Assembly (NCBI RefSeq): GCF_000153485.2
Contig: NC_018721.1
Coordinates: 3,968,001-4,032,000 of the forward strand
Direction: 5' to 3'
Length of the DNA stretch: 64,000 nt
Source of the DNA: Psychroflexus torquis ATCC 700755
GTDB taxonomy: Bacteria; Bacteroidota; Bacteroidia; Flavobacteriales; Flavobacteriaceae
In this document: one piece after another, positions 1-64,000 of the stretch
Position numbering within the stretch: the stretch's first letter is position 1
Layout of the letters: each line of letters starts with the position of its first letter
Position numbers and translations under genes: made by a program
The notes under the pieces: generated by a model
Told to the model about the DNA's origin: nothing
The model's input: only the letters and a program-made list of their open reading frames with translations
Databases searched by the model: none

Positions 1-227
1 AGATAAACTCTCAAATTATCTCCTTTCACTTCGATATTTATTTTATCTTCTGGCTCAGTACTCTTTAGTATTGTTACAGATTCTTCGTCACCTTGCACAA
101 AAGTGGTTTCGATATGTGGACTAATCGTCACTTTACTAAAGGATTCAACCGTCTTTTTTGTCTGAGCCAATACCATTTGACTCGTGCAAATCAAGCTTAG
201 CATTGCAACACGCATTAAATTTTTCAT
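1..227 (-). CDS. GIN-domain (DUF2807-like) exported protein, N-terminal part only
   Basis: The reading frame starts at an ATG at 227 and runs off the left edge of the window. The first ~22 residues (MKNLMRVAMLSLICTSQMVLAQ) look like a Sec signal peptide. The next ~50 residues (KKTVESFSKVTISPHIETTF, then VQGDEESVTI) match the start of the putative auto-transporter adhesin head GIN domain, a beta-helical domain common in exported Bacteroidota proteins. Family members have no agreed biochemical role. The gene lies 62 bp downstream of the last permease gene, on the same strand, so it may be the tail of that transcription unit. Assignment rests on the N-terminus only. Confidence 0.6.
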   Translation of the reverse strand, partial: MKNLMRVAMLSLICTSQMVLAQTKKTVESFSKVTISPHIETTFVQGDEESVTILKSTEPEDKINIEVKGDNLRVY

Positions 228-289
228 GGTTTTCTTATTTATTATGATTGTTATTTCTGTTTTTGACCCCCCCTTTGGAGCTGTGGGCT

Positions 290-2674
290 TTACTCTGTTT
301 TTAAACTTTTTATCGGGTTGGCAATGGCGGCTTTTATCGCTTGAAAACTTACTGTTAACATGGCAATGCCTAAAGCCAGAATGCCTGCTGTTAAAAATAC
401 TGTCCAACTAATTTCAATGCGGTAGGCAAAGTCTCGCAACCAACTCTTCATAAGATATAATGCCAATGGAAAACTGATGACCAATGCTACCAAAACGAGT
501 TTGATAAAGTCTAGCGATAATAACTGAACAATTCCAGCTACACTTGCTCCAAACACTTTTCGGATTCCAATTTCTTTGTTGCGTTGTTCAGACATATATG
601 CAGCTAAACCAAATAATCCTAAACAAGCGACAAGTATTGCCAATATGGAAAAAAGTAAACCTACGTTTGCTGTGCGCTGTTCCTTTTCATAAAGTAATTC
701 TAGATTCTTATCTAAGAAAGTATATTTGAATGCTGTATTTGGTGCAAGCGTTTTAAACGTATTTTCAAATCTTGAAATGGTCTCCGTTAAAATTTCATTT
801 TCAAACCGAACTAATAAATACGATTTTGGCTCACGTTGTGCATTATGAAACGCATACGCTCCAATAGGACTGTGCAATGATGCAAAATTAAAATCGTCTA
901 CAACCCCACATATATATGCATTATTACCAAGTTGCATAGCCACCTTTTCACCTATGGCCTCCTCGGGTGATAGACCTAAGAAATCCACGGTGGTTTTATT
1001 GACAAGCACTTCAACTAAAGTATCTCCTTGCTGTTTAATTTTAGGCAATAACTGACCCGATACTAAGTTGAGTTGCAAAACATCTGCAATATTTTGTTCA
1101 GCTCTGTTGGTTTGTATACCCATGCTTTGTTCTGTACTACGCTTATATATACTTCTTCCACTAACCCCAAGTCCTGGATAGCCTTGAGATCTTGTAACAG
1201 CCGAAACGTTTGGTAATTGTTCATAGGCGTTTACTAAAGCTCTACCTGACCCTTCGTTGCGAATTCCAGATGTTGAAATAGCAATGATATTTTCTGGATT
1301 ATAGCCCAAGCTTATATTCTGAATAAATTCTAATTGTTGATGTATCACGATCACACCAATAATTAAAACCACAGAAGCAGAAAACTGAACAACAACCAAG
1401 CCTTTTCTAATCACACTTGCTATGCCGCCCTTATTTGAAGTTGGTTTTATAACTTCTTTTGGTGAAAAACGCGATAAGTATAAGGCAGGATAGGAGCCAG
1501 AAAATAAAGTAGTGACTAGCCAAATCAATACCAAAAACCCCAATATTTTAATTGTAAACAAAGAGGAGATCGCTAAATGTTTCCCTGCTAATTCGTTAAA
1601 AATAGGTAAGGTTATCACAGCGAAAAGTCCACCTAAGACCATTGCAATGGCTGTAATTAAACCTGTTTCTATATAAAACCGAATAATTATATCTTTTACA
1701 GACGCCCCCAGTGTTTTGTTAATTCCAACATCTGTCGCTCTTTTTTGAGAACGTGCTGTTATTAAATTCATGTAATTGATGCAGGCAATGAGTAGGATTA
1801 GAAGCGCTAAAGCAGTAAGATTACGAATTTGATTAATGTCTCCATAATTAGTTATATAACTATCTGAATAATTCGAAGAATACAAATGAATACGCTCTAA
1901 GGGTTGGAGTGAAAAAGTGTACCAAAGGGCTTCTTTTTCTACATTTTTATTTAAAATATCCTGAATTTTAAGTTCAACATCTCTAATTACAGGAGTTGCT
2001 GAATCGAACATCACAAAGGTTTCAAAACTCGCATTATTCCAAGACGGATTCTTTGCAAAGTTTTGCATCATAAAAGGGGCGATCGCATTAAAATTTAATG
2101 AACTGTTATCAGAGAAATCTTTAAAGATACCCTTAACCTCAAACGAAGTTGTATTGTCAATAGTTAGTGTTTTTCCTAATGGATTTTCATCACCAAAATA
2201 CCGTTTAGCCGTGCTTTTTGAAAGCAAAATAGTATTGGGATTGTTCAGGTTTTCTGATCCCGTTCCCTTAAGAATTTCCACATTAAATATATCTAGAATA
2301 GAGGCATCAGACCAGAATAACTTATCTTCTATAAACACATCATTATCCGTTTTAATGGAGGCTGATTCTCCAAAGCCGTGATGAAAAAATCGTCCAGATT
2401 CAACAATAGTCGGAATAGTTGCTTTAAGCTCTGGAGCTAAGGCTGACGGTACATTTGCCCAAGTCTCCAAATCATCTTCTGTGGTATTAAGAAGCACACG
2501 ATAAATATGGTCTTTGTTAGCATACATATTATCAAAACTACGCTCCTGTAAAATGAATAAAAACAGCACCAAAGTTGAAGCTAAACCAATAGATAAACCC
2601 ACTATATTCACTATTGAAAACAACCGATTGGTTTTCAAATTCCGCCAAGCAATTTTTATATAACTGCGTATCAT
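290..2674 (-). CDS. MacB/FtsX-type ABC permease, 794 aa (array member 1)
   Basis: This is an inner-membrane permease of the MacB/FtsX superfamily, in which extracytoplasmic domains move in response to ATP hydrolysis by a partner ATPase. The layout is two MacB-like halves in one chain: TM1 at ~20-43, a periplasmic core, TM2-4 at ~285-306, 337-357 and 376-400, then TM5 at ~423-446, a second core, and TM6-8 at ~671-693, 722-742 and 757-777. The FtsX cytoplasmic motif appears as VGINKTLGAS in half 1 (the usual Arg is Asn) and IGIRKVFGAS in half 2. The C-terminus NPIKSLKTE is the array's hallmark. No ATPase domain is fused. It lies 90 bp downstream of the next permease and has no promoter of its own that I can see. 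The substrate is unknown. Confidence 0.9.
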   Translation of the reverse strand: MIRSYIKIAWRNLKTNRLFSIVNIVGLSIGLASTLVLFLFILQERSFDNMYANKDHIYRVLLNTTEDDLETWANVPSALAPELKATIPTIVESGRFFHHGFGESASIKTDNDVFIEDKLFWSDASILDIFNVEILKGTGSENLNNPNTILLSKSTAKRYFGDENPLGKTLTIDNTTSFEVKGIFKDFSDNSSLNFNAIAPFMMQNFAKNPSWNNASFETFVMFDSATPVIRDVELKIQDILNKNVEKEALWYTFSLQPLERIHLYSSNYSDSYITNYGDINQIRNLTALALLILLIACINYMNLITARSQKRATDVGINKTLGASVKDIIIRFYIETGLITAIAMVLGGLFAVITLPIFNELAGKHLAISSLFTIKILGFLVLIWLVTTLFSGSYPALYLSRFSPKEVIKPTSNKGGIASVIRKGLVVVQFSASVVLIIGVIVIHQQLEFIQNISLGYNPENIIAISTSGIRNEGSGRALVNAYEQLPNVSAVTRSQGYPGLGVSGRSIYKRSTEQSMGIQTNRAEQNIADVLQLNLVSGQLLPKIKQQGDTLVEVLVNKTTVDFLGLSPEEAIGEKVAMQLGNNAYICGVVDDFNFASLHSPIGAYAFHNAQREPKSYLLVRFENEILTETISRFENTFKTLAPNTAFKYTFLDKNLELLYEKEQRTANVGLLFSILAILVACLGLFGLAAYMSEQRNKEIGIRKVFGASVAGIVQLLSLDFIKLVLVALVISFPLALYLMKSWLRDFAYRIEISWTVFLTAGILALGIAMLTVSFQAIKAAIANPIKSLKTE

Positions 2675-2764
2675 AATAAATGTTTTTTATGCTGAATTTA
2701 TTTTAATATCTTTTCATTAGTATTTCTATTTAATTTTTTCGCTCCCCTTTTAGAGTTATGGGAT

Positions 2765-5119
2765 TCATTCTGTTTTTAAACTATCTACTGGATTAGCCAA
2801 GGCTGCTTTTATAGCTTGAAAACTCACAGTTAATAAAGCGATCAAAATAGCTATGACTCCAGCCACAACAAAAATCCACCAGTCGATTTCTATGCGATAC
2901 GCATAATCTTGTAACCAATTATCCATTCCATACCAAGCCATAGGAATAGCTATTAAAATTGAAATACCTACAAGCTTTAAAAAGTCTTTGGACAATAATT
3001 TCACTAAGCCTGAAACACTTGCACCCAAAACTTTTCGAATTCCAATTTCTTTACTGCGCTGTTCGGCTGTGTAAGCTGCCAAACCAAAAAGACCTAAGCA
3101 AGAGATGAGTATGGCTAATAAAGCAAAGAGCTGCGAGAGTTTACCAATAAGCTGTTCACTTTTAAATTTAGCATTGAATGTGTCGTCTACAAAGGTGTAT
3201 TCAAATGGATAGGCTGGATTATGCTTTTTCAGCACAGCTTCAACTTTAGATAGCAAGGCATTAGTGGTTATTTCAGGGTTCATTTTTAAATACATAAAAC
3301 TGGCTTCCCCATGATAATTAAAAAATAACACAGGGTCACTTTGCCCGTACATGTCCTCATATAAATAATCTTTCACAACACCAATAACGGTATACGTATC
3401 CTCCCATCTTATTACTTTCTTTCCGATCGCACTACCATCGCCCATTAGTTTAGCGAAGGATTCAGTAATTAAAACGCTGGTGCTATCTTTTGCTCTATTT
3501 TCACTAAAACCATGACCTTCGGCCAATTCAATTCCTGCGGTTTCTAAAAAATCTGAACTGATATATCTAAAGGAAATCAAAACATCTTCTGTATTTGTGC
3601 CTCCCATCCACTCTAATCCTGAACCGTTATTGCCTCCATCTAAAACTCCTGAGTTATTTAAACCGATACTTGTAACAGCCCCAGTATTAATTAAATCTTG
3701 TTTTATGACTGAAAATTCCTCAATCATAGTCCCATTGACTTTTAATGAAATTAATTGGTCTTTATCAAAACCCAAATCCCTATTCTTTACATGCTGAATC
3801 TGTTGATACACTAAAATAGTACAGATGATAAAAACAATGGAAATCGTAAACTGCCCAACCACAAGGCCCTTTCTAATAAATGTGGCAGAACCATGAGTGG
3901 CTTTTAAACCTTTTAGAACCTCAACAGGTTTAAATGCCGATAAATAGAATGCAGGATATAATCCAGCAAAGATTCCACAAAATAGGGTAACACCCAATAG
4001 AAATATAATATGTGAAGGTTTTGCAAGCCCTAACAACAAATTTTTCTCAACAAGTAAATTAAACTGAGGTAATAAAACAAACAACACTAGTATACTGACA
4101 AGTGTTGCTATAAAAGCAAGCACCAAAGCTTCAGAAATAAATTGGATGATCAATCGAGAACGACCAGAGCCCATCGCTTTTCTCACACCAACTTCATTAG
4201 CACGTTTCTCACTCCGCGCCGTAGATAAATTCATAAAATTTATACAGGCGATAAGTAATATTATTAAAGCGATAAAGGAAAATAAACGCACATAAGTAAT
4301 GCGTCCATCAACCTGTTTACCATTTTCAAAATTATCGCGTAGGTGCCAGTCTTTTATGGAATGTAAAAATGCTTTTGAATTACTATCATCTGTTTTTTTC
4401 TCAATTAAACTTCGGACTTGTGCATCTACAGCTGCAAAATCTGCCTCTGGAGATAACTCCAAAAAAGTATCTGCAAAGAAACTACCATATTCTGTCATCC
4501 AGTCTTGACCATTACTATAACGTTGAAAAGGGGCAATCCAATTAAAAGGAAAAGTGACATTTTTAGGAAGATTCTCAATAACACCAGTGATCAAATAATT
4601 ATCAGTATTATTAACTTTTAAAACTTCCCCAAGTGCTTTCACATTTTTACCAAAAAGCTGTTCTGCTGTTTTCTTAGTAATTACTATAGCTTCTGGATTT
4701 TTAAATGCCGTTTTCGCATTTCCTTCAATAAATGACAGACTAAATATGTTTATAAAATCTTCATCCACATAACGTCCAGAACTATTGATTGCATTGTCGT
4801 CAACAGCAAACAGAAAGTCTCTGTGCTTGGTTCTTGCCGCTCTGATCACTCCAGGAATTTCCGTTTTCATCGCTTCTGCTAATGGTCCTGGAGTCGAATT
4901 AAACGTCCTCCATTCACCATCATATTCCTGATGTGTTGGCACATAATAAACTTGATCTTGCTTTGCGAAATCTGAATTAAAACTCACCTCATCTTCCACC
5001 CAAAGAAAGATGAAACTCGCACAAGTCATACCAATGGCTAATCCAAAAATATTTAGAAAGCTGTAGCCTTTATTTTTCAATAAAGTTCGGAAGGCTATTT
5101 TGATATAATTTAAGATCAT
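2765..5119 (-). CDS. MacB/FtsX-type ABC permease, 784 aa (array member 2)
   Basis: It has the double-half permease architecture of the array. TM1 follows MILNYIKIAFRTLLKNKGYS, the half-1 FtsX motif is VGVRKAMGSGRSRL, TM5 is in FIRKGLVVGQFTISIVFIIC, the half-2 motif is IGIRKVLGASVSGL and the tail is NPVDSLKTE. The periplasmic core carries the WHLRDNFENGKQ segment, also found in members 3 and 11, which groups these three as a subfamily. It is a close duplicate of the next gene (5475-7835), including ~350 bp of upstream DNA. It has its own upstream signature: a sigma-54-like box at 5187-5204 and paired dyads at 5252-5297. It probably heads a unit with the 290-2674 gene. Substrate unknown. Confidence 0.9.
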   Translation of the reverse strand: MILNYIKIAFRTLLKNKGYSFLNIFGLAIGMTCASFIFLWVEDEVSFNSDFAKQDQVYYVPTHQEYDGEWRTFNSTPGPLAEAMKTEIPGVIRAARTKHRDFLFAVDDNAINSSGRYVDEDFINIFSLSFIEGNAKTAFKNPEAIVITKKTAEQLFGKNVKALGEVLKVNNTDNYLITGVIENLPKNVTFPFNWIAPFQRYSNGQDWMTEYGSFFADTFLELSPEADFAAVDAQVRSLIEKKTDDSNSKAFLHSIKDWHLRDNFENGKQVDGRITYVRLFSFIALIILLIACINFMNLSTARSEKRANEVGVRKAMGSGRSRLIIQFISEALVLAFIATLVSILVLFVLLPQFNLLVEKNLLLGLAKPSHIIFLLGVTLFCGIFAGLYPAFYLSAFKPVEVLKGLKATHGSATFIRKGLVVGQFTISIVFIICTILVYQQIQHVKNRDLGFDKDQLISLKVNGTMIEEFSVIKQDLINTGAVTSIGLNNSGVLDGGNNGSGLEWMGGTNTEDVLISFRYISSDFLETAGIELAEGHGFSENRAKDSTSVLITESFAKLMGDGSAIGKKVIRWEDTYTVIGVVKDYLYEDMYGQSDPVLFFNYHGEASFMYLKMNPEITTNALLSKVEAVLKKHNPAYPFEYTFVDDTFNAKFKSEQLIGKLSQLFALLAILISCLGLFGLAAYTAEQRSKEIGIRKVLGASVSGLVKLLSKDFLKLVGISILIAIPMAWYGMDNWLQDYAYRIEIDWWIFVVAGVIAILIALLTVSFQAIKAALANPVDSLKTE

Positions 5120-5186
5120 AATTGTTCTCTTTAGATGGAATAAGCGTATTCGTTTATATTTTATTCCATGCTTATACTATTTATAT

Positions 5187-5204
5187 GGTGAAGATGATGC
5201 CAAA
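5187..5204 (-). promoter_or_regulatory. Putative sigma-54-like -24/-12 promoter box
   Basis: On the minus strand this reads TTTGGCATCATCTTCACC. The TTGGCA matches the sigma-54 -24 element. The -12 half is TTCAC instead of the consensus TTGC, so it fits the GG-N10-(G/A)C shape imperfectly. The same box occurs at 7903, 13334 and 38529, each about 50-90 bp upstream of a minus-strand start. Here it lies ~68 bp before the ATG at 5119. A sigma-54 activator gene is present in the locus at 38706. Confidence 0.5.
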
Positions 5205-5251
5205 GGACTAAGAATCTATAAATCAATACTTTAAAACTATATTTAATAAAT

Positions 5252-5297
5252 AAAGTGTTCGGTTTTGATACACTTTTTGTACGTAATCGGACACTTT
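5252..5297. promoter_or_regulatory. Paired dyad, putative activator-binding site
   Basis: A 46-bp element bounded by inverted arms AAAGTGTTCG and CGGACACTTT. It contains two tandem dyads of the form TGTnC-N6-GnnACA, the second being TGTAC-N6-GGACA. It lies ~48 bp upstream of the -24/-12-like box at 5187-5204, about where a sigma-54 enhancer site would be expected. Related copies are at 7968, 13399 and 38597. Confidence 0.5.
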
Positions 5298-5474
5298 TCA
5301 AATCCGTAACTCATCAGTATAAATTTAAAATCTATTTCAGTTGATAATTAACTGAATTTCAATTTTTAAAACGTTTCACTTAAAGAACGCTAAGCCCTTA
5401 GCAAGGGCCGCAAAAGGCTAGTGGAAGTTGATTTGTATTTTACAGTTTTTTACTCCCCTTTGGGGCTGGGGGAT

Positions 5475-7835
5475 TCACTCTGTTCTTAAACTGTCTACTG
5501 GATTTGCCAAGGCTGCTTTAATGGCTTGAAAACTCACGGTAAGCATGGCGATTAAAAGGGCAACACCACCCGAAATAATAAAAATCCACAAATTGATTTC
5601 TATGCGATAGGCATAATCTTGAAGCCAATTTTCCATGGCATACCAAGCTATTGGCACGGCAATTAAAATGGAAATACCAACAAGCCTTAAAAAGTCTTTG
5701 GACAATAATTTCACTAAGCCTGAAACACTTGCACCCAAAACTTTTCGAATTCCAATTTCTTTACTGCGCCTTTCCACTGTGTAAGCTGCTAAACCAAAAA
5801 GGCCTAAACATGAAATGAGAATGGCTAATAAGGCGAAGAGTTGCGAAAGCTTACTGATAAGCTGTTCGTTTTTAAACCTAGCGTCAAATATGTTATCTAC
5901 AAAATTATAATCAAAAGGAAATACTGGATTGTGCTTTTTCATAACTGCTTTTATTTTAGAAATAGCTAGAGCCGCAGAAATTTCATCTTCAATTTTAACA
6001 TATAAAAAATTCCCATAATTGGCATTATTAAAAAATAGTACTGGGTCACTCGTTCCATACATGTCTCCATATAGATAATTCTTAACGACTCCTTTAACTT
6101 GATATGCCTTTTCATCGATAGTCACTTTTTTTCCTAATGCGCTACCTTTTCCCATTAAGTCAGCAAATGATTGTGTGATTAAAACATTAGTACTGTCCTG
6201 TATCATGATAGTACTAAAATTTCTTCCTTCAACAATCTCCATTCCTATTGTTTGTATGAATTCAGAACTCACATGCCTCAAACTAATCAAAACATCCTCT
6301 GTAGGTTCAGCACTATCCCATTTCAGCCCAGTACGGTTGCTACCTCCAGAAAGCACTACAGAATTACATAAAGCTGTATTTTTCACAACTCCAGTATTTA
6401 TTAAATCTTTCTTGATGACTGAAAATTTTTGAATAACCTTATCATTCGCTCTCATAACGAGTAATTGGTTTTTATCATAGCCTAGATCTCTATTTTTAAC
6501 ATGCTGAATTTGCTGATATACCAAAATAGTAGCTATAATAAATACAATAGACATGGTAAACTGACCAACGACAAGACCTTTTCTAATAAATGTTGCTGAA
6601 CCTTGAGTGACTTTTAGACCTTTTAAGACTTCTACAGGTTTAAATGCCGATAAATAAAATGCAGGGTAAAGTCCTGCAAAAATGCCACAAACCAAGGTGA
6701 TTCCGAGTAGGAATAGAATATGCATAGGTTTTGCAAGTCCTAGTGCCAAATCTTTTTCAATAAGTAAGTTAAACTCTGGCAACAAAATAAATAGAAACAC
6801 AATGCTAATTGAGGTTGCTATAAAGGCAAGAAGTAAAGCTTCTGATATAAATTGAATGATTAATCTAGATCGACCAGAACCCATCGCTTTTCTAACTCCA
6901 ATTTCATTAGCGCGTTTTTCGCTACGTGCTGTGGATAGATTCATAAAGTTAATGCACGCGATGAGTAATATTATAATAGCTATTATTGAAAATAAACGGA
7001 CATAAGCAATACGGCCACCAACTACTTTTCCATCTTCAAATTTTGATCTTAGGTGCCAATCTTTCATGGTGTGCAAAAAAGCATAAGTGCCTGTAGGACT
7101 ATCACCATTCTTTTTTAAAAGAATTTGTCGGACTTTACTATCTGCGATTTCAAAATTTGCCTCGGGAGACAATTCTACAAACGTATCAGCAAAATTATTG
7201 TCATATCCCAATATATCATTTTGTCTTTTCGCATATCTTTCAAAAGGGGCTAACCAATTAAATCCAAAAGTGACATTAGCAGGAAGGTTCTCTATTACAC
7301 CTGTCACCATATAGTCATCTCCATTACTCATCCTTATGGTCTTTCCAAGAACTTTTGTATTTTCCCCATAAAGTAGCACCACCATATCTTCCGTAAGCAC
7401 TATGGCTTCTTGAGATTTAAATGCATCTTTTGCATTGCCTTCAATAAAAGCTAAACTAAAAATTTCAAAAATATCTTCATCAGCATACTTACCTATACTA
7501 CCTATATGATCATCTTGTATAGGAAATACCAAATTAGCTCCAATTGTTACTATTGATCTAATTACCTCAGGAATCTCATCTTTAAGTGCCTTAGCCAAGG
7601 GCCCTGGTGTTGAATAAAAGGTACGCCATTCACCACTGAAATTATGATTTGTTGGCACATAATATACCTGGTCTTGTTTTTTAAAAGACGTATTAAAACT
7701 CACCTCATCTTCCACCCAAAGAAAGATTAAACTTGCACAGGTAATACCAATGGCTAATCCAAAAATATTCAGAAAGCTGTAGGCTTTATTTTTCAATAAA
7801 GTTCTAGATGCTATTTTGATATAATTTAAGATCAT
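5475..7835 (-). CDS. MacB/FtsX-type ABC permease, 786 aa (array member 3)
   Basis: This is a twin of the 2765-5119 permease. The N-terminus (MILNYIKIASRTLLKNKAYS), TM blocks, FtsX motifs (IGVRKAMGSGRSRL and IGIRKVLGASVSGL) and tail NPVDSLRTE line up almost residue for residue. The two periplasmic cores differ more, for example NTGVVKNTALCNSVVLSGGS here against NTGAVTSIGLNNSGVLDGGN there. Divergence concentrated in the extracytoplasmic domains suggests changing substrate or partner specificity. The upstream 355 bp duplicate the promoter region of its twin, including the box at 7903-7920 and the dyads at 7968-8013. It is separated from the 2765-5119 gene by 355 bp with no other gene. Confidence 0.9.
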   Translation of the reverse strand: MILNYIKIASRTLLKNKAYSFLNIFGLAIGITCASLIFLWVEDEVSFNTSFKKQDQVYYVPTNHNFSGEWRTFYSTPGPLAKALKDEIPEVIRSIVTIGANLVFPIQDDHIGSIGKYADEDIFEIFSLAFIEGNAKDAFKSQEAIVLTEDMVVLLYGENTKVLGKTIRMSNGDDYMVTGVIENLPANVTFGFNWLAPFERYAKRQNDILGYDNNFADTFVELSPEANFEIADSKVRQILLKKNGDSPTGTYAFLHTMKDWHLRSKFEDGKVVGGRIAYVRLFSIIAIIILLIACINFMNLSTARSEKRANEIGVRKAMGSGRSRLIIQFISEALLLAFIATSISIVFLFILLPEFNLLIEKDLALGLAKPMHILFLLGITLVCGIFAGLYPAFYLSAFKPVEVLKGLKVTQGSATFIRKGLVVGQFTMSIVFIIATILVYQQIQHVKNRDLGYDKNQLLVMRANDKVIQKFSVIKKDLINTGVVKNTALCNSVVLSGGSNRTGLKWDSAEPTEDVLISLRHVSSEFIQTIGMEIVEGRNFSTIMIQDSTNVLITQSFADLMGKGSALGKKVTIDEKAYQVKGVVKNYLYGDMYGTSDPVLFFNNANYGNFLYVKIEDEISAALAISKIKAVMKKHNPVFPFDYNFVDNIFDARFKNEQLISKLSQLFALLAILISCLGLFGLAAYTVERRSKEIGIRKVLGASVSGLVKLLSKDFLRLVGISILIAVPIAWYAMENWLQDYAYRIEINLWIFIISGGVALLIAMLTVSFQAIKAALANPVDSLRTE

Positions 7836-7902
7836 AATTGTTCTCTTTAGATGGAATAAGCGTATTCGTTTATATTTTATTCCATACTCATACTATTTAT
7901 AT

Positions 7903-7920
7903 AGTGAAGATGATGCCAAA
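7903..7920 (-). promoter_or_regulatory. Putative sigma-54-like -24/-12 promoter box
   Basis: The minus strand reads TTTGGCATCATCTTCACT, the same box as at 5187 with one terminal change. It is ~68 bp upstream of the ATG at 7835. Its conservation partly reflects the duplication of this whole region, so it is not an independent observation from the 5187 copy. Confidence 0.45.
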
Positions 7921-7967
7921 GGTTTAAATAATTATATATCAATACTTTAAAACTATATTTAACAAAT

Positions 7968-8013
7968 AAAGTGTTCGATTTTGATACACTTTTTGTACAT
8001 AATCGGACACTTT
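7968..8013. promoter_or_regulatory. Paired dyad, putative activator-binding site
   Basis: Inverted arms AAAGTGTTCG and CGGACACTTT lie 46 bp end to end, and the element starts 48 bp beyond the box at 7903-7920. The spacing to the box is the same as in the other copies. Confidence 0.45.
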
Positions 8014-8191
8014 TAAAATTCGTAGCTCATCGGTATAAATTTAAAATCTATTTCAGTTGATAATTAACTGATTTTCAATTTTAAAAAAGTTTCACTTAAA
8101 GAACGCTAAGCCCTTAGCAAAGACCACAAAAGGCTAGTAGAAGTTGATTTGTATATTACAGTTTTTTTACTCCCCTTTGGGGCTGGGGGAT

Positions 8192-10624
8192 TTATTCTGT
8201 TTTTAAACTAACTACTGGATTAGCCATAGCGGCTCTAATAGCCTGGAAACTCAATGTTATTAAAGCTATTACTAAGGCTACTAATCCAGTAACTACAAAA
8301 ACCCCCCAGTGAAGATCTATTCTAAAAGCAAATTCCTGTAGCCACTTATTCATAAACCACCATGCTATAGGTGTTGCTATGACAAAGGCAAGCATCACTA
8401 GTTTTACAAAATCCGTAGATAACATTTTAACAATATTAGTTACTGAAGCTCCTAGTACTTTGCGTATGCCAATTTCTTTTGTGCGCTGTTCAGCAATGTA
8501 AGTTGCCAATCCAAACAAGCCAAGACAAGCAATAATTATTGCCAACAATGCAAAAACAAGAGCAACGGTCCCAACACGCCTCTCTTGGCGATACATATTT
8601 TCAAAAGCTTCATCTAAGAATTCATATTTAAATGGCATTCCTGGAGCAGCAGCCTTGTATTTATTCTCAATGGTAGACAGCAAACCATTAACATCAGCTG
8701 TATTAAATCTATAGGCAGTTTCCCAACTATTATTTCCTAATTTTAAACTTAATCCTCCAACATTTTCACGTAGAGATGCAAAATTAAAATTTTCAACCAC
8801 ACCAATAATCGTATAGACTTGAAGGTCACTATTCTTCTTTTCTCTATATATTTTTTTTCCAATAGGGTTTTGAAAACCAGCTAATTTAACAGCCGTCTCA
8901 TTTAATATTATAGCTGTTGAATCTGAACCAAAATCTCGAGAGAAATTCCGACCTTCACTCATTTTCATCCCTATTGTTTCCACATAAGCATAATCTACGT
9001 CCCAATACTGCATGTTAAATCCGTTAGATTCTGTCATGACAGTTTCTGTAGAAAAAATTGTGCTTGAACGCGAAGAACTAGATACTGGTAAAAATCCTGC
9101 AAACGAAGCTGATTTCACTGCCGTCAGTTGTTCAATCTCATTTTTCAGAGATTGTCTGGTTTCACGTGATAATCCCGAATTGTTGACCACTAACACTTGT
9201 TCTTTATTGAACCCTAAATTTGCAGATTGAATGTGGTTTATTTGTTTATAAATGACTGTTGTACCAACAATTAAAATGATGGATGTTGCAAATTGAAACA
9301 CCACTAAAAAATTACGTAGGGTATTTCTTTTATGCCCTGTTGATAATGTCCCTTTTAATACTTTAATGGGCTTAAATGAAGACAAGAAGAATGCTGGATA
9401 TGCACCTGCTAATCCACCAACTATAAATGGAAGCAAAAAGATGAATATTATAAATTTTGGGCTTAATAAAGAAGACATCAACATTTCTTTTCCTGAAATG
9501 CCATTAAACCATCCTAAAGAAAGCCATACAAACAACAAACCCACAAAAAGCGCTAAAAAGGCAATTAAGGTTGACTCGGTTAAGAACTGTCCAATTAGAG
9601 CTTTCTTTTTAGAACCTAAAACTTTACGAATACCTACTTCTTTTGCTCTACCTGAAGATTTTGCAGTCGTAAGATTCATGAAATTGATGCAAGCAATTAA
9701 TAATATAAATAATGCAGCAGCAGAAAAAATATAAACATATTGGATATTACCATTTGCACTTAATTCGACTCCTCTTGAAGAATGTAAATGTATATCTGTG
9801 AGTGGCATTAAAGCATATTCTATTTTATTTCCATTTGCCTCAAACTCCTCCATACTTTTAATTTGCATGAATTCCGCTGCTTGTGGCAGCAAGTACTTCT
9901 CAATAACTTCTTTAAAGTTTTTATTGAATATTTTATAATCTGTTCCTTCTTTTAAGAGCACATACGTATGAAAGTTAGCACTTAAATAATTACCAAAATT
10001 ATAATCGACATTGGCCATGGAGAAGAAAAAATCAAAATTGAAATGTGAATTTTTTGGTAGGTCTTCTATAACAGCGGTTACTTTATATAATGTTTTGTTA
10101 TCATCACCGGTCTCTAGCATTTCACCCATAGCAAGTTCTGCGCTCCCAAAATAACGTTTCGCTGCAATTTCTGTTATAACTACGGTGTTGGGTGCCTTAA
10201 GTGCCGTTCTCGTATCGCCTATTATTGGCGGTAATGTAAAGACATTAAACAAAGTAGAATCGGCATGTACTACTTTTGATTCGTTAATATATTCATTTCC
10301 ATTTTTAATTAACTTAGATCCTTGAGAAGCATAAAGTCTCACATAGTCTTCAACTTCTGGATAATCGCTCTTTAGCGTTTCTCCCATAGGATCTGAACTC
10401 ACAGCCATACTCATTTCTGCACCTGCAAAAATGAAATCCGAATTTACTCGGTAAATGCGATCTGCCTTCTCATGATAGCGATCATAACTTAATTCATCTA
10501 TCACGAACATGGAAATCATAATAAAGCAACCAATCCCTAAGGATAAGCCAATAATATTAATGGCTGTAAAACCTTTATTCTTTAAAAGGTTTCTCCATGC
10601 TATTTTAAAATAATTCTTAATCAT
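8192..10624 (-). CDS. MacB/FtsX-type ABC permease, 810 aa (array member 4)
   Basis: It has the eight-TM double-half architecture. The N-terminus MIKNYFKIAWRNLLKNKGFT leads into TM1. The ELSYDRYHEKADRIYRV segment after TM1 and the block LLIACINFMNLTTAKSSGRA with VGIRKVLGSKKKAL place it close to the IS-interrupted permease at 18679-23299. The second half has the IGIRKVLGASVTNI motif and the tail NPVVSLKTE. The gene follows an N-terminal stub of another permease (10633-10791), which lies between it and the 10803-13244 gene. It has no upstream copy of the sigma-54-like box, so it is probably transcribed from the promoter before 13244. Substrate unknown. Confidence 0.9.
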   Translation of the reverse strand: MIKNYFKIAWRNLLKNKGFTAINIIGLSLGIGCFIMISMFVIDELSYDRYHEKADRIYRVNSDFIFAGAEMSMAVSSDPMGETLKSDYPEVEDYVRLYASQGSKLIKNGNEYINESKVVHADSTLFNVFTLPPIIGDTRTALKAPNTVVITEIAAKRYFGSAELAMGEMLETGDDNKTLYKVTAVIEDLPKNSHFNFDFFFSMANVDYNFGNYLSANFHTYVLLKEGTDYKIFNKNFKEVIEKYLLPQAAEFMQIKSMEEFEANGNKIEYALMPLTDIHLHSSRGVELSANGNIQYVYIFSAAALFILLIACINFMNLTTAKSSGRAKEVGIRKVLGSKKKALIGQFLTESTLIAFLALFVGLLFVWLSLGWFNGISGKEMLMSSLLSPKFIIFIFLLPFIVGGLAGAYPAFFLSSFKPIKVLKGTLSTGHKRNTLRNFLVVFQFATSIILIVGTTVIYKQINHIQSANLGFNKEQVLVVNNSGLSRETRQSLKNEIEQLTAVKSASFAGFLPVSSSSRSSTIFSTETVMTESNGFNMQYWDVDYAYVETIGMKMSEGRNFSRDFGSDSTAIILNETAVKLAGFQNPIGKKIYREKKNSDLQVYTIIGVVENFNFASLRENVGGLSLKLGNNSWETAYRFNTADVNGLLSTIENKYKAAAPGMPFKYEFLDEAFENMYRQERRVGTVALVFALLAIIIACLGLFGLATYIAEQRTKEIGIRKVLGASVTNIVKMLSTDFVKLVMLAFVIATPIAWWFMNKWLQEFAFRIDLHWGVFVVTGLVALVIALITLSFQAIRAAMANPVVSLKTE

Positions 10625-10632
10625 GATTTCTA

Positions 10633-10791
10633 TTTTTTAAAAGTTGAATTAAAACTCACCTCATCTTCAAACTAAAGAAAAATTAAGCTAGCGCAAGTAA
10701 TGTCTTTGGCTAAGCCAAATATGTTTAAGAAGTTATAGCCTTTATGCTTTAATAAAGTCCTGAATGCTCTTTTTATATAATTACGTATCAT
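10633..10791 (-). pseudogene. N-terminal stub of a lost FtsX permease gene
   Basis: From an ATG at 10791 the minus strand translates as MIRNYIKRAFRTLLKHKGYN, then FLNIFGLAKDITCASLIFL, a stop, then FEDEVSFNSTFKK. This is clearly the first ~53 residues of a permease like those at 2765 and 5475 (TM1 and the VEDEVSFN block). A TAG replaces the conserved Trp, and the coding sequence then ends abruptly just before the start of the 8192-10624 gene. The rest of the gene was evidently lost by deletion, which joined its first 50 codons to the upstream region of its neighbour. It shows that the array once held at least one more permease. Confidence 0.8.
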
Positions 10792-10802
10792 AATAGTGTT
10801 AC

Positions 10803-13244
10803 CTATTCAGTTTTTAAACTATGAACCGGATTTTTTAAAGCAGTTGAAACTGTTCTAGCACTCATTATTGCAACAGCTATAATTACCATTCCTAAGCCGC
10901 TAAGTACAAAAATCCACCAACTCAAGTTCGTTTGAAATGCAAAATCCTCAAGCCAACTGTTAAGCCCTATATAGGCCAATGGTGCTGCAATAATAAAAGC
11001 AATACCAACTAACAACACAAACTCCCTGCATAGCAACACATTAAGCTGTGATAATGTAGCGCCTAAAACTTTACGAATACCAATTTCTTTTGTTCTCCGC
11101 TCTGTTGTAAAAATCACTAAACCTAAAAGCCCAAGACAACTTATTAATACAGATAAACCCATCGCCCAATTAAGCAATTTAGATAGACTTTTTTCTTGTT
11201 TGTAAAATTTCTCAACAGTTTCATCCATAAAATTCACTTTGAAATCAGCTTCAGGATAAATTGACTTATAAGCAGTTTCAATTTTAGAAATTGTTTTTGA
11301 CATACTAACTTCTTCATTATTTGCCAAAGTAAAATGCATTACTCCAAATCTTGTACCTCCCCAATTTCCAATTAAAGCAAGAGGATTAATTGGATCCTTT
11401 AATGAACGTTGATTAAAATTCTTAACTACACCAACAATTGGAAATGTTTCATCTTCCCTTTTTATTTGTATTCCAAGAGCATCGCTAGGGGCTTTAAAAC
11501 CAAGAATATTAAGATAGGTCTCATTGATAATAATTTCTTGGAGAGAGTCATTTAATGTTGCTCTCCCACCTAATAACTCAATACCATAAAGATCGATATA
11601 ATCTTTAGTGCCTCTAAGTAACTGTAAAGGTGTTTGAAGCTCAGTACCATCTTCTTTAATATATGTAACGAGAGTCCTATTTTCACTAAATGAAGCTGGA
11701 GTAGACCCTCCTCTTGCAAGTTTGGATATTTCAGGATATTTTTTAAGCTCTTGCTCAAACCTCGCTTGCTTTTCTTCTGTATTATTATACCATGGTGTCC
11801 GAACATTAGCAATAGCATCCGTTTTAAAGCCCATATCTTTATTCATCATAAAATTAATTTGCTTAGCAACTAAAATGGTTGAAATGATAAAAACTTGTGC
11901 AATTGAAAACTGAAAAACGGTTAGGAAGCGACGTAATGCTGGCTTACCTGCTTTATTAACTACCTGATTTTTAAGTACTGAAATTGGCTTATACTGTGTT
12001 AGTACTAATGCAGGATAAATTCCTGATAAAAAGGTTACCAATGCAATTAGAACTAGGGCAAAACCAATTATTAGTGGGTCTTTAAACAGTGAAAACTCTA
12101 ACCCTTTTGGTGTGAAATCAGAAAATACGTGAAGTAACCAGTATGCAAACACCACAGAAATAAGTGCAGAAGCAATAGTTAGTAATAGGGTTTCACCCAT
12201 AAATTGAAAAACAAGTTGCTTTTTAGAACTTCCAAGTGTTTTGCGTATTCCTATTTCTTTAGCACGTTGATTGGCTTGGGCTGTATTGAAGTTTATAAAA
12301 TTAATTACACCTAATAAGAGTAAAAATAATGCGATTAGTCCTAGTCCAACCATTACCGATTTATCTGCAGGTTCCTCACTAAAATTGAAAAGCCCAACTT
12401 CTGTATTAAAATGCAAGTCTCTAAGTGGCTGAAGATTGAAACTTTGACTCATATTATATTTTATTGCCCAATCAGATCTATGTTCAACAGCCAAGGCATC
12501 CATTTTCTCTTTAATAACAGAATTTGCTGAAGGGTTTATCACCTTAACAAATAATTGACTACTAGAACTTGTGTTATCCCATTGTGGGTCAAAAATATAA
12601 CCATTAGAACTCGTCTTTTTGGCCGTTTCTAATGATAAAAATTCCTCGAATATTAAATCAGAACGCTCCTCAAAACTGGCTACAATACCTGAAACCGTAG
12701 TTTGTATAGAATCGTTATATACTAAAGTCTGACCAATTACCTTATCAGGTTGTAATGATGGAAAGTATTTTTGAGCTCTTTTATTAGTCAATACCACTTG
12801 GTTTGGGGCATTTAAAGCAATTTCTGAATTTCCAGCCAACCAATTATAATTAAATATTTGAAAATATTCTGAATCAGTGAAAATTACATAATCGGGATTT
12901 TTAAAAGTTTTCTTTGTAGCCTCTTCCTTTACTTTTTGAAGATTCGCAACATGAATTCCACTTGAAAATTCTACAGCACTAATATTGTTTTTCACCTCAT
13001 TTATATAGGGCATCGGAATTCCACCGTTAGTTCCTTCAGAATCGTTAGTAGTAAAAGTAGAGGTCACTCTATAAATAAGTTCACTATCTGGATGAAATTT
13101 ATCAAATGTAAGGTCATAATACACCATGAGTCCAATGACGAAGGATGCACTAAAACCTATAGCTAAACTGATGATGTTTATTGTCGAAAACAATTTGTGT
13201 TTCCAAAGATTTCTCCATGCTATTTTAAAATAATTCTTAATCAT
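10803..13244 (-). CDS. MacB/FtsX-type ABC permease, 813 aa (array member 5)
   Basis: Together with the 13482-15929 protein it forms a distinct pair in the array. Both have the GFSASFVIGL or GLSASFVIGL TM1 block followed by YYD-TFD-FH. Both have the LLLLG-INFIN-NTAQA segment before EIGIRKTLGSSKKQL, and a C-terminal half with TKEIGIRKVLGATLSQLNVL and a Cys-containing LLCREF. The tail is NPVHSLKTE. The two periplasmic cores (~45-290 and ~470-680) are about 20 residues longer than in members 2 and 3. The upstream region has the box at 13334-13351 and a near-perfect dyad at 13399-13444, so it likely starts its own transcript. The 178-bp gap to the 8192-10624 gene holds the permease stub. Substrate unknown. 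Confidence 0.9.
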   Translation of the reverse strand: MIKNYFKIAWRNLWKHKLFSTINIISLAIGFSASFVIGLMVYYDLTFDKFHPDSELIYRVTSTFTTNDSEGTNGGIPMPYINEVKNNISAVEFSSGIHVANLQKVKEEATKKTFKNPDYVIFTDSEYFQIFNYNWLAGNSEIALNAPNQVVLTNKRAQKYFPSLQPDKVIGQTLVYNDSIQTTVSGIVASFEERSDLIFEEFLSLETAKKTSSNGYIFDPQWDNTSSSSQLFVKVINPSANSVIKEKMDALAVEHRSDWAIKYNMSQSFNLQPLRDLHFNTEVGLFNFSEEPADKSVMVGLGLIALFLLLLGVINFINFNTAQANQRAKEIGIRKTLGSSKKQLVFQFMGETLLLTIASALISVVFAYWLLHVFSDFTPKGLEFSLFKDPLIIGFALVLIALVTFLSGIYPALVLTQYKPISVLKNQVVNKAGKPALRRFLTVFQFSIAQVFIISTILVAKQINFMMNKDMGFKTDAIANVRTPWYNNTEEKQARFEQELKKYPEISKLARGGSTPASFSENRTLVTYIKEDGTELQTPLQLLRGTKDYIDLYGIELLGGRATLNDSLQEIIINETYLNILGFKAPSDALGIQIKREDETFPIVGVVKNFNQRSLKDPINPLALIGNWGGTRFGVMHFTLANNEEVSMSKTISKIETAYKSIYPEADFKVNFMDETVEKFYKQEKSLSKLLNWAMGLSVLISCLGLLGLVIFTTERRTKEIGIRKVLGATLSQLNVLLCREFVLLVGIAFIIAAPLAYIGLNSWLEDFAFQTNLSWWIFVLSGLGMVIIAVAIMSARTVSTALKNPVHSLKTE

Positions 13245-13333
13245 GATTTCTATTTTTGACCAGAGGGTTAATCATTCTGAGTGCTAAAAATTAAAGACAC
13301 TATAAACTCTCTAAATTCTCATACTTATTATAT

Positions 13334-13351
13334 GGTGAAGATAATGCCAAA
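13334..13351 (-). promoter_or_regulatory. Putative sigma-54-like -24/-12 promoter box
   Basis: The minus strand reads TTTGGCATTATCTTCACC, one base different from the 5187 copy inside the spacer. It lies ~90 bp before the ATG at 13244. The surrounding DNA is otherwise diverged from the 5187 and 7903 regions, so conservation of the box is more informative here. Confidence 0.5.
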
Positions 13352-13398
13352 CACCTAACTAGCTATAAGCTAGGTTAATGAAATTATTTCTTATAATA

Positions 13399-13444
13399 AA
13401 AGTGTTCGATTTTGATACACTAATTGTTCATATCCGAACACTTT
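13399..13444. promoter_or_regulatory. Paired dyad, putative activator-binding site
   Basis: Perfect 10-bp inverted arms AAAGTGTTCG and CGAACACTTT bound a 46-bp element. Inside, TGTTC-N6-GATACA and TGTTC-N6-GAACA form two tandem dyads, with the second perfect. It lies 48 bp upstream of the box at 13334-13351. This is the cleanest copy of the motif in the window. Confidence 0.55.
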
Positions 13445-13481
13445 AAAAGGGGAATGACTACACTATAGGTTTCTGATTGAT

Positions 13482-15929
13482 TTACTCTGAACGCAATGAA
13501 TTCACTGGATTTGCATTTGCCGCTTGTAAAGTCTTTACACTAATTACTATTAACGCAAAGAAAATCATAGCACTTCCACTTGCTAAAAACACCCAAAAAC
13601 TGATACTTGTTTTGTTTGCGAAATCTTGTAACCAATTATTGATGCCATAGTAAGCAATTGGTGATGCTATGATAAAAGCTATAGCGACTAGAATTAAAAA
13701 TTCTTTACACAATAAGGTGTTAATTTGTAATAACGAAGCGCCCAAAACTTTACGAACACCTATTTCTTTGACACGTCTATTGGTGGTGTAAATCACGAGA
13801 CCTAATAAGCCGAGACAACTGATTAGAATTGATAAGCCAGTTGCCCAATTCAAAAGTTTTGAAATTTTTTGTTCACGATTATAAAATTTTTCGATGGTCT
13901 CATCTAAGAACTCCACTCTATAATCATCTACTTCTGTATAAACCGATTTGTAGGTGTCTTCAATTTTTGTGAGGATGCCTTTTAACTCTTTTGACGATTC
14001 ATTTTGAAATGCCATATGAATCGCTTGAAACTGACTCCACTCTGGTCGGTACCAATCACCCGTTAATGCCATTGGTTTTATCTCAGAGCTTAAGGAACGT
14101 TGATGAAAATCTGCCATAACTCCAACAACAGGAACAGCATCGCCATCCAATTGGACTATTTTCCCAATGGCTTCATCAGGACTTGTAAACCCAAGATTTT
14201 TTAGGCAGGTTTCATTAATAACCAATTCCTTAATCGTATTATTTCTTATGGTTCTTCCAGCTATAATGTCTAATTCAAATAATTCTGAATAGTTGGTGTC
14301 CCCAAAAATGAATTGTAATTCTGATTTCATTTCAGTCTTGCCATTAGTATAACTCACGTTTGTACTATTAGTTGATGTTGATGCTGGAGGCCGACCTCCT
14401 AAACTGACACTTTTTATTTCGGGTAGAGCTCCTATTTTTTCAGCAAAAAGTTCTTTTTTTGATAATTCACTTTCACCTCTTGGACTATATACAGATACGA
14501 TGGCATCAGTTTTAAAACCCATGTCCTTACTGAGTAAATAATTGATCTGTTTGCCAACAAGTAAGGTGGCGATAATAAAAACTTGGGCGATTGTAAACTG
14601 AAAAACCGTCAAGAATTTTCTGAGTTTTAGCTTCTTTCCTCCAGTCCCTAAATGATTTTTTAAAACAGATACAGTATTAAACTTAGATAATATTAAGGCT
14701 GGATAAAAGCCTGAAAGAAAGGTAATAACTAACAATAAGATAATGATTCCACCAATAACATAGGGTGATTTAAATAGTTCCAAACTCAATCCAAATGGAA
14801 CAAAATCAGAAAATATATTTAGCAAAAATTTAGAAAGTAACAAGGATAACAAGGCTGATACCATCACTAGTAAAAAGGTTTCACCCATAAATTGCCCAAT
14901 AAGTTGTTTTCTGGAACTTCCTAAAGTTTTACGTATACCAATTTCTTTAGCACGTTGAGAGGCTTGAGCTGTGTTGAGATTAATAAAGTTAATGCAACCT
15001 AAGAGAAGTAAGAATAATGCAACTAGCGCTAGGTTAGTCAGTAAGGATTTACTGGCTTGGCCTTTACTCCAGTCATAAATTCCATAATTTTCATTAAAAT
15101 GAATATCATGAAGCGGCTGAAGACTAAACTGTTGTTCTTCTCCATATTTTTTTGATTCTTCATCTTGATGTTCACTTGCTAGCACATCAAATCGACTTTG
15201 AATGGCTGCTAAATCTGCCTGTTCACTTACTTTGACATAAAGCTGTGAGTTGGAATTTGTATTATTCCAGTTTTTCTCTAGAAATTGCTCTCTTAAGCGG
15301 GTTTGAAGTAGGGTAGGACTAGAGATAAACTCTTCAAAAATAAAGTCGGTTCGACCTTCTAAATTTTCAACAATACCAGAAACAGTTATATGTAAAGAGT
15401 CGTTATAAACTAACGTTTTTCCTATAATGTCGGTTGGGCTAGTATTTGGAAAATAATCTCTAGCTCGCTTTTTCGTTAAGATGACTTTATTTGGACTTTC
15501 TAACGCATCTGCGTTACCACCAGCTAAAAATTTATACTTGAAGATGTCGAAGTAATGGGCATCTGTAAATATCACAAAGTCGGGCCATTTAAATTCAGAA
15601 CCAATCACTCTATTTTCTACTTTAGAAGGTCTTTCGATATAAAAACCACTAAGCGTTTCGAAATTTGAATTCTCTTTTATAGCATCTTCAAGCGCAAGTG
15701 TCATTCCAGAATTGTAAAACTTTCCTTCAGGGCTACTAAAATTAGATACCACTCTGTAAATTCGATCCCCGTCTTTATGAAAGTCATCAAATGTAGTATC
15801 GTAATAAATCAATAAACCAATGACGAATGAAGCACTTAAACCAATTGTGAGACCAATAATATTGATGAGCGAAAACACCTTGTGCTTCATGAGGTTCCGC
15901 CACGCTATTTTGAAATAATTTAAGATCAT
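13482..15929 (-). CDS. MacB/FtsX-type ABC permease, 815 aa (array member 6)
   Basis: It is the sister of the 10803-13244 permease and the longest intact array member. MILNYFKIAWRNLMKHKVFS is followed by TM1 (GLTIGLSASFVIGLLIYYD), the half-1 motif EIGIRKTLGSSRKQLIGQF, TM5 within LRKFLTVFQFTIAQVFIIAT, the half-2 motif VKEIGVRKVLGASLLQIN and the tail NPVNSLRSE. TM5 carries Gln-Val in place of the small residues found in other members, as does its sister. The downstream 237 bp hold the promoter signature for the next gene. The upstream 273-bp spacer is of the family shared with other junctions. Substrate unknown. Confidence 0.9.
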   Translation of the reverse strand: MILNYFKIAWRNLMKHKVFSLINIIGLTIGLSASFVIGLLIYYDTTFDDFHKDGDRIYRVVSNFSSPEGKFYNSGMTLALEDAIKENSNFETLSGFYIERPSKVENRVIGSEFKWPDFVIFTDAHYFDIFKYKFLAGGNADALESPNKVILTKKRARDYFPNTSPTDIIGKTLVYNDSLHITVSGIVENLEGRTDFIFEEFISSPTLLQTRLREQFLEKNWNNTNSNSQLYVKVSEQADLAAIQSRFDVLASEHQDEESKKYGEEQQFSLQPLHDIHFNENYGIYDWSKGQASKSLLTNLALVALFLLLLGCINFINLNTAQASQRAKEIGIRKTLGSSRKQLIGQFMGETFLLVMVSALLSLLLSKFLLNIFSDFVPFGLSLELFKSPYVIGGIIILLLVITFLSGFYPALILSKFNTVSVLKNHLGTGGKKLKLRKFLTVFQFTIAQVFIIATLLVGKQINYLLSKDMGFKTDAIVSVYSPRGESELSKKELFAEKIGALPEIKSVSLGGRPPASTSTNSTNVSYTNGKTEMKSELQFIFGDTNYSELFELDIIAGRTIRNNTIKELVINETCLKNLGFTSPDEAIGKIVQLDGDAVPVVGVMADFHQRSLSSEIKPMALTGDWYRPEWSQFQAIHMAFQNESSKELKGILTKIEDTYKSVYTEVDDYRVEFLDETIEKFYNREQKISKLLNWATGLSILISCLGLLGLVIYTTNRRVKEIGVRKVLGASLLQINTLLCKEFLILVAIAFIIASPIAYYGINNWLQDFANKTSISFWVFLASGSAMIFFALIVISVKTLQAANANPVNSLRSE

Positions 15930-16202
15930 GATTGTTAGTTATTATTAGTTGCTTTATTCAAAAAAATTCTCGCAAATCTACCTATCGGCAGACAGGGTCG
16001 CAAAGGTTTTTATCTATGCTATTTTAAAGTAAAATTATTCACTACTTAGATATAGCTTCTCTTCTTCTTAGTCTTTTTTATTAATTCGTAATTCTATTCT
16101 ATTTTTTCACTCACCACTCACCACTATTTTCTTACCTCTATATTCGATATTCTAACTTCTGTACTCGATGTTCTCACCACTCACTACTGTCTAATACTCG
16201 TT
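15930..16202. repeat. Array spacer repeat (copy between members 6 and 7)
   Basis: This non-coding spacer is built from modules seen at other permease junctions (23300-23413 with 25162-25251, 27693-27858, 30241-30433). Next to the start codon it has TTAGTTATTATTAGTT. It then has a CGCAAA-rich stretch (CTCGCAAATCTACCTATCGG), then CACTACTTA and CTTCTTCTTAGTCTTTTTT, and finally short CACCACTCA and TATTCGATATTC microsatellite units like those at 36611-37240. No gene and no sigma-54-like box are visible. Confidence 0.7.
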
Positions 16203-18617
16203 TTATTCAATTTTAAGCGATTTTACGGGGTTTACTGTTGCTGCTTTTACAGATTGAAAACTTACCGTAACAAGTGCAATTACAACAGCGATTAAAGCAG
16301 ATAATGCAAAAATCCACCAACTTAAATCTGTTCTGTAGGCAAATTCTTGAAGCCATTGGCTCATTATATACCAGCCAACTGGTACTGCCATAATAAATGC
16401 TATAATTACCAATAGGATAAAATCTTTATTAAGCAGTGTGACAATTTGAAAAATACTTGCTCCCGTGACTTTTCTAATTCCTATTTCTTTTCGTCTTTGT
16501 ATGCACATATAGGATGTTAGACCAAATAGACCTAAAGCTGCGATGAAGATGGCTAAACTTGTAAAAATACGGAATGCAATACCAAACTTCCGATCTTCAG
16601 TATATTGTGCCTCGAATTTTTTATCTAAAAATGTATAGTTTAGAGTGCTATTAGGAAAAATAGAGGTGTATAGTGTTTTCACTTTATCTAAACTCTTTTG
16701 CATGCCTGCTACTGAATTTGAAGACGAATTAAATTTCACTAAAACATGATCATACACTTGGTCATTATAAATAATTAGAGGTTCTATTCCTGTCTTTAAT
16801 CCAAAATGATGATAATCTTCCATAACACCAGATATCGTCCAATTCTCACCCCAAAACATAACCTGCTTATCAACAAGCTCATTTGGATTTGAATACCCCA
16901 TTTCTCGTGCGAATTTTTCGTTAAGCACGATGGTTCTTGGACTATTTTCTGAGCTTTTCATAAAAGCTTTCCCCGCGACAAACTGAATATTTACGACATT
17001 AAAATAGTTTGGACTAGCCTGATAAATATAGAATAGTTGTCGCTCCTCAGTTTTACCATTTGGAAATTCTATACCGACTGTCGATGATAAATTATTATAA
17101 CCATCTCCTGGATACGTTGAAGCTGTCGCTACGCTTTCAACAAAAGACAAATTCTTTAATTCACTCTCAAATACACCTACTTTCTTTAGTATTAAAGAAT
17201 CCGTCATAGATTCTAAAACCTTTCCTTTTAAAGCGATAATTTGAGACAGTTCTACACCTATAGGTTGTTCTTTTAAAAAATGGATTTGTTTTGAGACAAC
17301 CAAAGTGCCTATAATAAGTGTTATAGTCGCAAAAAATTGAAGGGTAATGAGTCCTTTTCTAATATTCAGTTTGTTGGATGAGGCACTAATTTTTCCTTTT
17401 AAAGCTTTAATTGGTGAAAAATTACTTAAAATAAGTGCTGGATAAAAACTTGCTAAAAGACTGCCTAGCAACATTAAGCCAGCAAATGGGAGTAGTGATT
17501 TAAAATTTGCAATTCTAAAAACTAAAGATTTTTCAACAAAATTATTGAAAACGGGTAACAGAAAAGCAACTAGAATTATCGCAATAATAAAAGCCAAAAC
17601 AAACAAGCATAAAGATTCAATTAAAGATTGTGTTATTAACTGTGAACGTTGAGCACCAGCTACTTTTCTAATTCCTATTTCTTTAGAACGCTCTAAAGAT
17701 TTTACGGTAGAAAGATTAATATAGTTTAACCAGGATAGAATGAGAATGATGATTGCAATAACTGATAAAAACCTTATCCGACTCCTGCTTCCATTTGTTT
17801 CCGCTTCATAAGGTTTGTCCGAGTATAAATGAATATCGCTTAAGGGCTCAATGTTATGACGTTCATTTGGATTATTTTCGATGTCAATATGTATTAATTT
17901 GTCCTGAAGTTCTTCAAAATCAGTGTTTTTATGAAGTTTTAAATAGGTGAAAAAATTATTCGCATTCCAGTTTAATTGCCAACCACTGCTCATGGGATAC
18001 CAAGTTTTCATAGTTTCAAAAGACACCAGATAATTAAGTTTCATATGTGTTGTTTCAGATTGATCTGGCATGATGCCAACTACTTCTAAAAGAACATTTT
18101 CTTCATAAAAAGCGGAAATTTTTTTAGCTATGGGGTCTTCTTCACCAAATATCGTTTTGGCTAAACTTTCAGATAAAATGATAGTATTTGGTCTATTGTA
18201 CTCTTCGATACTTCCTTTTAATAGCGCTGTATTAAAAATATCAAAATAGGAAGCATCAGCCAATGCCCCTCTTGGTTGCTCAATAATCTTATCCTTATTT
18301 ACAAAGGTTACGTTCTCTAATCTAAAAAGTCTAACATAATCAATAACCTCAGGGAATTGTTTTTTAATTGTAGGCCCACTTAAATTATAGGTTTGCGCAT
18401 CACCAGCCTCAAATTGATCTCCTTCTAAATAATCCATGTAAACCCGATAAACTTCATCAGAGCCTTTAAAAGTATCATAGCTTTTTTCATAACTTACATA
18501 AAGCGAAATAATAATAAAGGCCGCAATACCAAGAGAAAGACCAATGATATTAATAAAGGAATACAACTTGTTTTTAATCAAGTATCTGAATGCTATTTTA
18601 AAATAAAGTAAGTTCAT
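16203..18617 (-). CDS. MacB/FtsX-type ABC permease, 804 aa (array member 7)
   Basis: It has the double-half permease layout with a somewhat divergent sequence. It begins MNLLYFKIAFRYLIKNKLYS. The half-1 motif EIGIRKVAGAQRSQLITQS has Ala-Gly where most members have Leu-Gly, and the half-2 motif EIGIRKVTGASIFQIVTLL has Thr-Gly. The segment before it, TSYMCIQRRKEIG, has the Gln-Arg-Arg form seen also at 25252-27692 and 27859-30240 instead of AEQRTKEIG. The tail is NPVKSLKIE. A 61-bp gap containing CACT-rich repeat DNA separates it from the C-terminal part of the IS-interrupted permease upstream. No promoter signature is visible, so expression may be reduced by the insertions upstream of it. Substrate unknown. 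Confidence 0.88.
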   Translation of the reverse strand: MNLLYFKIAFRYLIKNKLYSFINIIGLSLGIAAFIIISLYVSYEKSYDTFKGSDEVYRVYMDYLEGDQFEAGDAQTYNLSGPTIKKQFPEVIDYVRLFRLENVTFVNKDKIIEQPRGALADASYFDIFNTALLKGSIEEYNRPNTIILSESLAKTIFGEEDPIAKKISAFYEENVLLEVVGIMPDQSETTHMKLNYLVSFETMKTWYPMSSGWQLNWNANNFFTYLKLHKNTDFEELQDKLIHIDIENNPNERHNIEPLSDIHLYSDKPYEAETNGSRSRIRFLSVIAIIILILSWLNYINLSTVKSLERSKEIGIRKVAGAQRSQLITQSLIESLCLFVLAFIIAIILVAFLLPVFNNFVEKSLVFRIANFKSLLPFAGLMLLGSLLASFYPALILSNFSPIKALKGKISASSNKLNIRKGLITLQFFATITLIIGTLVVSKQIHFLKEQPIGVELSQIIALKGKVLESMTDSLILKKVGVFESELKNLSFVESVATASTYPGDGYNNLSSTVGIEFPNGKTEERQLFYIYQASPNYFNVVNIQFVAGKAFMKSSENSPRTIVLNEKFAREMGYSNPNELVDKQVMFWGENWTISGVMEDYHHFGLKTGIEPLIIYNDQVYDHVLVKFNSSSNSVAGMQKSLDKVKTLYTSIFPNSTLNYTFLDKKFEAQYTEDRKFGIAFRIFTSLAIFIAALGLFGLTSYMCIQRRKEIGIRKVTGASIFQIVTLLNKDFILLVIIAFIMAVPVGWYIMSQWLQEFAYRTDLSWWIFALSALIAVVIALVTVSFQSVKAATVNPVKSLKIE

Positions 18618-19627
18618 TATTTTTTATTTATTACTCTTTCTTCACTTACTACCCACTGTTCACTTCCCACTACTTGTTTTATTCCGTTTTTAGACTATCC
18701 ACAGGATTTGCTATAGCGGCTCTAATGCTTTTAAAGCTGATGGTTAATAATGCAACTATGCTGGTTAAAAGTGCTGCTAAAAAAATTGACCAAACTGAAA
18801 TTTCAATGCGGTAAGCAAAATCTTGCAGCCACTTATTCATTAAATAAAAGCCCAATGGAAATGCAATTAAGAATGATATAATAATAAGTTTTAAAAAATC
18901 CTTGGTAAGTAAACTCACTATTTGTAAAACATTTGAACCTAAAACTTTCCGTATCCCTATCTCTTTAGTGCGTTGTTCCGCTGTGTACGTCACCAAGCCA
19001 AATAAACCTAAACAGGCTACAAAAATGGTGAGCACGGCAAAGATGGATAGAATTGTTCCCATTTTTTGTTCGGTGAGATATTGCTGGTTATACGAATCAT
19101 CTAAAATGGTATAGCTGAAATTTCCTTTAGGCTTAAAAGTCAACCAAATGGCATTGGCTTTTTCTATTAAACTAGACATATCTTCTACTTTAGTTCTAAC
19201 AATAAGACCGCCATACGGATTGTGTAACATCAATAACGGATCTATTCTTTTGTGAAGTGATTTAAAATTGAAATTCTTTACCACACCAATAATAGTGAGC
19301 AGTTGTTTGCCATCATCCGTGTCACGTTGAAATTGTTTACCGATAGCATTTTCTCCAAAACCCAATATTTTTAAGGCTTCTTCATTTATAATAACATTGT
19401 TCATCTCATCACCGAAATCCTTGGAAAAATTACGTCCTGAAATCAAATTCATTCCCATCGTAGGCAGGTAATGTTCGTCAATATTATAGGTAAACATTCT
19501 TCTCATGTACCTGTCTTCCAGAAAAACGCCAGACATACTTACATCTGAAGTGCCAGCGGGAACATATGCAGACTGAGCAATGTTTAAGACGCTTGGAGAT
19601 TTTAGAAGTTCATCTCTTAAAGCTAAA

Positions 19628-20708
19628 GGCTCTAGTTTAGGTCTGCGTTGATATTAAGTTTTCATATCTAGATTCGATTTGATTATACCGTTTCAATGTA
19701 CCTAGAGCAATTGTTTCTTCCACAAAGGCGTTGGCTCTATCGCTTCTAGACTTTATATTTTCCTTTATTCGATACCAATTCATATATTGTTGTAGATATT
19801 TTGTTGATACTCCCCAAAAGGTATTTTCAATCCATTTTTTAACTCTATTGTGAGTAGAATTAACGTGTTGTATGTGATACTTTCCTTTTACTCTTTCTCC
19901 TTTTGATGCATTTACGATGTGGAACTCTGTTTCGCTATCTTTGGCAAACCCTTTATAACTGTGATGGGCATCGCTACACAATATGGTTATATCCTTTATA
20001 ACACGTTTACCGATAGCATTTTCTATATCTACTTTTCCTATTCGACCGAGTTTAGCCACGCTAAGGTCTAATGTTGATTTTCTATCCTGTGTTACAATTA
20101 CCGCAACTTGATCTTTACTTATACCTCTCTTTTTAGACTTACCGCCTCTTTTTCTTGATTCCCTATCTTTTACCTCCATACCTTTTTCTGATCTTAGGAA
20201 AAAGGTTTCGTCACTCTCTGTAATACCTGTAAAGTTGTCTTGGTCATCGTCATTTTTAGTATCGAATGAAGCTAATATCTTATGACGCCAATCAAAGGCT
20301 GTCTTTTTATTGATGCCTAATTCTGAACTTATTTTATCTAAACTTTTTTCTTGAACCATAAGACTTAAATAAGATGAAATCATATCCTTTCTTTGAAGTC
20401 CCGCCATCCAAGTGCCAGTATATTCAGTAAAGCTTCTATTGCAAGACTTGCACTTATAGCGCTGCGAGCCTTTGTCAACTCCAAAACGAACATATTTTTC
20501 ATGTAAACAATGTGGGCATCCGCCCATTTTATTATCTAAAATATGGCGACGGGAAGCCCGCTCAACCAATTGATTATGCTCAAGTGAATCTGTAATATCC
20601 TTTAACAGATTATCACGATCTAGAGTGGATAGTGATAGTATTTCCTCTTTTAGATTATCTATGTTCATAATCTAAATATACATATAATAGCTGTATTAAA
20701 CTAGAGCC
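19628..20708. mobile_element. IS1595-family insertion sequence, 1081 bp, complete
   Basis: The ends carry the perfect 12-bp inverted repeat GGCTCTAGTTTA. The element is flanked by the 8-bp direct repeat AAGCTAAA at 19620-19627 and 20709-20716, the duplication size typical of IS1595 elements. It contains one transposase gene on the minus strand. It is inserted in the coding sequence of a permease, in the same orientation as that gene. The ends, target duplication and transposase all look intact. Confidence 0.92.
19637..20668 (-). CDS. IS1595-family transposase (ISXO2-like, zinc-ribbon)
   Basis: This 343-aa protein has an N-terminal helical region, a zinc ribbon at ~51-77 (CPHC ... YKCKSC), and an ISXO2-like DDE-type nuclease domain. 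The domain carries TESDETFF, ILCSDAHHSYKGF and HVNSTHNRVKKW as the likely catalytic blocks, the last providing Asn as in DDN members of the family. The gene fills the element between its 12-bp ends and has no visible lesion. It is predicted to catalyse transposition of the surrounding IS. Confidence 0.9.
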   Translation of the reverse strand: MNIDNLKEEILSLSTLDRDNLLKDITDSLEHNQLVERASRRHILDNKMGGCPHCLHEKYVRFGVDKGSQRYKCKSCNRSFTEYTGTWMAGLQRKDMISSYLSLMVQEKSLDKISSELGINKKTAFDWRHKILASFDTKNDDDQDNFTGITESDETFFLRSEKGMEVKDRESRKRGGKSKKRGISKDQVAVIVTQDRKSTLDLSVAKLGRIGKVDIENAIGKRVIKDITILCSDAHHSYKGFAKDSETEFHIVNASKGERVKGKYHIQHVNSTHNRVKKWIENTFWGVSTKYLQQYMNWYRIKENIKSRSDRANAFVEETIALGTLKRYNQIESRYENLISTQT

Positions 20709-21573
20709 AAGCTAAATTATTTTCCTTAAGTAAATATGAGTTGCGCAATACAAGGAGTTGATCCTTATTATAACCCAATTCTTTTTGCTGAATAAAATCC
20801 ATTTGCTGATAAACAACCAACGTCGATAAAATAAGCCCCGCAGAAATAACAAATTGAAAGACGACCAATCCACTTCTTATCCCTTTGTTTTTCCCAACAC
20901 CAGAGAACTTATTTTTTAAAGCCTTAATGGGCGTAAAAGAAGACAAGAAAAAAGCGGGATAACCACCTGCTATAACGCCAACTACTAGTGTGAGTAATCC
21001 TAATATGCTGAGCGCAATAGGATTGAAAAAATTGGCTGTAAGTAATGCTTTACCAGAAATGGTATTAAAAACAGGTAAAAAAGCAACCACGAGCAACACT
21101 GCCAACAGCATAGCTATGCAACTTGCTAGGATAGATTCCGCTAAAAATTGAACGACCAATTGTTTCTTATTCGATCCCAGAACTTTTCGAATCCCTACTT
21201 CTTTAGCTCTTTTTGAAGCAGATGCAGTAGAAAGATTCATAAAGTTAATACAGGCAATCAATAACATAAAAAGGGCGACTGCACTAAAAATATACACGTA
21301 TTTAATATCACCACCTGGTTCTAACACCGTAGTAGTTATAAAATCTGATTTTAGGTGAATGTCTGTTAAGGGTTGAAGAAATAATCCAATTTTATTGGTT
21401 TTAATAAATTCTGAATAAGACATTCCTACCGCACCGTCAATTTGCGGTGCCATGTATTTTTTAACAAGTGCTGGTATTTTTGCTTCGAGTGCTTTCAGGT
21501 TTGTTCCGTCTTTTAATAAGAGGTAGGTGAAAAAATCTGAATTTACCCAAGACGTTCCATTCGCTGACTCGTA

Positions 21574-22691
21574 TTAACTTCGAATCAATAGTTCTTTATT
21601 TATAGTTAAATATTTCGTATATTTATAGATGGAAAAAATAGACTTAAGGAGTGTTTCTGATCAGGAAAGAGGTATAATTCGAAGGGATGCTGTAAAAATG
21701 ATAAAACGTGGAGATAAAAAAAAAGACATAGCTCTGTTTTACGGTGTTCATGTAAATACTGTTAGAGATTGGTGGAAGCTTTACAATAAAGAAGGTCATA
21801 AATCTTTGTCATATCAAAAACGAGGAGTCAAATCAGAAGATCGAAAACTACTCAATAAAGATCAAGAAGCTGCAATCCAAAAAATGATTATTGATGTAAT
21901 GCCCGATCAACTAAAGTTAGATTATGCTTTGTGGACTACAAGGGCAGTAAGGGATTTGATAGCAAGAGAGTTTAGTATTACAATCGGAAGAAGAGCTGTC
22001 GGTAATTATCTCAACGCTTGGGGATTCACGCCTCAAAAGCCAAAAAAGAGAGCTTATGAACAATGTTCCAAAAAAGTTCAAAAATGGTTAGACGAAGAAT
22101 ATCCAGCAATAAAAGAGAAGGCAAAACAAGAGAAGGCAACTATTCATTGGGGGGATGAAACGGGTGTAAAAAACAATAATCATCATGGACGTTCCTATGC
22201 TCCAAAAGGAAAAACTCCTGTTAAAAAACATATGTCGAAGCGGTTTTCAATCAACATGATTTCTACAGTTACAAATCAGGGTTTAATTCAGTTTATGATA
22301 TATAAAGAAAATATGAACTCAGATGTATTTATTCAATTTTTAGAACAGCTCATCAAATCGCAAGAAACCAAAGTATTCTTAATCCTTGATAATTTACGAG
22401 TCCATCATAGTAAAGTTGTAAAGAAATGGGCGGAAGAAAATGGCGAAACCATAGAACTATTTTACCTGCCATCATACTCACCTGAGCGAAACCCAGATGA
22501 ATATCTGAATTGCGATTTAAAGTATGGACTCTCGGATAAACCGGCACCAAAAACACAAGAAAAAATGAAAGAAAATTTAGAGAATCATATGAAAATGCTT
22601 CAAAATGATAGCGAAAGGGTAGCAAAATATTTTAAACATGAGAGCATCAAATATGCTGCCTAAAATTAAAGATCTTTAAGTGCGAGGTTAA
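21574..22691. mobile_element. IS630-family insertion sequence, 1118 bp, copy 1
   Basis: The element starts TTAACTTCGAATCAATAG and, read from the other end, TTAACCTCGCACTTAAAG, giving related terminal inverted repeats. A TA dinucleotide flanks each side (21572-21573 and 22692-22693), as expected for IS630/Tc1-mariner transposition. The transposase is on the plus strand, opposite to the interrupted permease. A second copy of exactly the same length with an identical encoded protein is at 46808-47925. Confidence 0.92.
21629..22663 (+). CDS. IS630-family transposase, copy 1
   Basis: This 344-aa transposase has an N-terminal helix-turn-helix region (residues ~15-60, KKDIALFYGVHVNTVRDWW). A winged-helix-like linker follows, then a DDE_3 nuclease domain with three acidic blocks: HWGDETGV, FLILDNLRVHHSK and LPSYSPERNPDEYLN. 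The last block is the classic IS630 C-terminal motif. The reading frame is full length. The protein is identical to the one at 46836-47870, which indicates recent movement within this genome. Confidence 0.93.
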   Translation: MEKIDLRSVSDQERGIIRRDAVKMIKRGDKKKDIALFYGVHVNTVRDWWKLYNKEGHKSLSYQKRGVKSEDRKLLNKDQEAAIQKMIIDVMPDQLKLDYALWTTRAVRDLIAREFSITIGRRAVGNYLNAWGFTPQKPKKRAYEQCSKKVQKWLDEEYPAIKEKAKQEKATIHWGDETGVKNNNHHGRSYAPKGKTPVKKHMSKRFSINMISTVTNQGLIQFMIYKENMNSDVFIQFLEQLIKSQETKVFLILDNLRVHHSKVVKKWAEENGETIELFYLPSYSPERNPDEYLNCDLKYGLSDKPAPKTQEKMKENLENHMKMLQNDSERVAKYFKHESIKYAA

Positions 22692-23413
22692 TAGCCTACT
22701 GTAGAGGCAAACATATCAAAATGAAAATGTGAATTTTTCGGCACCTCTTCCATAACAGCTGTAACCGTATATTGACGATTGTAGTTATCGATTTTTAGTG
22801 TTTTTCCGATGGCGTTTTCTGTGCCAAAATATTTTTTGGCTTCTTTAATAGAAATGACTACTGTATTTGGTTGGTCTAATGGATTTACAGTATTTCCGTC
22901 TATGATGTCTAAGGTAAAAACCGAGAAGAAATTAGGATCTACGTAAGCAAACTTAGTATCTCTATAAGTTGTGTTTTTAAAGTTAATTTCAGGATTGTAT
23001 AAATTTGTGAGTCGTGTTGCTTCTATAACTTCAGGTAAATCATTTTTAAATGTCTGTGCTACTGGTGCCATAACAACAGCTTCATTTATAGTTTCCCCAT
23101 TTATATTCGCCTTTAGAACAACACGAACAATATTTTCTGCTTTGGTATTGAATCTATCATAACTCAATTCATCAAAAACAAACAAAGAGATGATCACACA
23201 ACTTGCAATACCCAATGCCAAACCCAGGATATTGATGCCAAACATCACTTTGTTTTTTAAGATATGTCTCCATGCTATTTTAAAATAATTTAAAATCATG
23301 ATTAGTTGTTATTATTAGTTAGTTGCTCTATTCAAAAGAAAGCCTCATAAAGCTACAAAGTCTCTCAAAGGATTTTATCTCTGCTACTTTGAAGTTAAAT
23401 CATTCACTACTTA

Positions 23414-25161
23414 GGGCTTGCTGATTTACTCAAGCTTATTTTAGTTCAAGAGGTATGTAATTTTGAATAAAAAAGGGTTTAGTGACATCAGTATTATAGA
23501 AACACCCTTTTATTTTGGGATTTAGCTTAGCGTATATCCAATTTTCAAATAAGGCACAAAAAATAGCATATTTATCTGCTATTTTTGATAAGTTTATTAA
23601 GTTCATTATGAAGAAAATGGCACTAATCCAGCTTTCTGATGTGTCTTTCCTTTTAGCTTTTATTTTGCTAAGTCCGTATGCGTTTTTTGCTTGTCCAAAC
23701 TTTCCTTCTATTAGGTTTCTTTGGTTTCGCTCTTTTTTGAGTTTTCGCTTTTGATAGGCAGAAAGTTCTTGTTTTGGCGGTCTCCCTAATGGTTTTCCTA
23801 CAATTCTAATCCCTTTTTCTTTGAGCCATTTTCTGTTCTCTCTGTTAAGGTATATTTGGTCTGCCAGTAGTAATTCTGGGTAGTGACCAAAGGTGATTCT
23901 GTAGGATTCTACTTGTAATACTAAATCTTTAGATTCATTAAATTGATCCCAACTTATATGTTCTACTCTACTCATTCCATCTATCTCACTAGCACTAATC
24001 TTTGCTCCAAATTCTGTCGATACTTTATCCTTTCCTCTTGGGATAGGGCGAACGTAAGGTTGATAAATATTGACTATTCTATTTTTTACACTATTAACTT
24101 TTTCGTGATACATATAGTTTTGTTGTTCATAGATGAGTTGAAGCACCCAGTAAATCTTTTGGTCCCGTTTTGGTAAAGGGAATTTACAGGGATAAGCAGT
24201 TCTAAGATCTGTAAACATGCCAGGCAAGTGTTCCTCCTTTTTTTGATCTTCTATTTGGTCTAACAGTTTTTCAATATAAGATAGGTTACGCCTGGTATAT
24301 CCTAGTTGTTTTCGAATGAACTTGTTTATTTGTTTGGTTGTCTTTCTGCGTTTTTTAGAAAATACAAGATATTCTGTTCTTGCTACTCGACGGTAATCTC
24401 GAGGTTTATTAACTCCTTGGGTTTGCTCGTAAAGCAAATCTATAATTCGCTCACTTTCTTTGCGTGCTGTATTAAGCAGACCAGCATCGGTAGGGAACAC
24501 TATTCTTTGATCAGCCACACTAGCATCAATCTTTAGTTTGCCTTTGTGTTTACTATCAGAGGCAGATTGATTAGGGGCCTCTTCCTCGGTGTTCTTTTGA
24601 ATATTCCTTGCCCTTTTTGGCTTCAAGCTATCTGCTTTTTCAATGATTAGAGTATTCCAAGAGTCAAAATTTACTGCCCCCATTCGTTTACGAATAGCTA
24701 CAAGTACAGTGGGGTGAAAAGGGGGTTTGGTTTGAAAACACTTTAATCCACAGAAATATTGCAAGTAGATGTTTTCGCTAATCATCGCAACGGTCTCTCT
24801 ATCGTTTAGCCCTATCTTATGCTTTACAATAATTGCACCTATAACCATGCGGACATCAATACTCTCTCTACCATTACGTGCATTGAGTTTATTGGAATAT
24901 ACCTTTGCCAAAGCATCCCAAGGGATGAGTTGTGCTAATTTTACCCAGCGATTATCAGATAACAATTCTTGTTCGAAGGGATGTGAAAACTCGGATAAAC
25001 TTAACTGATTAGAAGGCGTATATTTTATCATAACTGCATAGGTTTATGAGTAAAAGATACGAAAAACCATGCAATTACGCAAGAAAAAAACGTGTATTTT
25101 CATGCGTAAAACACTGATGCTTAATTTAATAGATGATAATTATAAGAAAATCAGCAAGCCC
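23414..25161. mobile_element. IS5/IS1182-type insertion sequence, 1748 bp
   Basis: Both ends begin with the inverted repeat GGGCTTGCTGATTT. The 6-bp direct repeat TACTTA flanks the element at 23408-23413 and 25162-25167. The target is the spacer between two permease genes. The sister spacers at 16041 and 30346 keep the uninterrupted form (CACTACTTA followed by an A/T-rich stretch), which confirms the boundaries. The single transposase gene runs on the minus strand, co-oriented with the array, so the IS may block or alter read-through transcription into the genes at 25161 and below. Confidence 0.88.
23436..25031 (-). CDS. IS5/IS1182-superfamily transposase (DUF772 N-terminus)
   Basis: This 531-aa transposase has a DUF772-type N-terminal domain (residues ~15-110, with RESIDVRMVIGAIIVKHKIG). 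A charged insert follows, then a DDE nuclease domain. The likely catalytic Asp blocks are KIDASVADQRI and LLADQIYLNRENR, followed by the Glu-containing RNLIEGKFGQAKNAYGL motif. The coding sequence ends 22 bp from the left inverted repeat. The length and co-linear motifs suggest an intact enzyme. I place it in the IS5/IS1182 group by domain content; the exact ISfinder subgroup is not determined. Confidence 0.87.
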   Translation of the reverse strand: MIKYTPSNQLSLSEFSHPFEQELLSDNRWVKLAQLIPWDALAKVYSNKLNARNGRESIDVRMVIGAIIVKHKIGLNDRETVAMISENIYLQYFCGLKCFQTKPPFHPTVLVAIRKRMGAVNFDSWNTLIIEKADSLKPKRARNIQKNTEEEAPNQSASDSKHKGKLKIDASVADQRIVFPTDAGLLNTARKESERIIDLLYEQTQGVNKPRDYRRVARTEYLVFSKKRRKTTKQINKFIRKQLGYTRRNLSYIEKLLDQIEDQKKEEHLPGMFTDLRTAYPCKFPLPKRDQKIYWVLQLIYEQQNYMYHEKVNSVKNRIVNIYQPYVRPIPRGKDKVSTEFGAKISASEIDGMSRVEHISWDQFNESKDLVLQVESYRITFGHYPELLLADQIYLNRENRKWLKEKGIRIVGKPLGRPPKQELSAYQKRKLKKERNQRNLIEGKFGQAKNAYGLSKIKAKRKDTSESWISAIFFIMNLINLSKIADKYAIFCALFENWIYAKLNPKIKGCFYNTDVTKPFFIQNYIPLELK

Positions 25162-25251
25162 TACTTAAACATAGTCTCTCTTCTTCTTAGTCTTTTTTCT
25201 TAATTCGTAATTCTATTCTATTTTTTCACTCACTACTCACTACTACTCGTT

Positions 25252-27692
25252 TTATTCTGTTCTAAGTGACTCAACAGGATTAGATATAGCCGCTTTTATA
25301 GTTTTGCTAGCTATTGTTACCATAGCTATAAACATAGCAATCCCTCCAGCTGCAAGAAATATCCAAATATTAAGATCAATGCGATAAGCATAGTTCTGTA
25401 ACCATTTACTCAGTGTATACCAAGCGATTGGTGTTGCAATAACAAAAGCAATAATAACCAACTTTAAAAAATCCCTAGTAAGAAGTATTGTAATTGCAGA
25501 CACACTTGCACCTACAATTTTACGAACCCCTATTTCTTTTCGACGTTGCGCCACAATAAGCAAAGACATTGCGAATAAACCAATACAACTCAAAATGATA
25601 GCAAGGATAGAACCGCTCCCGATCATCGTGATCATGGTGCGCTCGTTACGTAATGTGCGATCTATATTTTCATTTAAAAATGAGCCTTCAAATTCTGCAT
25701 TAGGCTCAATAGTTTCCCAAGCTGTTTTCACATCATCATAAGCTTGTTCTAAATTTTGCGGTGTCACCTTCACATAAACATTGCTTAAGTTCCAATTGGG
25801 AAGGGCAAATAAAGACATTGGGGCAATATTTTGATCGAGTTCCTGAAAATTAAAGTCCTTAACCACGCCAACAATATCGTAAGATGCCTCATCAAGTTTT
25901 ATTTTAGAAGCCAGTATATCATCCTCATTAAGAAGTTTAGCCATAGCGTCATTAATAATAACCGATAGACTATCACTAGCGAGGTTATTTCGGAACGACC
26001 GACCTTGGATAACCTCTAAATCTAAGGTCTCAATATAATCGGTATCAACAACGACCATGTGTGTATCTACACCACGACCTTTATAATCAAAACCTAAAAT
26101 ACTTGTAGACCGAGATCCATTTTTACCAAGACCTAAAATGTTGTTGGATGCGGTTATACTCACAATATTCGGTTTATCTTGAAGTGCATCTCGAATTAAT
26201 TGCATCGCTTGCTGATCATTACGCTTGCCATTGAGAGGAAATGCAATGACCTGATCTTTATTGAAGCCCAAATCTTTGGTTCGCATAAACTCTACCTGAT
26301 TCCAAAGTACTAGGGTTCCACTAATAAGTAATATCGCAATACCGAATTGTAATACCATTAAACTATTGCGCAAGTAATCTTTTCCGCTACTATCCAATTT
26401 ACCCTTTAAACTCTGCAACGTACCAAGACGACTCATTAATAGCGCTGGATAGCCACCTGCTATTAGCGTAATCAACAGCACTCCCAAACCTAGCACGAGT
26501 AGCAATGAAGGGTTCAATAATATGGCAAATGAAGCTTGCGTTCTAAATAGGGTTTGGAAAGGGTCTAATAAAAGCATCGCCATTAAAATACCCATACTTA
26601 TTGATACTAAAAAAACGAGCATACTTTCCCCCCAAAACTGAAAAAATAACTGTTTTTGGTTTGCACCTAAAGTTTTACGCATTCCAATCTCACGCAACCT
26701 TTGTGCACTTTTAGCAATACTCATATTAATAAAGTTAACGCAAGCAATACATAAAATTAGAAAGGCAATACCTAATACGAGATAGGGCATCGTACGATTT
26801 ACCGTTACTGCGCCTTGATTAAAATTAGCAAATCGTACATCTGCCAAAGGCAACAATTTAATTTGTCTATAATCACCATTCGCATTCGGTTGAATTCCGT
26901 CACGTTTCGCATTATCAATTTCGTTTTTATAGTGTAGCTGTGTGAAATTTGTGGTACTCTTTTCAAACTGTTTTGGCCTTATTCCTTCAGAAAGTTGCAT
27001 ATAGACCTCATGATTCTGAATGTCCCAACGTCATGATTCTGAATGTCCCAACGTCCTATTGCTAGGGCGTAGGCATGTAACGGCTGACTTTTAAAATTAA
27101 GTATCACATCAAAACCCATAGAGCTTGTATTAGGGAAATCTTCCACAATGGCTGTCACCGTAAATGGCACGTTTTTTTCGTCTCTTAAAATAGTGACTGT
27201 TTGCCCAATAGGATTTTTATCCCCAAAGAGTCGATTTGCAGCGAGTTCGGTCATGGCGACTGAAGATTCTGAAGTTATTGGATTCTTTTTATCACCTTTT
27301 AGGATTGGATAGCTGAACATATAAAAAAAATCGGGATCGACATAAGCACCATTCATCTGCAATTGCTTGTCTTCATAATTTAATAACACACCAGATCCAT
27401 TATAGCGTGTTATCTTCTCAACTCCTGAAATTTCATCGCGTAATGCCGAAGCAAAAGGTTCAGATTTTGATATATTAGCTTTGATACCGTTTAGTTCACT
27501 GTCTTCAGAATATACTTGATAAAGATTCTCCCCATGGTCATGGAAACGATCATAAGATAGTTGAAAAAAGGCAAACATCGCTAACAGTATTGCCACTCCA
27601 AATGCAGCAGTTAGACCAACCATGTTTAGCGCAGTAAACGTTCTATTTTTCCAAAGATTTCTAAGTGCTATTTTGAAATAATTTAAAATCAT
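25252..27692 (-). pseudogene. MacB/FtsX-type ABC permease frameshifted by a 23-bp tandem duplication (array member 9)
   Basis: 27692-27002 encodes the N-terminal part (MILNYFKIALRNLWKNRTFT, TM1, first core). 25252-27000 encodes the rest (TM2-8, IGMRKTLGANQKQLFFQF, IGVRKIVGASVSAITILL, tail NPVESLRTE). The frames are disrupted only by a 23-bp exact tandem repeat at 27008-27053. Deleting one unit joins WDIQNHEVYMQLSEGIRPK in frame and gives 2418 bp, 805 codons plus stop, the size of its intact relatives. Everything else looks functional. As read, the gene would produce a 237-aa truncated protein and possibly a 582-aa C-terminal protein from an internal ATG. Reversion by slippage is possible. Confidence 0.9.
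27008..27053. repeat. 23-bp exact tandem duplication inside a permease gene
   Basis: Two perfect adjacent copies, 27008-27030 and 27031-27053, with 2 bp of further periodicity. Twenty-three is not a multiple of three, so the duplication shifts the frame of the permease. Loss of one copy restores it. Confidence 0.95.
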
Positions 27693-27858
27693 GATTTTTA
27701 GTTATTATTTTTAAATTGCTTTTAAATTGCTTTTAAATTGTTGCTGTGAAAAAACTCTCGCAAATCTACCTATCGGCAGAATGGGTCGCAAAGTTTTTAA
27801 TTTACAACTTTCTTCTTTCTACTCACTATCCACCACTCACCACTCACCACTACTCATT
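27693..27858. repeat. Array spacer repeat (copy between members 9 and 10)
   Basis: The spacer has TTAGTTATTATTTTTAAATT near the start codon, CTCGCAAATCTACCTATCGG as at 15969, and the CACCACTCACCACTCACC microsatellite next to the stop codon of the following permease. No gene or promoter box was recognised. Confidence 0.65.
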
Positions 27859-30240
27859 TTATTCAGTTTTCAGACTATTTACTGGATTTGTCATCGCTGC
27901 TTTAATGGCTTGAAAACTTACTGTTAGAAAAGCGATACCTAGCGCCAGACCACCTGAAACTGCAAATATCCACCAGCTTATGTCCATTCGGTAGGCGAAA
28001 TCCTGTAACCATTTGTTCATGATGAACCAAGAGATAGGAGTAGCGATGACTATGGAAATCAGTACCAATTTCAGGAAATCTTTACTCAACAGATTCACAA
28101 TTCCCATTGAAGAGGCCCCAAGAACCTTGCGTATTCCTATTTCTCTTCGACGTTGCAACGTGCTGTAGGACGCTAGTCCTAGCAATCCCAAACAAGAGAT
28201 AAAAATGGCAAGTAGTGCAAAACTCAGAAAAAGTGTACCAAAGCGTCTTTCTGCCTCATACTGCTCTTTAAATAATTCATTTACAAAAGCGTATTCAAAA
28301 GTGGTATTGGGATAGGCTTTTTTAAAGCTATTCTCTATAATAGCAATCGTAGCACTGACATCATTCCCCGTCATTTTTAAATTGATTAAAGTGTTACCTG
28401 AACTGTTGTAGACCATGCTCAGCGGTACGATTTCTTCTTTTAGCGAAGTCATATGAAAGTCTTTTACGACACCGATAATCTTGCCTTTTCTGCCCCATTG
28501 ATCAAAACCTTTGCCTATGATTTGTTCTGGATCTGAATAACCCAATAGTCCAAATGCTTTTTCATTTATGATCATAGATTCTAGACTGTCGCTAGCTAAG
28601 TCTTTTGAAAAATTTCTACCAGCTAGTAGCTTGAGATCAAATTGATTGATATAATCATCGTCTATTCTATACCGGTCAATAGTGAGCGTCTGCTCATTGC
28701 CTTGTTGATTTACAATTTTAGTTAAGGCGGTACTGTTATCCCCACCACCACCAGGTACAGTCGCTGCAGTGGTTATGGAAATAATATTGGGAATATTGCT
28801 AAGTTCATCAATCATTATTTTTTGCTTTGCACTGCCGTCAGTTTCTACGATCATTACCTGATTCATATCAAATCCTAAATCCTGACTGCGCATATAATCA
28901 ATCTGATTATAGACTATGATCGTACTCACAATCATTATAACAGAGATAGTAAACTGACTAATAACTAGTCCTTTTCGCAATTTGGAGCCGGAGGAACTAC
29001 TGGATAACTTTCCTTTTAAAACTTTTATGGGTTTAAATGAAGATAAAACCAACGCGGGATAGGATCCAGCTACGAGCGCTATTAATAGCGCCATGCCAAA
29101 TAGACTTATGGGATAGATAGGACGGTCCCATATACTGCTTGCGATTTCCTTGCCTGCAAGTGTATTAAAATAGGGGAGTGCTAGCCATGTAAAACCTATG
29201 GCTAGCAAAAAGGCAAACAAACAGATGACGATAGATTCACTTAAAAACTGAATGGAGAGTTGCCCTTTTTTGGCGCCTATAACCTTACGTATTCCGACTT
29301 CCTTGGCGCGTTCTACAGATCTTGCAGTCGTTAAATTTATAAAATTGATAGCGGCAATTAAAAGAATGAAAAGAGCCACGATAAGGAAAATATAAACATT
29401 GCCTATTTGGGGAGAAGATCCACGTTCAGAATACAAGTAGATATCCTCAATAGGTTCTAAAAAGTAGGTGAGTTTCAACTCGGCTTCTTTCATGATTTCA
29501 CCATGAGCGCGTTCGTTGTATGAGGCAATTTTAGCTTCTAGCGCTTTCGGGTTTACATTTTTATTCAGCAAAACAAAACCACGGTTAGTGAAATCACCCC
29601 AAGACTCCTTCAAATCTGGATCCAAAACTTCTGTATAGGTGGACATGGAGATAAGTATATCACTTTTAATTTGAGTGTTTTTTGGATTGTCCTTCATCAC
29701 TCCTGTAACAGTAGCTATTCTATTGTCATCCATTATTTTCAGGGTCTTACCTAGCGCATTTTCATCTCCAAAATATTTTTTAGCAGTAGTTTCTGATAGC
29801 ACCAAACTGAAGGGTGTTTTAAGTGCTTCAATCGGATTTCCCTGCAATAACTCATAATCAAAGATTTGAAAGAAACTTTCATCTACCCCCAATACTTTGC
29901 TTTCATGGTAATTGTTATTATCTAGACGCACATCAAATTCCGTATCATTTAATCTGGTATTGTTTTCAATTTCTGGAAATTCGGCAGTAATCTCACTTAA
30001 AATATTCCAGTCTACAACAGGCGTTTTATATGTATTAGAAGGGGTCTCAATGTCTGTTACAACTCTATAAAGTTGATCCTTATTAGAGTGAAAAGACTCA
30101 TAGCTCATCTCATAACCGATGTACAATAGCAATAAAAAGCCTGCCGTCATTCCTACCGCAAGACCGCCTATATTAATGGCAGAATAGCTTTTGTGTCGCC
30201 ATAGGTTCCTAAAGGCAATTTTGAAATAATTTTTAAACAT
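27859..30240 (-). CDS. MacB/FtsX-type ABC permease, 793 aa (array member 10)
   Basis: This is an intact double-half permease. It begins MFKNYFKIAFRNLWRHKSYS with TM1 in GLAVGMTAGFLLLLYIGYEM. The half-1 block is VGIRKVIGAKKGQLSIQF and TM5 is in LRKGLVISQFTISVIMIVST. The half-2 block is LQRRREIGIRKVLGASSMGI and the tail NPVNSLKTE. The second periplasmic core contains a run of glycines (PGGGGDN) at about residue 485. It is upstream of the frameshifted member 9 and separated from it by a 166-bp spacer of the shared family. No individual promoter was found. Substrate unknown. Confidence 0.9.
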   Translation of the reverse strand: MFKNYFKIAFRNLWRHKSYSAINIGGLAVGMTAGFLLLLYIGYEMSYESFHSNKDQLYRVVTDIETPSNTYKTPVVDWNILSEITAEFPEIENNTRLNDTEFDVRLDNNNYHESKVLGVDESFFQIFDYELLQGNPIEALKTPFSLVLSETTAKKYFGDENALGKTLKIMDDNRIATVTGVMKDNPKNTQIKSDILISMSTYTEVLDPDLKESWGDFTNRGFVLLNKNVNPKALEAKIASYNERAHGEIMKEAELKLTYFLEPIEDIYLYSERGSSPQIGNVYIFLIVALFILLIAAINFINLTTARSVERAKEVGIRKVIGAKKGQLSIQFLSESIVICLFAFLLAIGFTWLALPYFNTLAGKEIASSIWDRPIYPISLFGMALLIALVAGSYPALVLSSFKPIKVLKGKLSSSSSGSKLRKGLVISQFTISVIMIVSTIIVYNQIDYMRSQDLGFDMNQVMIVETDGSAKQKIMIDELSNIPNIISITTAATVPGGGGDNSTALTKIVNQQGNEQTLTIDRYRIDDDYINQFDLKLLAGRNFSKDLASDSLESMIINEKAFGLLGYSDPEQIIGKGFDQWGRKGKIIGVVKDFHMTSLKEEIVPLSMVYNSSGNTLINLKMTGNDVSATIAIIENSFKKAYPNTTFEYAFVNELFKEQYEAERRFGTLFLSFALLAIFISCLGLLGLASYSTLQRRREIGIRKVLGASSMGIVNLLSKDFLKLVLISIVIATPISWFIMNKWLQDFAYRMDISWWIFAVSGGLALGIAFLTVSFQAIKAAMTNPVNSLKTE

Positions 30241-30433
30241 GGTTCTTAGTTATTATTAGTTGGTTTCTTTTTTTAATTGTTGCAAGCCGCTTTATTCAAA
30301 AAAAAGTCTCGCAAAGGTTTTTATCTATTCTTTTTTTTATTCACTACTTAAATTAAGCCTCTCTTCTTCTCAGTCTTTTTTTTGATTCGTAATTCCATTT
30401 TATTTTTTCCCTCACCACTCACCACTCATCGTT
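30241..30433. repeat. Array spacer repeat (copy between members 10 and 11)
   Basis: It has the same module order as at 15930-16202: TTAGTTATTATTAGTT at the start-codon side, GTCTCGCAAAGG, CACTACTTA, CTCTTCTTCTCAGTC, then CACCACTCACCACTC beside the next stop codon. It keeps the uninterrupted version of the site occupied by the IS at 23414-25161. Confidence 0.7.
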
Positions 30434-32833
30434 TTATTCTGTTCGTAATGATTCTACAGGATTAGAGGTCGCTGCTTTAATAGCCTGAAAACTTACAGTA
30501 ATTAAAGTGATGATTAATGCGCCAAAACAGGCAATCGCAAACACATCCCAACCGACAGGCGTTCTATAGTTGAACTTTTGCAACCACTCTTTCATAATAT
30601 AGTAGGCCAATGGAGACGCAATCAATAAGGCAATAACGACAAGGGTGATGAAATCTTTGGAGAGTAATAACCACAACTGGCTGATAGAGGCTCCTAATAC
30701 TTTTCTAACACCGATCTCTTTTGTTCTTTGCTCAGCAACGAAGGATGCCAATCCGAAAAGACCTAGACAACTAATAAAAATAGCTAAAGCTGTAAATACG
30801 CTTGCTAAACTGGCGATACGTTCTTCAGATTTAAATTTCGCGCCATATTCTTCATCTACAAACTGATAATCGAACGGGGTGTTTGGGAAATTTCTTTTAA
30901 AGACCCCTTCAATAAGTGTTAAGTTTTCGCTAGTACTTTTTTCTGGATTCAGTCTAAGGTTGTAAAAAGCTACATTATCATAACTATCAAAAATATACAA
31001 AGCTTGTTTTACAGGATTGTAAGGCGATTGTATGATCATATCTTCCACAACGCCAACAATTTTCAAAGGTGGATTTGGATTTTCGATATCTGAATCTCTG
31101 ATATACTTTCCGATAGGATCTATAAGTCCCATATATTTTACTGCGGTTTCATTAATCAAAACTGCATTTGAATCTGAAGCGAATTCTCTCGAAAATCCAC
31201 GTCCTTGTACAACCTTTAAACCCAATGTTTCTGTAAATTCATAAGACACCCTAGTATGTGCAAAATCTTCTTGAAAACCTGCGGATTTACCATCCCAAGT
31301 GAAGCCAGACTGATTGGACCAGACATTTGTCATTGGCCCGCTCGTACCAGCCATCTCTGCAGCACCACCTGAAGCAATAAATTGTTCGCGCAACAGATCT
31401 TGTTTTCCAATAAATTCACTACTCATTACGGGAATTTGAATTAAGCCTTCCTTATCATAACCAACGGGTCTATCCTTACTGAATTGAATCTGATTCATCA
31501 CCACAAGCGTTCCAATAATTAAAGCAACAGAAACGGTAAACTGAGTCACAACTAAAACTTTTCGAGGTAACGCTGAATAGCGTCCTGCTTTAAATGTGCC
31601 TTTTAAAACTTCGACTGGGTTGAAAGCCGATAAGTATAAGGCCGGGTAACTACCTGCTAAAATTGACGTGATAATTACAAAGAGTAATGAAATTAACCAG
31701 AACTGACTATTTGCCCACGGAAAAATAATCGATTTACTAGCCAGATGATTAAATCCATTTAAGAATAATAATACCAGGCTAAGTGCACCAATAAACGATA
31801 TAAAAACAATTAAAAAGGATTCACTTAGAAACTGTAAAACAAGCTGACTACGTTGAGAACCAATCGATTTTCTGATGCCAACTTCAGTTGCTCGTTTTTC
31901 TGAACGTGCTGTACTTAGATTCACAAAGTTGATACACGCTAATAGCAAAATAAATAAACCTATAACTCCAAATAACCAGACGTTTTCTATGCGCCCTCCA
32001 CTTTGAATTCCATTTTCAAAATCACTTCTTAAATGCCACTTTTCCATTGGAAATAAAAATAATTGTGGATTATATTGAACCAACTCAGGATCTGCATTTT
32101 TCTTAACATCACTAATTTTTGAGGTTACAACATCCATAGATGTGTTTTCATTAATTTGAACAAAAAGTTGAAATGAATTATTTCCCCAATTATCCTTGGA
32201 CCATTTTAACCATTCTTGTGTGGTTACATACTGTTTCCAAGGGATGATGTACTTCATTTCGCTAAATGAATTATTTGCTGGAATATCTTTGTAAATGGCA
32301 GTGACCATTAAGTCGTCTTTGTTGTTAATTTTTATGACTTTTCCTAGTGCAGTTTCATTTCCAAATAAAGTACTGGCTGCAGATTCAGCTAGCATAATTG
32401 AATTTTTCTCTTTAAGACCATTTTTAAGACCTGCAATAATATCTAAACCCAGCATGTCTGGCGCAGCTTTTTGCATGGCATTTCCAGTTTTGTAAATGTT
32501 GGTTTCTCCAAATTTTAGGTACTGTGATTGCTCCCAAGATGCCATAACAATATGCTTAAAATTAGCCTTGTAATTTTCACGTAGGGCAAATTCTAAGGGT
32601 CTTGGAATTGAAGGACCAGTGCTAATATTACCATTAGTCGTTTGACTTTGATAAATCTGGGCAATACTGTCCTTATTTTTATAATGGTTATTAAAATTAA
32701 GCTCATCTGCAATCCATAGGCCAATTAAGATGGTCGCTGCCATGCCTATGGCTAAACCAGAAATATTGATAAAGGAATACACCTTATTTTTAATAAGATT
32801 TCTAAAGGCTATTTTGAAATAATTTTTAAACAT
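30434..32833 (-). CDS. MacB/FtsX-type ABC permease, 799 aa (array member 11)
   Basis: This is an intact array member. MFKNYFKIAFRNLIKNKVYS precedes TM1. The first core has the WHLRSDFENGIQSGGRIE segment that also marks members 2 and 3, and the half-1 motif VGIRKSIGSQRSQLVLQF resembles theirs. TM5 is in PRKVLVVTQFTVSVALIIGT. The half-2 motif is IGVRKVLGASISQLWLLL and the tail NPVESLRTE. Members 2 and 3 at the far end of the array may descend from a gene like this one. It is downstream of the 33098 gene across a 264-bp spacer. No separate promoter signature was seen. Substrate unknown. Confidence 0.9.
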   Translation of the reverse strand: MFKNYFKIAFRNLIKNKVYSFINISGLAIGMAATILIGLWIADELNFNNHYKNKDSIAQIYQSQTTNGNISTGPSIPRPLEFALRENYKANFKHIVMASWEQSQYLKFGETNIYKTGNAMQKAAPDMLGLDIIAGLKNGLKEKNSIMLAESAASTLFGNETALGKVIKINNKDDLMVTAIYKDIPANNSFSEMKYIIPWKQYVTTQEWLKWSKDNWGNNSFQLFVQINENTSMDVVTSKISDVKKNADPELVQYNPQLFLFPMEKWHLRSDFENGIQSGGRIENVWLFGVIGLFILLLACINFVNLSTARSEKRATEVGIRKSIGSQRSQLVLQFLSESFLIVFISFIGALSLVLLFLNGFNHLASKSIIFPWANSQFWLISLLFVIITSILAGSYPALYLSAFNPVEVLKGTFKAGRYSALPRKVLVVTQFTVSVALIIGTLVVMNQIQFSKDRPVGYDKEGLIQIPVMSSEFIGKQDLLREQFIASGGAAEMAGTSGPMTNVWSNQSGFTWDGKSAGFQEDFAHTRVSYEFTETLGLKVVQGRGFSREFASDSNAVLINETAVKYMGLIDPIGKYIRDSDIENPNPPLKIVGVVEDMIIQSPYNPVKQALYIFDSYDNVAFYNLRLNPEKSTSENLTLIEGVFKRNFPNTPFDYQFVDEEYGAKFKSEERIASLASVFTALAIFISCLGLFGLASFVAEQRTKEIGVRKVLGASISQLWLLLSKDFITLVVIALLIASPLAYYIMKEWLQKFNYRTPVGWDVFAIACFGALIITLITVSFQAIKAATSNPVESLRTE

Positions 32834-33097
32834 CTTTTTTAGTTATTATTCGTTAGGTGCTTATTAATTGTCCCACCATTTAAAAAAAATATCTGTCACA
32901 TCTAACTGTCAGCAGAACTGCAAAGGTTTTTATTTAGATTTCTCATTTCTCATTTCTCATTTCTCATTTCTTAGTCTTTAGCTTTTAGCAATTAGTGTCC
33001 ATTTATTCATAAACCAGATTAGTCTATTTTCTTTTCTCTATGTTCTCATCTCTCACTACAAGCTAAAAGCTACAGACTTCCGACTAACTAACACCCT
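32834..33097. repeat. Array spacer between members 11 and 12, with simple repeats and an inverted repeat
   Basis: Near the start codon it has TTAGTTATTATTCGTTAG as in the other spacers, followed by a run of TTTCTCATTTCTCA units at ~32938-32970. A perfect 11-bp inverted pair TAGCTTTTAGC (32979-32989) and GCTAAAAGCTA (33062-33072) encloses ~70 bp and could form a large hairpin in the transcript. No gene was seen. Confidence 0.6.
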
Positions 33098-35482
33098 CTA
33101 CTCAATCTTCAAACTCTCCGTCGGATTCGCTATCGCTGATTTCACAGCTTGGAGGCCTACCGTAAAGGATGTAATTAGCAAGGCCATTAATCCACCTATT
33201 GCGAACATCCACCATTGAATAGTAATGCTATGAGCAAAACCAGATAACCACGCGTTCATTACATACCAAGCTATAGGAATAGCTAAAATGGCCGCTATGC
33301 CTACAAGAAGGATGTAATCTTTAGAAAGTAAAATGATAATCTTTAACACTCCAGAACCCAAAACTTTTCTGATGCCTATTTCTTTCACACGTCTTTTGGC
33401 CATAAAAGAAATCAATCCGAACATGCCTAAACACGAAATAAAGATGGTTAAGAGTGCTACTACATTTACGGTTTTCAACATGCCTTCAATTAAACGGTAT
33501 TGCGCACTGACTTTATCAGTTAAAAATTCTTGTTCATAGGTTCTTCGAGATTCAATAGTGCCAAATCCATTTACGATAAGTTCTTCTACTGTCTTTTCAT
33601 GTCCCTTCTCTACCTTTACGGAAAGAAAGCGAGGGTAGGATAAATCCTCTTTATCACGATAAAAATGGATAAGGGGTTCTACTGCATTTTGCATATCTTG
33701 AAAGTGAAAATCTTCCATAACTCCCACAATAGGATAACTAGATGAGGTGTTTCCTTTTGCTTTCAATTGTTTGCCTTCAATAGCATCCCATCCTAAAGCT
33801 TTCATTGCTGTTCTATTTATGAGTACTGGGTAATCATCAGCTTGATCTAGGTTTTTATCAAAATCTCGTCCCATTACCAATGGAATTTCGAAGGTCTGGA
33901 GGTAGTCTTGATCTGATCTTGCGTAACGCATTCTAACTTCATTATCTGTTTTAGGATCATACAGTTGCGTGTAATTAAAATTATAGTCGGAGGGAATTCC
34001 ATCACTTACTGAAACATTTTTCACATAAGAATTCGCTTCGAGTTTGTCTAATAAGGCATTAAAATTTGACGAAGCTGTTTCTTCATTTTTGAACTCTAGA
34101 TTGATGTTACCCACTAGAATATTCTCCTTGCTAAAACCCAAAGGAGCATTTTTCATAAAACCAATTTGACTATTTAAGATAACAGCGACACAGATAAATA
34201 GAATCGCAATACTAAATTGCAGTACTATAAATGAGTTACGAACAAGAAAATTACTTTTAATAGCGTTTAGTTTACCCTTTATTCCTGTTGAAATAGGTAT
34301 GGAGATAAACCGTAAAGTGGGAAGTATACCTACTATCAAAGTTACTAGAAGCCCCAATGCCACAACAAATAAAATCACGGGATAATCTTTTTCTACTGAA
34401 AAGGAAATCTTTCCAAAGTCAGCACCATAAACTGAATTTAATTTTGGTAATAAAAAGCCTAGAAAAAGGAGCGCTGAAATGCAGATAGATGCAAAGACCA
34501 ATATGCCATTCTCCATGCAAAACTGAATGATAATATGTTTTTTACTACCCCCTAATATTTTTCGTACCGCTATATCTTTAGTCCGGCGATACATTGTTGA
34601 TGCATTTAGATTGAGCAGGTTGATCAGTGCAATGAGTAATATAAAAACCGATGCGGCTATACACCCATTAATAATGGTTTCTACCACAGGAATACTTTCT
34701 ATTCTAATGCCTGAAAAAGGCAATGCTTTTAAGGCTGCAACTATACTTGGATCGGTATAGTTTTTTTGAACCAATTCTTCCACACGGCTTTCAAAGGCTT
34801 CAATATCTGTATTTGGTCTTAATTTTAAATAATTCAAGCTAAAGCTATCACTCCAATTCGAACGTCCTTTAAAACTGGGATAACTTTCTAAAAGTTGGGC
34901 AGGCATCACCACACCCATCCGAAAAGCAGAATACGGACTAATCGGTTCTAAAACTCCGGTAATTGTGAGGTTTAAGCTGTCATTTGCTTTTAGGATTTCT
35001 CCAACAGGATTCTTTTTTCCAAATATTTTCTCACTCACTTTATGGGTAAGGACAATAGAATACTTTTTATCTAAAGCCGTTTCGCGATTACCATGTTTTA
35101 AGGCTAAAGAGAAAACATCAAAAAATGCTGGCTCCACATAATCAGTTTGTTCTTGAAATTCCAATTCGCCATATTCTAGCCAAGGATTATTCCAGCCTTG
35201 TAAATGCGAACCTGCGACTACTTCTGGGGAAGATTTAATGATTTCATTTAGGAGTAGATAGGGCGTTTCTGTGTACGAATCTCCACCTGTAGTATATGTT
35301 TTTAAATAAAAGATATTCTCTTGATCCTCAATATTAGCATCCGCATCATAATACGCATATACAGAAAAAATAAGAGTCAATACACTACCAATCCCTATAC
35401 TTAAGCCTAACAGGTTAAGTGTAGAAAGCAATTTGTTTTTCCACAGATTTCGAAAAGATATTTTAAGGTGATTTTTAAGCAT
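33098..35482 (-). CDS. MacB/FtsX-type ABC permease, 794 aa (array member 12, promoter-proximal)
   Basis: This is the permease nearest the ATPase gene and one of the most divergent in sequence. It has TM1 in LGLSIGIGSVLTLIFSVYAY. The half-1 motif is IAVRKILGGSKKHIIIQF, with Ala for the usual Gly before RK. TM5 is in VRNSFIVLQFSIAILFICVA, the half-2 motif is VKEIGIRKVLGSGVLKIIIL and the tail NPTESLKIE. The half-2 connector reads MAKRRVKEIG instead of AEQRTKEIG. It is separated from the ATPase gene by 354 bp containing two inverted repeats. If any permease is the ancestral partner of the ATPase, position makes this a candidate, but that is inference. Substrate unknown. Confidence 0.88.
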   Translation of the reverse strand: MLKNHLKISFRNLWKNKLLSTLNLLGLSIGIGSVLTLIFSVYAYYDADANIEDQENIFYLKTYTTGGDSYTETPYLLLNEIIKSSPEVVAGSHLQGWNNPWLEYGELEFQEQTDYVEPAFFDVFSLALKHGNRETALDKKYSIVLTHKVSEKIFGKKNPVGEILKANDSLNLTITGVLEPISPYSAFRMGVVMPAQLLESYPSFKGRSNWSDSFSLNYLKLRPNTDIEAFESRVEELVQKNYTDPSIVAALKALPFSGIRIESIPVVETIINGCIAASVFILLIALINLLNLNASTMYRRTKDIAVRKILGGSKKHIIIQFCMENGILVFASICISALLFLGFLLPKLNSVYGADFGKISFSVEKDYPVILFVVALGLLVTLIVGILPTLRFISIPISTGIKGKLNAIKSNFLVRNSFIVLQFSIAILFICVAVILNSQIGFMKNAPLGFSKENILVGNINLEFKNEETASSNFNALLDKLEANSYVKNVSVSDGIPSDYNFNYTQLYDPKTDNEVRMRYARSDQDYLQTFEIPLVMGRDFDKNLDQADDYPVLINRTAMKALGWDAIEGKQLKAKGNTSSSYPIVGVMEDFHFQDMQNAVEPLIHFYRDKEDLSYPRFLSVKVEKGHEKTVEELIVNGFGTIESRRTYEQEFLTDKVSAQYRLIEGMLKTVNVVALLTIFISCLGMFGLISFMAKRRVKEIGIRKVLGSGVLKIIILLSKDYILLVGIAAILAIPIAWYVMNAWLSGFAHSITIQWWMFAIGGLMALLITSFTVGLQAVKSAIANPTESLKIE

Positions 35483-35571
35483 AATTTCTATGGCTTACTA
35501 TTCGTTTTTATTAAATTTATTTTACTTCCTTGAATCTTTGATTTCAGTATCTAATTGATTTGGCTTCAACA

Positions 35572-35608
35572 CTTCGGTATAAGTTGATTAATTGATTTTA
35601 TACTGAAG
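35572..35608. repeat. Inverted repeat in the ATPase-permease gap
   Basis: Arms CTTCGGTATAA (35572-35582) and TTATACTGAAG (35598-35608) pair with one mismatch around a 15-bp loop. It lies in the 354-bp non-coding gap between the ATPase and member 12. It could be an mRNA hairpin that tunes downstream expression; no T-tract follows, so it is not a convincing terminator. Confidence 0.55.
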
Positions 35609-35693
35609 CATTTTCCACCTAATTGATTCATTCAATTTCTTGTTCGTTTTTTATTTTAATTTTCAACTTCAATTATGTTATCTGCGTTTTAAC

Positions 35694-35726
35694 AGACCTT
35701 TTAGGTTTTCAAAACCTGAAAGGTCT
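35694..35726. repeat. Strong hairpin of a Bacteroidota-type interspersed repeat
   Basis: Arms AGACCTTTTAGGTTTT and AAAACCTGAAAGGTCT pair over 16 positions with one mismatch and almost no loop. It sits 111 bp downstream of the ATPase stop codon. Hairpins of this AGACCTTT-AGGTTTT type recur between genes in Bacteroidota from what I know of the group. There is no U-tract, so a role in mRNA 3'-end protection or attenuation is only a possibility. Confidence 0.7.
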
Positions 35727-35836
35727 TGGTTCATTGATCATTTAAACGATGCAATTTTCAGTTCCACGTTAATTATTTTAATTTCCTGTTTGTTTTTGTT
35801 CCTTTTTTAAAACTCATGTTCAATTTCGATTTCATC

Positions 35837-36514
35837 TTATGCCAAAATATTCTCTGTCACTTTCTGTCCGTCCAGCATTCTAATGATGCGGTGACTGTAT
35901 TTGGCATCGTGTTCACTGTGTGTTACCATAATAATGGTCGTGCCAGCTTCGTTGAGGTCTATCAGTAAGTCCATGACTTCGTTCCCATTGGTGCTATCTA
36001 AGTTACCTGTTGGTTCATCTGCCAAAATTAATTTCGGGTTATTGACTACAGCTCGGGCCACAGCAACACGTTGTTGTTGACCACCAGATAATTGCTGTGG
36101 AAAGTGATTGCGACGGTGCATAATTCCCATTTTTTCTAAAACCGCTTCCACTTGTTTTTTGCGTTCAGCTGTTTTTACACCGGTATAAATCAAGGGCAAT
36201 TCCACATTTTCAAAAACCGTAAGTTCATCGATGAGGTTAAAACTCTGAAAGACAAAACCGATATTGTGCTTTCGTAATTCAGAACGTTTGCGTTCATTGT
36301 AACCGGCTACTTCCACACCATTAAATAAAAAGCTTCCGCTATTGGGATCATCTAATAGTCCAAGAATGTTTAGTAGTGTTGATTTACCGCAACCAGAAGG
36401 TCCCATAATGGCTACAAACTCACCTTCTTTCACTCCAAAAGACAATTTGTTTAGAGCTATTGTTTGCACTTCTTCCGTTTTATAATACTTTTCTAAATCT
36501 TTAATTTGTATCAT
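35837..36514 (-). CDS. Stand-alone ABC transporter ATPase of the LolD/MacB type
   Basis: This 225-aa nucleotide-binding protein powers FtsX-type permeases. Its motifs are Walker A GPSGCGKST at ~38-46, Q-loop FVFQSFNL at ~86-93, signature LSGGQQQR at ~143-150, Walker B LILADEPTGNLD at ~162-173 and switch His in VTHSEHD at ~200. Length and motif spacing match LolD, FtsE and the MacB N-domain. It is the only ATPase gene in the window, yet 13 permease loci follow on the same strand, so one ATPase probably serves several permeases. It follows the HlyD gene across a 734-bp gap containing a microsatellite-like block. No promoter was recognised immediately upstream. Confidence 0.95.
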   Translation of the reverse strand: MIQIKDLEKYYKTEEVQTIALNKLSFGVKEGEFVAIMGPSGCGKSTLLNILGLLDDPNSGSFLFNGVEVAGYNERKRSELRKHNIGFVFQSFNLIDELTVFENVELPLIYTGVKTAERKKQVEAVLEKMGIMHRRNHFPQQLSGGQQQRVAVARAVVNNPKLILADEPTGNLDSTNGNEVMDLLIDLNEAGTTIIMVTHSEHDAKYSHRIIRMLDGQKVTENILA

Positions 36515-36610
36515 TTACTTCTTTTTTTATGATCCCAGCGAAAGCAAGAATCTGTTAATTTTTATTATAATTAGTATTCAATTTTGCATTTACTTTATTC
36601 TGTAATTGTA

Positions 36611-37240
36611 TTTTTCTCACCACTCACCACTCACCACTCACCACTCATTTCTTTGTTCCAACTTCTGTATTCAATATTCGATATTCAACATTCTCACCAC
36701 TCACCACTCATTTCTTTGTTCCAACTTCTGTATTCAATATCCGATATTCAACATTCTCACCACTCATTTCTTTATTCCAACTTCTGTATTCGATATTCTC
36801 ACCCCTCATTTCTTTATTCTAACTTCTGTATTCGATATTCAACATTCTCACCACTCATTTCTTTATTCCAACTTCTGTATTCGATATTCTCACCACTCAC
36901 CACTCACCACTCACCACTCATTTCTTTATTCCAACTTCTGTATTCAATATTCGATATTCTCACCACTCATTTCTTTATTCCAACTTCTGTATTCAATATT
37001 CTCACCCCTCATTTCTTTATTCTAACTTCTGTATTCGATATTCAATATTCGATATTCTCACCACTCACCACTCATTTCTTTATTCCAACTTCTGTATTCA
37101 ACATTCTCACCCCTCATTTCTTTATTCTAACTTCTGTATTCAATATTCGATATTCAACATTCTCACCACTCATTTCTTTATTCCAACTTCTGTATTCGAT
37201 ATTCGATATTCAATATTCTCACCACTATTTTCTCACTTCT
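36611..37240. repeat. Microsatellite-like repeat block between HlyD and ATPase genes
   Basis: About eleven imperfect copies of a ~40-60 bp unit made of (CTCACCA)n, CATTTCTTTATTCCAACTTC, then TGTATTCGATATTC and variants. Units differ in how many CACTCAC and ATATTCGA subunits they carry, as expected from slippage. Long stop-free frames on the plus strand here are by-products of the repeat: they have no plausible start context and a low-complexity S/H/F/L composition. On the transcribed minus strand the RNA would be rich in GAGTGGTGAG and GAATAC runs. Shorter pieces of the same sequence lie in several permease spacers. Confidence 0.85.
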
Positions 37241-37248
37241 AAAAAACT

Positions 37249-38499
37249 CTATTTCAAAATCAACTCCTCTGTATCTCCAAAGGAATCATAACTTGAAGTC
37301 ACCACTTTATCTCCAGGATTTAAACCTTCAAGCACCTCATAATATTCTGTATTCTGGCTTCCTAGTCTAATATTAACTTTGTAAGCAGTAGACCCCTCTT
37401 CACTAATTTTAAAAATCCAATTGCCTCCTGTTTTTTGAAAGAATCCGCCTTTAGAAACGAGCAAAGCTTCTTTCTCCGCGCTCAATGCTACCCGAATCTG
37501 TAGATTCTGTCCTCTTCTAATACCTTTTGGTACATCTCCTTCAAACTTCATATCGACCTGAAAACGACCATTGGTAACCTGAGTAAAAACTTTTTTAATG
37601 GTTAACGTGTAGTTCTTATTATTCAATGTGAATGTTCCGGTTTGGCCATTGTAAATTCTAGAGATATAATGTTCATCTATATCCACTCTTACTTTGTATC
37701 CAATGGTTACATCTACTTGTCCAAGCCGAGTGCCTTTAGTTATAGACTGGCCTATTTCTGCATCAAGCGATGTCAACTGACCATCAATAGGAGCACGGAC
37801 CACTAAATCACCTACTTTTTTGCGCATTAATTCTAACGCACTTTGTGTTCTGATATAAGAGTTTTTTGCTTGGTTGTTTTCGACTTGCGTAGAAATTGTA
37901 TCCTCAGATAAAACACGCTTAGCCAGTTTCATACGTTCTTTTTGGTATTCAAAATTATTGTGAGACGATTCGTAATCCATTCTACCAATAGCACCATTAT
38001 CGTATAAACGTTTGTTTAAATTATAGACGCGTTTTGCTTCAATTAAACTGTTTTCTACATCCGTAAATTGATTTTGTCTATTAATGGTGTTTTGACGCGC
38101 TGCATTCTGGGAAATCTGCATTTGCGTTAATAAATTATAAACCGATGTTTCTTGATTGATCAAGCTTAACTCCAAATCGGTATTAGATAATCTTAAGATG
38201 GGTTGCCCTTGTTCTAAAATCGCACCGTCTTCTACAAATTTCTCTTCTACACGTCCACCTTCTAGAGCATCCAAATAAATAGTTGTAATGGGCAAGACAA
38301 TACCATTAACAGGAATGTTTTCTTGAAAAATAGCTTTATTCACTGTATGAATAGAAATCCGTTCTGTCTCTACATTTAATTTGGAACCTCCAGAAGTTTG
38401 AAGAATCACATATAGTATTAAAGCGATGATGGCCAAAACACCACCTATAAGCCCGAGCTTTTGGTTTGAAAATTTTTTCTTTTTAAGAGGTACGTCCAT
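37249..38499 (-). CDS. HlyD/MacA-like membrane-fusion (periplasmic adaptor) protein
   Basis: This 416-aa protein has a short basic N-terminus (MDVPLKKKKFSNQK), one membrane anchor at ~16-34 and a beta-barrel/lipoyl segment around ~60-100. A long helical hairpin spans ~100-215, rich in Gln, Asn and Arg. The second lipoyl half (VVRAPIDGQLTSLDAEIGQS, ~227-246) and a beta-barrel/membrane-proximal domain complete the adaptor fold. Adaptors of this type link an inner-membrane ABC permease to an outer-membrane TolC-like channel, which is not encoded in this window. It is the first gene of the minus-strand unit and carries the sigma-54-like box at 38529-38546 and the dyads at 38597-38634. It diverges from the regulator gene at 38706, a layout that suggests direct control. 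Confidence 0.92.
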   Translation of the reverse strand: MDVPLKKKKFSNQKLGLIGGVLAIIALILYVILQTSGGSKLNVETERISIHTVNKAIFQENIPVNGIVLPITTIYLDALEGGRVEEKFVEDGAILEQGQPILRLSNTDLELSLINQETSVYNLLTQMQISQNAARQNTINRQNQFTDVENSLIEAKRVYNLNKRLYDNGAIGRMDYESSHNNFEYQKERMKLAKRVLSEDTISTQVENNQAKNSYIRTQSALELMRKKVGDLVVRAPIDGQLTSLDAEIGQSITKGTRLGQVDVTIGYKVRVDIDEHYISRIYNGQTGTFTLNNKNYTLTIKKVFTQVTNGRFQVDMKFEGDVPKGIRRGQNLQIRVALSAEKEALLVSKGGFFQKTGGNWIFKISEEGSTAYKVNIRLGSQNTEYYEVLEGLNPGDKVVTSSYDSFGDTEELILK

Positions 38500-38528
38500 T
38501 TTTAAATTTTTAATTCAATTATATAAGT

Positions 38529-38546
38529 AGTGAAGATGATGCCAAA
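38529..38546 (-). promoter_or_regulatory. Putative sigma-54-like -24/-12 promoter box for the HlyD gene
   Basis: The minus strand reads TTTGGCATCATCTTCACT, identical to the 7903 copy although the surrounding sequence is largely different. It sits ~30 bp before the ATG at 38499. Its retention in the regulator-adaptor intergenic region supports a functional site. Confidence 0.5.
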
Positions 38547-38596
38547 GCTATAAATCACTGTATATCAGTATTTAAAATTTAAAGCGAAACTAAATA

Positions 38597-38634
38597 TGTT
38601 CGATTTTGATACAGGTTATGTCCGAAAACGAACA
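38597..38634. promoter_or_regulatory. Paired dyad in the divergent regulator/adaptor promoter region
   Basis: Outer arms TGTTCG and CGAACA enclose 26 bp. The inner dyads are TGTTC-N6-GATACA and TGTCC-N6-GAACA. The element is 50 bp upstream of the box at 38529-38546 and 71 bp upstream of the regulator start at 38706, so it could serve both activation and autoregulation. Confidence 0.5.
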
Positions 38635-38705
38635 CTATCAAATCCTATTGGACTTTTAGTTTTTGAAGTTTAATTAGCTAGATATAAATTCGTAATATTG
38701 TCATA

Positions 38706-40058
38706 ATGGTTTTAAAAAATTCAAAAATACTAGTCATAGACGATGATGCCGATGTGCTTATGGCAATGCGATTGCTTCTAAAGCCTTTCGTAAAAGAGGT
38801 GGTTATCGAAAAGAACCCTAATAATATTTTATCTCAAATTGATAAAGTCAGTTATGATATTATCATATTGGACATGAATTTTAATGGGTTAGTAAATACG
38901 GGTAATGAAGGTATTTTTTGGCTGAATGAAATCAGAAAACAAAAACCTGAAACGTCTGTTATTTTAATGACGGCCTATGCTGAAATTGATTTAGCCATAA
39001 GAGGATTAAAGGAGGGAGCTGCAGACTTTTTAATGAAGCCTTGGAAGAATGAAAAGATCATTGAGACTATAACTACAATTCTTAATCATAAGAAGTCTAA
39101 AAGCACTCAAAAGAGTCAACTTAAATCAAGCACTGTAGAAATTATTGGTGATAGCATCCTTATGAAGGACGTCTATGTCAAATTAAGAAAAGTAGCTCCA
39201 ACAGATGCCAATGTATTAGTCCTTGGAGAAAATGGTACGGGTAAAGATTTAATTACTAGAGCTTTACACGATAATTCTCATAGACGAGACAAAGCTTTTA
39301 TTAAAGTTGATGTAGGTGCCTTAACTGCATCTCTTTTTGAAAGTGAATTATTTGGTTACAAAAAAGGAGCGTTTACAGACGCCAGAGAAGATAGAAAAGG
39401 TCGCTTTGAAGCAGCAAACGGCGGCACTTTATTTTTAGATGAAATAGGAAATATCAGTTTAAGTCAGCAAGCAAAGCTTTTAACAGTACTTCAAAATAGA
39501 CAGGTGACTCCTTTAGGATCAAATGAAGCCATTCCCCTGGATATCAGATTGATCTGTGCCACCAATAGTGATCCAAAATTACTAGCTGACGAAAGCAAAT
39601 TCAGAAAAGATTTAATTTATAGAATCAATACGGTTGATATTGTAGTTCCACCTTTAAGAGATCGAGGTACAGATATAATGGAATTGTCGCGTCATTTTAT
39701 TTCCATATATGCTGAAAAATATAACAAGAATCCATTTTCTTTTGATGCTGGATTTATTTCAAAATTGAAAAAACACGACTTTCCTGGGAATGTAAGGGAG
39801 CTTCAATATGTTTTAGAGCGTGCTATTATTATGACTGATGGACACCTTTTAAAAGCGGAAGATTTGGTATTTTCATCTATAGAGCGACCTATAACCACAC
39901 CGAGTCTAGAAAGTAAAAGCTTAAACCTAGACGATTTGGAAAAAAATGCTATTCTAACCGTATTAGAGAAACACAAAGGAAATGTTTCTAAATCTGCTAA
40001 AGAACTTGGCATTACCAGAGCAGCCTTATACAGACGACTAGAGAAGTATGAACTATAA
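38706..40058 (+). CDS. Sigma-54-dependent NtrC-family response regulator
   Basis: This 450-aa regulator has three domains. A receiver (~1-125) carries acidic D12-D14, phospho-acceptor D56 in IILDMNFNG, the Thr of LMTAYAEID and the Lys of LMKPWKN. A sigma-54-interacting AAA+ domain (~148-385) has Walker A GENGTGKD, Walker B GGTLFLDEIGN and the arginine-finger region. The C-terminal Fis-type HTH is GNVSKSAKELGITRAALYRR. The sigma-54 contact loop reads GAFTDA instead of GAFTGA, a change I believe occurs in Bacteroidota homologues. It overlaps the following kinase gene by 11 bp. It probably activates the HlyD gene and the three permease promoters that share the -24/-12-like box. Confidence 0.95.
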   Translation: MVLKNSKILVIDDDADVLMAMRLLLKPFVKEVVIEKNPNNILSQIDKVSYDIIILDMNFNGLVNTGNEGIFWLNEIRKQKPETSVILMTAYAEIDLAIRGLKEGAADFLMKPWKNEKIIETITTILNHKKSKSTQKSQLKSSTVEIIGDSILMKDVYVKLRKVAPTDANVLVLGENGTGKDLITRALHDNSHRRDKAFIKVDVGALTASLFESELFGYKKGAFTDAREDRKGRFEAANGGTLFLDEIGNISLSQQAKLLTVLQNRQVTPLGSNEAIPLDIRLICATNSDPKLLADESKFRKDLIYRINTVDIVVPPLRDRGTDIMELSRHFISIYAEKYNKNPFSFDAGFISKLKKHDFPGNVRELQYVLERAIIMTDGHLLKAEDLVFSSIERPITTPSLESKSLNLDDLEKNAILTVLEKHKGNVSKSAKELGITRAALYRRLEKYEL

Positions 40059-41391
40059 CGCTTACATTTTAAAACTATTTTTCAGAATCCTACTTCTGGT
40101 TTGTACCATACTCGCCTTTGGGTATAGCATCTACATAGATAAAACGGCTTACAGTATTTTGATAAGCATCGGTTTATTTTATTTAATTATTAATACGTAC
40201 ACCTTCGTAAAACGCCGTTTTTTAGCCATGGACGATTTTTTTGAAGCTGTTAAATATCGTGACTTTTCTAGATGGTTTCCTGAGGATAGAGGACCAAAAG
40301 ACATTCGGTTTTTATATACGGGGTTCAATGAAATTAATAGAACCATTAAAGAAATTAATTCTCAAAATCAAGCACAATACGTCTATCTACAAAAGATTTT
40401 AGAAATGGTAGATATTGGTATTATCGCTTATAATCTTGAATCTGGTGATGTGCTTTGGAGCAACGATTCCTTTGGCGAAATATTAGACATGCCCTCTTTT
40501 AAAAATATTCGATTTGTTGAAAATAGAAAACCAGAATTGTTTACTACCATTTTTGAAACTTACCACAGAGAACCAGATTCACTTTCCATAGCCTTACAAA
40601 ATGATAACATAAAAATTTTAATTTCTGATACTGTTTTTCAAGTGGAAGCTGATGCGTTTAAACTCATCGTAATTCAGAATATTGACGATACTTTAAATAA
40701 AAATGAATCGGAATCGTGGAAAAAATTATTGAGTGTAATGACGCACGAAATTATGAATTCCATTACACCAATTTCATCATTAGCAGACACCTTACAAATG
40801 AACTTAAAAGTTGCTATTGAAAAACCCAAAGAATCGCATTTAGAATTGGATGATCTCAGTGCTGGTATAAAAACTATTAAAAACCGAAGTGAAGGCCTTT
40901 TAAAATTTGCAAAAACCTACCGCAGTCTTAGCAAAGTCACTCACCTTAATTTGCAAAGGACTAGGGTTTCTGAATTATTCAATAACATTCAATTACTTAT
41001 GCAGCCTTCTCTAGAAGCTAAGCATATTGGAATAGAATTCAAGATCACATCTTCAAAATTAGAATTGGATATAGATGCGCATCTTATTGAACAAGTTTTA
41101 ATTAACCTGATCTTGAATGCTGTTGACGCTTGCAAAAATAAAGACGATGCAAAGATTAAAGTATTTGCATCTCAAAACACGAATAGAGCAATTGTTCTAA
41201 AAGTCATTGATAATGGCTCTGGAATTCCAAAAGATATTTTAGAAAATATCTTTATACCTTTCTTTACTAGTAAAGCCACAGGAAGCGGAATTGGCTTAAG
41301 CCTCTGTAAGCAAATCATGCTGCTACATAAAGGTAGGATCATTGTAAAAAGTATAGAAGGGGAAGGTTCTGTATTTAGTTTGGTCTTTTAA
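40048..41391 (+). CDS. NtrY-like sensor histidine kinase
   Basis: This 447-aa kinase has two N-terminal membrane helices (~8-26 and ~33-53) with almost no periplasmic loop, so it probably senses a membrane or cytoplasmic state. A linker and PAS-like region (~100-215, with DIGIIAYNLESGDVLWSN) precede the HisKA domain with phospho-acceptor His in VMTHEIMNSITPI (~232-244). The HATPase domain has N-box NLILNAVDAC, G1 DNGSGIP and G2 GSGIGLSLC. The start codon lies inside the end of the regulator gene, so the two are translationally coupled and are very likely cognate partners. About 250 bp of non-coding DNA follow before the next gene. Confidence 0.93.
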   Translation: MNYNAYILKLFFRILLLVCTILAFGYSIYIDKTAYSILISIGLFYLIINTYTFVKRRFLAMDDFFEAVKYRDFSRWFPEDRGPKDIRFLYTGFNEINRTIKEINSQNQAQYVYLQKILEMVDIGIIAYNLESGDVLWSNDSFGEILDMPSFKNIRFVENRKPELFTTIFETYHREPDSLSIALQNDNIKILISDTVFQVEADAFKLIVIQNIDDTLNKNESESWKKLLSVMTHEIMNSITPISSLADTLQMNLKVAIEKPKESHLELDDLSAGIKTIKNRSEGLLKFAKTYRSLSKVTHLNLQRTRVSELFNNIQLLMQPSLEAKHIGIEFKITSSKLELDIDAHLIEQVLINLILNAVDACKNKDDAKIKVFASQNTNRAIVLKVIDNGSGIPKDILENIFIPFFTSKATGSGIGLSLCKQIMLLHKGRIIVKSIEGEGSVFSLVF

Positions 41392-41616
41392 AAAATAAAT
41401 CTGATTTATTTAAGCTTTTAAAGCCAAATGGATTGTCTAAAATTTTATAAAAATCAAAACTAGAGTGTATTCCAAATTTATGAACTTTAAGTTCTAAAGT
41501 ATCGAGAATAGGTGAGTGGTGTTGAATATGCAGAAAGCAAAATTGCCATCAAATCACTGTTTTAAACACTTCTAATATTAGTTTAAACTTGATGTAATTC
41601 ATATGTTATTAACACG

Positions 41617-41624
41617 TAATTTTG
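41617..41624 (+). promoter_or_regulatory. Possible Bacteroidota -7 box before the J-domain gene
   Basis: TAATTTTG matches the TAnnTTTG consensus of the primary sigma factor in Flavobacteriia and lies 21 bp before the ATG at 41646. The nearest upstream TTG (41589-41591) is 25 bp away, slightly beyond the usual 17-23 bp. The rest of 41392-41645 shows no gene. Confidence 0.4.
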
Positions 41625-41645
41625 CAGACTTAAATAAGATGAGTA

Positions 41646-42092
41646 ATGAAGCGTATAAGTGAGAATAAAAAGCTCTTTGGAGTTGAGACTAAGATTGAGT
41701 TAAAGTCTTTAAAAAAGGCCTATCGCAATTTGGTAAAAGAATGGCATCCAGATAAATTCCAAGCGGGAGATGCTTTACAAGAAGAAGCAGAGATCCAAAG
41801 CCGAAGAATTATTGATGGTTATCATTTTTTAGTCAGTATTGCCCCTGAAACTATTGAGGCCAATGCAGATCAATTCACCCAAACTGTCAACACAGGTATT
41901 GCCGACTTTCAGCATAAGAGTATGGTGTTAGAAATCACGTTTATGGATGGTACCACTTACGAGTATTTTGGTGTGACTAAACCGATCTATATTAAAATGA
42001 TAAATAGCAATAAAGTTAATCGTTTTGCTAAACGTTCCATTTATCCTAATTACACGTTCAGAATGTCTAAACGTGAGCAAGAAGCTGTTTAG
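41646..42092 (+). CDS. J-domain plus KTSC-domain protein
   Basis: This 148-aa protein is in two parts. Residues ~1-65 resemble a DnaJ J domain (SLKKAYRNLVKEWHPDKFQA) with the invariant HPD tripeptide that stimulates Hsp70 ATPase activity. Residues ~90-145 resemble the KTSC domain (TYEYFGVTKPIYIKMINSNK), a small beta-rich domain of unknown function that may bind nucleic acid. The fusion suggests an Hsp70 co-chaperone acting on a specific client or RNA/DNA complex, but that is inference. The G/F and zinc-finger regions of true DnaJ are absent. An overlapping upstream ATG at 41639 is in another frame and is ignored. Confidence 0.8.
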   Translation: MKRISENKKLFGVETKIELKSLKKAYRNLVKEWHPDKFQAGDALQEEAEIQSRRIIDGYHFLVSIAPETIEANADQFTQTVNTGIADFQHKSMVLEITFMDGTTYEYFGVTKPIYIKMINSNKVNRFAKRSIYPNYTFRMSKREQEAV

Positions 42093-42422
42093 ACGATCAA
42101 CTAGCCTTACATAGATTGCACTGAGCTTACCTGACGATCCTGCACTTAGCATAGCTGAAGTATGGAAGGTAAGCCCTTTAATTTCAGGTTCTTAACTCAA
42201 CTGAGTTTACACTTAAAGTATCTGAGACTTTTTTTCTTAAGTTCTTTCTTATGAAGTTGCTTAACGAGAATCGTCTTTGATTATTTCTGTATCCCGTTTT
42301 TTTTTCTTGTTTACAATTAAATTGGTATAACAAGGGTTTTTTAACTAATTTAGATTTGTATGCGTAAATTGAATGTTTAAGCTCACAAATTAATACTTAG
42401 AAAATAAAATAATTCTAAACCG
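42093..42422. other. Non-coding gap with a dispersed hairpin repeat
   Basis: No gene is visible in these 330 bp. A segment at 42139-42169 (CCTGCACTTAGCATAGCTGA, then AGTATGGAAGG) is a degenerate copy of the perfect hairpin at 43442-43469. The remainder is A/T-rich. Confidence 0.5.
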
Positions 42423-43345
42423 ATGGATATAACCACCTTAACTCTAAATCCTGCTTTAGATAAAAGTGCAAAAGTGGATCAATTTGTACCAGAGCAAAAG
42501 CTTAAATGCCATTCCATTCACCATCAAGCTGGTGGAGGAGGGGTCAATATTTCTATAGTACTAAATACACTTCAAGTTAAAAACAAGTGCATATTCACCT
42601 CAGGTGGTGATACAGGATTATATCTTAAAAATCTTTTGGTGAAAGAAAACATCGATATAAAATCCATTGCTATTAATTCATGGACAAGAGAAAACCTATC
42701 TATTGTTGATACCAAAACAGAGTTACAATATCGTTTTGGAATGCCTGGGAATGATTTAAATACTAGTGAGATAGAATTAATAAAAACTGAACTTACTAAA
42801 GAAGTAAAGGACAATTCTATTTTGGTATTAAGTTGAAGTTTATCCGAAAAAACACCTTCAAACTTATATGCAACCTTATTAAAAATGCTTGACGGTAAAA
42901 ACGTAAAAATCATTATTGATACGTCAAGTCAGGATTTGATAGAAAAAGAAAAGGAAAATCTCTGTTGAATAAAACCTAATCAAAAAGAATTAGCAAAGCT
43001 CGCTGGTTTAGAATTTTCATCTAAATATGAGCTGAAAGATTTTGCTATGGAAGTGATAAATTCAAAAGAAGCAAAACTTATTCTTGTTTATAATGAATTT
43101 GCTTGGGGTTTTTTAGCATTTTTCGAAATTATCTTTTTTAGAAACCCAGCATCTTAAAGTGAAAAGCAGACTAGGCTCTGGAAACAGCATGATAATGGTG
43201 TACGTTATACAACAACAACAACTTTCTTGCGAAGAATTCCTTATTGCTTCCTTATTTGGGGTGTGGCTTAAATGAGGACTAAAAGCATAATAATTTGGTA
43301 AGTCAAGACAACATCAATAAGGTATTAAAGTTAATGGACCAGAAG
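42423..43345 (+). pseudogene. Decayed PfkB-family sugar-phosphate kinase (1-phosphofructokinase type)
   Basis: The first 137 codons (MDITTLTLNPALDKSAKVDQ, AGGGGVNISIVLNTL, FTSGGDTGLYLKNLL) match the N-terminal half of bacterial 6-phosphofructokinase 2, 1-phosphofructokinase and tagatose-6-phosphate kinase. In-frame TGA codons lie at 42834-42836 (where the family has the Gly of SGSLP) and 42966-42968 (just before the KPNQKEL block). After ~43100 the match continues only in another frame. There the catalytic GAGD motif appears as GSGNS near 43171-43188, with the catalytic Asp replaced. Two nonsense codons, at least one frameshift and a dead active site make loss of function nearly certain. The 3' limit is approximate. 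Confidence 0.88.
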
Positions 43346-43441
43346 CATAGACTATTGATTTCTTTGACTCCAAATTAAACTACTTAATTTAGGTTGAAAA
43401 GTTACATAACCCGTTAATATGTCTTTATTTTAATCAAAAAA

Positions 43442-43469
43442 CCTACACTTAGTATTGCTGAAGTGTAGG
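43442..43469. repeat. Perfect 9-bp-arm hairpin between convergent genes
   Basis: Arms CCTACACTT and AAGTGTAGG surround the loop AGTATTGCTG. It lies 25 bp beyond the stop of the desaturase gene and after the kinase pseudogene, where a bidirectional terminator would be useful, but no T-tract flanks it. A degenerate relative is at 42139-42169, so it looks like a small dispersed repeat. Confidence 0.6.
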
Positions 43470-43493
43470 AGGGAAGCTTGAGTTTTTGATTAT

Positions 43494-44237
43494 TTATGAA
43501 CTCCTCACTGGGATGGGCTTCAGTTTAATAAACCCTAATGTATCTAAGACTCTTATGATCAAATAAGTCATATCAATTTCATGCCATTTCACACCAAAAT
43601 TAGGACTACTTGAGTGTTTATGGTGATTGTTATGATAGCCTTCGCCCATCATTAAAAAATCAAATGGGAAGAGATTTTTACTCGTATTTTTCACCTTGTA
43701 ATTCACATACCCAAAAATATGACCAAACCAATTGATTATGACTCCATGTATAGGTGCCATTGCAAGGGTGACAGGCAATAATAACCATTCCCACCAAGTG
43801 GTGGCGAAGAAAGAGAAAAACAAAATATAAGCAGACACCCACAATATACGAGAGATTCTAGAACTTGCAAAGAGATCGAATTCTTTCCATTGGGGAACAT
43901 TTTTTGTAAATTTTTGATCTACTTTAATACGCTGTTGATTGATATCTTGATAAATCGTTTTTGTTTTCCACATCATCGCAAATAAATTCGCATCATGAGA
44001 CGGGGAGTGGGGGTCTTTTTCAGTATCGGTGTAAGCATGGTGCATGCGGTGCATGATACCATAACCATAAGCACTTAAGTAACTTGGACCTTGAAAAATC
44101 CAGGTCAGCACAAAGGTGATGCGTTCCATTGTTTTAGACATCGTAAAGACTTGGTGTGCTGCGTAACGGTGCAAAAAGAAGGATTGAAAGAACAAGCCCC
44201 CATACCACAGTATTGCAACGAATAAAATTATCAACAT
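43494..44237 (-). CDS. Fatty-acid (acyl-CoA/acyl-lipid) desaturase
   Basis: This membrane di-iron desaturase introduces a double bond into acyl chains. Three histidine boxes are visible: FLHRYAAHQVF near the N-terminus, HRMHHAYTDTEKDPHSP, and GEGYHNNHHKH near the C-terminus, with hydrophobic helices between them. I chose the ATG at 44237 (MLIILFVAILWYGG), giving 247 aa, the usual length of this short Bacteroidota type. The longer frame to 44288 would have to start at TTG and adds an unconserved stretch. With the short start the gap to the upstream Crp-type regulator is 67 bp; the pair is probably one operon, which suggests the regulator adjusts membrane lipid composition. Confidence 0.9.
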   Translation of the reverse strand: MLIILFVAILWYGGLFFQSFFLHRYAAHQVFTMSKTMERITFVLTWIFQGPSYLSAYGYGIMHRMHHAYTDTEKDPHSPSHDANLFAMMWKTKTIYQDINQQRIKVDQKFTKNVPQWKEFDLFASSRISRILWVSAYILFFSFFATTWWEWLLLPVTLAMAPIHGVIINWFGHIFGYVNYKVKNTSKNLFPFDFLMMGEGYHNNHHKHSSSPNFGVKWHEIDMTYLIIRVLDTLGFIKLKPIPVRSS

Positions 44238-44304
44238 AGCTTTTTTTACAAAGATACCTTGATGTAAGCTGGGAAACAATGAACCCAAATCAATAAAATG
44301 AGAC

Positions 44305-44874
44305 TTATAAACGTTTTCTAATTCTGCTTAAAGCCTGTGAAGTCACCCCAATATAAGAGCTGATATATTTTAAGGGAATTTCTTTTAAAAGTTTTGGACG
44401 TTCTTTAAATAGATTTAAATAGCGTTCTTCTGCAGTGAGATTTAGTAAGTTCTGTTCGCGTTTGGATTTTATCAAATAAAGGCGTTCAGCCGTTAATCTT
44501 CCAATCAAATTACCTAATTGTGTTTTTTTGTAAACCAACTGTAAATCGGCATACGTAATACTCAACATCCTTGTACCTGTCAAGGCTTGTAATTGATAAG
44601 CTGAAGGAGTTCGGGTTAAGAAAGAATCATAAGCACTCACAAACTCATCTTTAAAACTAAAACCAAAGGTGATCTCTTTATCTGGGTCTTCCTTAGGAAT
44701 GTACAAACGAACAGCACCGGATTCTATAAAGGAAATGTGGTTTTCTATATCTCCTGCTTTTAAAAAAACGGATTTCTTAGGGAAAACACGAGGTTGTAAT
44801 TTTGACGTAAAGAAGTCCCAATCTAAGTCGGATATGGGAACTATTTTATCCAAGAATGCTTTGATTTGTTGCAA
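44305..44874 (-). CDS. Crp/Fnr-family transcriptional regulator
   Basis: This 189-aa protein has a cyclic-nucleotide-binding-like beta-roll (~10-115, FLKAGDIENHISFIESGAVR) and a C-terminal winged HTH (~140-189, IPLKYISSYIGVTSQALSRI). It lacks the Cys cluster of Fnr, so it is not an oxygen sensor of that type. The effector is unknown; several key cAMP-contact residues of Crp are not apparent. It precedes and is co-oriented with the desaturase gene. Confidence 0.88.
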   Translation of the reverse strand: MQQIKAFLDKIVPISDLDWDFFTSKLQPRVFPKKSVFLKAGDIENHISFIESGAVRLYIPKEDPDKEITFGFSFKDEFVSAYDSFLTRTPSAYQLQALTGTRMLSITYADLQLVYKKTQLGNLIGRLTAERLYLIKSKREQNLLNLTAEERYLNLFKERPKLLKEIPLKYISSYIGVTSQALSRIRKRL

Positions 44875-45198
44875 CTTTTTTATTTAAGTAAGTTAATACT
44901 CAAAGGTAAAAATTATGAGCGTATCAAATAAGGGGAGTTGTTAATTTACTTATTCGTTAATACTTGTCTATCTAAACTTGTAACTAATCAGTTAGATTAA
45001 GTGGTTTAAAATTTTTGACTTATATCAGGCAAACCAAGAAAAAAATACAAAAAAAGCGCAAATTGATAATTCCTTATGTATACTTTTCAACGTTTGCAAA
45101 TGACATAGCATTCTTTGTGTAAAACTTATAAATTAATGCAATTATTTGCGTAAACTGAATACTATAGAAAACGAAAGTGCATCAGAAAAGACTGAATC
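44875..45198. other. Intergenic region with a possible promoter for the Crp-type gene
   Basis: On the minus strand TACCTTTG at 44901-44908 matches TAnnTTTG and lies 27 bp before the ATG at 44874. TTTG at 44924-44927 could be a -33 element, but the 15-bp spacing is short. Nothing else is recognised in these 324 bp, and no terminator-like hairpin follows the broken response-regulator gene. Confidence 0.35.
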
Positions 45199-45898
45199 CT
45201 ATTGAACGTATGACTTGAGCTTCATCAATTCCTTAAAAGACTTTCGATAGGATTGACCAATAGGAACCTTTGCATTAGCCAATTCAATTAGGTTTCCAAT
45301 TACAGAACGGATTTTAGATACCGACACACTATAAGATTTATGTACTCGCAAAAAATCATCAAAGGGAAGCAACTCTTCAATAGAAGACAAGCGCTCCAAG
45401 GTTAAGATTATCTTTCCCTGATAGTGAATCTTACAATACTGCCCATAACCTTCCACGTAATCAACCTCATCAAACCTCAATTGATTGTGCTTTTTGTCAG
45501 CTTTAGTAAAAAAAGTGTTTGCTTTTTTATCTTCTTTTTTCTTACTGAGCTGTTTCTTTTTTAAGCGTTGTATCGCACTATAAAATCGATCCAAGCTGTA
45601 GGGTTTTAACAAGTAGTCGGCAACATCCAATTCATAGCTTTCTAGGGCATATTTCTCATAGGCAGAATAAATAATCACTTGTGGCTTATTTTTCAACATC
45701 TTGAGCATAGAGATACCTGTGATTTTAGGCATATTGATATCTAGAAAAAATTAGGTCGGTAGTATTTTTTTTCAGCCACTCCATTGCATCAATGGCGTTA
45801 TAAGATTGGTGAGCCAGTTCCAAAAAATCAAATGCCCTCGCATAATTAATAATGACATCATGTGATAGGGGTTCATCATCAACTATGAGATACTTCAT
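45199..45898 (-). pseudogene. LytTR-type response regulator with a 1-bp frameshift
   Basis: The gene begins at the ATG at 45898 (MKYLIVDDEPLSHDVIINYA) and continues as a receiver domain to NTTDLIF. The minus strand then has TTTTTT (45745-45750) where one T fewer would give LIFLDINMPKITGISMLK, containing the phospho-acceptor Asp. Downstream the frame is open: the receiver end with SAYEKYALESYELDVADYLL and KPYSLDRF, then a LytTR DNA-binding domain (~FDEVDYVEGYGQYCKIHYQ, LRVHKSYSVSVSKI). Family length is ~235 aa, which the corrected frame gives. It overlaps the kinase gene by 20 bp. The single extra base lies in a homopolymer, so a sequencing error is possible. Confidence 0.85.
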
Positions 45899-46807
45899 CT
45901 ATTTTGTCAATTGTGAGTGAAACATCGCATATGCCATTTTCATCTTTAATAGTCAAACTATGGACCTCAGAATAAGCTAAATTTAGTCTTCGTTTTAAAT
46001 TTATTAATCCTTTTTCTTCTTGTTTTTGTTTATTATTTTCATATTTATTTTTCACATGAAATTGGAGTTTACCTTTCTGAAGCTGCAATGAACAATGAAT
46101 ATAACCTCCTTTAATCATGGATTCTGCGCCATGTTTAAAAGCATTCTCTAGCAAATTGATGAAAAGTAAAGGAAGTACTGGATAAGAAAGTTCGTCTATT
46201 TTAGATTCAAATTGAATTTCTGTTTTGTTGCTTAAACGTATTTTTTGAATTTCAAAATAGTTATCCAAATAGTCCATCTCTTCTTGTATGGTTACATAGG
46301 GTTTACTCGGATCATAAATGACATATCGCATCAATTCAGAGAGTTTTAGTATTGCTTTGGGCGCTTTTTCAGAATTACTAAGACTAAGGGAATACAGGTT
46401 ATTCAGCGTATTGAAAAAAAAGTGTGGATTAATTTGATTTTTTAAACTGTCGAGTTCAGTTCTAAGGGTCTCACTTTCAAGTTTATCGATCTTACTTTGT
46501 TGCTCAAACCATCCGAGTGATAAGTAAAAAGGCATAGAAACTAAATAGGTTATGAAAAATAGATAGACATGAATAAGATAACTCGGAATAAAAAATGACT
46601 TTTCTGGTTCTGTAGTCATCAGTTGCAATTGGTTTCCCTCATTAATATTCGAATTGAGAGAAAATATAAATGCACAGACTAAGAGGGTTCCCAGAATGTA
46701 CAAACCCTGTTTTACAAAACTGCCTTTTTTTAAGTAACGCGGTGCCAAAAAATACCAGTTTAAATTGATTAAAAGTATAAAAGGAAAGCAAATCCATAAG
46801 ACATATA

Positions 46808-47925
46808 TTAACCTCGCACTTAAAGATCTTTAATTTTATGCAGCATATTTGATGCTCTCATGTTTAAAATATTTTGCTACCCTTTCGCTATCATTTTGAA
46901 GCATTTTCATATGATTCTCTAAATTTTCTTTCATTTTTTCTTGTGTTTTTGGTGCCGGTTTATCCGAGAGTCCATACTTTAAATCGCAATTCAGATATTC
47001 ATCTGGGTTTCGCTCAGGTGAGTATGATGGCAGGTAAAATAGTTCTATGGTTTCGCCATTTTCTTCCGCCCATTTCTTTACAACTTTACTATGATGGACT
47101 CGTAAATTATCAAGGATTAAGAATACTTTGGTTTCTTGCGATTTGATGAGCTGTTCTAAAAATTGAATAAATACATCTGAGTTCATATTTTCTTTATATA
47201 TCATAAACTGAATTAAACCCTGATTTGTAACTGTAGAAATCATGTTGATTGAAAACCGCTTCGACATATGTTTTTTAACAGGAGTTTTTCCTTTTGGAGC
47301 ATAGGAACGTCCATGATGATTATTGTTTTTTACACCCGTTTCATCCCCCCAATGAATAGTTGCCTTCTCTTGTTTTGCCTTCTCTTTTATTGCTGGATAT
47401 TCTTCGTCTAACCATTTTTGAACTTTTTTGGAACATTGTTCATAAGCTCTCTTTTTTGGCTTTTGAGGCGTGAATCCCCAAGCGTTGAGATAATTACCGA
47501 CAGCTCTTCTTCCGATTGTAATACTAAACTCTCTTGCTATCAAATCCCTTACTGCCCTTGTAGTCCACAAAGCATAATCTAACTTTAGTTGATCGGGCAT
47601 TACATCAATAATCATTTTTTGGATTGCAGCTTCTTGATCTTTATTGAGTAGTTTTCGATCTTCTGATTTGACTCCTCGTTTTTGATATGACAAAGATTTA
47701 TGACCTTCTTTATTGTAAAGCTTCCACCAATCTCTAACAGTATTTACATGAACACCGTAAAACAGAGCTATGTCTTTTTTTTTATCTCCACGTTTTATCA
47801 TTTTTACAGCATCCCTTCGAATTATACCTCTTTCCTGATCAGAAACACTCCTTAAGTCTATTTTTTCCATCTATAAATATACGAAATATTTAACTATAAA
47901 TAAAGAACTATTGATTCGAAGTTAA
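46808..47925. mobile_element. IS630-family insertion sequence, 1118 bp, copy 2
   Basis: It has the same terminal repeats and length as the copy at 21574-22691, in the opposite orientation. TA flanks both sides at 46806-46807 and 47926-47927. It lies within the N-terminal region of the LytS-type kinase gene, co-oriented with it. The encoded transposases are identical, so the two copies are recent relatives. Confidence 0.92.
46836..47870 (-). CDS. IS630-family transposase, copy 2
   Basis: This 344-aa protein is identical to the transposase at 21629-22663, with the same HTH region and the acidic blocks HWGDETGV, FLILDNLRVHHSK and SPERNPDEYLN. It is full length and presumably active. Identity over the whole protein means homologous recombination between the two inverted copies could invert the ~24 kb between them. 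Confidence 0.93.
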   Translation of the reverse strand: MEKIDLRSVSDQERGIIRRDAVKMIKRGDKKKDIALFYGVHVNTVRDWWKLYNKEGHKSLSYQKRGVKSEDRKLLNKDQEAAIQKMIIDVMPDQLKLDYALWTTRAVRDLIAREFSITIGRRAVGNYLNAWGFTPQKPKKRAYEQCSKKVQKWLDEEYPAIKEKAKQEKATIHWGDETGVKNNNHHGRSYAPKGKTPVKKHMSKRFSINMISTVTNQGLIQFMIYKENMNSDVFIQFLEQLIKSQETKVFLILDNLRVHHSKVVKKWAEENGETIELFYLPSYSPERNPDEYLNCDLKYGLSDKPAPKTQEKMKENLENHMKMLQNDSERVAKYFKHESIKYAA

Positions 47926-48139
47926 TAACGTAGGATGTGATGGGATTCCATCTGATAAACTTTCAGCTAATTGTCTGTTTTAGGTCATAGTCTAAATGTT
48001 TCTAATCCAAATGAGTACTTGAGCTGCAATTAAAAATATCGAATGTGTGTTTTCTTAATTTTCATCTTTTTTATAATTAAAACCAAATTATATTTATAAT
48101 GCCGTATGAATAAATTGAATTATTTTTTGATTGATTGAA

Positions 48140-48185
48140 ATCAAAAATAACTAGCATAGCCTTAGCTACGGTAATTATTTTTGAT
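48140..48185. repeat. Long palindrome in a gene-free region
   Basis: Perfect 11-bp arms ATCAAAAATAA (48140-48150) and TTATTTTTGAT (48175-48185) with a partly pairing interior (CTAGCATAGCC / TTAGCTACGG). With the 36-bp repeat at 48209-48244 it occupies part of the ~620-bp gap between the dead kinase and the cold-shock gene. It may be a piece of a small non-autonomous element. Confidence 0.55.
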
Positions 48186-48208
48186 GAAAAGCAGGCTAAA
48201 AAGAAACG

Positions 48209-48244
48209 ATTTATTGCGTCATTATAGGTCTAATTTGGTATAAG
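48209..48244 (+). repeat. 36-bp interspersed repeat, copy 1
   Basis: This exactly matches the reverse complement of 57033-57068; it starts ATTTATTGCGTCATTATAGG. A 36-bp exact match between two intergenic regions 9 kb apart is not expected by chance and suggests remnants of a mobile element or a dispersed repeat family. Confidence 0.85.
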
Positions 48245-48644
48245 TGATTCTTATAGCAGCAATTTAGCCTAGCCATTTACACTATTAAAGTTTAATGAAC
48301 CAACCCCTTCAAAATCATCACCAACGCGCATTTTTTTTATAAATTAAGGGAAGAGTAGTAACTACTATGTGAAAGTAGAAAAAGAAAATAGACACTACTC
48401 ATTACGCACAACTCAATACTCATCTTAGTTCGATATTAAATTTTCAACAGTTTTAGTTTTAGTTTTAGTATTTTCCTTAGAGTGAGTAATTATTTGCCTT
48501 ATTTTTTGGTTTAATTATATTCAAATTAATTTTAGTTACGGTAAAGTAAAATTGGTTTAGGTCTTATTTTGGGGTTGATAAGTAAAGGGGTAAAATATTT
48601 TTTCTATAATTTCATTATAATTTTTTTATTCCAATTTTATTAAA

Positions 48645-48652
48645 TATATTTG
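48645..48652 (+). promoter_or_regulatory. Possible -7 box of the cold-shock gene
   Basis: TATATTTG fits TAnnTTTG and lies 31 bp upstream of the ATG at 48684. No clear TTG at -33 is visible: the upstream region is a T-tract. The remaining upstream DNA to 48245 shows no gene. Confidence 0.45.
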
Positions 48653-48683
48653 TCACTTATTATAATCAATAAATTACATTAAA

Positions 48684-48875
48684 ATGAACAAAGGAACAGT
48701 TAAATTTTTCAATGACACTAAAGGGTTTGGATTCATCACAGAAGAAGGTGTTGATAAAGATCATTTCGTTCACGCTTCTGGATTAATCGATGAGATTAGA
48801 GAAGGTGACGAAGTTGAATTTGATTTACAAGAAGGAAACAAAGGGTTAAATGCAGTAAACGTAAGAGTTCTCTAA
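48684..48875 (+). CDS. Cold-shock protein (CspA family)
   Basis: This is a 63-aa single cold-shock domain, an OB-fold RNA chaperone that melts secondary structure in mRNA. It has the RNP1-like motif KGFGFITEEG and the RNP2-like stretch DHFVHAS. The length is typical of the family (63-70 aa). A promoter-like box lies 31 bp upstream and a clear terminator 21 bp downstream, so it is transcribed alone. Confidence 0.95.
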   Translation: MNKGTVKFFNDTKGFGFITEEGVDKDHFVHASGLIDEIREGDEVEFDLQEGNKGLNAVNVRVL

Positions 48876-48895
48876 TATCTATCCATATTTTTCTA

Positions 48896-48927
48896 AAGAA
48901 GCCCTATCAAACTTGATGGGGCTTCTT
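48896..48927 (+). terminator. Rho-independent terminator of the cold-shock gene
   Basis: A hairpin with arms AAGAAGCCC and GGGCTTCTT, extended by TATCAA and TTGATG around a 2-nt loop, is followed by ATTTTGCT. It begins 21 bp after the stop codon. Confidence 0.85.
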
Positions 48928-49369
48928 ATTTTGCTACAATTCATCTTTTGAACATGGTTTTTACCAGTAGCAAATATCTTCTCCAAAAGTTTTCTATTTA
49001 AATTTAGCCTTAACACGCGATTACCAAAATTAGCTAGTCGCTGATTACTTTTATTGGTAAGTCATTCCAGCTATGATAATATGAATCTTAAGGCAGTCAT
49101 ATCTAGAAAATAGTTCAATTAACTATCTAAAAGCTTAGAAATAAGCTGGCCTATACTCATAAACGACTTCATATTAAAAATCATAAATCGGAGAATTTAT
49201 TCTAAACTTACTCTCCTTAATTATCTTCTGTTTACTAAACCTTGAAAGAACCCAAGAAAGAACCTAAGGAAAGGTCATTGTAAAATAGGTCAAGAAATTC
49301 GTTTGTTTTTCTCTAACTTAGGGATGTTGAAGGACTCAGTATGTTTTTAAGAATTATAAACTGGTTTAT
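48928..49369. other. Intergenic region, nothing recognised
   Basis: These 442 bp of A/T-rich DNA lie between the cold-shock terminator and the acyl-CoA dehydrogenase. I see no gene. TATGTTTT near 49338 is a seven-of-eight match to the -7 consensus, ~25 bp before the start, but no fitting -33 box was found. Confidence 0.4.
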
Positions 49370-50578
49370 ATGTTAAAAAATATTTTATTAGAACGCGAAA
49401 TATATGCATCAGAAGAACATAAAATGATGCAAAAAATGATTCAGGATTTCATTAGCAATGAAATTATGGATCATACAGAAGAATGGGAAGAAAAGGGAAT
49501 GGTTAGCCGAGACATCTGGGAACGTGCTGGAGAATTGGGTTTGCTGTGTATCGATGTGCCTGAACATTATGGAGGAAGTGGTTTAGATTTTAGCTTTAGC
49601 GCCTTATTTATTGAAGAATTGGCAAAAGAAGGCATAAGTGGACCTGGTTTTTCATTACATTCAGACATTGTTGCACCTTATCTTTTAAAATACGGTACCG
49701 AAGCTCAGAAGCAAAAATACCTACATCTTATGGCTGCTGGAAAAATGATTACATCCATAGGTATGACCGAGCCAAACTGCGGTAGTGATCTTCAAGCTAT
49801 TAAAACAAATGCGGTGGATAAAGGAGACCACTATTTGGTTAATGGACAGAAAACATTTATTACCAATGGTTATATGAGCGACATGTCTATAGTCGCTGTA
49901 AAAACCAAAATGGGAACAGGGGAAGAAGGAGTGTCTTTACTAATCATGGAAAGCAGCTTTAAAGGGTTTGAAAAAGGAACTCCCTTTAAGAAAATAGGAA
50001 TGAAAGCCCAAGATACTTGTGAATTATTTTTTGATAATGTAAAAGTTCCCAAGGAAAATTTATTGGGAGAAGAAGGCTTAGGATTTAAAATTATGATGAC
50101 AGAATTGGCTAGAGAACGGTTAACTGTAGCGCTCAATGCTATTGGTGGGGCAGAGGGAGCCATAGAAAAAACGTTGGCATATACATCTACAAGAACTGCT
50201 TTTAAACAACCTATTGCCGGATTCCAAAACACACAATTTAAACTGGCAGAATGTACTACACAATTACAAGTGCATCAAGCGTTTTTAGATCGGTGTACAC
50301 TATTGGTATCAAAGCATAAGCTTACTGCTGAAAGTGCTTCCATGGCAAAGTATTCAGCAACAGAAATGCACGGCAAAGTCGTAGATGAATGCCTACAGTT
50401 ATTTGGAGGTTATGGGTATATATGGGATTATCCAATTGCCCGCATGTATGCAGATAATAGGGTCGCTAGAATTTATGCTGGAACCAATGAGATTATGAAA
50501 TTATTGATCGCTCGCGGTTTATTTAAAGACCTGTTTCAGCAAATGAAGGCCACTAAGAAAAAAACAATAAAAAACTAA
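49370..50578 (+). CDS. Acyl-CoA dehydrogenase, long-chain (LCAD)-like
   Basis: This 402-aa FAD enzyme forms the alpha-beta double bond of acyl-CoA thioesters in beta-oxidation. It has an N-terminal helical domain (~10-120), the middle beta domain with MTEPNCGSDLQAIKT and FITNGYMSD, and a C-terminal helical domain with QLFGGYGYIWDYPIARMYAD. The position of the catalytic Glu in medium-chain enzymes (IYEGT) is Ala here (RIYAGTNEIMKLLIAR). A Glu is instead present in the helix segment ELARERL (about E249), where long-chain and isovaleryl-CoA dehydrogenases place their base. That points to a long-chain or branched substrate. It has no co-oriented gene downstream; a repeat array follows 8 bp after the stop. 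Confidence 0.92.
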   Translation: MLKNILLEREIYASEEHKMMQKMIQDFISNEIMDHTEEWEEKGMVSRDIWERAGELGLLCIDVPEHYGGSGLDFSFSALFIEELAKEGISGPGFSLHSDIVAPYLLKYGTEAQKQKYLHLMAAGKMITSIGMTEPNCGSDLQAIKTNAVDKGDHYLVNGQKTFITNGYMSDMSIVAVKTKMGTGEEGVSLLIMESSFKGFEKGTPFKKIGMKAQDTCELFFDNVKVPKENLLGEEGLGFKIMMTELARERLTVALNAIGGAEGAIEKTLAYTSTRTAFKQPIAGFQNTQFKLAECTTQLQVHQAFLDRCTLLVSKHKLTAESASMAKYSATEMHGKVVDECLQLFGGYGYIWDYPIARMYADNRVARIYAGTNEIMKLLIARGLFKDLFQQMKATKKKTIKN

Positions 50579-50585
50579 GAAAATT

Positions 50586-51631
50586 GCTGAAGTCGTACCG
50601 AGAACTCTTTATATAACAAGAAACATCTCGATACATGCCGATGTGAAAGTCGGAATACTCGATTAGACAAAACAATTTAATATAAGCTTTTCACACCTCA
50701 CCAATTCTAGTTTATTTTATTCATTTCTATCAGTGAAATTAGTATCGAGAACTCTTCATAGAACAAGAAACATCTCGATACATCCCGACGGAAAAGTCGG
50801 AATACTCGATGAAATAAAACAACTTAATATGAAATTTTCACAACCAATCAATTCTAGTTTATTTTACTCATTTCTTTGAGTGAAATTAGTATTGATAACT
50901 CTTCATAGAACAAGAAACATCTCGATATATCCCGACGGGAAAGTCGGCATATTCGATAAGAAAAAACAACTTAAAATAAGCTTTTCAGAACCAATCAATG
51001 CTAGTTTATTTTACTCATTTCTATGAGTGAAATTAGTATCGAGAACTCTTCATAGAACAAGAAACATCTCGATAAATCCCGACGGGAAAGTCGGAATACT
51101 CGATGAGACAAAACAACTTAATATGAGCTTTTCACAACCAACCAATGCTAGTTTACTTTACTCATTTTTATAAGTGAAATTAGTATCGAGAACTCTTCAT
51201 ATAAAAAGAAACATCTCGATACATCCCGACGGGAAAGTCGGGATATTCGATAAGACTAAACAACTTAAAATAAGCTTTTCACAACCAATCAATGCTAGTT
51301 TATTTTATTCATTTCTATCAGTGAAATTAGTATCGAGAACTCTTTATATAACAAGAAACATCTCGATACATGCCGACGTGGAAGTCGGAATACTCGATGA
51401 GACAAAACAACTTAATATGAGCTTTCACAACCAACCAATGCTAGTTTACTTTACTCATTTTTATGAGTGAAATATGTACCGAGAACTCTTTATATAACAA
51501 GAAACATCTCGATACATCCCGATAGGAAAGTCGGAATATTCGATGAGACAAAACAACTTAATATGAGCTTTCACAACCAACCAATGCTAGTCTACTTTAC
51601 TTATTTTCATGAGTGACATTAGTATCGAGAA
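50586..51631. repeat. 147-bp tandem repeat array, seven units plus a partial
   Basis: Units begin at 50586, 50733, 50880, 51027, 51174, 51321, 51467 and 51613; the spacing is 147 bp five times, then 146 twice. Each has a conserved GAGAACTCTT, a hairpin built on CCGAC-GGGAAA-GTCGG inside flanking TCTCGAT/TCGATGAG arms, and a second small hairpin ACTCA-TTTCTA-TGAGT at the unit boundary. Several units are open from GTGAAATTAGTATCG to a TGA or TAA before the next unit. The longer frame at 51174-51470 is two such units read through. I regard coding as unproven. Confidence 0.9.
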
Positions 51632-51662
51632 TAAAATTTTTCGTTTTAAAACAGTGTTCGTA

Positions 51663-52328
51663 CTATTCAAACGTATGGCGTTGCTCTGCTGTTGAAGAGG
51701 CATCTAGCAATTGGTTAAACTGTCTTATGCGATTAAAATCACGTGTAATCTCGGTAGATACAGCAACACCAACAATACCTATTTCCAATAGGGCAGCAAC
51801 ATCTTTTGTGGTAATCCCACCAACGCCTATAATGGGTATTGGGGTTTTTAAGACATCCGTTATCGCTCTATAACCGTCTAAGCCCAAAACTGGAGGTGTG
51901 TTAGCTTTCGTAGTGGTTTCTCTAAAAGGACCTAAGCGGATATAGTCTATTTCTTTATCTAATAATGTTTCGCACTCTTGTAAGGTATTTGCTATTCCCC
52001 CAATACTTTGCCAAGTGTATAAATGTGTTCTAGCTTCAGTAGGGCAAGGATCTGTGGGTCCTAAATACACACCATCTGCTTTAAGAGTTTTTGCAATTTT
52101 ATAATCACCGTTAATAATTAATCGGGTTTGAAAATGTGTGGTGGTTTCTCTAGCGGCTTCTGCTATTTTTAAGAATTTTTTTTCTGAAATGCCTGCAGTA
52201 TCCTTAGAATTGCTTTTTAAGTTTAGTTGTACTAATTCTGCACCATAAGAACAGGCTTTTTGGATGTTTTCTAGATGTTCTTCTGGAGAGTTCCCCTGGG
52301 ATATATAATGTAGTTTAGGTATAACCAT
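51663..52328 (-). CDS. Thiamine-phosphate synthase-like protein (ThiE/TenI family)
   Basis: This is a 221-aa TIM-barrel protein. ThiE joins the pyrimidine (HMP-PP) and thiazole phosphate moieties of thiamine. Recognisable stretches are GAELVQLNLKSNSKD (strand 2 region), RLIINGDYKIAKTLKADGVY (diphosphate-binding region), DYIRLGPFRETTTKANTPPV and IIGVGGITTKDVAALLEIGI (phosphate-binding loop), all in family order. The family HLGQ is GVYLGP here, so a TenI-type or divergent function is possible. No other thiamine gene is adjacent. The gene starts at 52328 downstream of a good promoter match and ends 31 bp from the 147-bp repeat array. Confidence 0.85.
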   Translation of the reverse strand: MVIPKLHYISQGNSPEEHLENIQKACSYGAELVQLNLKSNSKDTAGISEKKFLKIAEAARETTTHFQTRLIINGDYKIAKTLKADGVYLGPTDPCPTEARTHLYTWQSIGGIANTLQECETLLDKEIDYIRLGPFRETTTKANTPPVLGLDGYRAITDVLKTPIPIIGVGGITTKDVAALLEIGIVGVAVSTEITRDFNRIRQFNQLLDASSTAEQRHTFE

Positions 52329-52344
52329 ATCTTAATTCTTGATT

Positions 52345-52373
52345 CAAAAATATTAAAATTAGACGCCATGCAA
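52345..52373 (-). promoter_or_regulatory. Bacteroidota-type promoter of the ThiE-like gene
   Basis: On the minus strand TTG (52373-52371) is followed after 18 bp by TATTTTTG (52352-52345), matching TTG-N17-23-TAnnTTTG. The ATG at 52328 is 16 bp further on, leaving a very short leader with no room for a THI-box riboswitch. Confidence 0.5.
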
Positions 52374-52620
52374 AAATACAAATGTTTAACTGCCCAACGA
52401 CAAAGATTTCTTTAAATGACGTTGTAAAGAAAGTCATTGGGTATTCATTGATGCCAATTTATAAAATTCGTCTGTTTTCGACCAGCCACTATTTAAAAAA
52501 CCAGCCTGTCCTAAGTCTAGTCGAAGGGATAGGAGCTTAGTGGAATATGCGTAAAATAAAATGAGTATTCTGAATTAAAAAACCACCCCTTTTTTAATTT
52601 AATAGACCTTGAAACTAAAC

Positions 52621-55176
52621 CTATTTTTTAAAAATCATAGTCGAAACCTTAGCACCATCAACTAACTTCAAATTTAAAATATACGCTCCCGTATTAAGGT
52701 CATTAATATTAATTTCTCCTGATTTGAAATTGATTTGAAATGTTTTTACTTGCTGTCCAAGAAGGTTGTAAATCGAAATTTCTTGTATGGTTTGTACCGA
52801 TTCTATCATCAGCTTTTCTTCTGCTGGATTTGGATATATGGTGAAATCAACTTTACCAGTATCAAAATTGTCGGTACTTAGAACTGCAGAACTTGCTATC
52901 CAATTGCTAGCTAAAGAGTTATCAGAATTAACATTTATAAGTTCTAAATAAAAACCATCACCATCCGCAGTTTCTGGCCAAGGTGCTTCATCCAAATATT
53001 CCACTTGATCAATCAGATTTCCAAAAGCGTCTGATAACACTAAATTCTGACTTTTGTTCGATAAATCTCTGGTAAATGTATCAAAAGGAACTATCCCGTA
53101 TTTATCCTGAAAACGTGTTGCATTTCCTACCAAATAAAGAGATTCTCCAGCTGCAATAGTTTCATTTTGATGAAATTGATAGGAGACACCTAGTTTGATC
53201 AAGTATATTCCTGTAAGATCTACAACTGTACTTCCACTATTTTGAATTTCTATAAATTCTAAGTCGTCACTTTCTGGAAATATATCTGTTTCTTGAGGAT
53301 TGTAATCAATTTTGGTGATAACCAAAGATGGCGTTTGTACCGAGTTACAACTTGAAAAGTCACCAAGTTCGATTCCCATCCAGGTAATTCTCTCTTGTAT
53401 CCAGCTTTTCATAGTGGTGACCTCTCCTGAAAAATCATCTATTGTATTCCAGCGTTCATCCTCACGAACTAAAGCTTCTGAAATCAATGCAGCAGTGCTA
53501 TCAATTAAATTGGATATGTAATCGTAATTTAAGGGCTCTTCAGCTCGTGTGAGTTCATTAAATCGCTTAGATAAATAACATTTAAATGTGGGGTCTGCAA
53601 AAAGATCATTCCAAAAATTAGCCCCTGTATTACTAAATTCAAATTGCCATACATCCGTAAAACTTCGGTCAAAACCAAATTGAAATAAATCATTGCCATA
53701 CGTTAGGTTATAATCCCAAACTGGACCTGCTCTTAATTTGCCGCCTCGATCCTTATGATAATAAGTACTGAGTGCATAGGCATCTACATTTGAAGCCATT
53801 TCTGCCACCAACATATAATCTATAAATGAAGGCACATCAATAACCGAAGGATAGCCATTTATAATATCAGAATTAGTAGCCGTTTGGTCTAGGTTTCGAA
53901 AGACAGATTCAATGTATGCAGATTGTTCTTCTGTAATATCATCTGAGTTTGGTTTCTCATGGATATATCCGGCTCCGTTATTGTTCCAAGCTTCAGGGTC
54001 ATCATCATCAGGTCTATCAGTCTGCATAATATATCCTCCTGTAACCTCTGGAAATGTATTTTCATCGTCAGCTAGCTTTGCGATGTCCACACGGTCTCCA
54101 TCGCGTTTTATCTTTTCTGAAAGCGCGTATAGACCTATGTAATCGCCATTGAGTACCACCTCACAATATTTTAAATTCACAGCATATTGTCCCATTTGCC
54201 TTGCCATTTCATAACTGATAAAATCACGCATCATACTTTTATCAAAAGCAAATGAATTCAAAATCCAGTCATTTTCCTTTGGCATTCCCAGCAATTTTAC
54301 GTTATCATTTTCTGAACCATCATCTGATAAGGTAGAAAATCCATACGGCTTTTTAGGTAAAAGTTGAGATGAAGACCCTCGAATTTCGATGCTTATTGTA
54401 CCTGAATAATCTAAGAATTCTTCATTGTCAGCATCACATACAAAATTTCTGGCTCCATCAGGTCTTTGAATTATTTTCATCGAACCAAAAATTCGAGGAT
54501 CATCAGGAATTTCATCACCGTTATCGGTTTCTATAATAACAATAGGTAAATTACTATCTGTAAATGCTTCCGTGTCCACATCTTCTCCACAAACCCTTGA
54601 CTCGTATAAAAAGTCATCGATATAAGCCATTACAAAATCAAAGTTGTTTTCTGAATTGACTTGAAGTAGAACTCTATTAAAGTCTGTTCGGGTAGTTGGA
54701 TCAGGTGAATCTACATCGAAGTTGATATAATTGTCAGTAGCAAAGTTAAAAGAAACGTCTTGCCATTGATCTAGTACAATAGGTTTTATAATTTCAGATT
54801 GTGTAGTCCAAGGTTGGTCGATAGTGCCATCTTGTAATTTTAATGAAATTTGATTTGGTTGTGTTCCAGTAATGCTATTAGAAGGAACATAAATTTTCAG
54901 AGAAAAAGAACTATTAACAGTAAGATCAAAATTTTCATTGGTCTGAAAACGAACATTTGCATATTGACCGCCACTGTCTTCATATTTCATTACAGTATTA
55001 GAGGTGTTTATTTCTTCAGGAAATGGGTTTGAAAACAGCACATTAATTGTACAGGCGTCTTCTGTCCATGTATTTATGTTTCCGTCACCTTCAAAATCGT
55101 CATTTAGATTTGAAACTTGTGAAAAAAGAGTTAAGGAAAAACATATACTAGTTGCGACAAGAAGCAAGTGTTTCAT
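52621..55176 (-). CDS. Secreted CotH-kinase-family protein with lamin-tail domain and T9SS sorting signal
   Basis: This 851-aa exported protein starts with a signal peptide (MKHLLLVATSICFSLTLFSQ). A ~170-residue beta-rich region resembling a carbohydrate-binding module follows (FEGDGNINTWTED to FVMAYIDDFLYES). The CotH domain (~205-600) has KKPYGFSTL, GDYIGLYALSEKIKRDGDRV and GPVWDYNLTYGN. A lamin-tail domain (~612-745) has EFIEIQNSGSTVVDLTGIYL. The final ~75 residues (FTIYPNPAEEKLMIESV to MIFKK) are a type A T9SS C-terminal sorting domain, so it is delivered to the cell surface or medium. CotH proteins are atypical kinases; the usual WDxD appears here as WDYN, so activity is uncertain. A promoter match lies just upstream. 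Confidence 0.9.
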   Translation of the reverse strand: MKHLLLVATSICFSLTLFSQVSNLNDDFEGDGNINTWTEDACTINVLFSNPFPEEINTSNTVMKYEDSGGQYANVRFQTNENFDLTVNSSFSLKIYVPSNSITGTQPNQISLKLQDGTIDQPWTTQSEIIKPIVLDQWQDVSFNFATDNYINFDVDSPDPTTRTDFNRVLLQVNSENNFDFVMAYIDDFLYESRVCGEDVDTEAFTDSNLPIVIIETDNGDEIPDDPRIFGSMKIIQRPDGARNFVCDADNEEFLDYSGTISIEIRGSSSQLLPKKPYGFSTLSDDGSENDNVKLLGMPKENDWILNSFAFDKSMMRDFISYEMARQMGQYAVNLKYCEVVLNGDYIGLYALSEKIKRDGDRVDIAKLADDENTFPEVTGGYIMQTDRPDDDDPEAWNNNGAGYIHEKPNSDDITEEQSAYIESVFRNLDQTATNSDIINGYPSVIDVPSFIDYMLVAEMASNVDAYALSTYYHKDRGGKLRAGPVWDYNLTYGNDLFQFGFDRSFTDVWQFEFSNTGANFWNDLFADPTFKCYLSKRFNELTRAEEPLNYDYISNLIDSTAALISEALVREDERWNTIDDFSGEVTTMKSWIQERITWMGIELGDFSSCNSVQTPSLVITKIDYNPQETDIFPESDDLEFIEIQNSGSTVVDLTGIYLIKLGVSYQFHQNETIAAGESLYLVGNATRFQDKYGIVPFDTFTRDLSNKSQNLVLSDAFGNLIDQVEYLDEAPWPETADGDGFYLELINVNSDNSLASNWIASSAVLSTDNFDTGKVDFTIYPNPAEEKLMIESVQTIQEISIYNLLGQQVKTFQINFKSGEININDLNTGAYILNLKLVDGAKVSTMIFKK

Positions 55177-55192
55177 AAATTGTTTTTATATA

Positions 55193-55227
55193 CAAAGTTA
55201 ACCTATATAAGTTTTTTTAAATGCAAA
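55193..55227 (-). promoter_or_regulatory. Bacteroidota-type promoter of the CotH-like gene
   Basis: On the minus strand TTTG (55227-55224) and TAACTTTG (55200-55193) are 23 bp apart, within the TTG-N17-23-TAnnTTTG range. The ATG at 55176 is 16 bp further on. Confidence 0.5.
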
Positions 55228-55362
55228 TCGTACTATACAAAAACTATACAGTATCCTATTTTTTCATTTCAGCTTTATAATAAACATCAGTAGTCAACTG
55301 CTTAACGCCATTTTTCACGTGGAAATTTTATAGCAACTAATTATATCTGTTGTTGAGTTAGT

Positions 55363-56793
55363 TTACTTTTCAACTATCATATTTTCCAAGTATCTCAAAG
55401 CTGAAGCAATTAAATTACTTCGGTTCCTTGCCTTATTTTCAAAACTATCTAGAGTTTCTCTATCCAGTTTTCTTCCCTTTACAAAAACGTATGTAGGATT
55501 TTTTAATGCAGACAAGTCTAATAGAGGATTATCATCAATTAATAGTAGGTTAGCAATTTTACCAACTTCAATGGTTCCCATAGTGTTCATAATGGAATGC
55601 GTTTTTGAAGCATTTAGTGTTGCTGTTTTTAGTACTTCATAATTAGAAAGTCCAGCTTCTTTATAAAAAGCAAGTTCTTGATGAATAGAAAACCCAGGGA
55701 CAGTTACACCTATTCCAGCATCAGTGCCACAGATAAAAGTAACATCAACTTCATGTAACTTTTTGATGATTTCCAAATGAAATTCATGTTGTTTTTTTAT
55801 CGTGTTTACTACTGAAGAGTCTTTTAATTTACTAGTAGTCCATCGGTCAAATTGGGCTTTGCTATCTACTTTTTTAATAAGAGGATTCATGAATTGCAAG
55901 GCTTCTGTTTCTAAGATATTATCATCGATAAGCATTTGATAAATGTTATTGTAAACCGTCAAAGTCGGACTAAAAGCGATGTGTTTCGATTTTTTAAAAT
56001 CTGTAATTACTTCCTTTAATTTCAGTGTATCTAGTGTATAATTTAGAGGTTGCTGTATAATATCCTCAGCATGTTCTATAGATTTTATTTGTGGATTAAA
56101 GTGATAGGAGTAAGGTACTTTATGAGAAGGATGTGCAACGATATCCATATTAGAAACCAGTGCTTGTTCAATAACAGCATCAAATATATCTTCAGTTAAA
56201 CCATAATAGGTTTTAATAAAATCGTAGCCTCTTTTTTTATATGAAATCACTTTTTCTTTGGCCTCAATTGGGCTTACTAGATGTAAATTGTCATCTCCAA
56301 TAAATTCTGGTCCCGTCAGTTTTGGACCACTTGTAAAGAATATTGGAGCAATAATTTTATTATTTTCTATATCTTCTTTAAGTCTTAAATGCATAGGCAT
56401 ACCCCATAAATTACGAACAGAAGTAATACCATTGGATAGATATACCCCAAGTTCATATCTATCCCATACATGAACATGCATATCGATAAGACCAGGGCTT
56501 AGGTATTTGTTTTTTGCATCGATAATTTCAACACCCTTTATTTCAATATTATCCGATATGTTTTGAATTAAACCTTCTTTTATGTACACCATTTTGTCAA
56601 CTAAAATGGTGTCTTGATTCATTGGGATAATATTTGCATTGGTAATTAGATAGGTGTTATTAGCAAATTTATTGTTCTTAATTTTTAAATAGTTGGTGCT
56701 TTGTTGATCTATGAGTACCACAATGACTGTAGATATTAGTAAAATCCCAATGAGTATGGCGATAAATTTAAGAACTCGTTTTACTATTTTCAT
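55363..56793 (-). CDS. Membrane-anchored amidohydrolase-family metallohydrolase
   Basis: This 476-aa protein has one N-terminal membrane helix (~8-29), so the catalytic domain is outside the cytoplasm. The metal-binding residues of the amidohydrolase TIM barrel are in order: HxH in GLIDMHVHVWD, Lys in DFIKTYYG (possible carboxy-lysine), His in IVAHPSHK, His in SIEHAED and Asp in FICGTDAGIG. The N- and C-terminal beta segments (TNANIIPMNQDTILVD and TIEVGKIANLLLIDDNPL) form the usual composite sandwich. Relatives include prolidase/imidazolonepropionase-like enzymes; the substrate is not predictable. No operon partner is adjacent. Confidence 0.9.
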   Translation of the reverse strand: MKIVKRVLKFIAILIGILLISTVIVVLIDQQSTNYLKIKNNKFANNTYLITNANIIPMNQDTILVDKMVYIKEGLIQNISDNIEIKGVEIIDAKNKYLSPGLIDMHVHVWDRYELGVYLSNGITSVRNLWGMPMHLRLKEDIENNKIIAPIFFTSGPKLTGPEFIGDDNLHLVSPIEAKEKVISYKKRGYDFIKTYYGLTEDIFDAVIEQALVSNMDIVAHPSHKVPYSYHFNPQIKSIEHAEDIIQQPLNYTLDTLKLKEVITDFKKSKHIAFSPTLTVYNNIYQMLIDDNILETEALQFMNPLIKKVDSKAQFDRWTTSKLKDSSVVNTIKKQHEFHLEIIKKLHEVDVTFICGTDAGIGVTVPGFSIHQELAFYKEAGLSNYEVLKTATLNASKTHSIMNTMGTIEVGKIANLLLIDDNPLLDLSALKNPTYVFVKGRKLDRETLDSFENKARNRSNLIASALRYLENMIVEK

Positions 56794-57078
56794 ACTGAAT
56801 TTAATAATTGCTAGTATTCTATGTGATACTCATCAAAAAGGGACCAACTTGCTTTTTTACAATGTCTACTTACTAAAGATATACTATCCGACTCAGTACT
56901 GTTGACCTATACATCAAGAATTTAACCCAGACCCTTTAAACTATTTTCATTCAGCACTAAATTTTTTGAACGAAATAGTTACAATACCACATTCACCTTT
57001 AAGTATAGCACCATAACTAAAGGTTAATATACCTTATACCAAATTAGACCTATAATGACGCAATAAATAGCATTTGTT
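56794..57078. other. Intergenic region containing 36-bp interspersed repeat copy 2 (57033-57068)
   Basis: The repeat at 57033-57068 (starting CTTATACCAAATTAGACC) is the exact reverse complement of 48209-48244. It ends 10 bp from the stop codon of the metallophosphatase gene. The rest of the region shows no gene. Confidence 0.8.
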
Positions 57079-58287
57079 TTATTCCGTACTATTTCCCACC
57101 TGTTTTAGCGGAAACATAGTCCCTTTGTCATCGGCTCGCCATAGTGTATTGTCTTTTATGAATAGGCCTTCACTAACCTCACCCGAATGATGTACATCAA
57201 CACGTACAACTTTTTCATCATAGTCATGGCTAATATTTGCAGCCAAAGTATGTCCAATAGCTATTCTATCTACTTTAAATTTTTCAAGTACCTGATTCAC
57301 ATGCGCTGTGCTCGCTTTTTCGCCAAGATCATCTGCACTCCTGTCTAGCGCTAAACCTCTATAAAATAGTATGCCATTGGCATCATGTATCACACTGCCG
57401 TCAATATTCCTTCTTATTACATCATCAGTCACAAAATTATTTTCTGCTTCCTTGTCAATGGATTGAAGTGTAGGATTCATGCCTAATACTTTAGGAGAGA
57501 TGCCAGCATGTACAAACAAAGTACTCCCAATTTTCAGCATCACAGGTTTACTTCTTAACCAGCGTCCCAATTCTGATTTTTCAGACCATAATTCCCGTTG
57601 AGACATTTCTGTAGTGCGAAAAGTGCCATAATATTTAGAGGCGACGGACTTGGTTCTCCCATCTAATAAATAGCGTTCATGATTGCCCAATACAAAATGA
57701 ACATCTCCACCAGCAAACTTAGCTTCCCCCTCTAATTTGTAAATTAACCATAGCAGAGGAACAACATTCCTACCGCGATCAACCATGTCACCAATTAAGA
57801 CTAAATGACCAGAGCCATAACTCCAATTTAAAGCATGATCTATTACACCGTTTCCCTGTAATAAATGAACCATAGAGTCAAACTCACCTTCAAGGTCTGA
57901 GATAGCGAACAGCTTTTTAGGACTCGGAATACTCAATTCTGAACGTTGATGAGCTTTTCGCAAAGGAACTGTAAATTGAGTCCCTTCATCATTGTCTGCT
58001 ATAACTTCAACTTCGTTTGTTACGTCTTGGCGAAGTACCTCGGAAGGAGCTTTGCCATCTCCATTGATATAAAGGGCATAACGCGTATCATTTTCGGTTA
58101 GAACATAAGGACCATCTTGACGAACAGGAATATTTTGATAGTCGAGAAATAACCATTCATTTGAGTACCCCAAATAGCGACCATCGGGTGCTTTTATTCC
58201 AATTCCTGTAACTCTACTAATCAAGGCAATAGATGCGATTACAATAAGTAAGAAAGCACAAAGCAGTTTCATTATTTTTTTTAACAT
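57079..58287 (-). CDS. Calcineurin-like metallophosphatase, exported or membrane-anchored
   Basis: This 402-aa protein has an N-terminal hydrophobic segment (~8-25) and a PPP-type metallophosphatase domain from ~125. The phosphoesterase motifs are SDLEGEF, LIGDMVDRG, LGNHERYLL, LFVHAGISP and IGHTLAAN. The first motif has Asp-x-Glu where most enzymes have Asp-x-His, which changes one metal ligand. The last motifs resemble Shewanella-like and Ser/Thr protein phosphatases. It probably acts in the periplasm or at the membrane on a phosphoprotein or small phosphoester. A possible alternative start at MKLLCAFLL would shorten it by five residues. Confidence 0.88.
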   Translation of the reverse strand: MLKKIMKLLCAFLLIVIASIALISRVTGIGIKAPDGRYLGYSNEWLFLDYQNIPVRQDGPYVLTENDTRYALYINGDGKAPSEVLRQDVTNEVEVIADNDEGTQFTVPLRKAHQRSELSIPSPKKLFAISDLEGEFDSMVHLLQGNGVIDHALNWSYGSGHLVLIGDMVDRGRNVVPLLWLIYKLEGEAKFAGGDVHFVLGNHERYLLDGRTKSVASKYYGTFRTTEMSQRELWSEKSELGRWLRSKPVMLKIGSTLFVHAGISPKVLGMNPTLQSIDKEAENNFVTDDVIRRNIDGSVIHDANGILFYRGLALDRSADDLGEKASTAHVNQVLEKFKVDRIAIGHTLAANISHDYDEKVVRVDVHHSGEVSEGLFIKDNTLWRADDKGTMFPLKQVGNSTE

Positions 58288-58294
58288 TTTTATC

Positions 58295-58743
58295 TTTTTA
58301 AGTTAAATTCTAGTACTAGATTTATTAATTTTAAGTGATAACATCTGAATAAGTCCCCTTATAACGTCCTTTTATAATTTCGCCATCTGGCCGCGCGCAA
58401 ATTCAAAATCTATTTCATCTGCATTGAATAAACGTATATAGACATTTGGTCCATGATTCCAAACATTAAACTCTTTTTTACTAATTATTGCGGTATTTAA
58501 AGGATAAAAAACACCTTTATAATGAATGCCATTTCCATTGTCAATAGTCGGTTCTGGGTCTATATCAGAATCAGAAGAGCAGGATTGGCTGGCGATGGCT
58601 ATTAAAATAACTAAGAATAATTTTGCCGTTTTCATTTTAAATTTTAAATAAATTTTATTTATCCTTTAGGTTGATACTATGACGAATTAATGTTCTTTTT
58701 GTTACAAAAAGAGAGCGTTTTCTTTAATTTGATGACTTGTTGG
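58295..58743. repeat. Segmental duplication, decayed copy (partner 62698-63394)
   Basis: Both flanks match the other copy closely: AAGTTAAATTCTAGTACTAG on the left, and GTTGATACTATGACGAATTA plus the palindrome CTTTTTGTTACAAAAAG on the right. This copy is ~250 bp shorter because of an internal deletion. The two copies lie in direct orientation and bracket ~4 kb. Confidence 0.85.
58331..58635 (-). pseudogene. Truncated duplicate of the 62729-63298 lipoprotein gene
   Basis: The first 73 residues (MKTAKLFLVILIAIASQSCS, then SDSDIDPEPTIDNGNGIHYK) match the intact paralogue nearly residue for residue, including the lipobox Cys. An internal deletion then joins FNAD directly to EIDFEF. The break lies at short GC(A/G)GAT repeats that occur at both ends of the deleted stretch in the intact copy. 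Two extra bases (GCGCGC against CGC) next shift the frame, so the protein ends as ARGQMAKL at 87 aa. The homologous 3' end, RPDGEII-GRYKGTYSDV, can still be read in another frame to ~58331. A short lipoprotein might still be made. Confidence 0.88.
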
Positions 58744-58868
58744 GTTGGGTATGGATATTTTTGTTCTAAATAATCTCTATAACGATGTTTTCTACTTGTA
58801 ACAAAAAGGACCTTTGTCTATAGCATATTATATAATTCGATTTCGTTAAAGGGCCTCTTTAGATTTTT

Positions 58869-59453
58869 TCACCAGTATCCTATTTTATCATTTTTTGCAG
58901 CAACTAATAAACCGGGTTCTATAAGTGCTGTTATCATAAAATGAGCAACTATGCACGGTGCTAAACTTCGCTCTGAGACTAAGTACACAATGGCTAAAGC
59001 AAAGCCTAATAAGGATGTGGAAATAAAAGCATTTACCCCAGCTTTTTTGTTTTTTATTCCCCATAAAAGATGGATGATTCCAAAAGCTAAACCTGATAAT
59101 ATGACCTGCACTATAACAGAGAAATCATGTGAGTCGAGATAATCCATAATCCATTTTCTATAAATAACCTCTTCCATTATTCCTGCAAAGACAGCTGCAA
59201 GAATTGCGACTACTTTTAGTTTATCCATTTTGAACATATGGTACTTTACTTCTGATAGTTTTGCTGCACTTAAGCAATATAAAACCACTATTAATAATGC
59301 CAATGCCCAACTTAAGGCAGTTCCACTATTACTATTTGCAAATCCTAAATATGAAATAAATCCCATTGGGTCAGAAAACAAACTAACGACAACAAATGAA
59401 CCCCATAAAAAAATCATGGAAATTAAAAAAATATAAATTGACTTTTTATTCAT
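58869..59453 (-). CDS. CPBP-family (CAAX protease/bacteriocin-processing-like) membrane protein
   Basis: This 194-aa protein has about six hydrophobic segments. It carries the hallmark residues of the CPBP intramembrane glutamic protease family: E94-E95-xxx-R99 in MEEVIYRKW, F124-xxx-H128 in FGIIHLLWG, and H171 in VAHFMITAL. Such proteins process prenylated proteins or peptides, or act in membrane scaffolding; the substrate here is not evident and no bacteriocin gene is adjacent. The spacing to neighbours (>230 bp both sides) suggests a single-gene unit within an accessory block. Confidence 0.85.
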   Translation of the reverse strand: MNKKSIYIFLISMIFLWGSFVVVSLFSDPMGFISYLGFANSNSGTALSWALALLIVVLYCLSAAKLSEVKYHMFKMDKLKVVAILAAVFAGIMEEVIYRKWIMDYLDSHDFSVIVQVILSGLAFGIIHLLWGIKNKKAGVNAFISTSLLGFALAIVYLVSERSLAPCIVAHFMITALIEPGLLVAAKNDKIGYW

Positions 59454-59691
59454 AACATGTCTTTTAAAATTGAAAACTATATTAACAGAACTGTTCTCAA
59501 TGGCTATTATTTATGAGCAACTTCTTGTGCCATCTAGGATCGTTTTTGCTAGTGTGTTTTATAATGATTTCGATGCGTGTTTCAGCAATTCACTTAATAA
59601 ATAATTATCAAATTGAAAATTCGCAAATATTTTTGTAAGTAGGTGAGGACTAGCAATAAATTATATGCTGTGTTTCCATTCATTTTTTAAA

Positions 59692-60927
59692 TTAGTCGTT
59701 CACACTCTCTTGGCTATAATTCAATACCTTATTTCTTATGTCATCCATAGCATTTTCTGTTACTGGATCAACGTCCCTATTCATTAAAATGATAACTGCA
59801 TCCTGCTTTTCTAAATCAAAATACACACTGGTGAATACCCCAGGGTCGGAACCAGAATGGCCTGTTAAACCGGCTTTATTGTCTCTCCAGAAAAAACGCT
59901 GTCGAGTACTTAATGAATCGGGAAGTTGGAGTTTAAACATCTCATTAAAAGAATCTTCTGACAGTAAATTATAATCACCCTTTTTTCCTTTATTAAACAC
60001 TGTTTTTATTAAAATGCTTAGGTCATTAATACTAGCCGTTAGACCTTCATCTGGATATTGATGATTTCCATAGTGAGGATATTCAATAAAGGTTTTATTC
60101 TCAAAAGGGGGATTGAAAATTTTGGAAATCAAATAATTAGTGATAGGTGTATTCGTATCGGCGCATAAATTAAAAAACGGAACACATTGTTTTACATTAT
60201 AGCGCGTAGCTAATTTATTCATTTCAAATTCTGCTAGTGACCATCCGGTATTTTCCATTTTTAAAGGATGGAATATTTCTCTAGAAGTAAATTCAGCAAG
60301 ACTTTCTTTTGTGATAGATTCTAAAACTAAACCAGCAACTCCTGCTCCAAGATTACTATATTCTCTTTCAGTTCCGGCAGGAGTATTCTTGAAGAACTCT
60401 CCTTGGTTGTATAAATTGCCACTCGGTGTGAGTAGGCTTTTGATATGTTTAGAAAGTGATATTTCGGCATTTTTACTAATCGCATAATTATCAATATCAT
60501 AATAATCATTTATACTTGAGGTATGCGTAGCCAAATTATGAACAGTGATTGCTTTTAAACTATAGTTTGGGTTATCTATTCTGAATGGCAAATAGGAATT
60601 AATATCTTGATTTAAATCCAGTTTTTCTTGATCGACCAATTTTAATAGAGCTATGCCTAAAATAGGTTTGCTAATTGAAGCAATATAGAAGGGTGTATGT
60701 ATGTCAACTTTTTTTTGACTTTTTACGTTTGCATATCCATAGCCCTTTAATAAAACGACTTCCCCATCTCTTATTACAGAAACAGCCATTCCAGGAATTG
60801 CTATTTCTTCCATTTTAGCTATAATATAGTCATCACTATTTTTAGCGGCATTACTTTTTATTTTTTGATTTGGTAAAATCAAATAAATTAAAGTTAAAAC
60901 AAGGAGGAATAGTAGTATAATTTTCAT
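59692..60927 (-). CDS. Serine hydrolase of the beta-lactamase class C/PBP4* family
   Basis: I place the start at the ATG at 60927 (MKIILLFLLVLTLIYLILPN), giving 411 aa with a signal peptide or anchor. The longer frame from 60963 adds 12 residues in front of the signal. The catalytic Ser-x-x-Lys is in YIASISKPILG, Tyr-x-Asn in EREYSNLGAG, and the third motif in LTGHSGSDPG, giving His-Ser-Gly in place of Lys-Thr-Gly. This set is typical of Beta-lactamase (PF00144) esterases and D-aminopeptidase-like proteins, so antibiotic hydrolysis should not be assumed. It is extracytoplasmic. The C-terminal part (MNRDVDPVTENAMDDI) is also family-like. The 238-bp gap to the CPBP gene shows no gene. Confidence 0.9.
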   Translation of the reverse strand: MKIILLFLLVLTLIYLILPNQKIKSNAAKNSDDYIIAKMEEIAIPGMAVSVIRDGEVVLLKGYGYANVKSQKKVDIHTPFYIASISKPILGIALLKLVDQEKLDLNQDINSYLPFRIDNPNYSLKAITVHNLATHTSSINDYYDIDNYAISKNAEISLSKHIKSLLTPSGNLYNQGEFFKNTPAGTEREYSNLGAGVAGLVLESITKESLAEFTSREIFHPLKMENTGWSLAEFEMNKLATRYNVKQCVPFFNLCADTNTPITNYLISKIFNPPFENKTFIEYPHYGNHQYPDEGLTASINDLSILIKTVFNKGKKGDYNLLSEDSFNEMFKLQLPDSLSTRQRFFWRDNKAGLTGHSGSDPGVFTSVYFDLEKQDAVIILMNRDVDPVTENAMDDIRNKVLNYSQESVND

Positions 60928-60989
60928 TTTGATTGTTTGATTAATGATTGGTACTACTAACAAAAGTTTAATTTGTTACGATTGAAGTG

Positions 60990-61144
60990 GTATCTAACGC
61001 CTAGTATAAAAATAGTAAGGGTTTAAAACTTACTTATTTTTCTTTAAACCGTCAAAGTTTAAATTTGGCTGACTTTGTTAGCGTGCACCAACTTTCAGTT
61101 TGGCATTTGACCCTTATTATTTTTATATCTTGTTACCTACTAGC
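60990..61144. repeat. Long inverted repeat resembling a cassette-type recombination site
   Basis: Outer arms TATAAAAATAGTAAGGG (61005-61021) and CCCTTATTATTTTTATA (61111-61127) pair with one mismatch. They are flanked by CTAACGCCTAG on the left and TTGTTACCTACTAGCC on the right. The ~90-bp interior contains GCGTGCACCAACTTTCAG. The layout (inverted core-like ends TAACGCC/GTTACC enclosing a long hairpin) recalls attC-like intergenic repeats that separate accessory genes in Flavobacteriia. It fills most of the gap between the hydrolase remnant and the beta-lactamase-like gene. No integrase is present. Confidence 0.55.
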
Positions 61145-61175
61145 CTTTAAAGCCACTAAGTGAGATGGCGATTTT

Positions 61176-61560
61176 CTATTTCAATGTTGTATTTTTATCA
61201 CTTATTGTTTTATTTTTTATAGGTTGACCTTTTATAAATTTGGAAACAACTGCGGCAAAACTATCTGGGGCAAAAAGAGCTATAAAGTGGGGTGCATCTG
61301 TGACCTTTATAAAAGTAACAGGATTATTTTTTGATAGTTGCTCAAAATTACGAATGGCACCAGAAATATGAGTTTTAGGGTCTAAGGTTCCATGTATAAT
61401 TAGAGTTGGCGGCATATTCTCAGGTGTTTTTCCAATATATATATCTCGTTTATAAGTAGGCATTGCGTTTTCGGCTATTAATTTTGGTAGCTGACTTGCA
61501 GATAATAGATTTTCTGATTCTGTGATAACCTCACTCTTTTTCATCTCTGGTCTTAAATTG
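61176..61560 (-). pseudogene. C-terminal remnant of an alpha/beta hydrolase
   Basis: About 125 residues (PEMKKSEVITESENLLSASQ to the end) match the C-terminal part of alpha/beta hydrolases of the TAP-like type. PPTLIIHGTLDPKTHISGAI contains the likely catalytic Asp, and VTDAPHFIALFAPDSF the catalytic His. The nucleophile Ser half is missing. The open frame extends upstream to an ATG at 61613, but that part is antisense to a transposase remnant and is not hydrolase-like. So the 5' two thirds of the gene were lost when the IS-derived sequence was joined at ~61560-61573. An active enzyme is not possible without the Ser domain. Confidence 0.85.
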
Positions 61561-61572
61561 TTTTCAGAAGAT

Positions 61573-61770
61573 GGAAAAAACTTTAAAGAATTGCATATAC
61601 ATATAATGAACATAAAAGGATGGCTTCGTGGAATTCATCATCATTGCAGTAGAGAGCGTACGCAAAATTATCTTGATGAATACCATTTTAAATACAACAG
61701 AAGGTCAAATATGGATACAGTATTTGATGTGTTAATAAGAAAAATGGTAAATTACAATTTAAACCAATAA
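61573..61770 (+). pseudogene. C-terminal remnant of an IS1595 (ISXO2-like) transposase
   Basis: The plus strand encodes ~65 residues (GKNFKELHIHIMNIKGWLRG, then IHHHCSRERTQNYLDEYHFK and YNRRSNMDTVFDVLIRKMV). They match the end of ISXO2-like transposases, with the conserved LKxWLxGxHHxVS and YLDEFxFRxNRR segments. The N-terminal zinc ribbon and the catalytic Asp blocks are absent. It belongs to a different subgroup from the intact element at 19628-20708, whose C-terminus reads YLQQYMNWYRIKEN. It abuts the truncated hydrolase, so this IS, or a deletion next to it, probably destroyed that gene. The IS end on the right (61771-61947) could not be located; no gene was seen there. Confidence 0.8.
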
Positions 61771-61947
61771 AATAAACACTTAACAAGTACGACCTAAACG
61801 CTTATACCTATTATCTTTTCTTATTTAACAAGTCAAATTTATCTTAACAGCTACTGGGAATTGTTAACCTCGCAACTATATTTCAACTTTTATTAAGCAG
61901 TGACCTAGCTATTTAAGAGGTGTTTACGTTATTGGAAATAGCTTGCT

Positions 61948-62694
61948 TTAGTTAGAACAATTATTATTAACTAAGTCATCTAAAGAAGGATTATAGCTGT
62001 TGAATCTAGCTGAAAACAAAATCGTTTGGCTATTTTCTTGCGCAAATACTATTAAAGAGCAAAAATCAGTCAATGAATCGTTGGAAACAATTCTAATATC
62101 ATCACAAGAAGTAAGTCCTTCTAAACCATTTATAGTAATTAAATTAATATTATTAAAGATTAATATCAGAGGGATTTTCTCTAAATTTTCTAGCCCATTT
62201 AGGGTGGTTAATGATGTATTGTTAGAAAGAAAAAGTTGGGTGCCAATATTAGTTAGACTATTAAAATAATTTAAATTTTTCAAAATACTATTTTTTACAA
62301 TACTTACCCCACCAGAAACATTGCTTAAGTTAGTAAGTCCAGATAATGAAGTAAGTTCTCGGTTATATTCAATTTCCAAAAAATCTAATTCCATAATATT
62401 TTCTAAACCCTTTAAAGATTTCAAGTTATCATTGTACTTAATAAATATACCACCATTAATTTTTTCTAAATTTTCTAATTTACTTAAGTCTTCTACATCA
62501 TATGTATATTTGATAATTAAATTCCCATTAATTATCTTATACTGTTGGATATCTGGGTCTTCTAAATCTTTAAGCGAGCGGATTTCCAAATTTCCTTCCA
62601 GTTGGGTTGTTAATTCTGCAAGGTTATCATCTGAAGAACATGAGATTGTTAATACTACCAATATGATAATTCCTAATAATTGTTTTTTGATCAT
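61948..62694 (-). CDS. Lipoprotein with receptor-L-domain-like leucine-rich repeats
   Basis: This 248-aa protein begins with a lipoprotein signal (MIKKQLLGIIILVVLTISCSS; lipobox Cys at ~19). From ~50 it consists of ~22-24-residue leucine-rich turns (LSKLENLEKINGGIFIKYND, LKSLKGLENIMELDFLEIEY, LTSLSGLTNLSNVSGGVSIV, LTTLNGLENLEKIPLILIFN, ITINGLEGLTSCDDIRIVSN). The spacing suits a receptor-L/LRR solenoid exposed on the cell surface. Two Cys near the C-terminus (FCSL and NNNCSN) could cap it. It likely mediates binding; no ligand can be inferred. It is the last gene inside the direct-repeat-bounded block. Confidence 0.82.
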   Translation of the reverse strand: MIKKQLLGIIILVVLTISCSSDDNLAELTTQLEGNLEIRSLKDLEDPDIQQYKIINGNLIIKYTYDVEDLSKLENLEKINGGIFIKYNDNLKSLKGLENIMELDFLEIEYNRELTSLSGLTNLSNVSGGVSIVKNSILKNLNYFNSLTNIGTQLFLSNNTSLTTLNGLENLEKIPLILIFNNINLITINGLEGLTSCDDIRIVSNDSLTDFCSLIVFAQENSQTILFSARFNSYNPSLDDLVNNNCSN

Positions 62695-62697
62695 GAT

Positions 62698-63394
62698 TTT
62701 TTTAAGTTAAATTTTAGTACTAGATTTATTAAATTTCAGTGCTTACATCTGAATAAGTCCCCTTATAACGTCCTGTAATAATTTCGCCATCTGGCCGCGT
62801 AAATTCCCAATCTAACTCTATTTCATCTGCGGATATAGCGTTTATATGCACAGCACTAGAAACGGCTATATTTTCTGGGAGTAAGGTATGATATCGTAGA
62901 ATTGTAGTCGCTAAATGAATGTGAGAAGCATCATAATCTGTATTTATGCGCATGTTATAATTAAGTACGGGTGATATAGTGCGAGTCATTACTTCGGTTG
63001 CTTCATAAAAAAAACTAAATTTATTTATGTCCAGCCATTTTGGATTTATAACAAATGGATCATCTGCATCGAATAACGGATCTGCATTGAATAAACGTAT
63101 ATAGACACTTGGTGCCCTATTCCAAACATCAAACTCTTTTTTCCTAATTATTGCGGTATTTAAAGGATAAAAAACACCTTTATAATGAATGCCATTTCCA
63201 TTGTCAATAGTCGGTTCTGGGTCTATATCAGAATCAGAAGAGCAGGATTGGCAGGCGATGGCTATTAAAATAACCAAGAATAATTTTGCTGTTTTCATTT
63301 TAAATTTTACTTATTCTATAAGTTGATACTATGACGAATTAATTTTCTTTTTGTTACAAAAAGAGAGTGTTTTTTTAATTTGATTACTTGTTGG
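62698..63394. repeat. Segmental duplication, intact copy (partner 58295-58743)
   Basis: It contains the full lipoprotein gene and both flanks found at 58295-58743, including CTTTTTGTTACAAAAAG at 63347-63363. It has the same orientation as the decayed copy. Confidence 0.85.
62729..63298 (-). CDS. Small lipoprotein of unknown function
   Basis: This 189-aa protein starts with the SPII signal MKTAKLFLVILIAIACQSCS; either Cys (16 or 19) could be lipidated, and an Asp/Ser-rich tether (SDSDIDPEPTIDNGNG) follows. The mature part has beta-strand-like stretches (IHYKGVFYPLNTAII, SAVHINAISADEIELDWEFT) and ends RYKGTYSDVSTEI. I do not recognise a family. Similar small Bacteroidota lipoproteins often lie in accessory regions and are surface exposed. 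A decayed duplicate at 58331-58635 shows the gene was copied with its flanks. Confidence 0.7.
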   Translation of the reverse strand: MKTAKLFLVILIAIACQSCSSDSDIDPEPTIDNGNGIHYKGVFYPLNTAIIRKKEFDVWNRAPSVYIRLFNADPLFDADDPFVINPKWLDINKFSFFYEATEVMTRTISPVLNYNMRINTDYDASHIHLATTILRYHTLLPENIAVSSAVHINAISADEIELDWEFTRPDGEIITGRYKGTYSDVSTEI

Positions 63395-63414
63395 AGTTAA
63401 ACTTAATATAGTTT

Positions 63415-64000
63415 TTAATCTGTTATTTTTCGGATCACCCATTCTAAGGGGCCAGATTCGTAATATTTTCTCCAAATAATAGCAAATAGGATACACAACA
63501 AACTAAATTGGATGGCATATATTACCGAAAATTCAATTGAATAATTTCCCATTTTTGAAGGGTTTATTAATTCAATAATTCCCATTCCAATAATGACGTG
63601 TGCGACATAAAAGGTCAATGCCAATTGCCCTGTTTTATTTAAAGCATCAATGATAAAACTGTTTTCAAATTTCTTGGCAATGAGTATGCAAGCTGAAATG
63701 AGTGCAAAAGCAACGGCAATACCATTAAACATATAAATGGGTAGCGGTGGCATTGGGTCTGTTCCAAAAATTTCAGTGAGTTCCATAGCAGCTTCTTGGT
63801 TTCCTTCTGATAAAATTGAGATGGACAGATAGGATACCACTTGAATAGAAATAAAAATGAGGGTACTCATCCAAAATGTTTTTTTTACGAATTTGTCGTT
63901 GTGTAAATCCTGCTTTCCAAACCAATAACCAAAAATCATAAAGGCAGTCCAAGGCATTACGGGATGAAAACCATTTAAAAATAGATTTCTCATAAAGCCT
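63415..64000 (-). CDS. DUF418/acyltransferase-like multispanning membrane protein, C-terminal part
   Basis: The frame is open from the right edge of the window; the ATG at 63993 is internal, because the codons before it stay open. The ~195 residues have about five hydrophobic helices. The MRNLFLNGFHPVMPWTAFMI start resembles the RNLFFNGFHPVFPW segment of DUF418/DUF1624 (heparan-alpha-glucosaminide acetyltransferase-like) proteins. The final ESGPLEWVIRKIT matches the GPLEWxxR ending of DUF418. Such proteins are thought to move acyl groups or small molecules across the membrane, without a proven role. Only the C-terminal half is in view. Confidence 0.75.
   Translation of the reverse strand, partial: GFMRNLFLNGFHPVMPWTAFMIFGYWFGKQDLHNDKFVKKTFWMSTLIFISIQVVSYLSISILSEGNQEAAMELTEIFGTDPMPPLPIYMFNGIAVAFALISACILIAKKFENSFIIDALNKTGQLALTFYVAHVIIGMGIIELINPSKMGNYSIEFSVIYAIQFSLLCILFAIIWRKYYESGPLEWVIRKITD

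Follow-up and report, generated by a model that had tools for sequence, protein, structure and literature searches.

Does a single ATPase, together with a single adaptor, serve a whole row of FtsX/MacB-type permeases in Psychroflexus torquis ATCC 700755? This question is raised by a locus on contig NC_018721.1, which was analysed within a stretch of 64,000 nucleotides (positions 3,968,001 to 4,032,000; hereafter the window) and for which such sharing had been predicted from the letters alone. The data presented below suggest that the locus probably encodes a tripartite ABC exporter of the MacAB-TolC or DarBCD kind, in which the place of the permease is taken by members of a repertoire.

Organization of the Permease Array

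The gene content given in the original prediction was largely borne out. The array comprises 13 permease loci, all on the minus strand, namely ten intact genes (784–815 aa in the ORF list of the window), two broken genes and one stub. Within the window, they stand behind one HlyD adaptor gene and one ATPase gene (A1), and the proposed span of 290–38499 coincides with gene ends. All ten intact permeases gave MacB_PCD and FtsX matches in genome-wide Pfam scans and are mutually homologous. The array permeases are fused pseudo-dimers with two TM halves and two MacB-like periplasmic cores; Foldseek and VIA searches were carried out with one permease. The claim of a single ATPase, on the other hand, was wrong, since the array runs on past the left window edge, where a second ATPase gene (A2) and a TolC-type channel gene follow 0.6–3.3 kb beyond. 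The genes are as follows (window positions unless stated otherwise):

37249–38499, minus: HlyD/MacA-type adaptor, first array gene (PF13437; best NCBIfam model NF038010 DarC, 169.7 bits, cut-off 450)
35837–36514, minus: ATPase A1, MacB/LolD/DarD type (PF00005; NF038007 DarD, 295.7 bits, cut-off 375; motifs)
33098–35482, minus: permease 1 (own_01), intact (ORF, Pfam, paralogue comparison)
30434–32833, minus: permease 2 (own_02), intact (same evidence)
27859–30240, minus: permease 3 (own_03), intact (same evidence)
16203–18617, minus: permease 6 (own_06), intact (same evidence)
13482–15929, minus: permease 7 (own_07), intact; locus L176 has a 68% relative as its only permease
10803–13244, minus: permease 8 (own_08), intact; preceded by a separate operator/promoter element
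8192–10624, minus: permease 9 (own_09), intact; 71–72% relatives are the sole permeases of L092 and L175; structure model
5475–7835, minus: permease 10 (own_10), intact; preceded by a separate operator/promoter element
2765–5119, minus: permease 11 (own_11), intact; preceded by a separate operator/promoter element
290–2674, minus: permease 12 (own_12), intact (ORF, Pfam, paralogue comparison)
1–227, minus: 5' part of a DUF2807 (head GIN) protein (L001:12484-13227; PF10988, 106.1 bits)
Genome 3966747–3967421: ATPase A2, off-window, 0.6 kb past the left edge (PF00005)
Genome 3964737–3966167: TolC-type channel (outer-membrane efflux protein), off-window (PF02321, 182.2 bits)

Interchangeable Permeases Behind a Predicted Common ATPase

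Alignment of the ten intact permeases agreed with the expectation that the ATPase-contacting parts are conserved while the periplasmic parts diverge, the mean pairwise identity being 49% and 64% in the coupling loops versus 23% and 24% in the two periplasmic cores. The E-I-G-I-R-K motif, which had been taken as a mark of sharing, is not discriminating because two half-permeases elsewhere in the genome, which are encoded next to their own ATPase, show EIGIRKALGA (L002:5860-7101) and EIGVRRALGA (7103-8362), and it was dropped as a proof. Further half-permeases are located at 1.188 Mb (L004) and 0.705 Mb (L005) of the genome.

The locus recurs in Bacteroidota as an array of HlyD, A1, n permeases, A2 and TolC with a divergent kinase and sigma-54 regulator, n being 1 in the smallest arrays and at least 22 in the largest. 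Among the one-permease loci, five that are devoid of A2 have A1 proteins that are 84–90% identical, and their permeases come from at least three subfamilies, two of which are present in the P. torquis array: the sole permease behind such an A1 is in some cases an orthologue of 8192–10624 or 13482–15929 and in others belongs to one or more further subfamilies. In genome pairs with 95–99% identical A1, a mean of 0.47 of the smaller permease set is in common; by this comparison, the permease content changes much more rapidly than A1 does. Since permeases generally diverge more than ATPases, slow evolution of A1 alone proves little. Together, however, the varied sole permeases behind A1 and the permease turnover against a near-constant A1 support a sharing of A1 and the adaptor. 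Thus, as judged from genome comparison, the predicted service of interchangeable permeases by one ATPase and one adaptor is well supported. The arrays may acquire and lose permeases by recombination of cassettes.

A Second ATPase in Larger Arrays

A1 and A2 are 54% identical and form two clades with 100/100 support in the tree. A2 retains Walker A, Walker B and the H-loop, and carries an Asn in the D-loop in 23/23 cases. Including A2, three other MacB-like ATPases are encoded in the genome (46–54% identity to A1), which could serve some of the array permeases. A2 was found in one of ten one-permease loci (L110, whose permease has only 256 aa) but in all 24 loci with four to eight permeases. 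Thus, the part of the original prediction that lets one ATPase serve all permeases may be incomplete. The counts refer to 55 of 111 loci that were followed to the array end, whereas 45 ran off the DNA examined and 11 were without A1. Two rows in this count are to be read with care: that of G079 (n=9, no A2) is distorted by a gap of >6 kb, the stretch having 14 permeases and A2, and for G082 (n=13, no A2) the A2 gene sits on another contig, as it does in G076. In L067, A2 and TolC are on the opposite side of HlyD and the stretch ran off. A2 is not obligatory, since some two- or three-permease loci (G027, G053, G059, G049) are without it in the stretch examined. The converse case, A2 without A1 in 38 genomes, was rejected: among 16 stretches checked, an A1 of 64–70% identity is present at the array start in all eight that reach it, the other eight being too short to tell.

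It is possible, although somewhat unlikely, that there are two ATPase services, with A1 driving one permease set and A2 another, so that the sharing would be real but divided. The distribution of A2 over small and large arrays and its intact motifs would fit this. However, the permease tree, which was calculated without the further permeases of G076 and G082, shows hardly any clustering by first or last position in the array (20 changes each; shuffles with a mean of 23.7 and a minimum of 20 and 21); thus, position-specific permease lineages were not supported there and no A2-bound lineage was seen at the array end. Furthermore, a pair of own_02-like and own_09-like permeases occurs with A2 in L051 and L178 and without A2 in G027, where the own_09-like member is just 43–44% identical. 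An extra ATPase co-evolving with permease subsets had been named as the finding that would speak against sharing. The extra ATPase exists, but limited tests (array position, two-permease loci) revealed no subset matching it. Under the preferred reading of a shared exporter, A2 would be a partner ATPase that is favoured when several permeases compete, and A1 and A2 perhaps form pairs with unequal sites.

Regulation of the Array

The array is adjoined by a sigma-54 activator gene, and RpoN is encoded in the genome. The regulatory features are:

38706–40058, plus: sigma-54-activating response regulator (NtrC type), divergent (PF00158, PF00072, PF02954)
40048–41391, plus: histidine kinase (PF02518; hydropathy)
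38597–38614, minus: operator before HlyD, 69 bp upstream of the promoter-like element
38530–38544, minus: promoter-like element TGGCATCATCTTCAC before HlyD
13335–13349, minus: promoter-like element before permease 8 (operator 13403–13420)
7904–7918, minus: promoter-like element before permease 10 (operator 7972–7989)
5188–5202, minus: promoter-like element before permease 11 (operator 5256–5273)

No canonical GG-N10-GC sigma-54 promoter was detected before the first gene in the window, and the same form is absent in 45/58 intergenic regions; among the 13 regions that have it, only those of L063 and L076 beat 95% of shuffles. The candidate of a canonical promoter before HlyD was thus rejected and replaced by the variant element, which was found by alignment and has the form GG-N10-AC, not the canonical -24/-12 form. 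Exact copies of the operator/promoter module number four in the genome, and each of them lies in the array (before HlyD and permeases 8, 10, and 11). Outside this genome, the strict form of the element was found only in the nearest relatives, and two of three internal copies of the element in relatives are without operator. The regulator would act on this module.

The kinase has two TM segments with a loop of ~10 aa between them by hydropathy and thus almost no periplasmic loop. Two TM segments with a short loop were scored in 46/56 kinase ORFs, that of P. torquis included, and a single TM segment in the other ten. By analogy to what has been proposed for BceS, such a kinase may read transporter activity. 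Taken further, the locus could be mainly a Bce-like sensing array that exports little or nothing, its permeases using their differing cores to detect envelope-active compounds and signalling this to the one kinase. This would fit the missing periplasmic sensor, the confinement of the operator/promoter module to the array, and the Bce modules, in which, according to an excerpt of PMC10314905, kinases without periplasmic sensor are coupled to an ABC transporter. However, the locus has retained both the adaptor and the TolC-type channel, and these are needed for export, not for sensing, which makes a mainly sensing array improbable.

Broken Permeases and Mobile Elements

The interrupted part of the array contains the following features:

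25252–27692, minus: permease 4, broken (overlapping ORFs 25252–27000 and 26979–27692 map to one permease)
23436–25031, minus: DDE_Tnp_1-type transposase between permeases 4 and 5 (PF13586, PF05598)
18679–23299, minus: permease 5, three pieces with two transposase genes between them
21629–22663, plus: DDE_3 (IS630-like) transposase inside permease 5 (PF13358)
19637–20668, minus: IS1595-type transposase inside permease 5 (PF12762)
10625–10802, minus: permease stub, N-terminal remnant with stops

Permease 4 is a single gene that a frame change has divided, next to a 2.1-copy tandem duplication of 23 bp (repeat 27008–27055). The pieces of permease 5 (22688–23299, 20701–21453, 18679–19536) correspond to residues 1–202, 266–488, and 541–810 of the paralogue 8192–10624, the best match of all three. 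The stub presents approximately the first 40 codons of a permease, with 31/39 residues matching each of the permeases at 2765 and 5475. That the array is merely a decaying amplification of tandem-duplicated, mostly redundant or dead permeases is very unlikely: the broken genes, the stub, the three transposase genes, the 70% identity of permeases 10 and 11 and an excess of nearest neighbours in the same array (19/171 permeases versus a shuffled mean of 8.5) would fit, but ten genes are intact, just 7/736 within-array pairs are ≥55% identical (median 34%), and for 152/171 permeases the nearest relative lies in a different genome.

Proposed Mode of Action

In the tripartite exporter that we favour, an A1 dimer would dock on the conserved cytoplasmic loops of a permease, the HlyD adaptor and the TolC-type channel would complete the conduit, and the variable periplasmic cores would select the substrate. 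A1 and the adaptor would thus physically bind each permease. As a guess, the substrates might be envelope-active peptides or similar amphiphiles. A more far-reaching and rather doubtful version would comprise a fixed chassis (adaptor, A1, channel, kinase, and regulator) with up to 22 or more exchangeable permeases; flux sensing via the one kinase would raise the array, some permeases being expressed from separate promoters, A2 with its D-loop Asn would pair with A1 and allot energy among competing permeases, and the whole would serve as a repertoire for defence or secretion that is traded horizontally. If sharing holds true, expansions of “FtsX-like permeases” in Bacteroidota would represent repertoires on a fixed chassis, the permease cores could be catalogued as modules that bind substrates, and with the A1/A2 rule the division of one ATPase pool could be tested directly.

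Comparison With Known Systems

Shared ATPases are already known for importers, where, according to an excerpt of PMC7658222, the multitask ATPases MsmX and MsmK each serve several transporters. These are Type I importers, whereas the array would form a tripartite exporter. In the open-licence PMC literature, we found no paper on a tripartite exporter with one motor and adaptor common to many permeases and nothing on this locus.

The best NCBIfam models of A1, A2, and the adaptor belong to the Dar family, all with scores below the equivalog cut-off (A2 239.8 versus 375 bits). DarBCD (NF038008/NF038010/NF038007) likewise has a fused permease of ~780 aa, an HlyD-type adaptor and a stand-alone ATPase, and consists of one permease and one ATPase. 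The Dar permease model gave 117.8–154 bits versus a cut-off of 700 in nine of ten permeases, while 16203–18617 fell short of E 1e-30. The ADOP model TIGR03434 matches 10/10 intact permeases nearly over the full length (246.5–341.4 bits, below the cut-off of 622.3). The name ADOP denotes orphan permeases without adjoining ATPase, whereas those of the array are accompanied by A1, A2, adaptor, and channel. The fused double permease fold with a separate ATPase is also found in YbbAP of Escherichia coli, for which no adaptor/channel operon is known; NF041854 (YbbAP) gave 36.7 bits in one of four permeases scanned (E up to 1), versus an equivalog score of 999. BceB has one large extracellular domain; the array resembles BceAB-BceS in its kinase without periplasmic sensor domain but differs in the two cores of its permeases and the sigma-54-type regulator. 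In an excerpt of PMC11573002, 28 and 33 genes of two Dyadobacter genomes carry the RAST label “acidobacterial duplicated orphan permease.”

With MacAB-TolC, the array has in common the MacB-type periplasmic core and FtsX domain of the permease, a MacA-like adaptor and a TolC-type outer-membrane channel. In MacB, the ATPase and one permease half are on one chain, whereas in the array the ATPases are encoded by separate ORFs and the two permease halves are fused; A1 and the permeases match different parts of the MacB model NF007826.

Two ATPases Bracket the Permease Array

The source genome consists of one contig of 4.32 Mb. An ORF scan of the window yielded ten intact permease ORFs of 784-815 aa, all encoded on the minus strand within 290-35482, which share 26-70% pairwise identity and for which hydropathy predicts eight TM segments in nine cases and nine in the remaining one. 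The original prediction of thirteen permease loci was confirmed as a count, whereby the ten intact genes are joined by a frame-changed gene, a three-piece gene, and a stub. The permeases (numbered from the HlyD end) are preceded by the HlyD adaptor and the ATPase A1, and a sigma-54-activating response regulator and a histidine kinase are encoded divergently to the array.

37249-38499, minus strand, HlyD adaptor, first gene of the array
35837-36514, minus strand, first ATPase (A1)
25252-27692, frame-changed permease 4
18679-23299, three-piece permease 5
10625-10802, N-terminal permease stub

The array extends beyond the left window edge, where a DUF2807 protein, A2 (a second ATPase with 54% identity to A1), and an outer-membrane efflux protein are encoded. 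Since A2 lies in the array just beyond the window edge, the single ATPase that had been proposed had to be given up: the permeases are flanked by two ATPases, and the array encodes the components of a tripartite exporter.

A1 and A2 fall into two clades of 25 and 24 rows with 100/100 support in the tree. A2 retains Walker A, Walker B, and the H-loop, whereas its D-loop reads NLN in all 23 A2 sequences with letters at this place, compared to NLD in 25 of 25 A1 sequences, and its signature is LSGGQQQ[L/I]V instead of LSGGQQQRV. In further loci the same A2 pattern was seen in nine of nine A2 sequences, and one A1 (locus L057) was missed by the D-loop search pattern. Of 111 loci, 55 could be traced as far as the end of the array; in these, A2 accompanies one permease in 1 of 10 loci, two permeases in 4 of 7, three in 8 of 9, and four to eight in 24 of 24. 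The genomes of the five one-permease loci most similar to this one yielded no A2 orthologue; in three of them the best A2 matches (51-53%) lie at the place of A1, and the other two are absent among the 72 A2 matches listed. Some of the genomes are MAGs and possibly incomplete, and related genomes are not independent. That A2 is constant in large arrays and has an altered D-loop suggests either that A1 and A2 pair with unequal sites or that A2 provides a second service.

Permeases Appear to Be Exchanged on a Common Adaptor and ATPase

It had also been claimed that the ATPase-contact motif of the permeases is conserved while their periplasmic cores diverge, as sharing of the ATPase would require. 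The conservation itself was borne out in the ten intact permeases, with mean pairwise identities of 49% and 64% for coupling loops A and B versus 23% and 24% for cores 1 and 2; the C-terminus reaches 65%, and permeases 10 (5475-7835) and 11 (2765-5119) are 91-96% identical in the loops and 58-59% in the cores. However, half-permeases that have their own ATPase contain this kind of motif as well, and thus it indicates ATPase contact, not sharing.

In the permease tree (171 sequences, 10 from this array and 161 from 24 genomes), members of one array are scattered over the whole tree, whereby the nearest neighbour lies in another genome for 152 permeases and in the same array for 19. As shuffles gave a mean of 8.5 same-array neighbours (range 0-19), some local duplication is indicated. 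Members of the same array have a median identity of 34%, with 7 of 736 within-array pairs at 55% or more. In genome pairs with 95-99% identical A1, the common permeases make up a mean fraction of 0.47 of the smaller set, and 2 of 15 such pairs have no common permease. Five one-permease loci, whose A1 is 84-90% and whose adaptor is 60-72% identical to that of this array, carry different sole permeases: relatives of permease 9 (8192-10624) in L092 and L175 (71-72%), a relative of permease 7 (13482-15929) in L176 (68%), a member of a subfamily missing from this array in L096 (63% to G075_01, a permease of another genome), and a distant one in L057 (45-47% to the permease-9 group). As judged from sequence, these loci are the most telling evidence on permease exchange, and the simplest reading of their gene content is that A1 and the adaptor would accept each of these sole permeases.

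Distribution and Layout in Other Genomes

An adaptor match at E < 1e-60 was found in 11 of 59 other genomes searched as relatives, and the titles of the best 80 of 520 relatives in the genome contig scan include Flavobacteriaceae, Chitinophagaceae, Sphingobacteriaceae, and others. A1 shares 95-97% identity with A1 of two Winogradskyella, one Algibacter, genome G236, and the congener G024, 88-89% with that of Psychroflexus tropicus (G005) and G008, and 59-60% with that of three more congeners; 20 of 26 congeners gave no A1 match at E 1e-70. The array has likely spread by lateral transfer.

In 24 genomes followed with long stretches, arrays hold 3 to 22 permeases, and 19 show the full order HlyD, A1, permeases, A2, TolC. 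A2 was seen in 22 of them and lies on another contig in the other two (G076, G082). Sphingobacterium and Parapedobacter variants have at least one permease ahead of A1, and a sister layout has TolC in first place. Congeners G011, G023, and G026 (loci L031, L035, L037) have another version with a single permease (HlyD 31-32%, A1 59-60%, permease 899-900 aa), with A2 absent from the stretch. In L067, A2 and TolC lie on the opposite side of HlyD; A2 on another contig accompanies TolC in L157 and a permease in L158.

Regulation and Proposed Mechanism

A promoter-like element, TTGGCAYNATCTTSACYA, has four exact matches genome-wide, all on the array coding strand before HlyD and permeases 8 (10803-13244), 10, and 11; allowing one mismatch adds a single site at 1.29 Mb, and the reversed-pattern control gave no matches in the genome. 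The operator TGTATCAAAAYCGAACA occurs 69-70 bp upstream of the element at the same four places and at no other in the genome with up to one mismatch, and its control gave no matches. The 70-bp spacing before HlyD is kept in 6 of 6 near relatives, three of which have an internal element copy before the permease-11 relative, in one case with the operator. In 17 of 68 loci, compared to 0.6 expected from shuffles, a looser form of the element precedes HlyD by 42-86 bp; as it retains GG-N10 with AC in place of GC, it resembles a sigma-54 promoter without being canonical. The genome encodes RpoN, and a 2025 survey of predicted sigma-54 regulons reports permease COG0577 as enriched in Bacteroidia, among others (PMC12316311). 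The array kinase has two TM segments with a loop of ~10 residues; of 56 kinase ORFs in the loci, our own included, 46 score at least two TM segments, with the first two 0-11 residues apart, and the other 10 score a single segment. This short gap recalls Bce-type kinases.

On induction, the adaptor, A1, permeases, A2, and channel would be made, with additional transcription initiating ahead of permeases 8, 10, and 11. Each permease would recruit an ATPase dimer together with the common adaptor and channel, whereby its cores would choose the cargo. In MacAB-TolC, ATP binding drives a motion of MacB that pushes cargo into the conduit, and a MacB-like, ATP-binding-driven motion would do so here, while the kinase probably senses transporter activity. 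Both the parts and their arrangement are of a kind known from MacAB-TolC, DarBCD, YbbAP, and ADOP-like permeases. An array with a shared chassis, many permeases, two ATPases, and its own operator represents a variant of this architecture; no description of the shared-chassis two-ATPase variant was found among the open-licence PMC papers searched.

Other Exporter Genes and Further Features

By position and sequence, the genes at 1.915-1.921 Mb (L002:5166-10974), encoding an ATPase, two half-permeases of ~415 aa, and adaptor-like and channel-like ORFs, appear to form a conventional exporter, in contrast to the array. To the left of the array (L001:1587-5596, genome 3956587-3960596) lie a separate ATPase (46% to A1) and an 841-aa FtsX permease, adjoined by an ORF that is GDSL-hydrolase-like by eye. 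L003:3980-4639 encodes an ATPase (41% to A1, LolD-like by eye) without adjoining permease, and single half-permeases occur at 0.705 and 1.188 Mb.

Within the window, an exact 23-bp tandem duplication (27008-27055) adjoins the frame change of permease 4 and may represent decay, a switch by slippage, or an assembly error. The gap between A1 and HlyD (36615-37230) holds ~600 bp of degenerate tandem repeats with units of 21-154 bp, including CTCACCACTCA and TATTCAATATTC, and similar short repeats are present between some permeases. IS630-like transposase genes with identical Pfam scores lie within permease 5 (21629-22663) and outside the array (46836-47870), and 52621-55176 encodes a protein with CotH, lamin-tail, and Por_Secre_tail domains.
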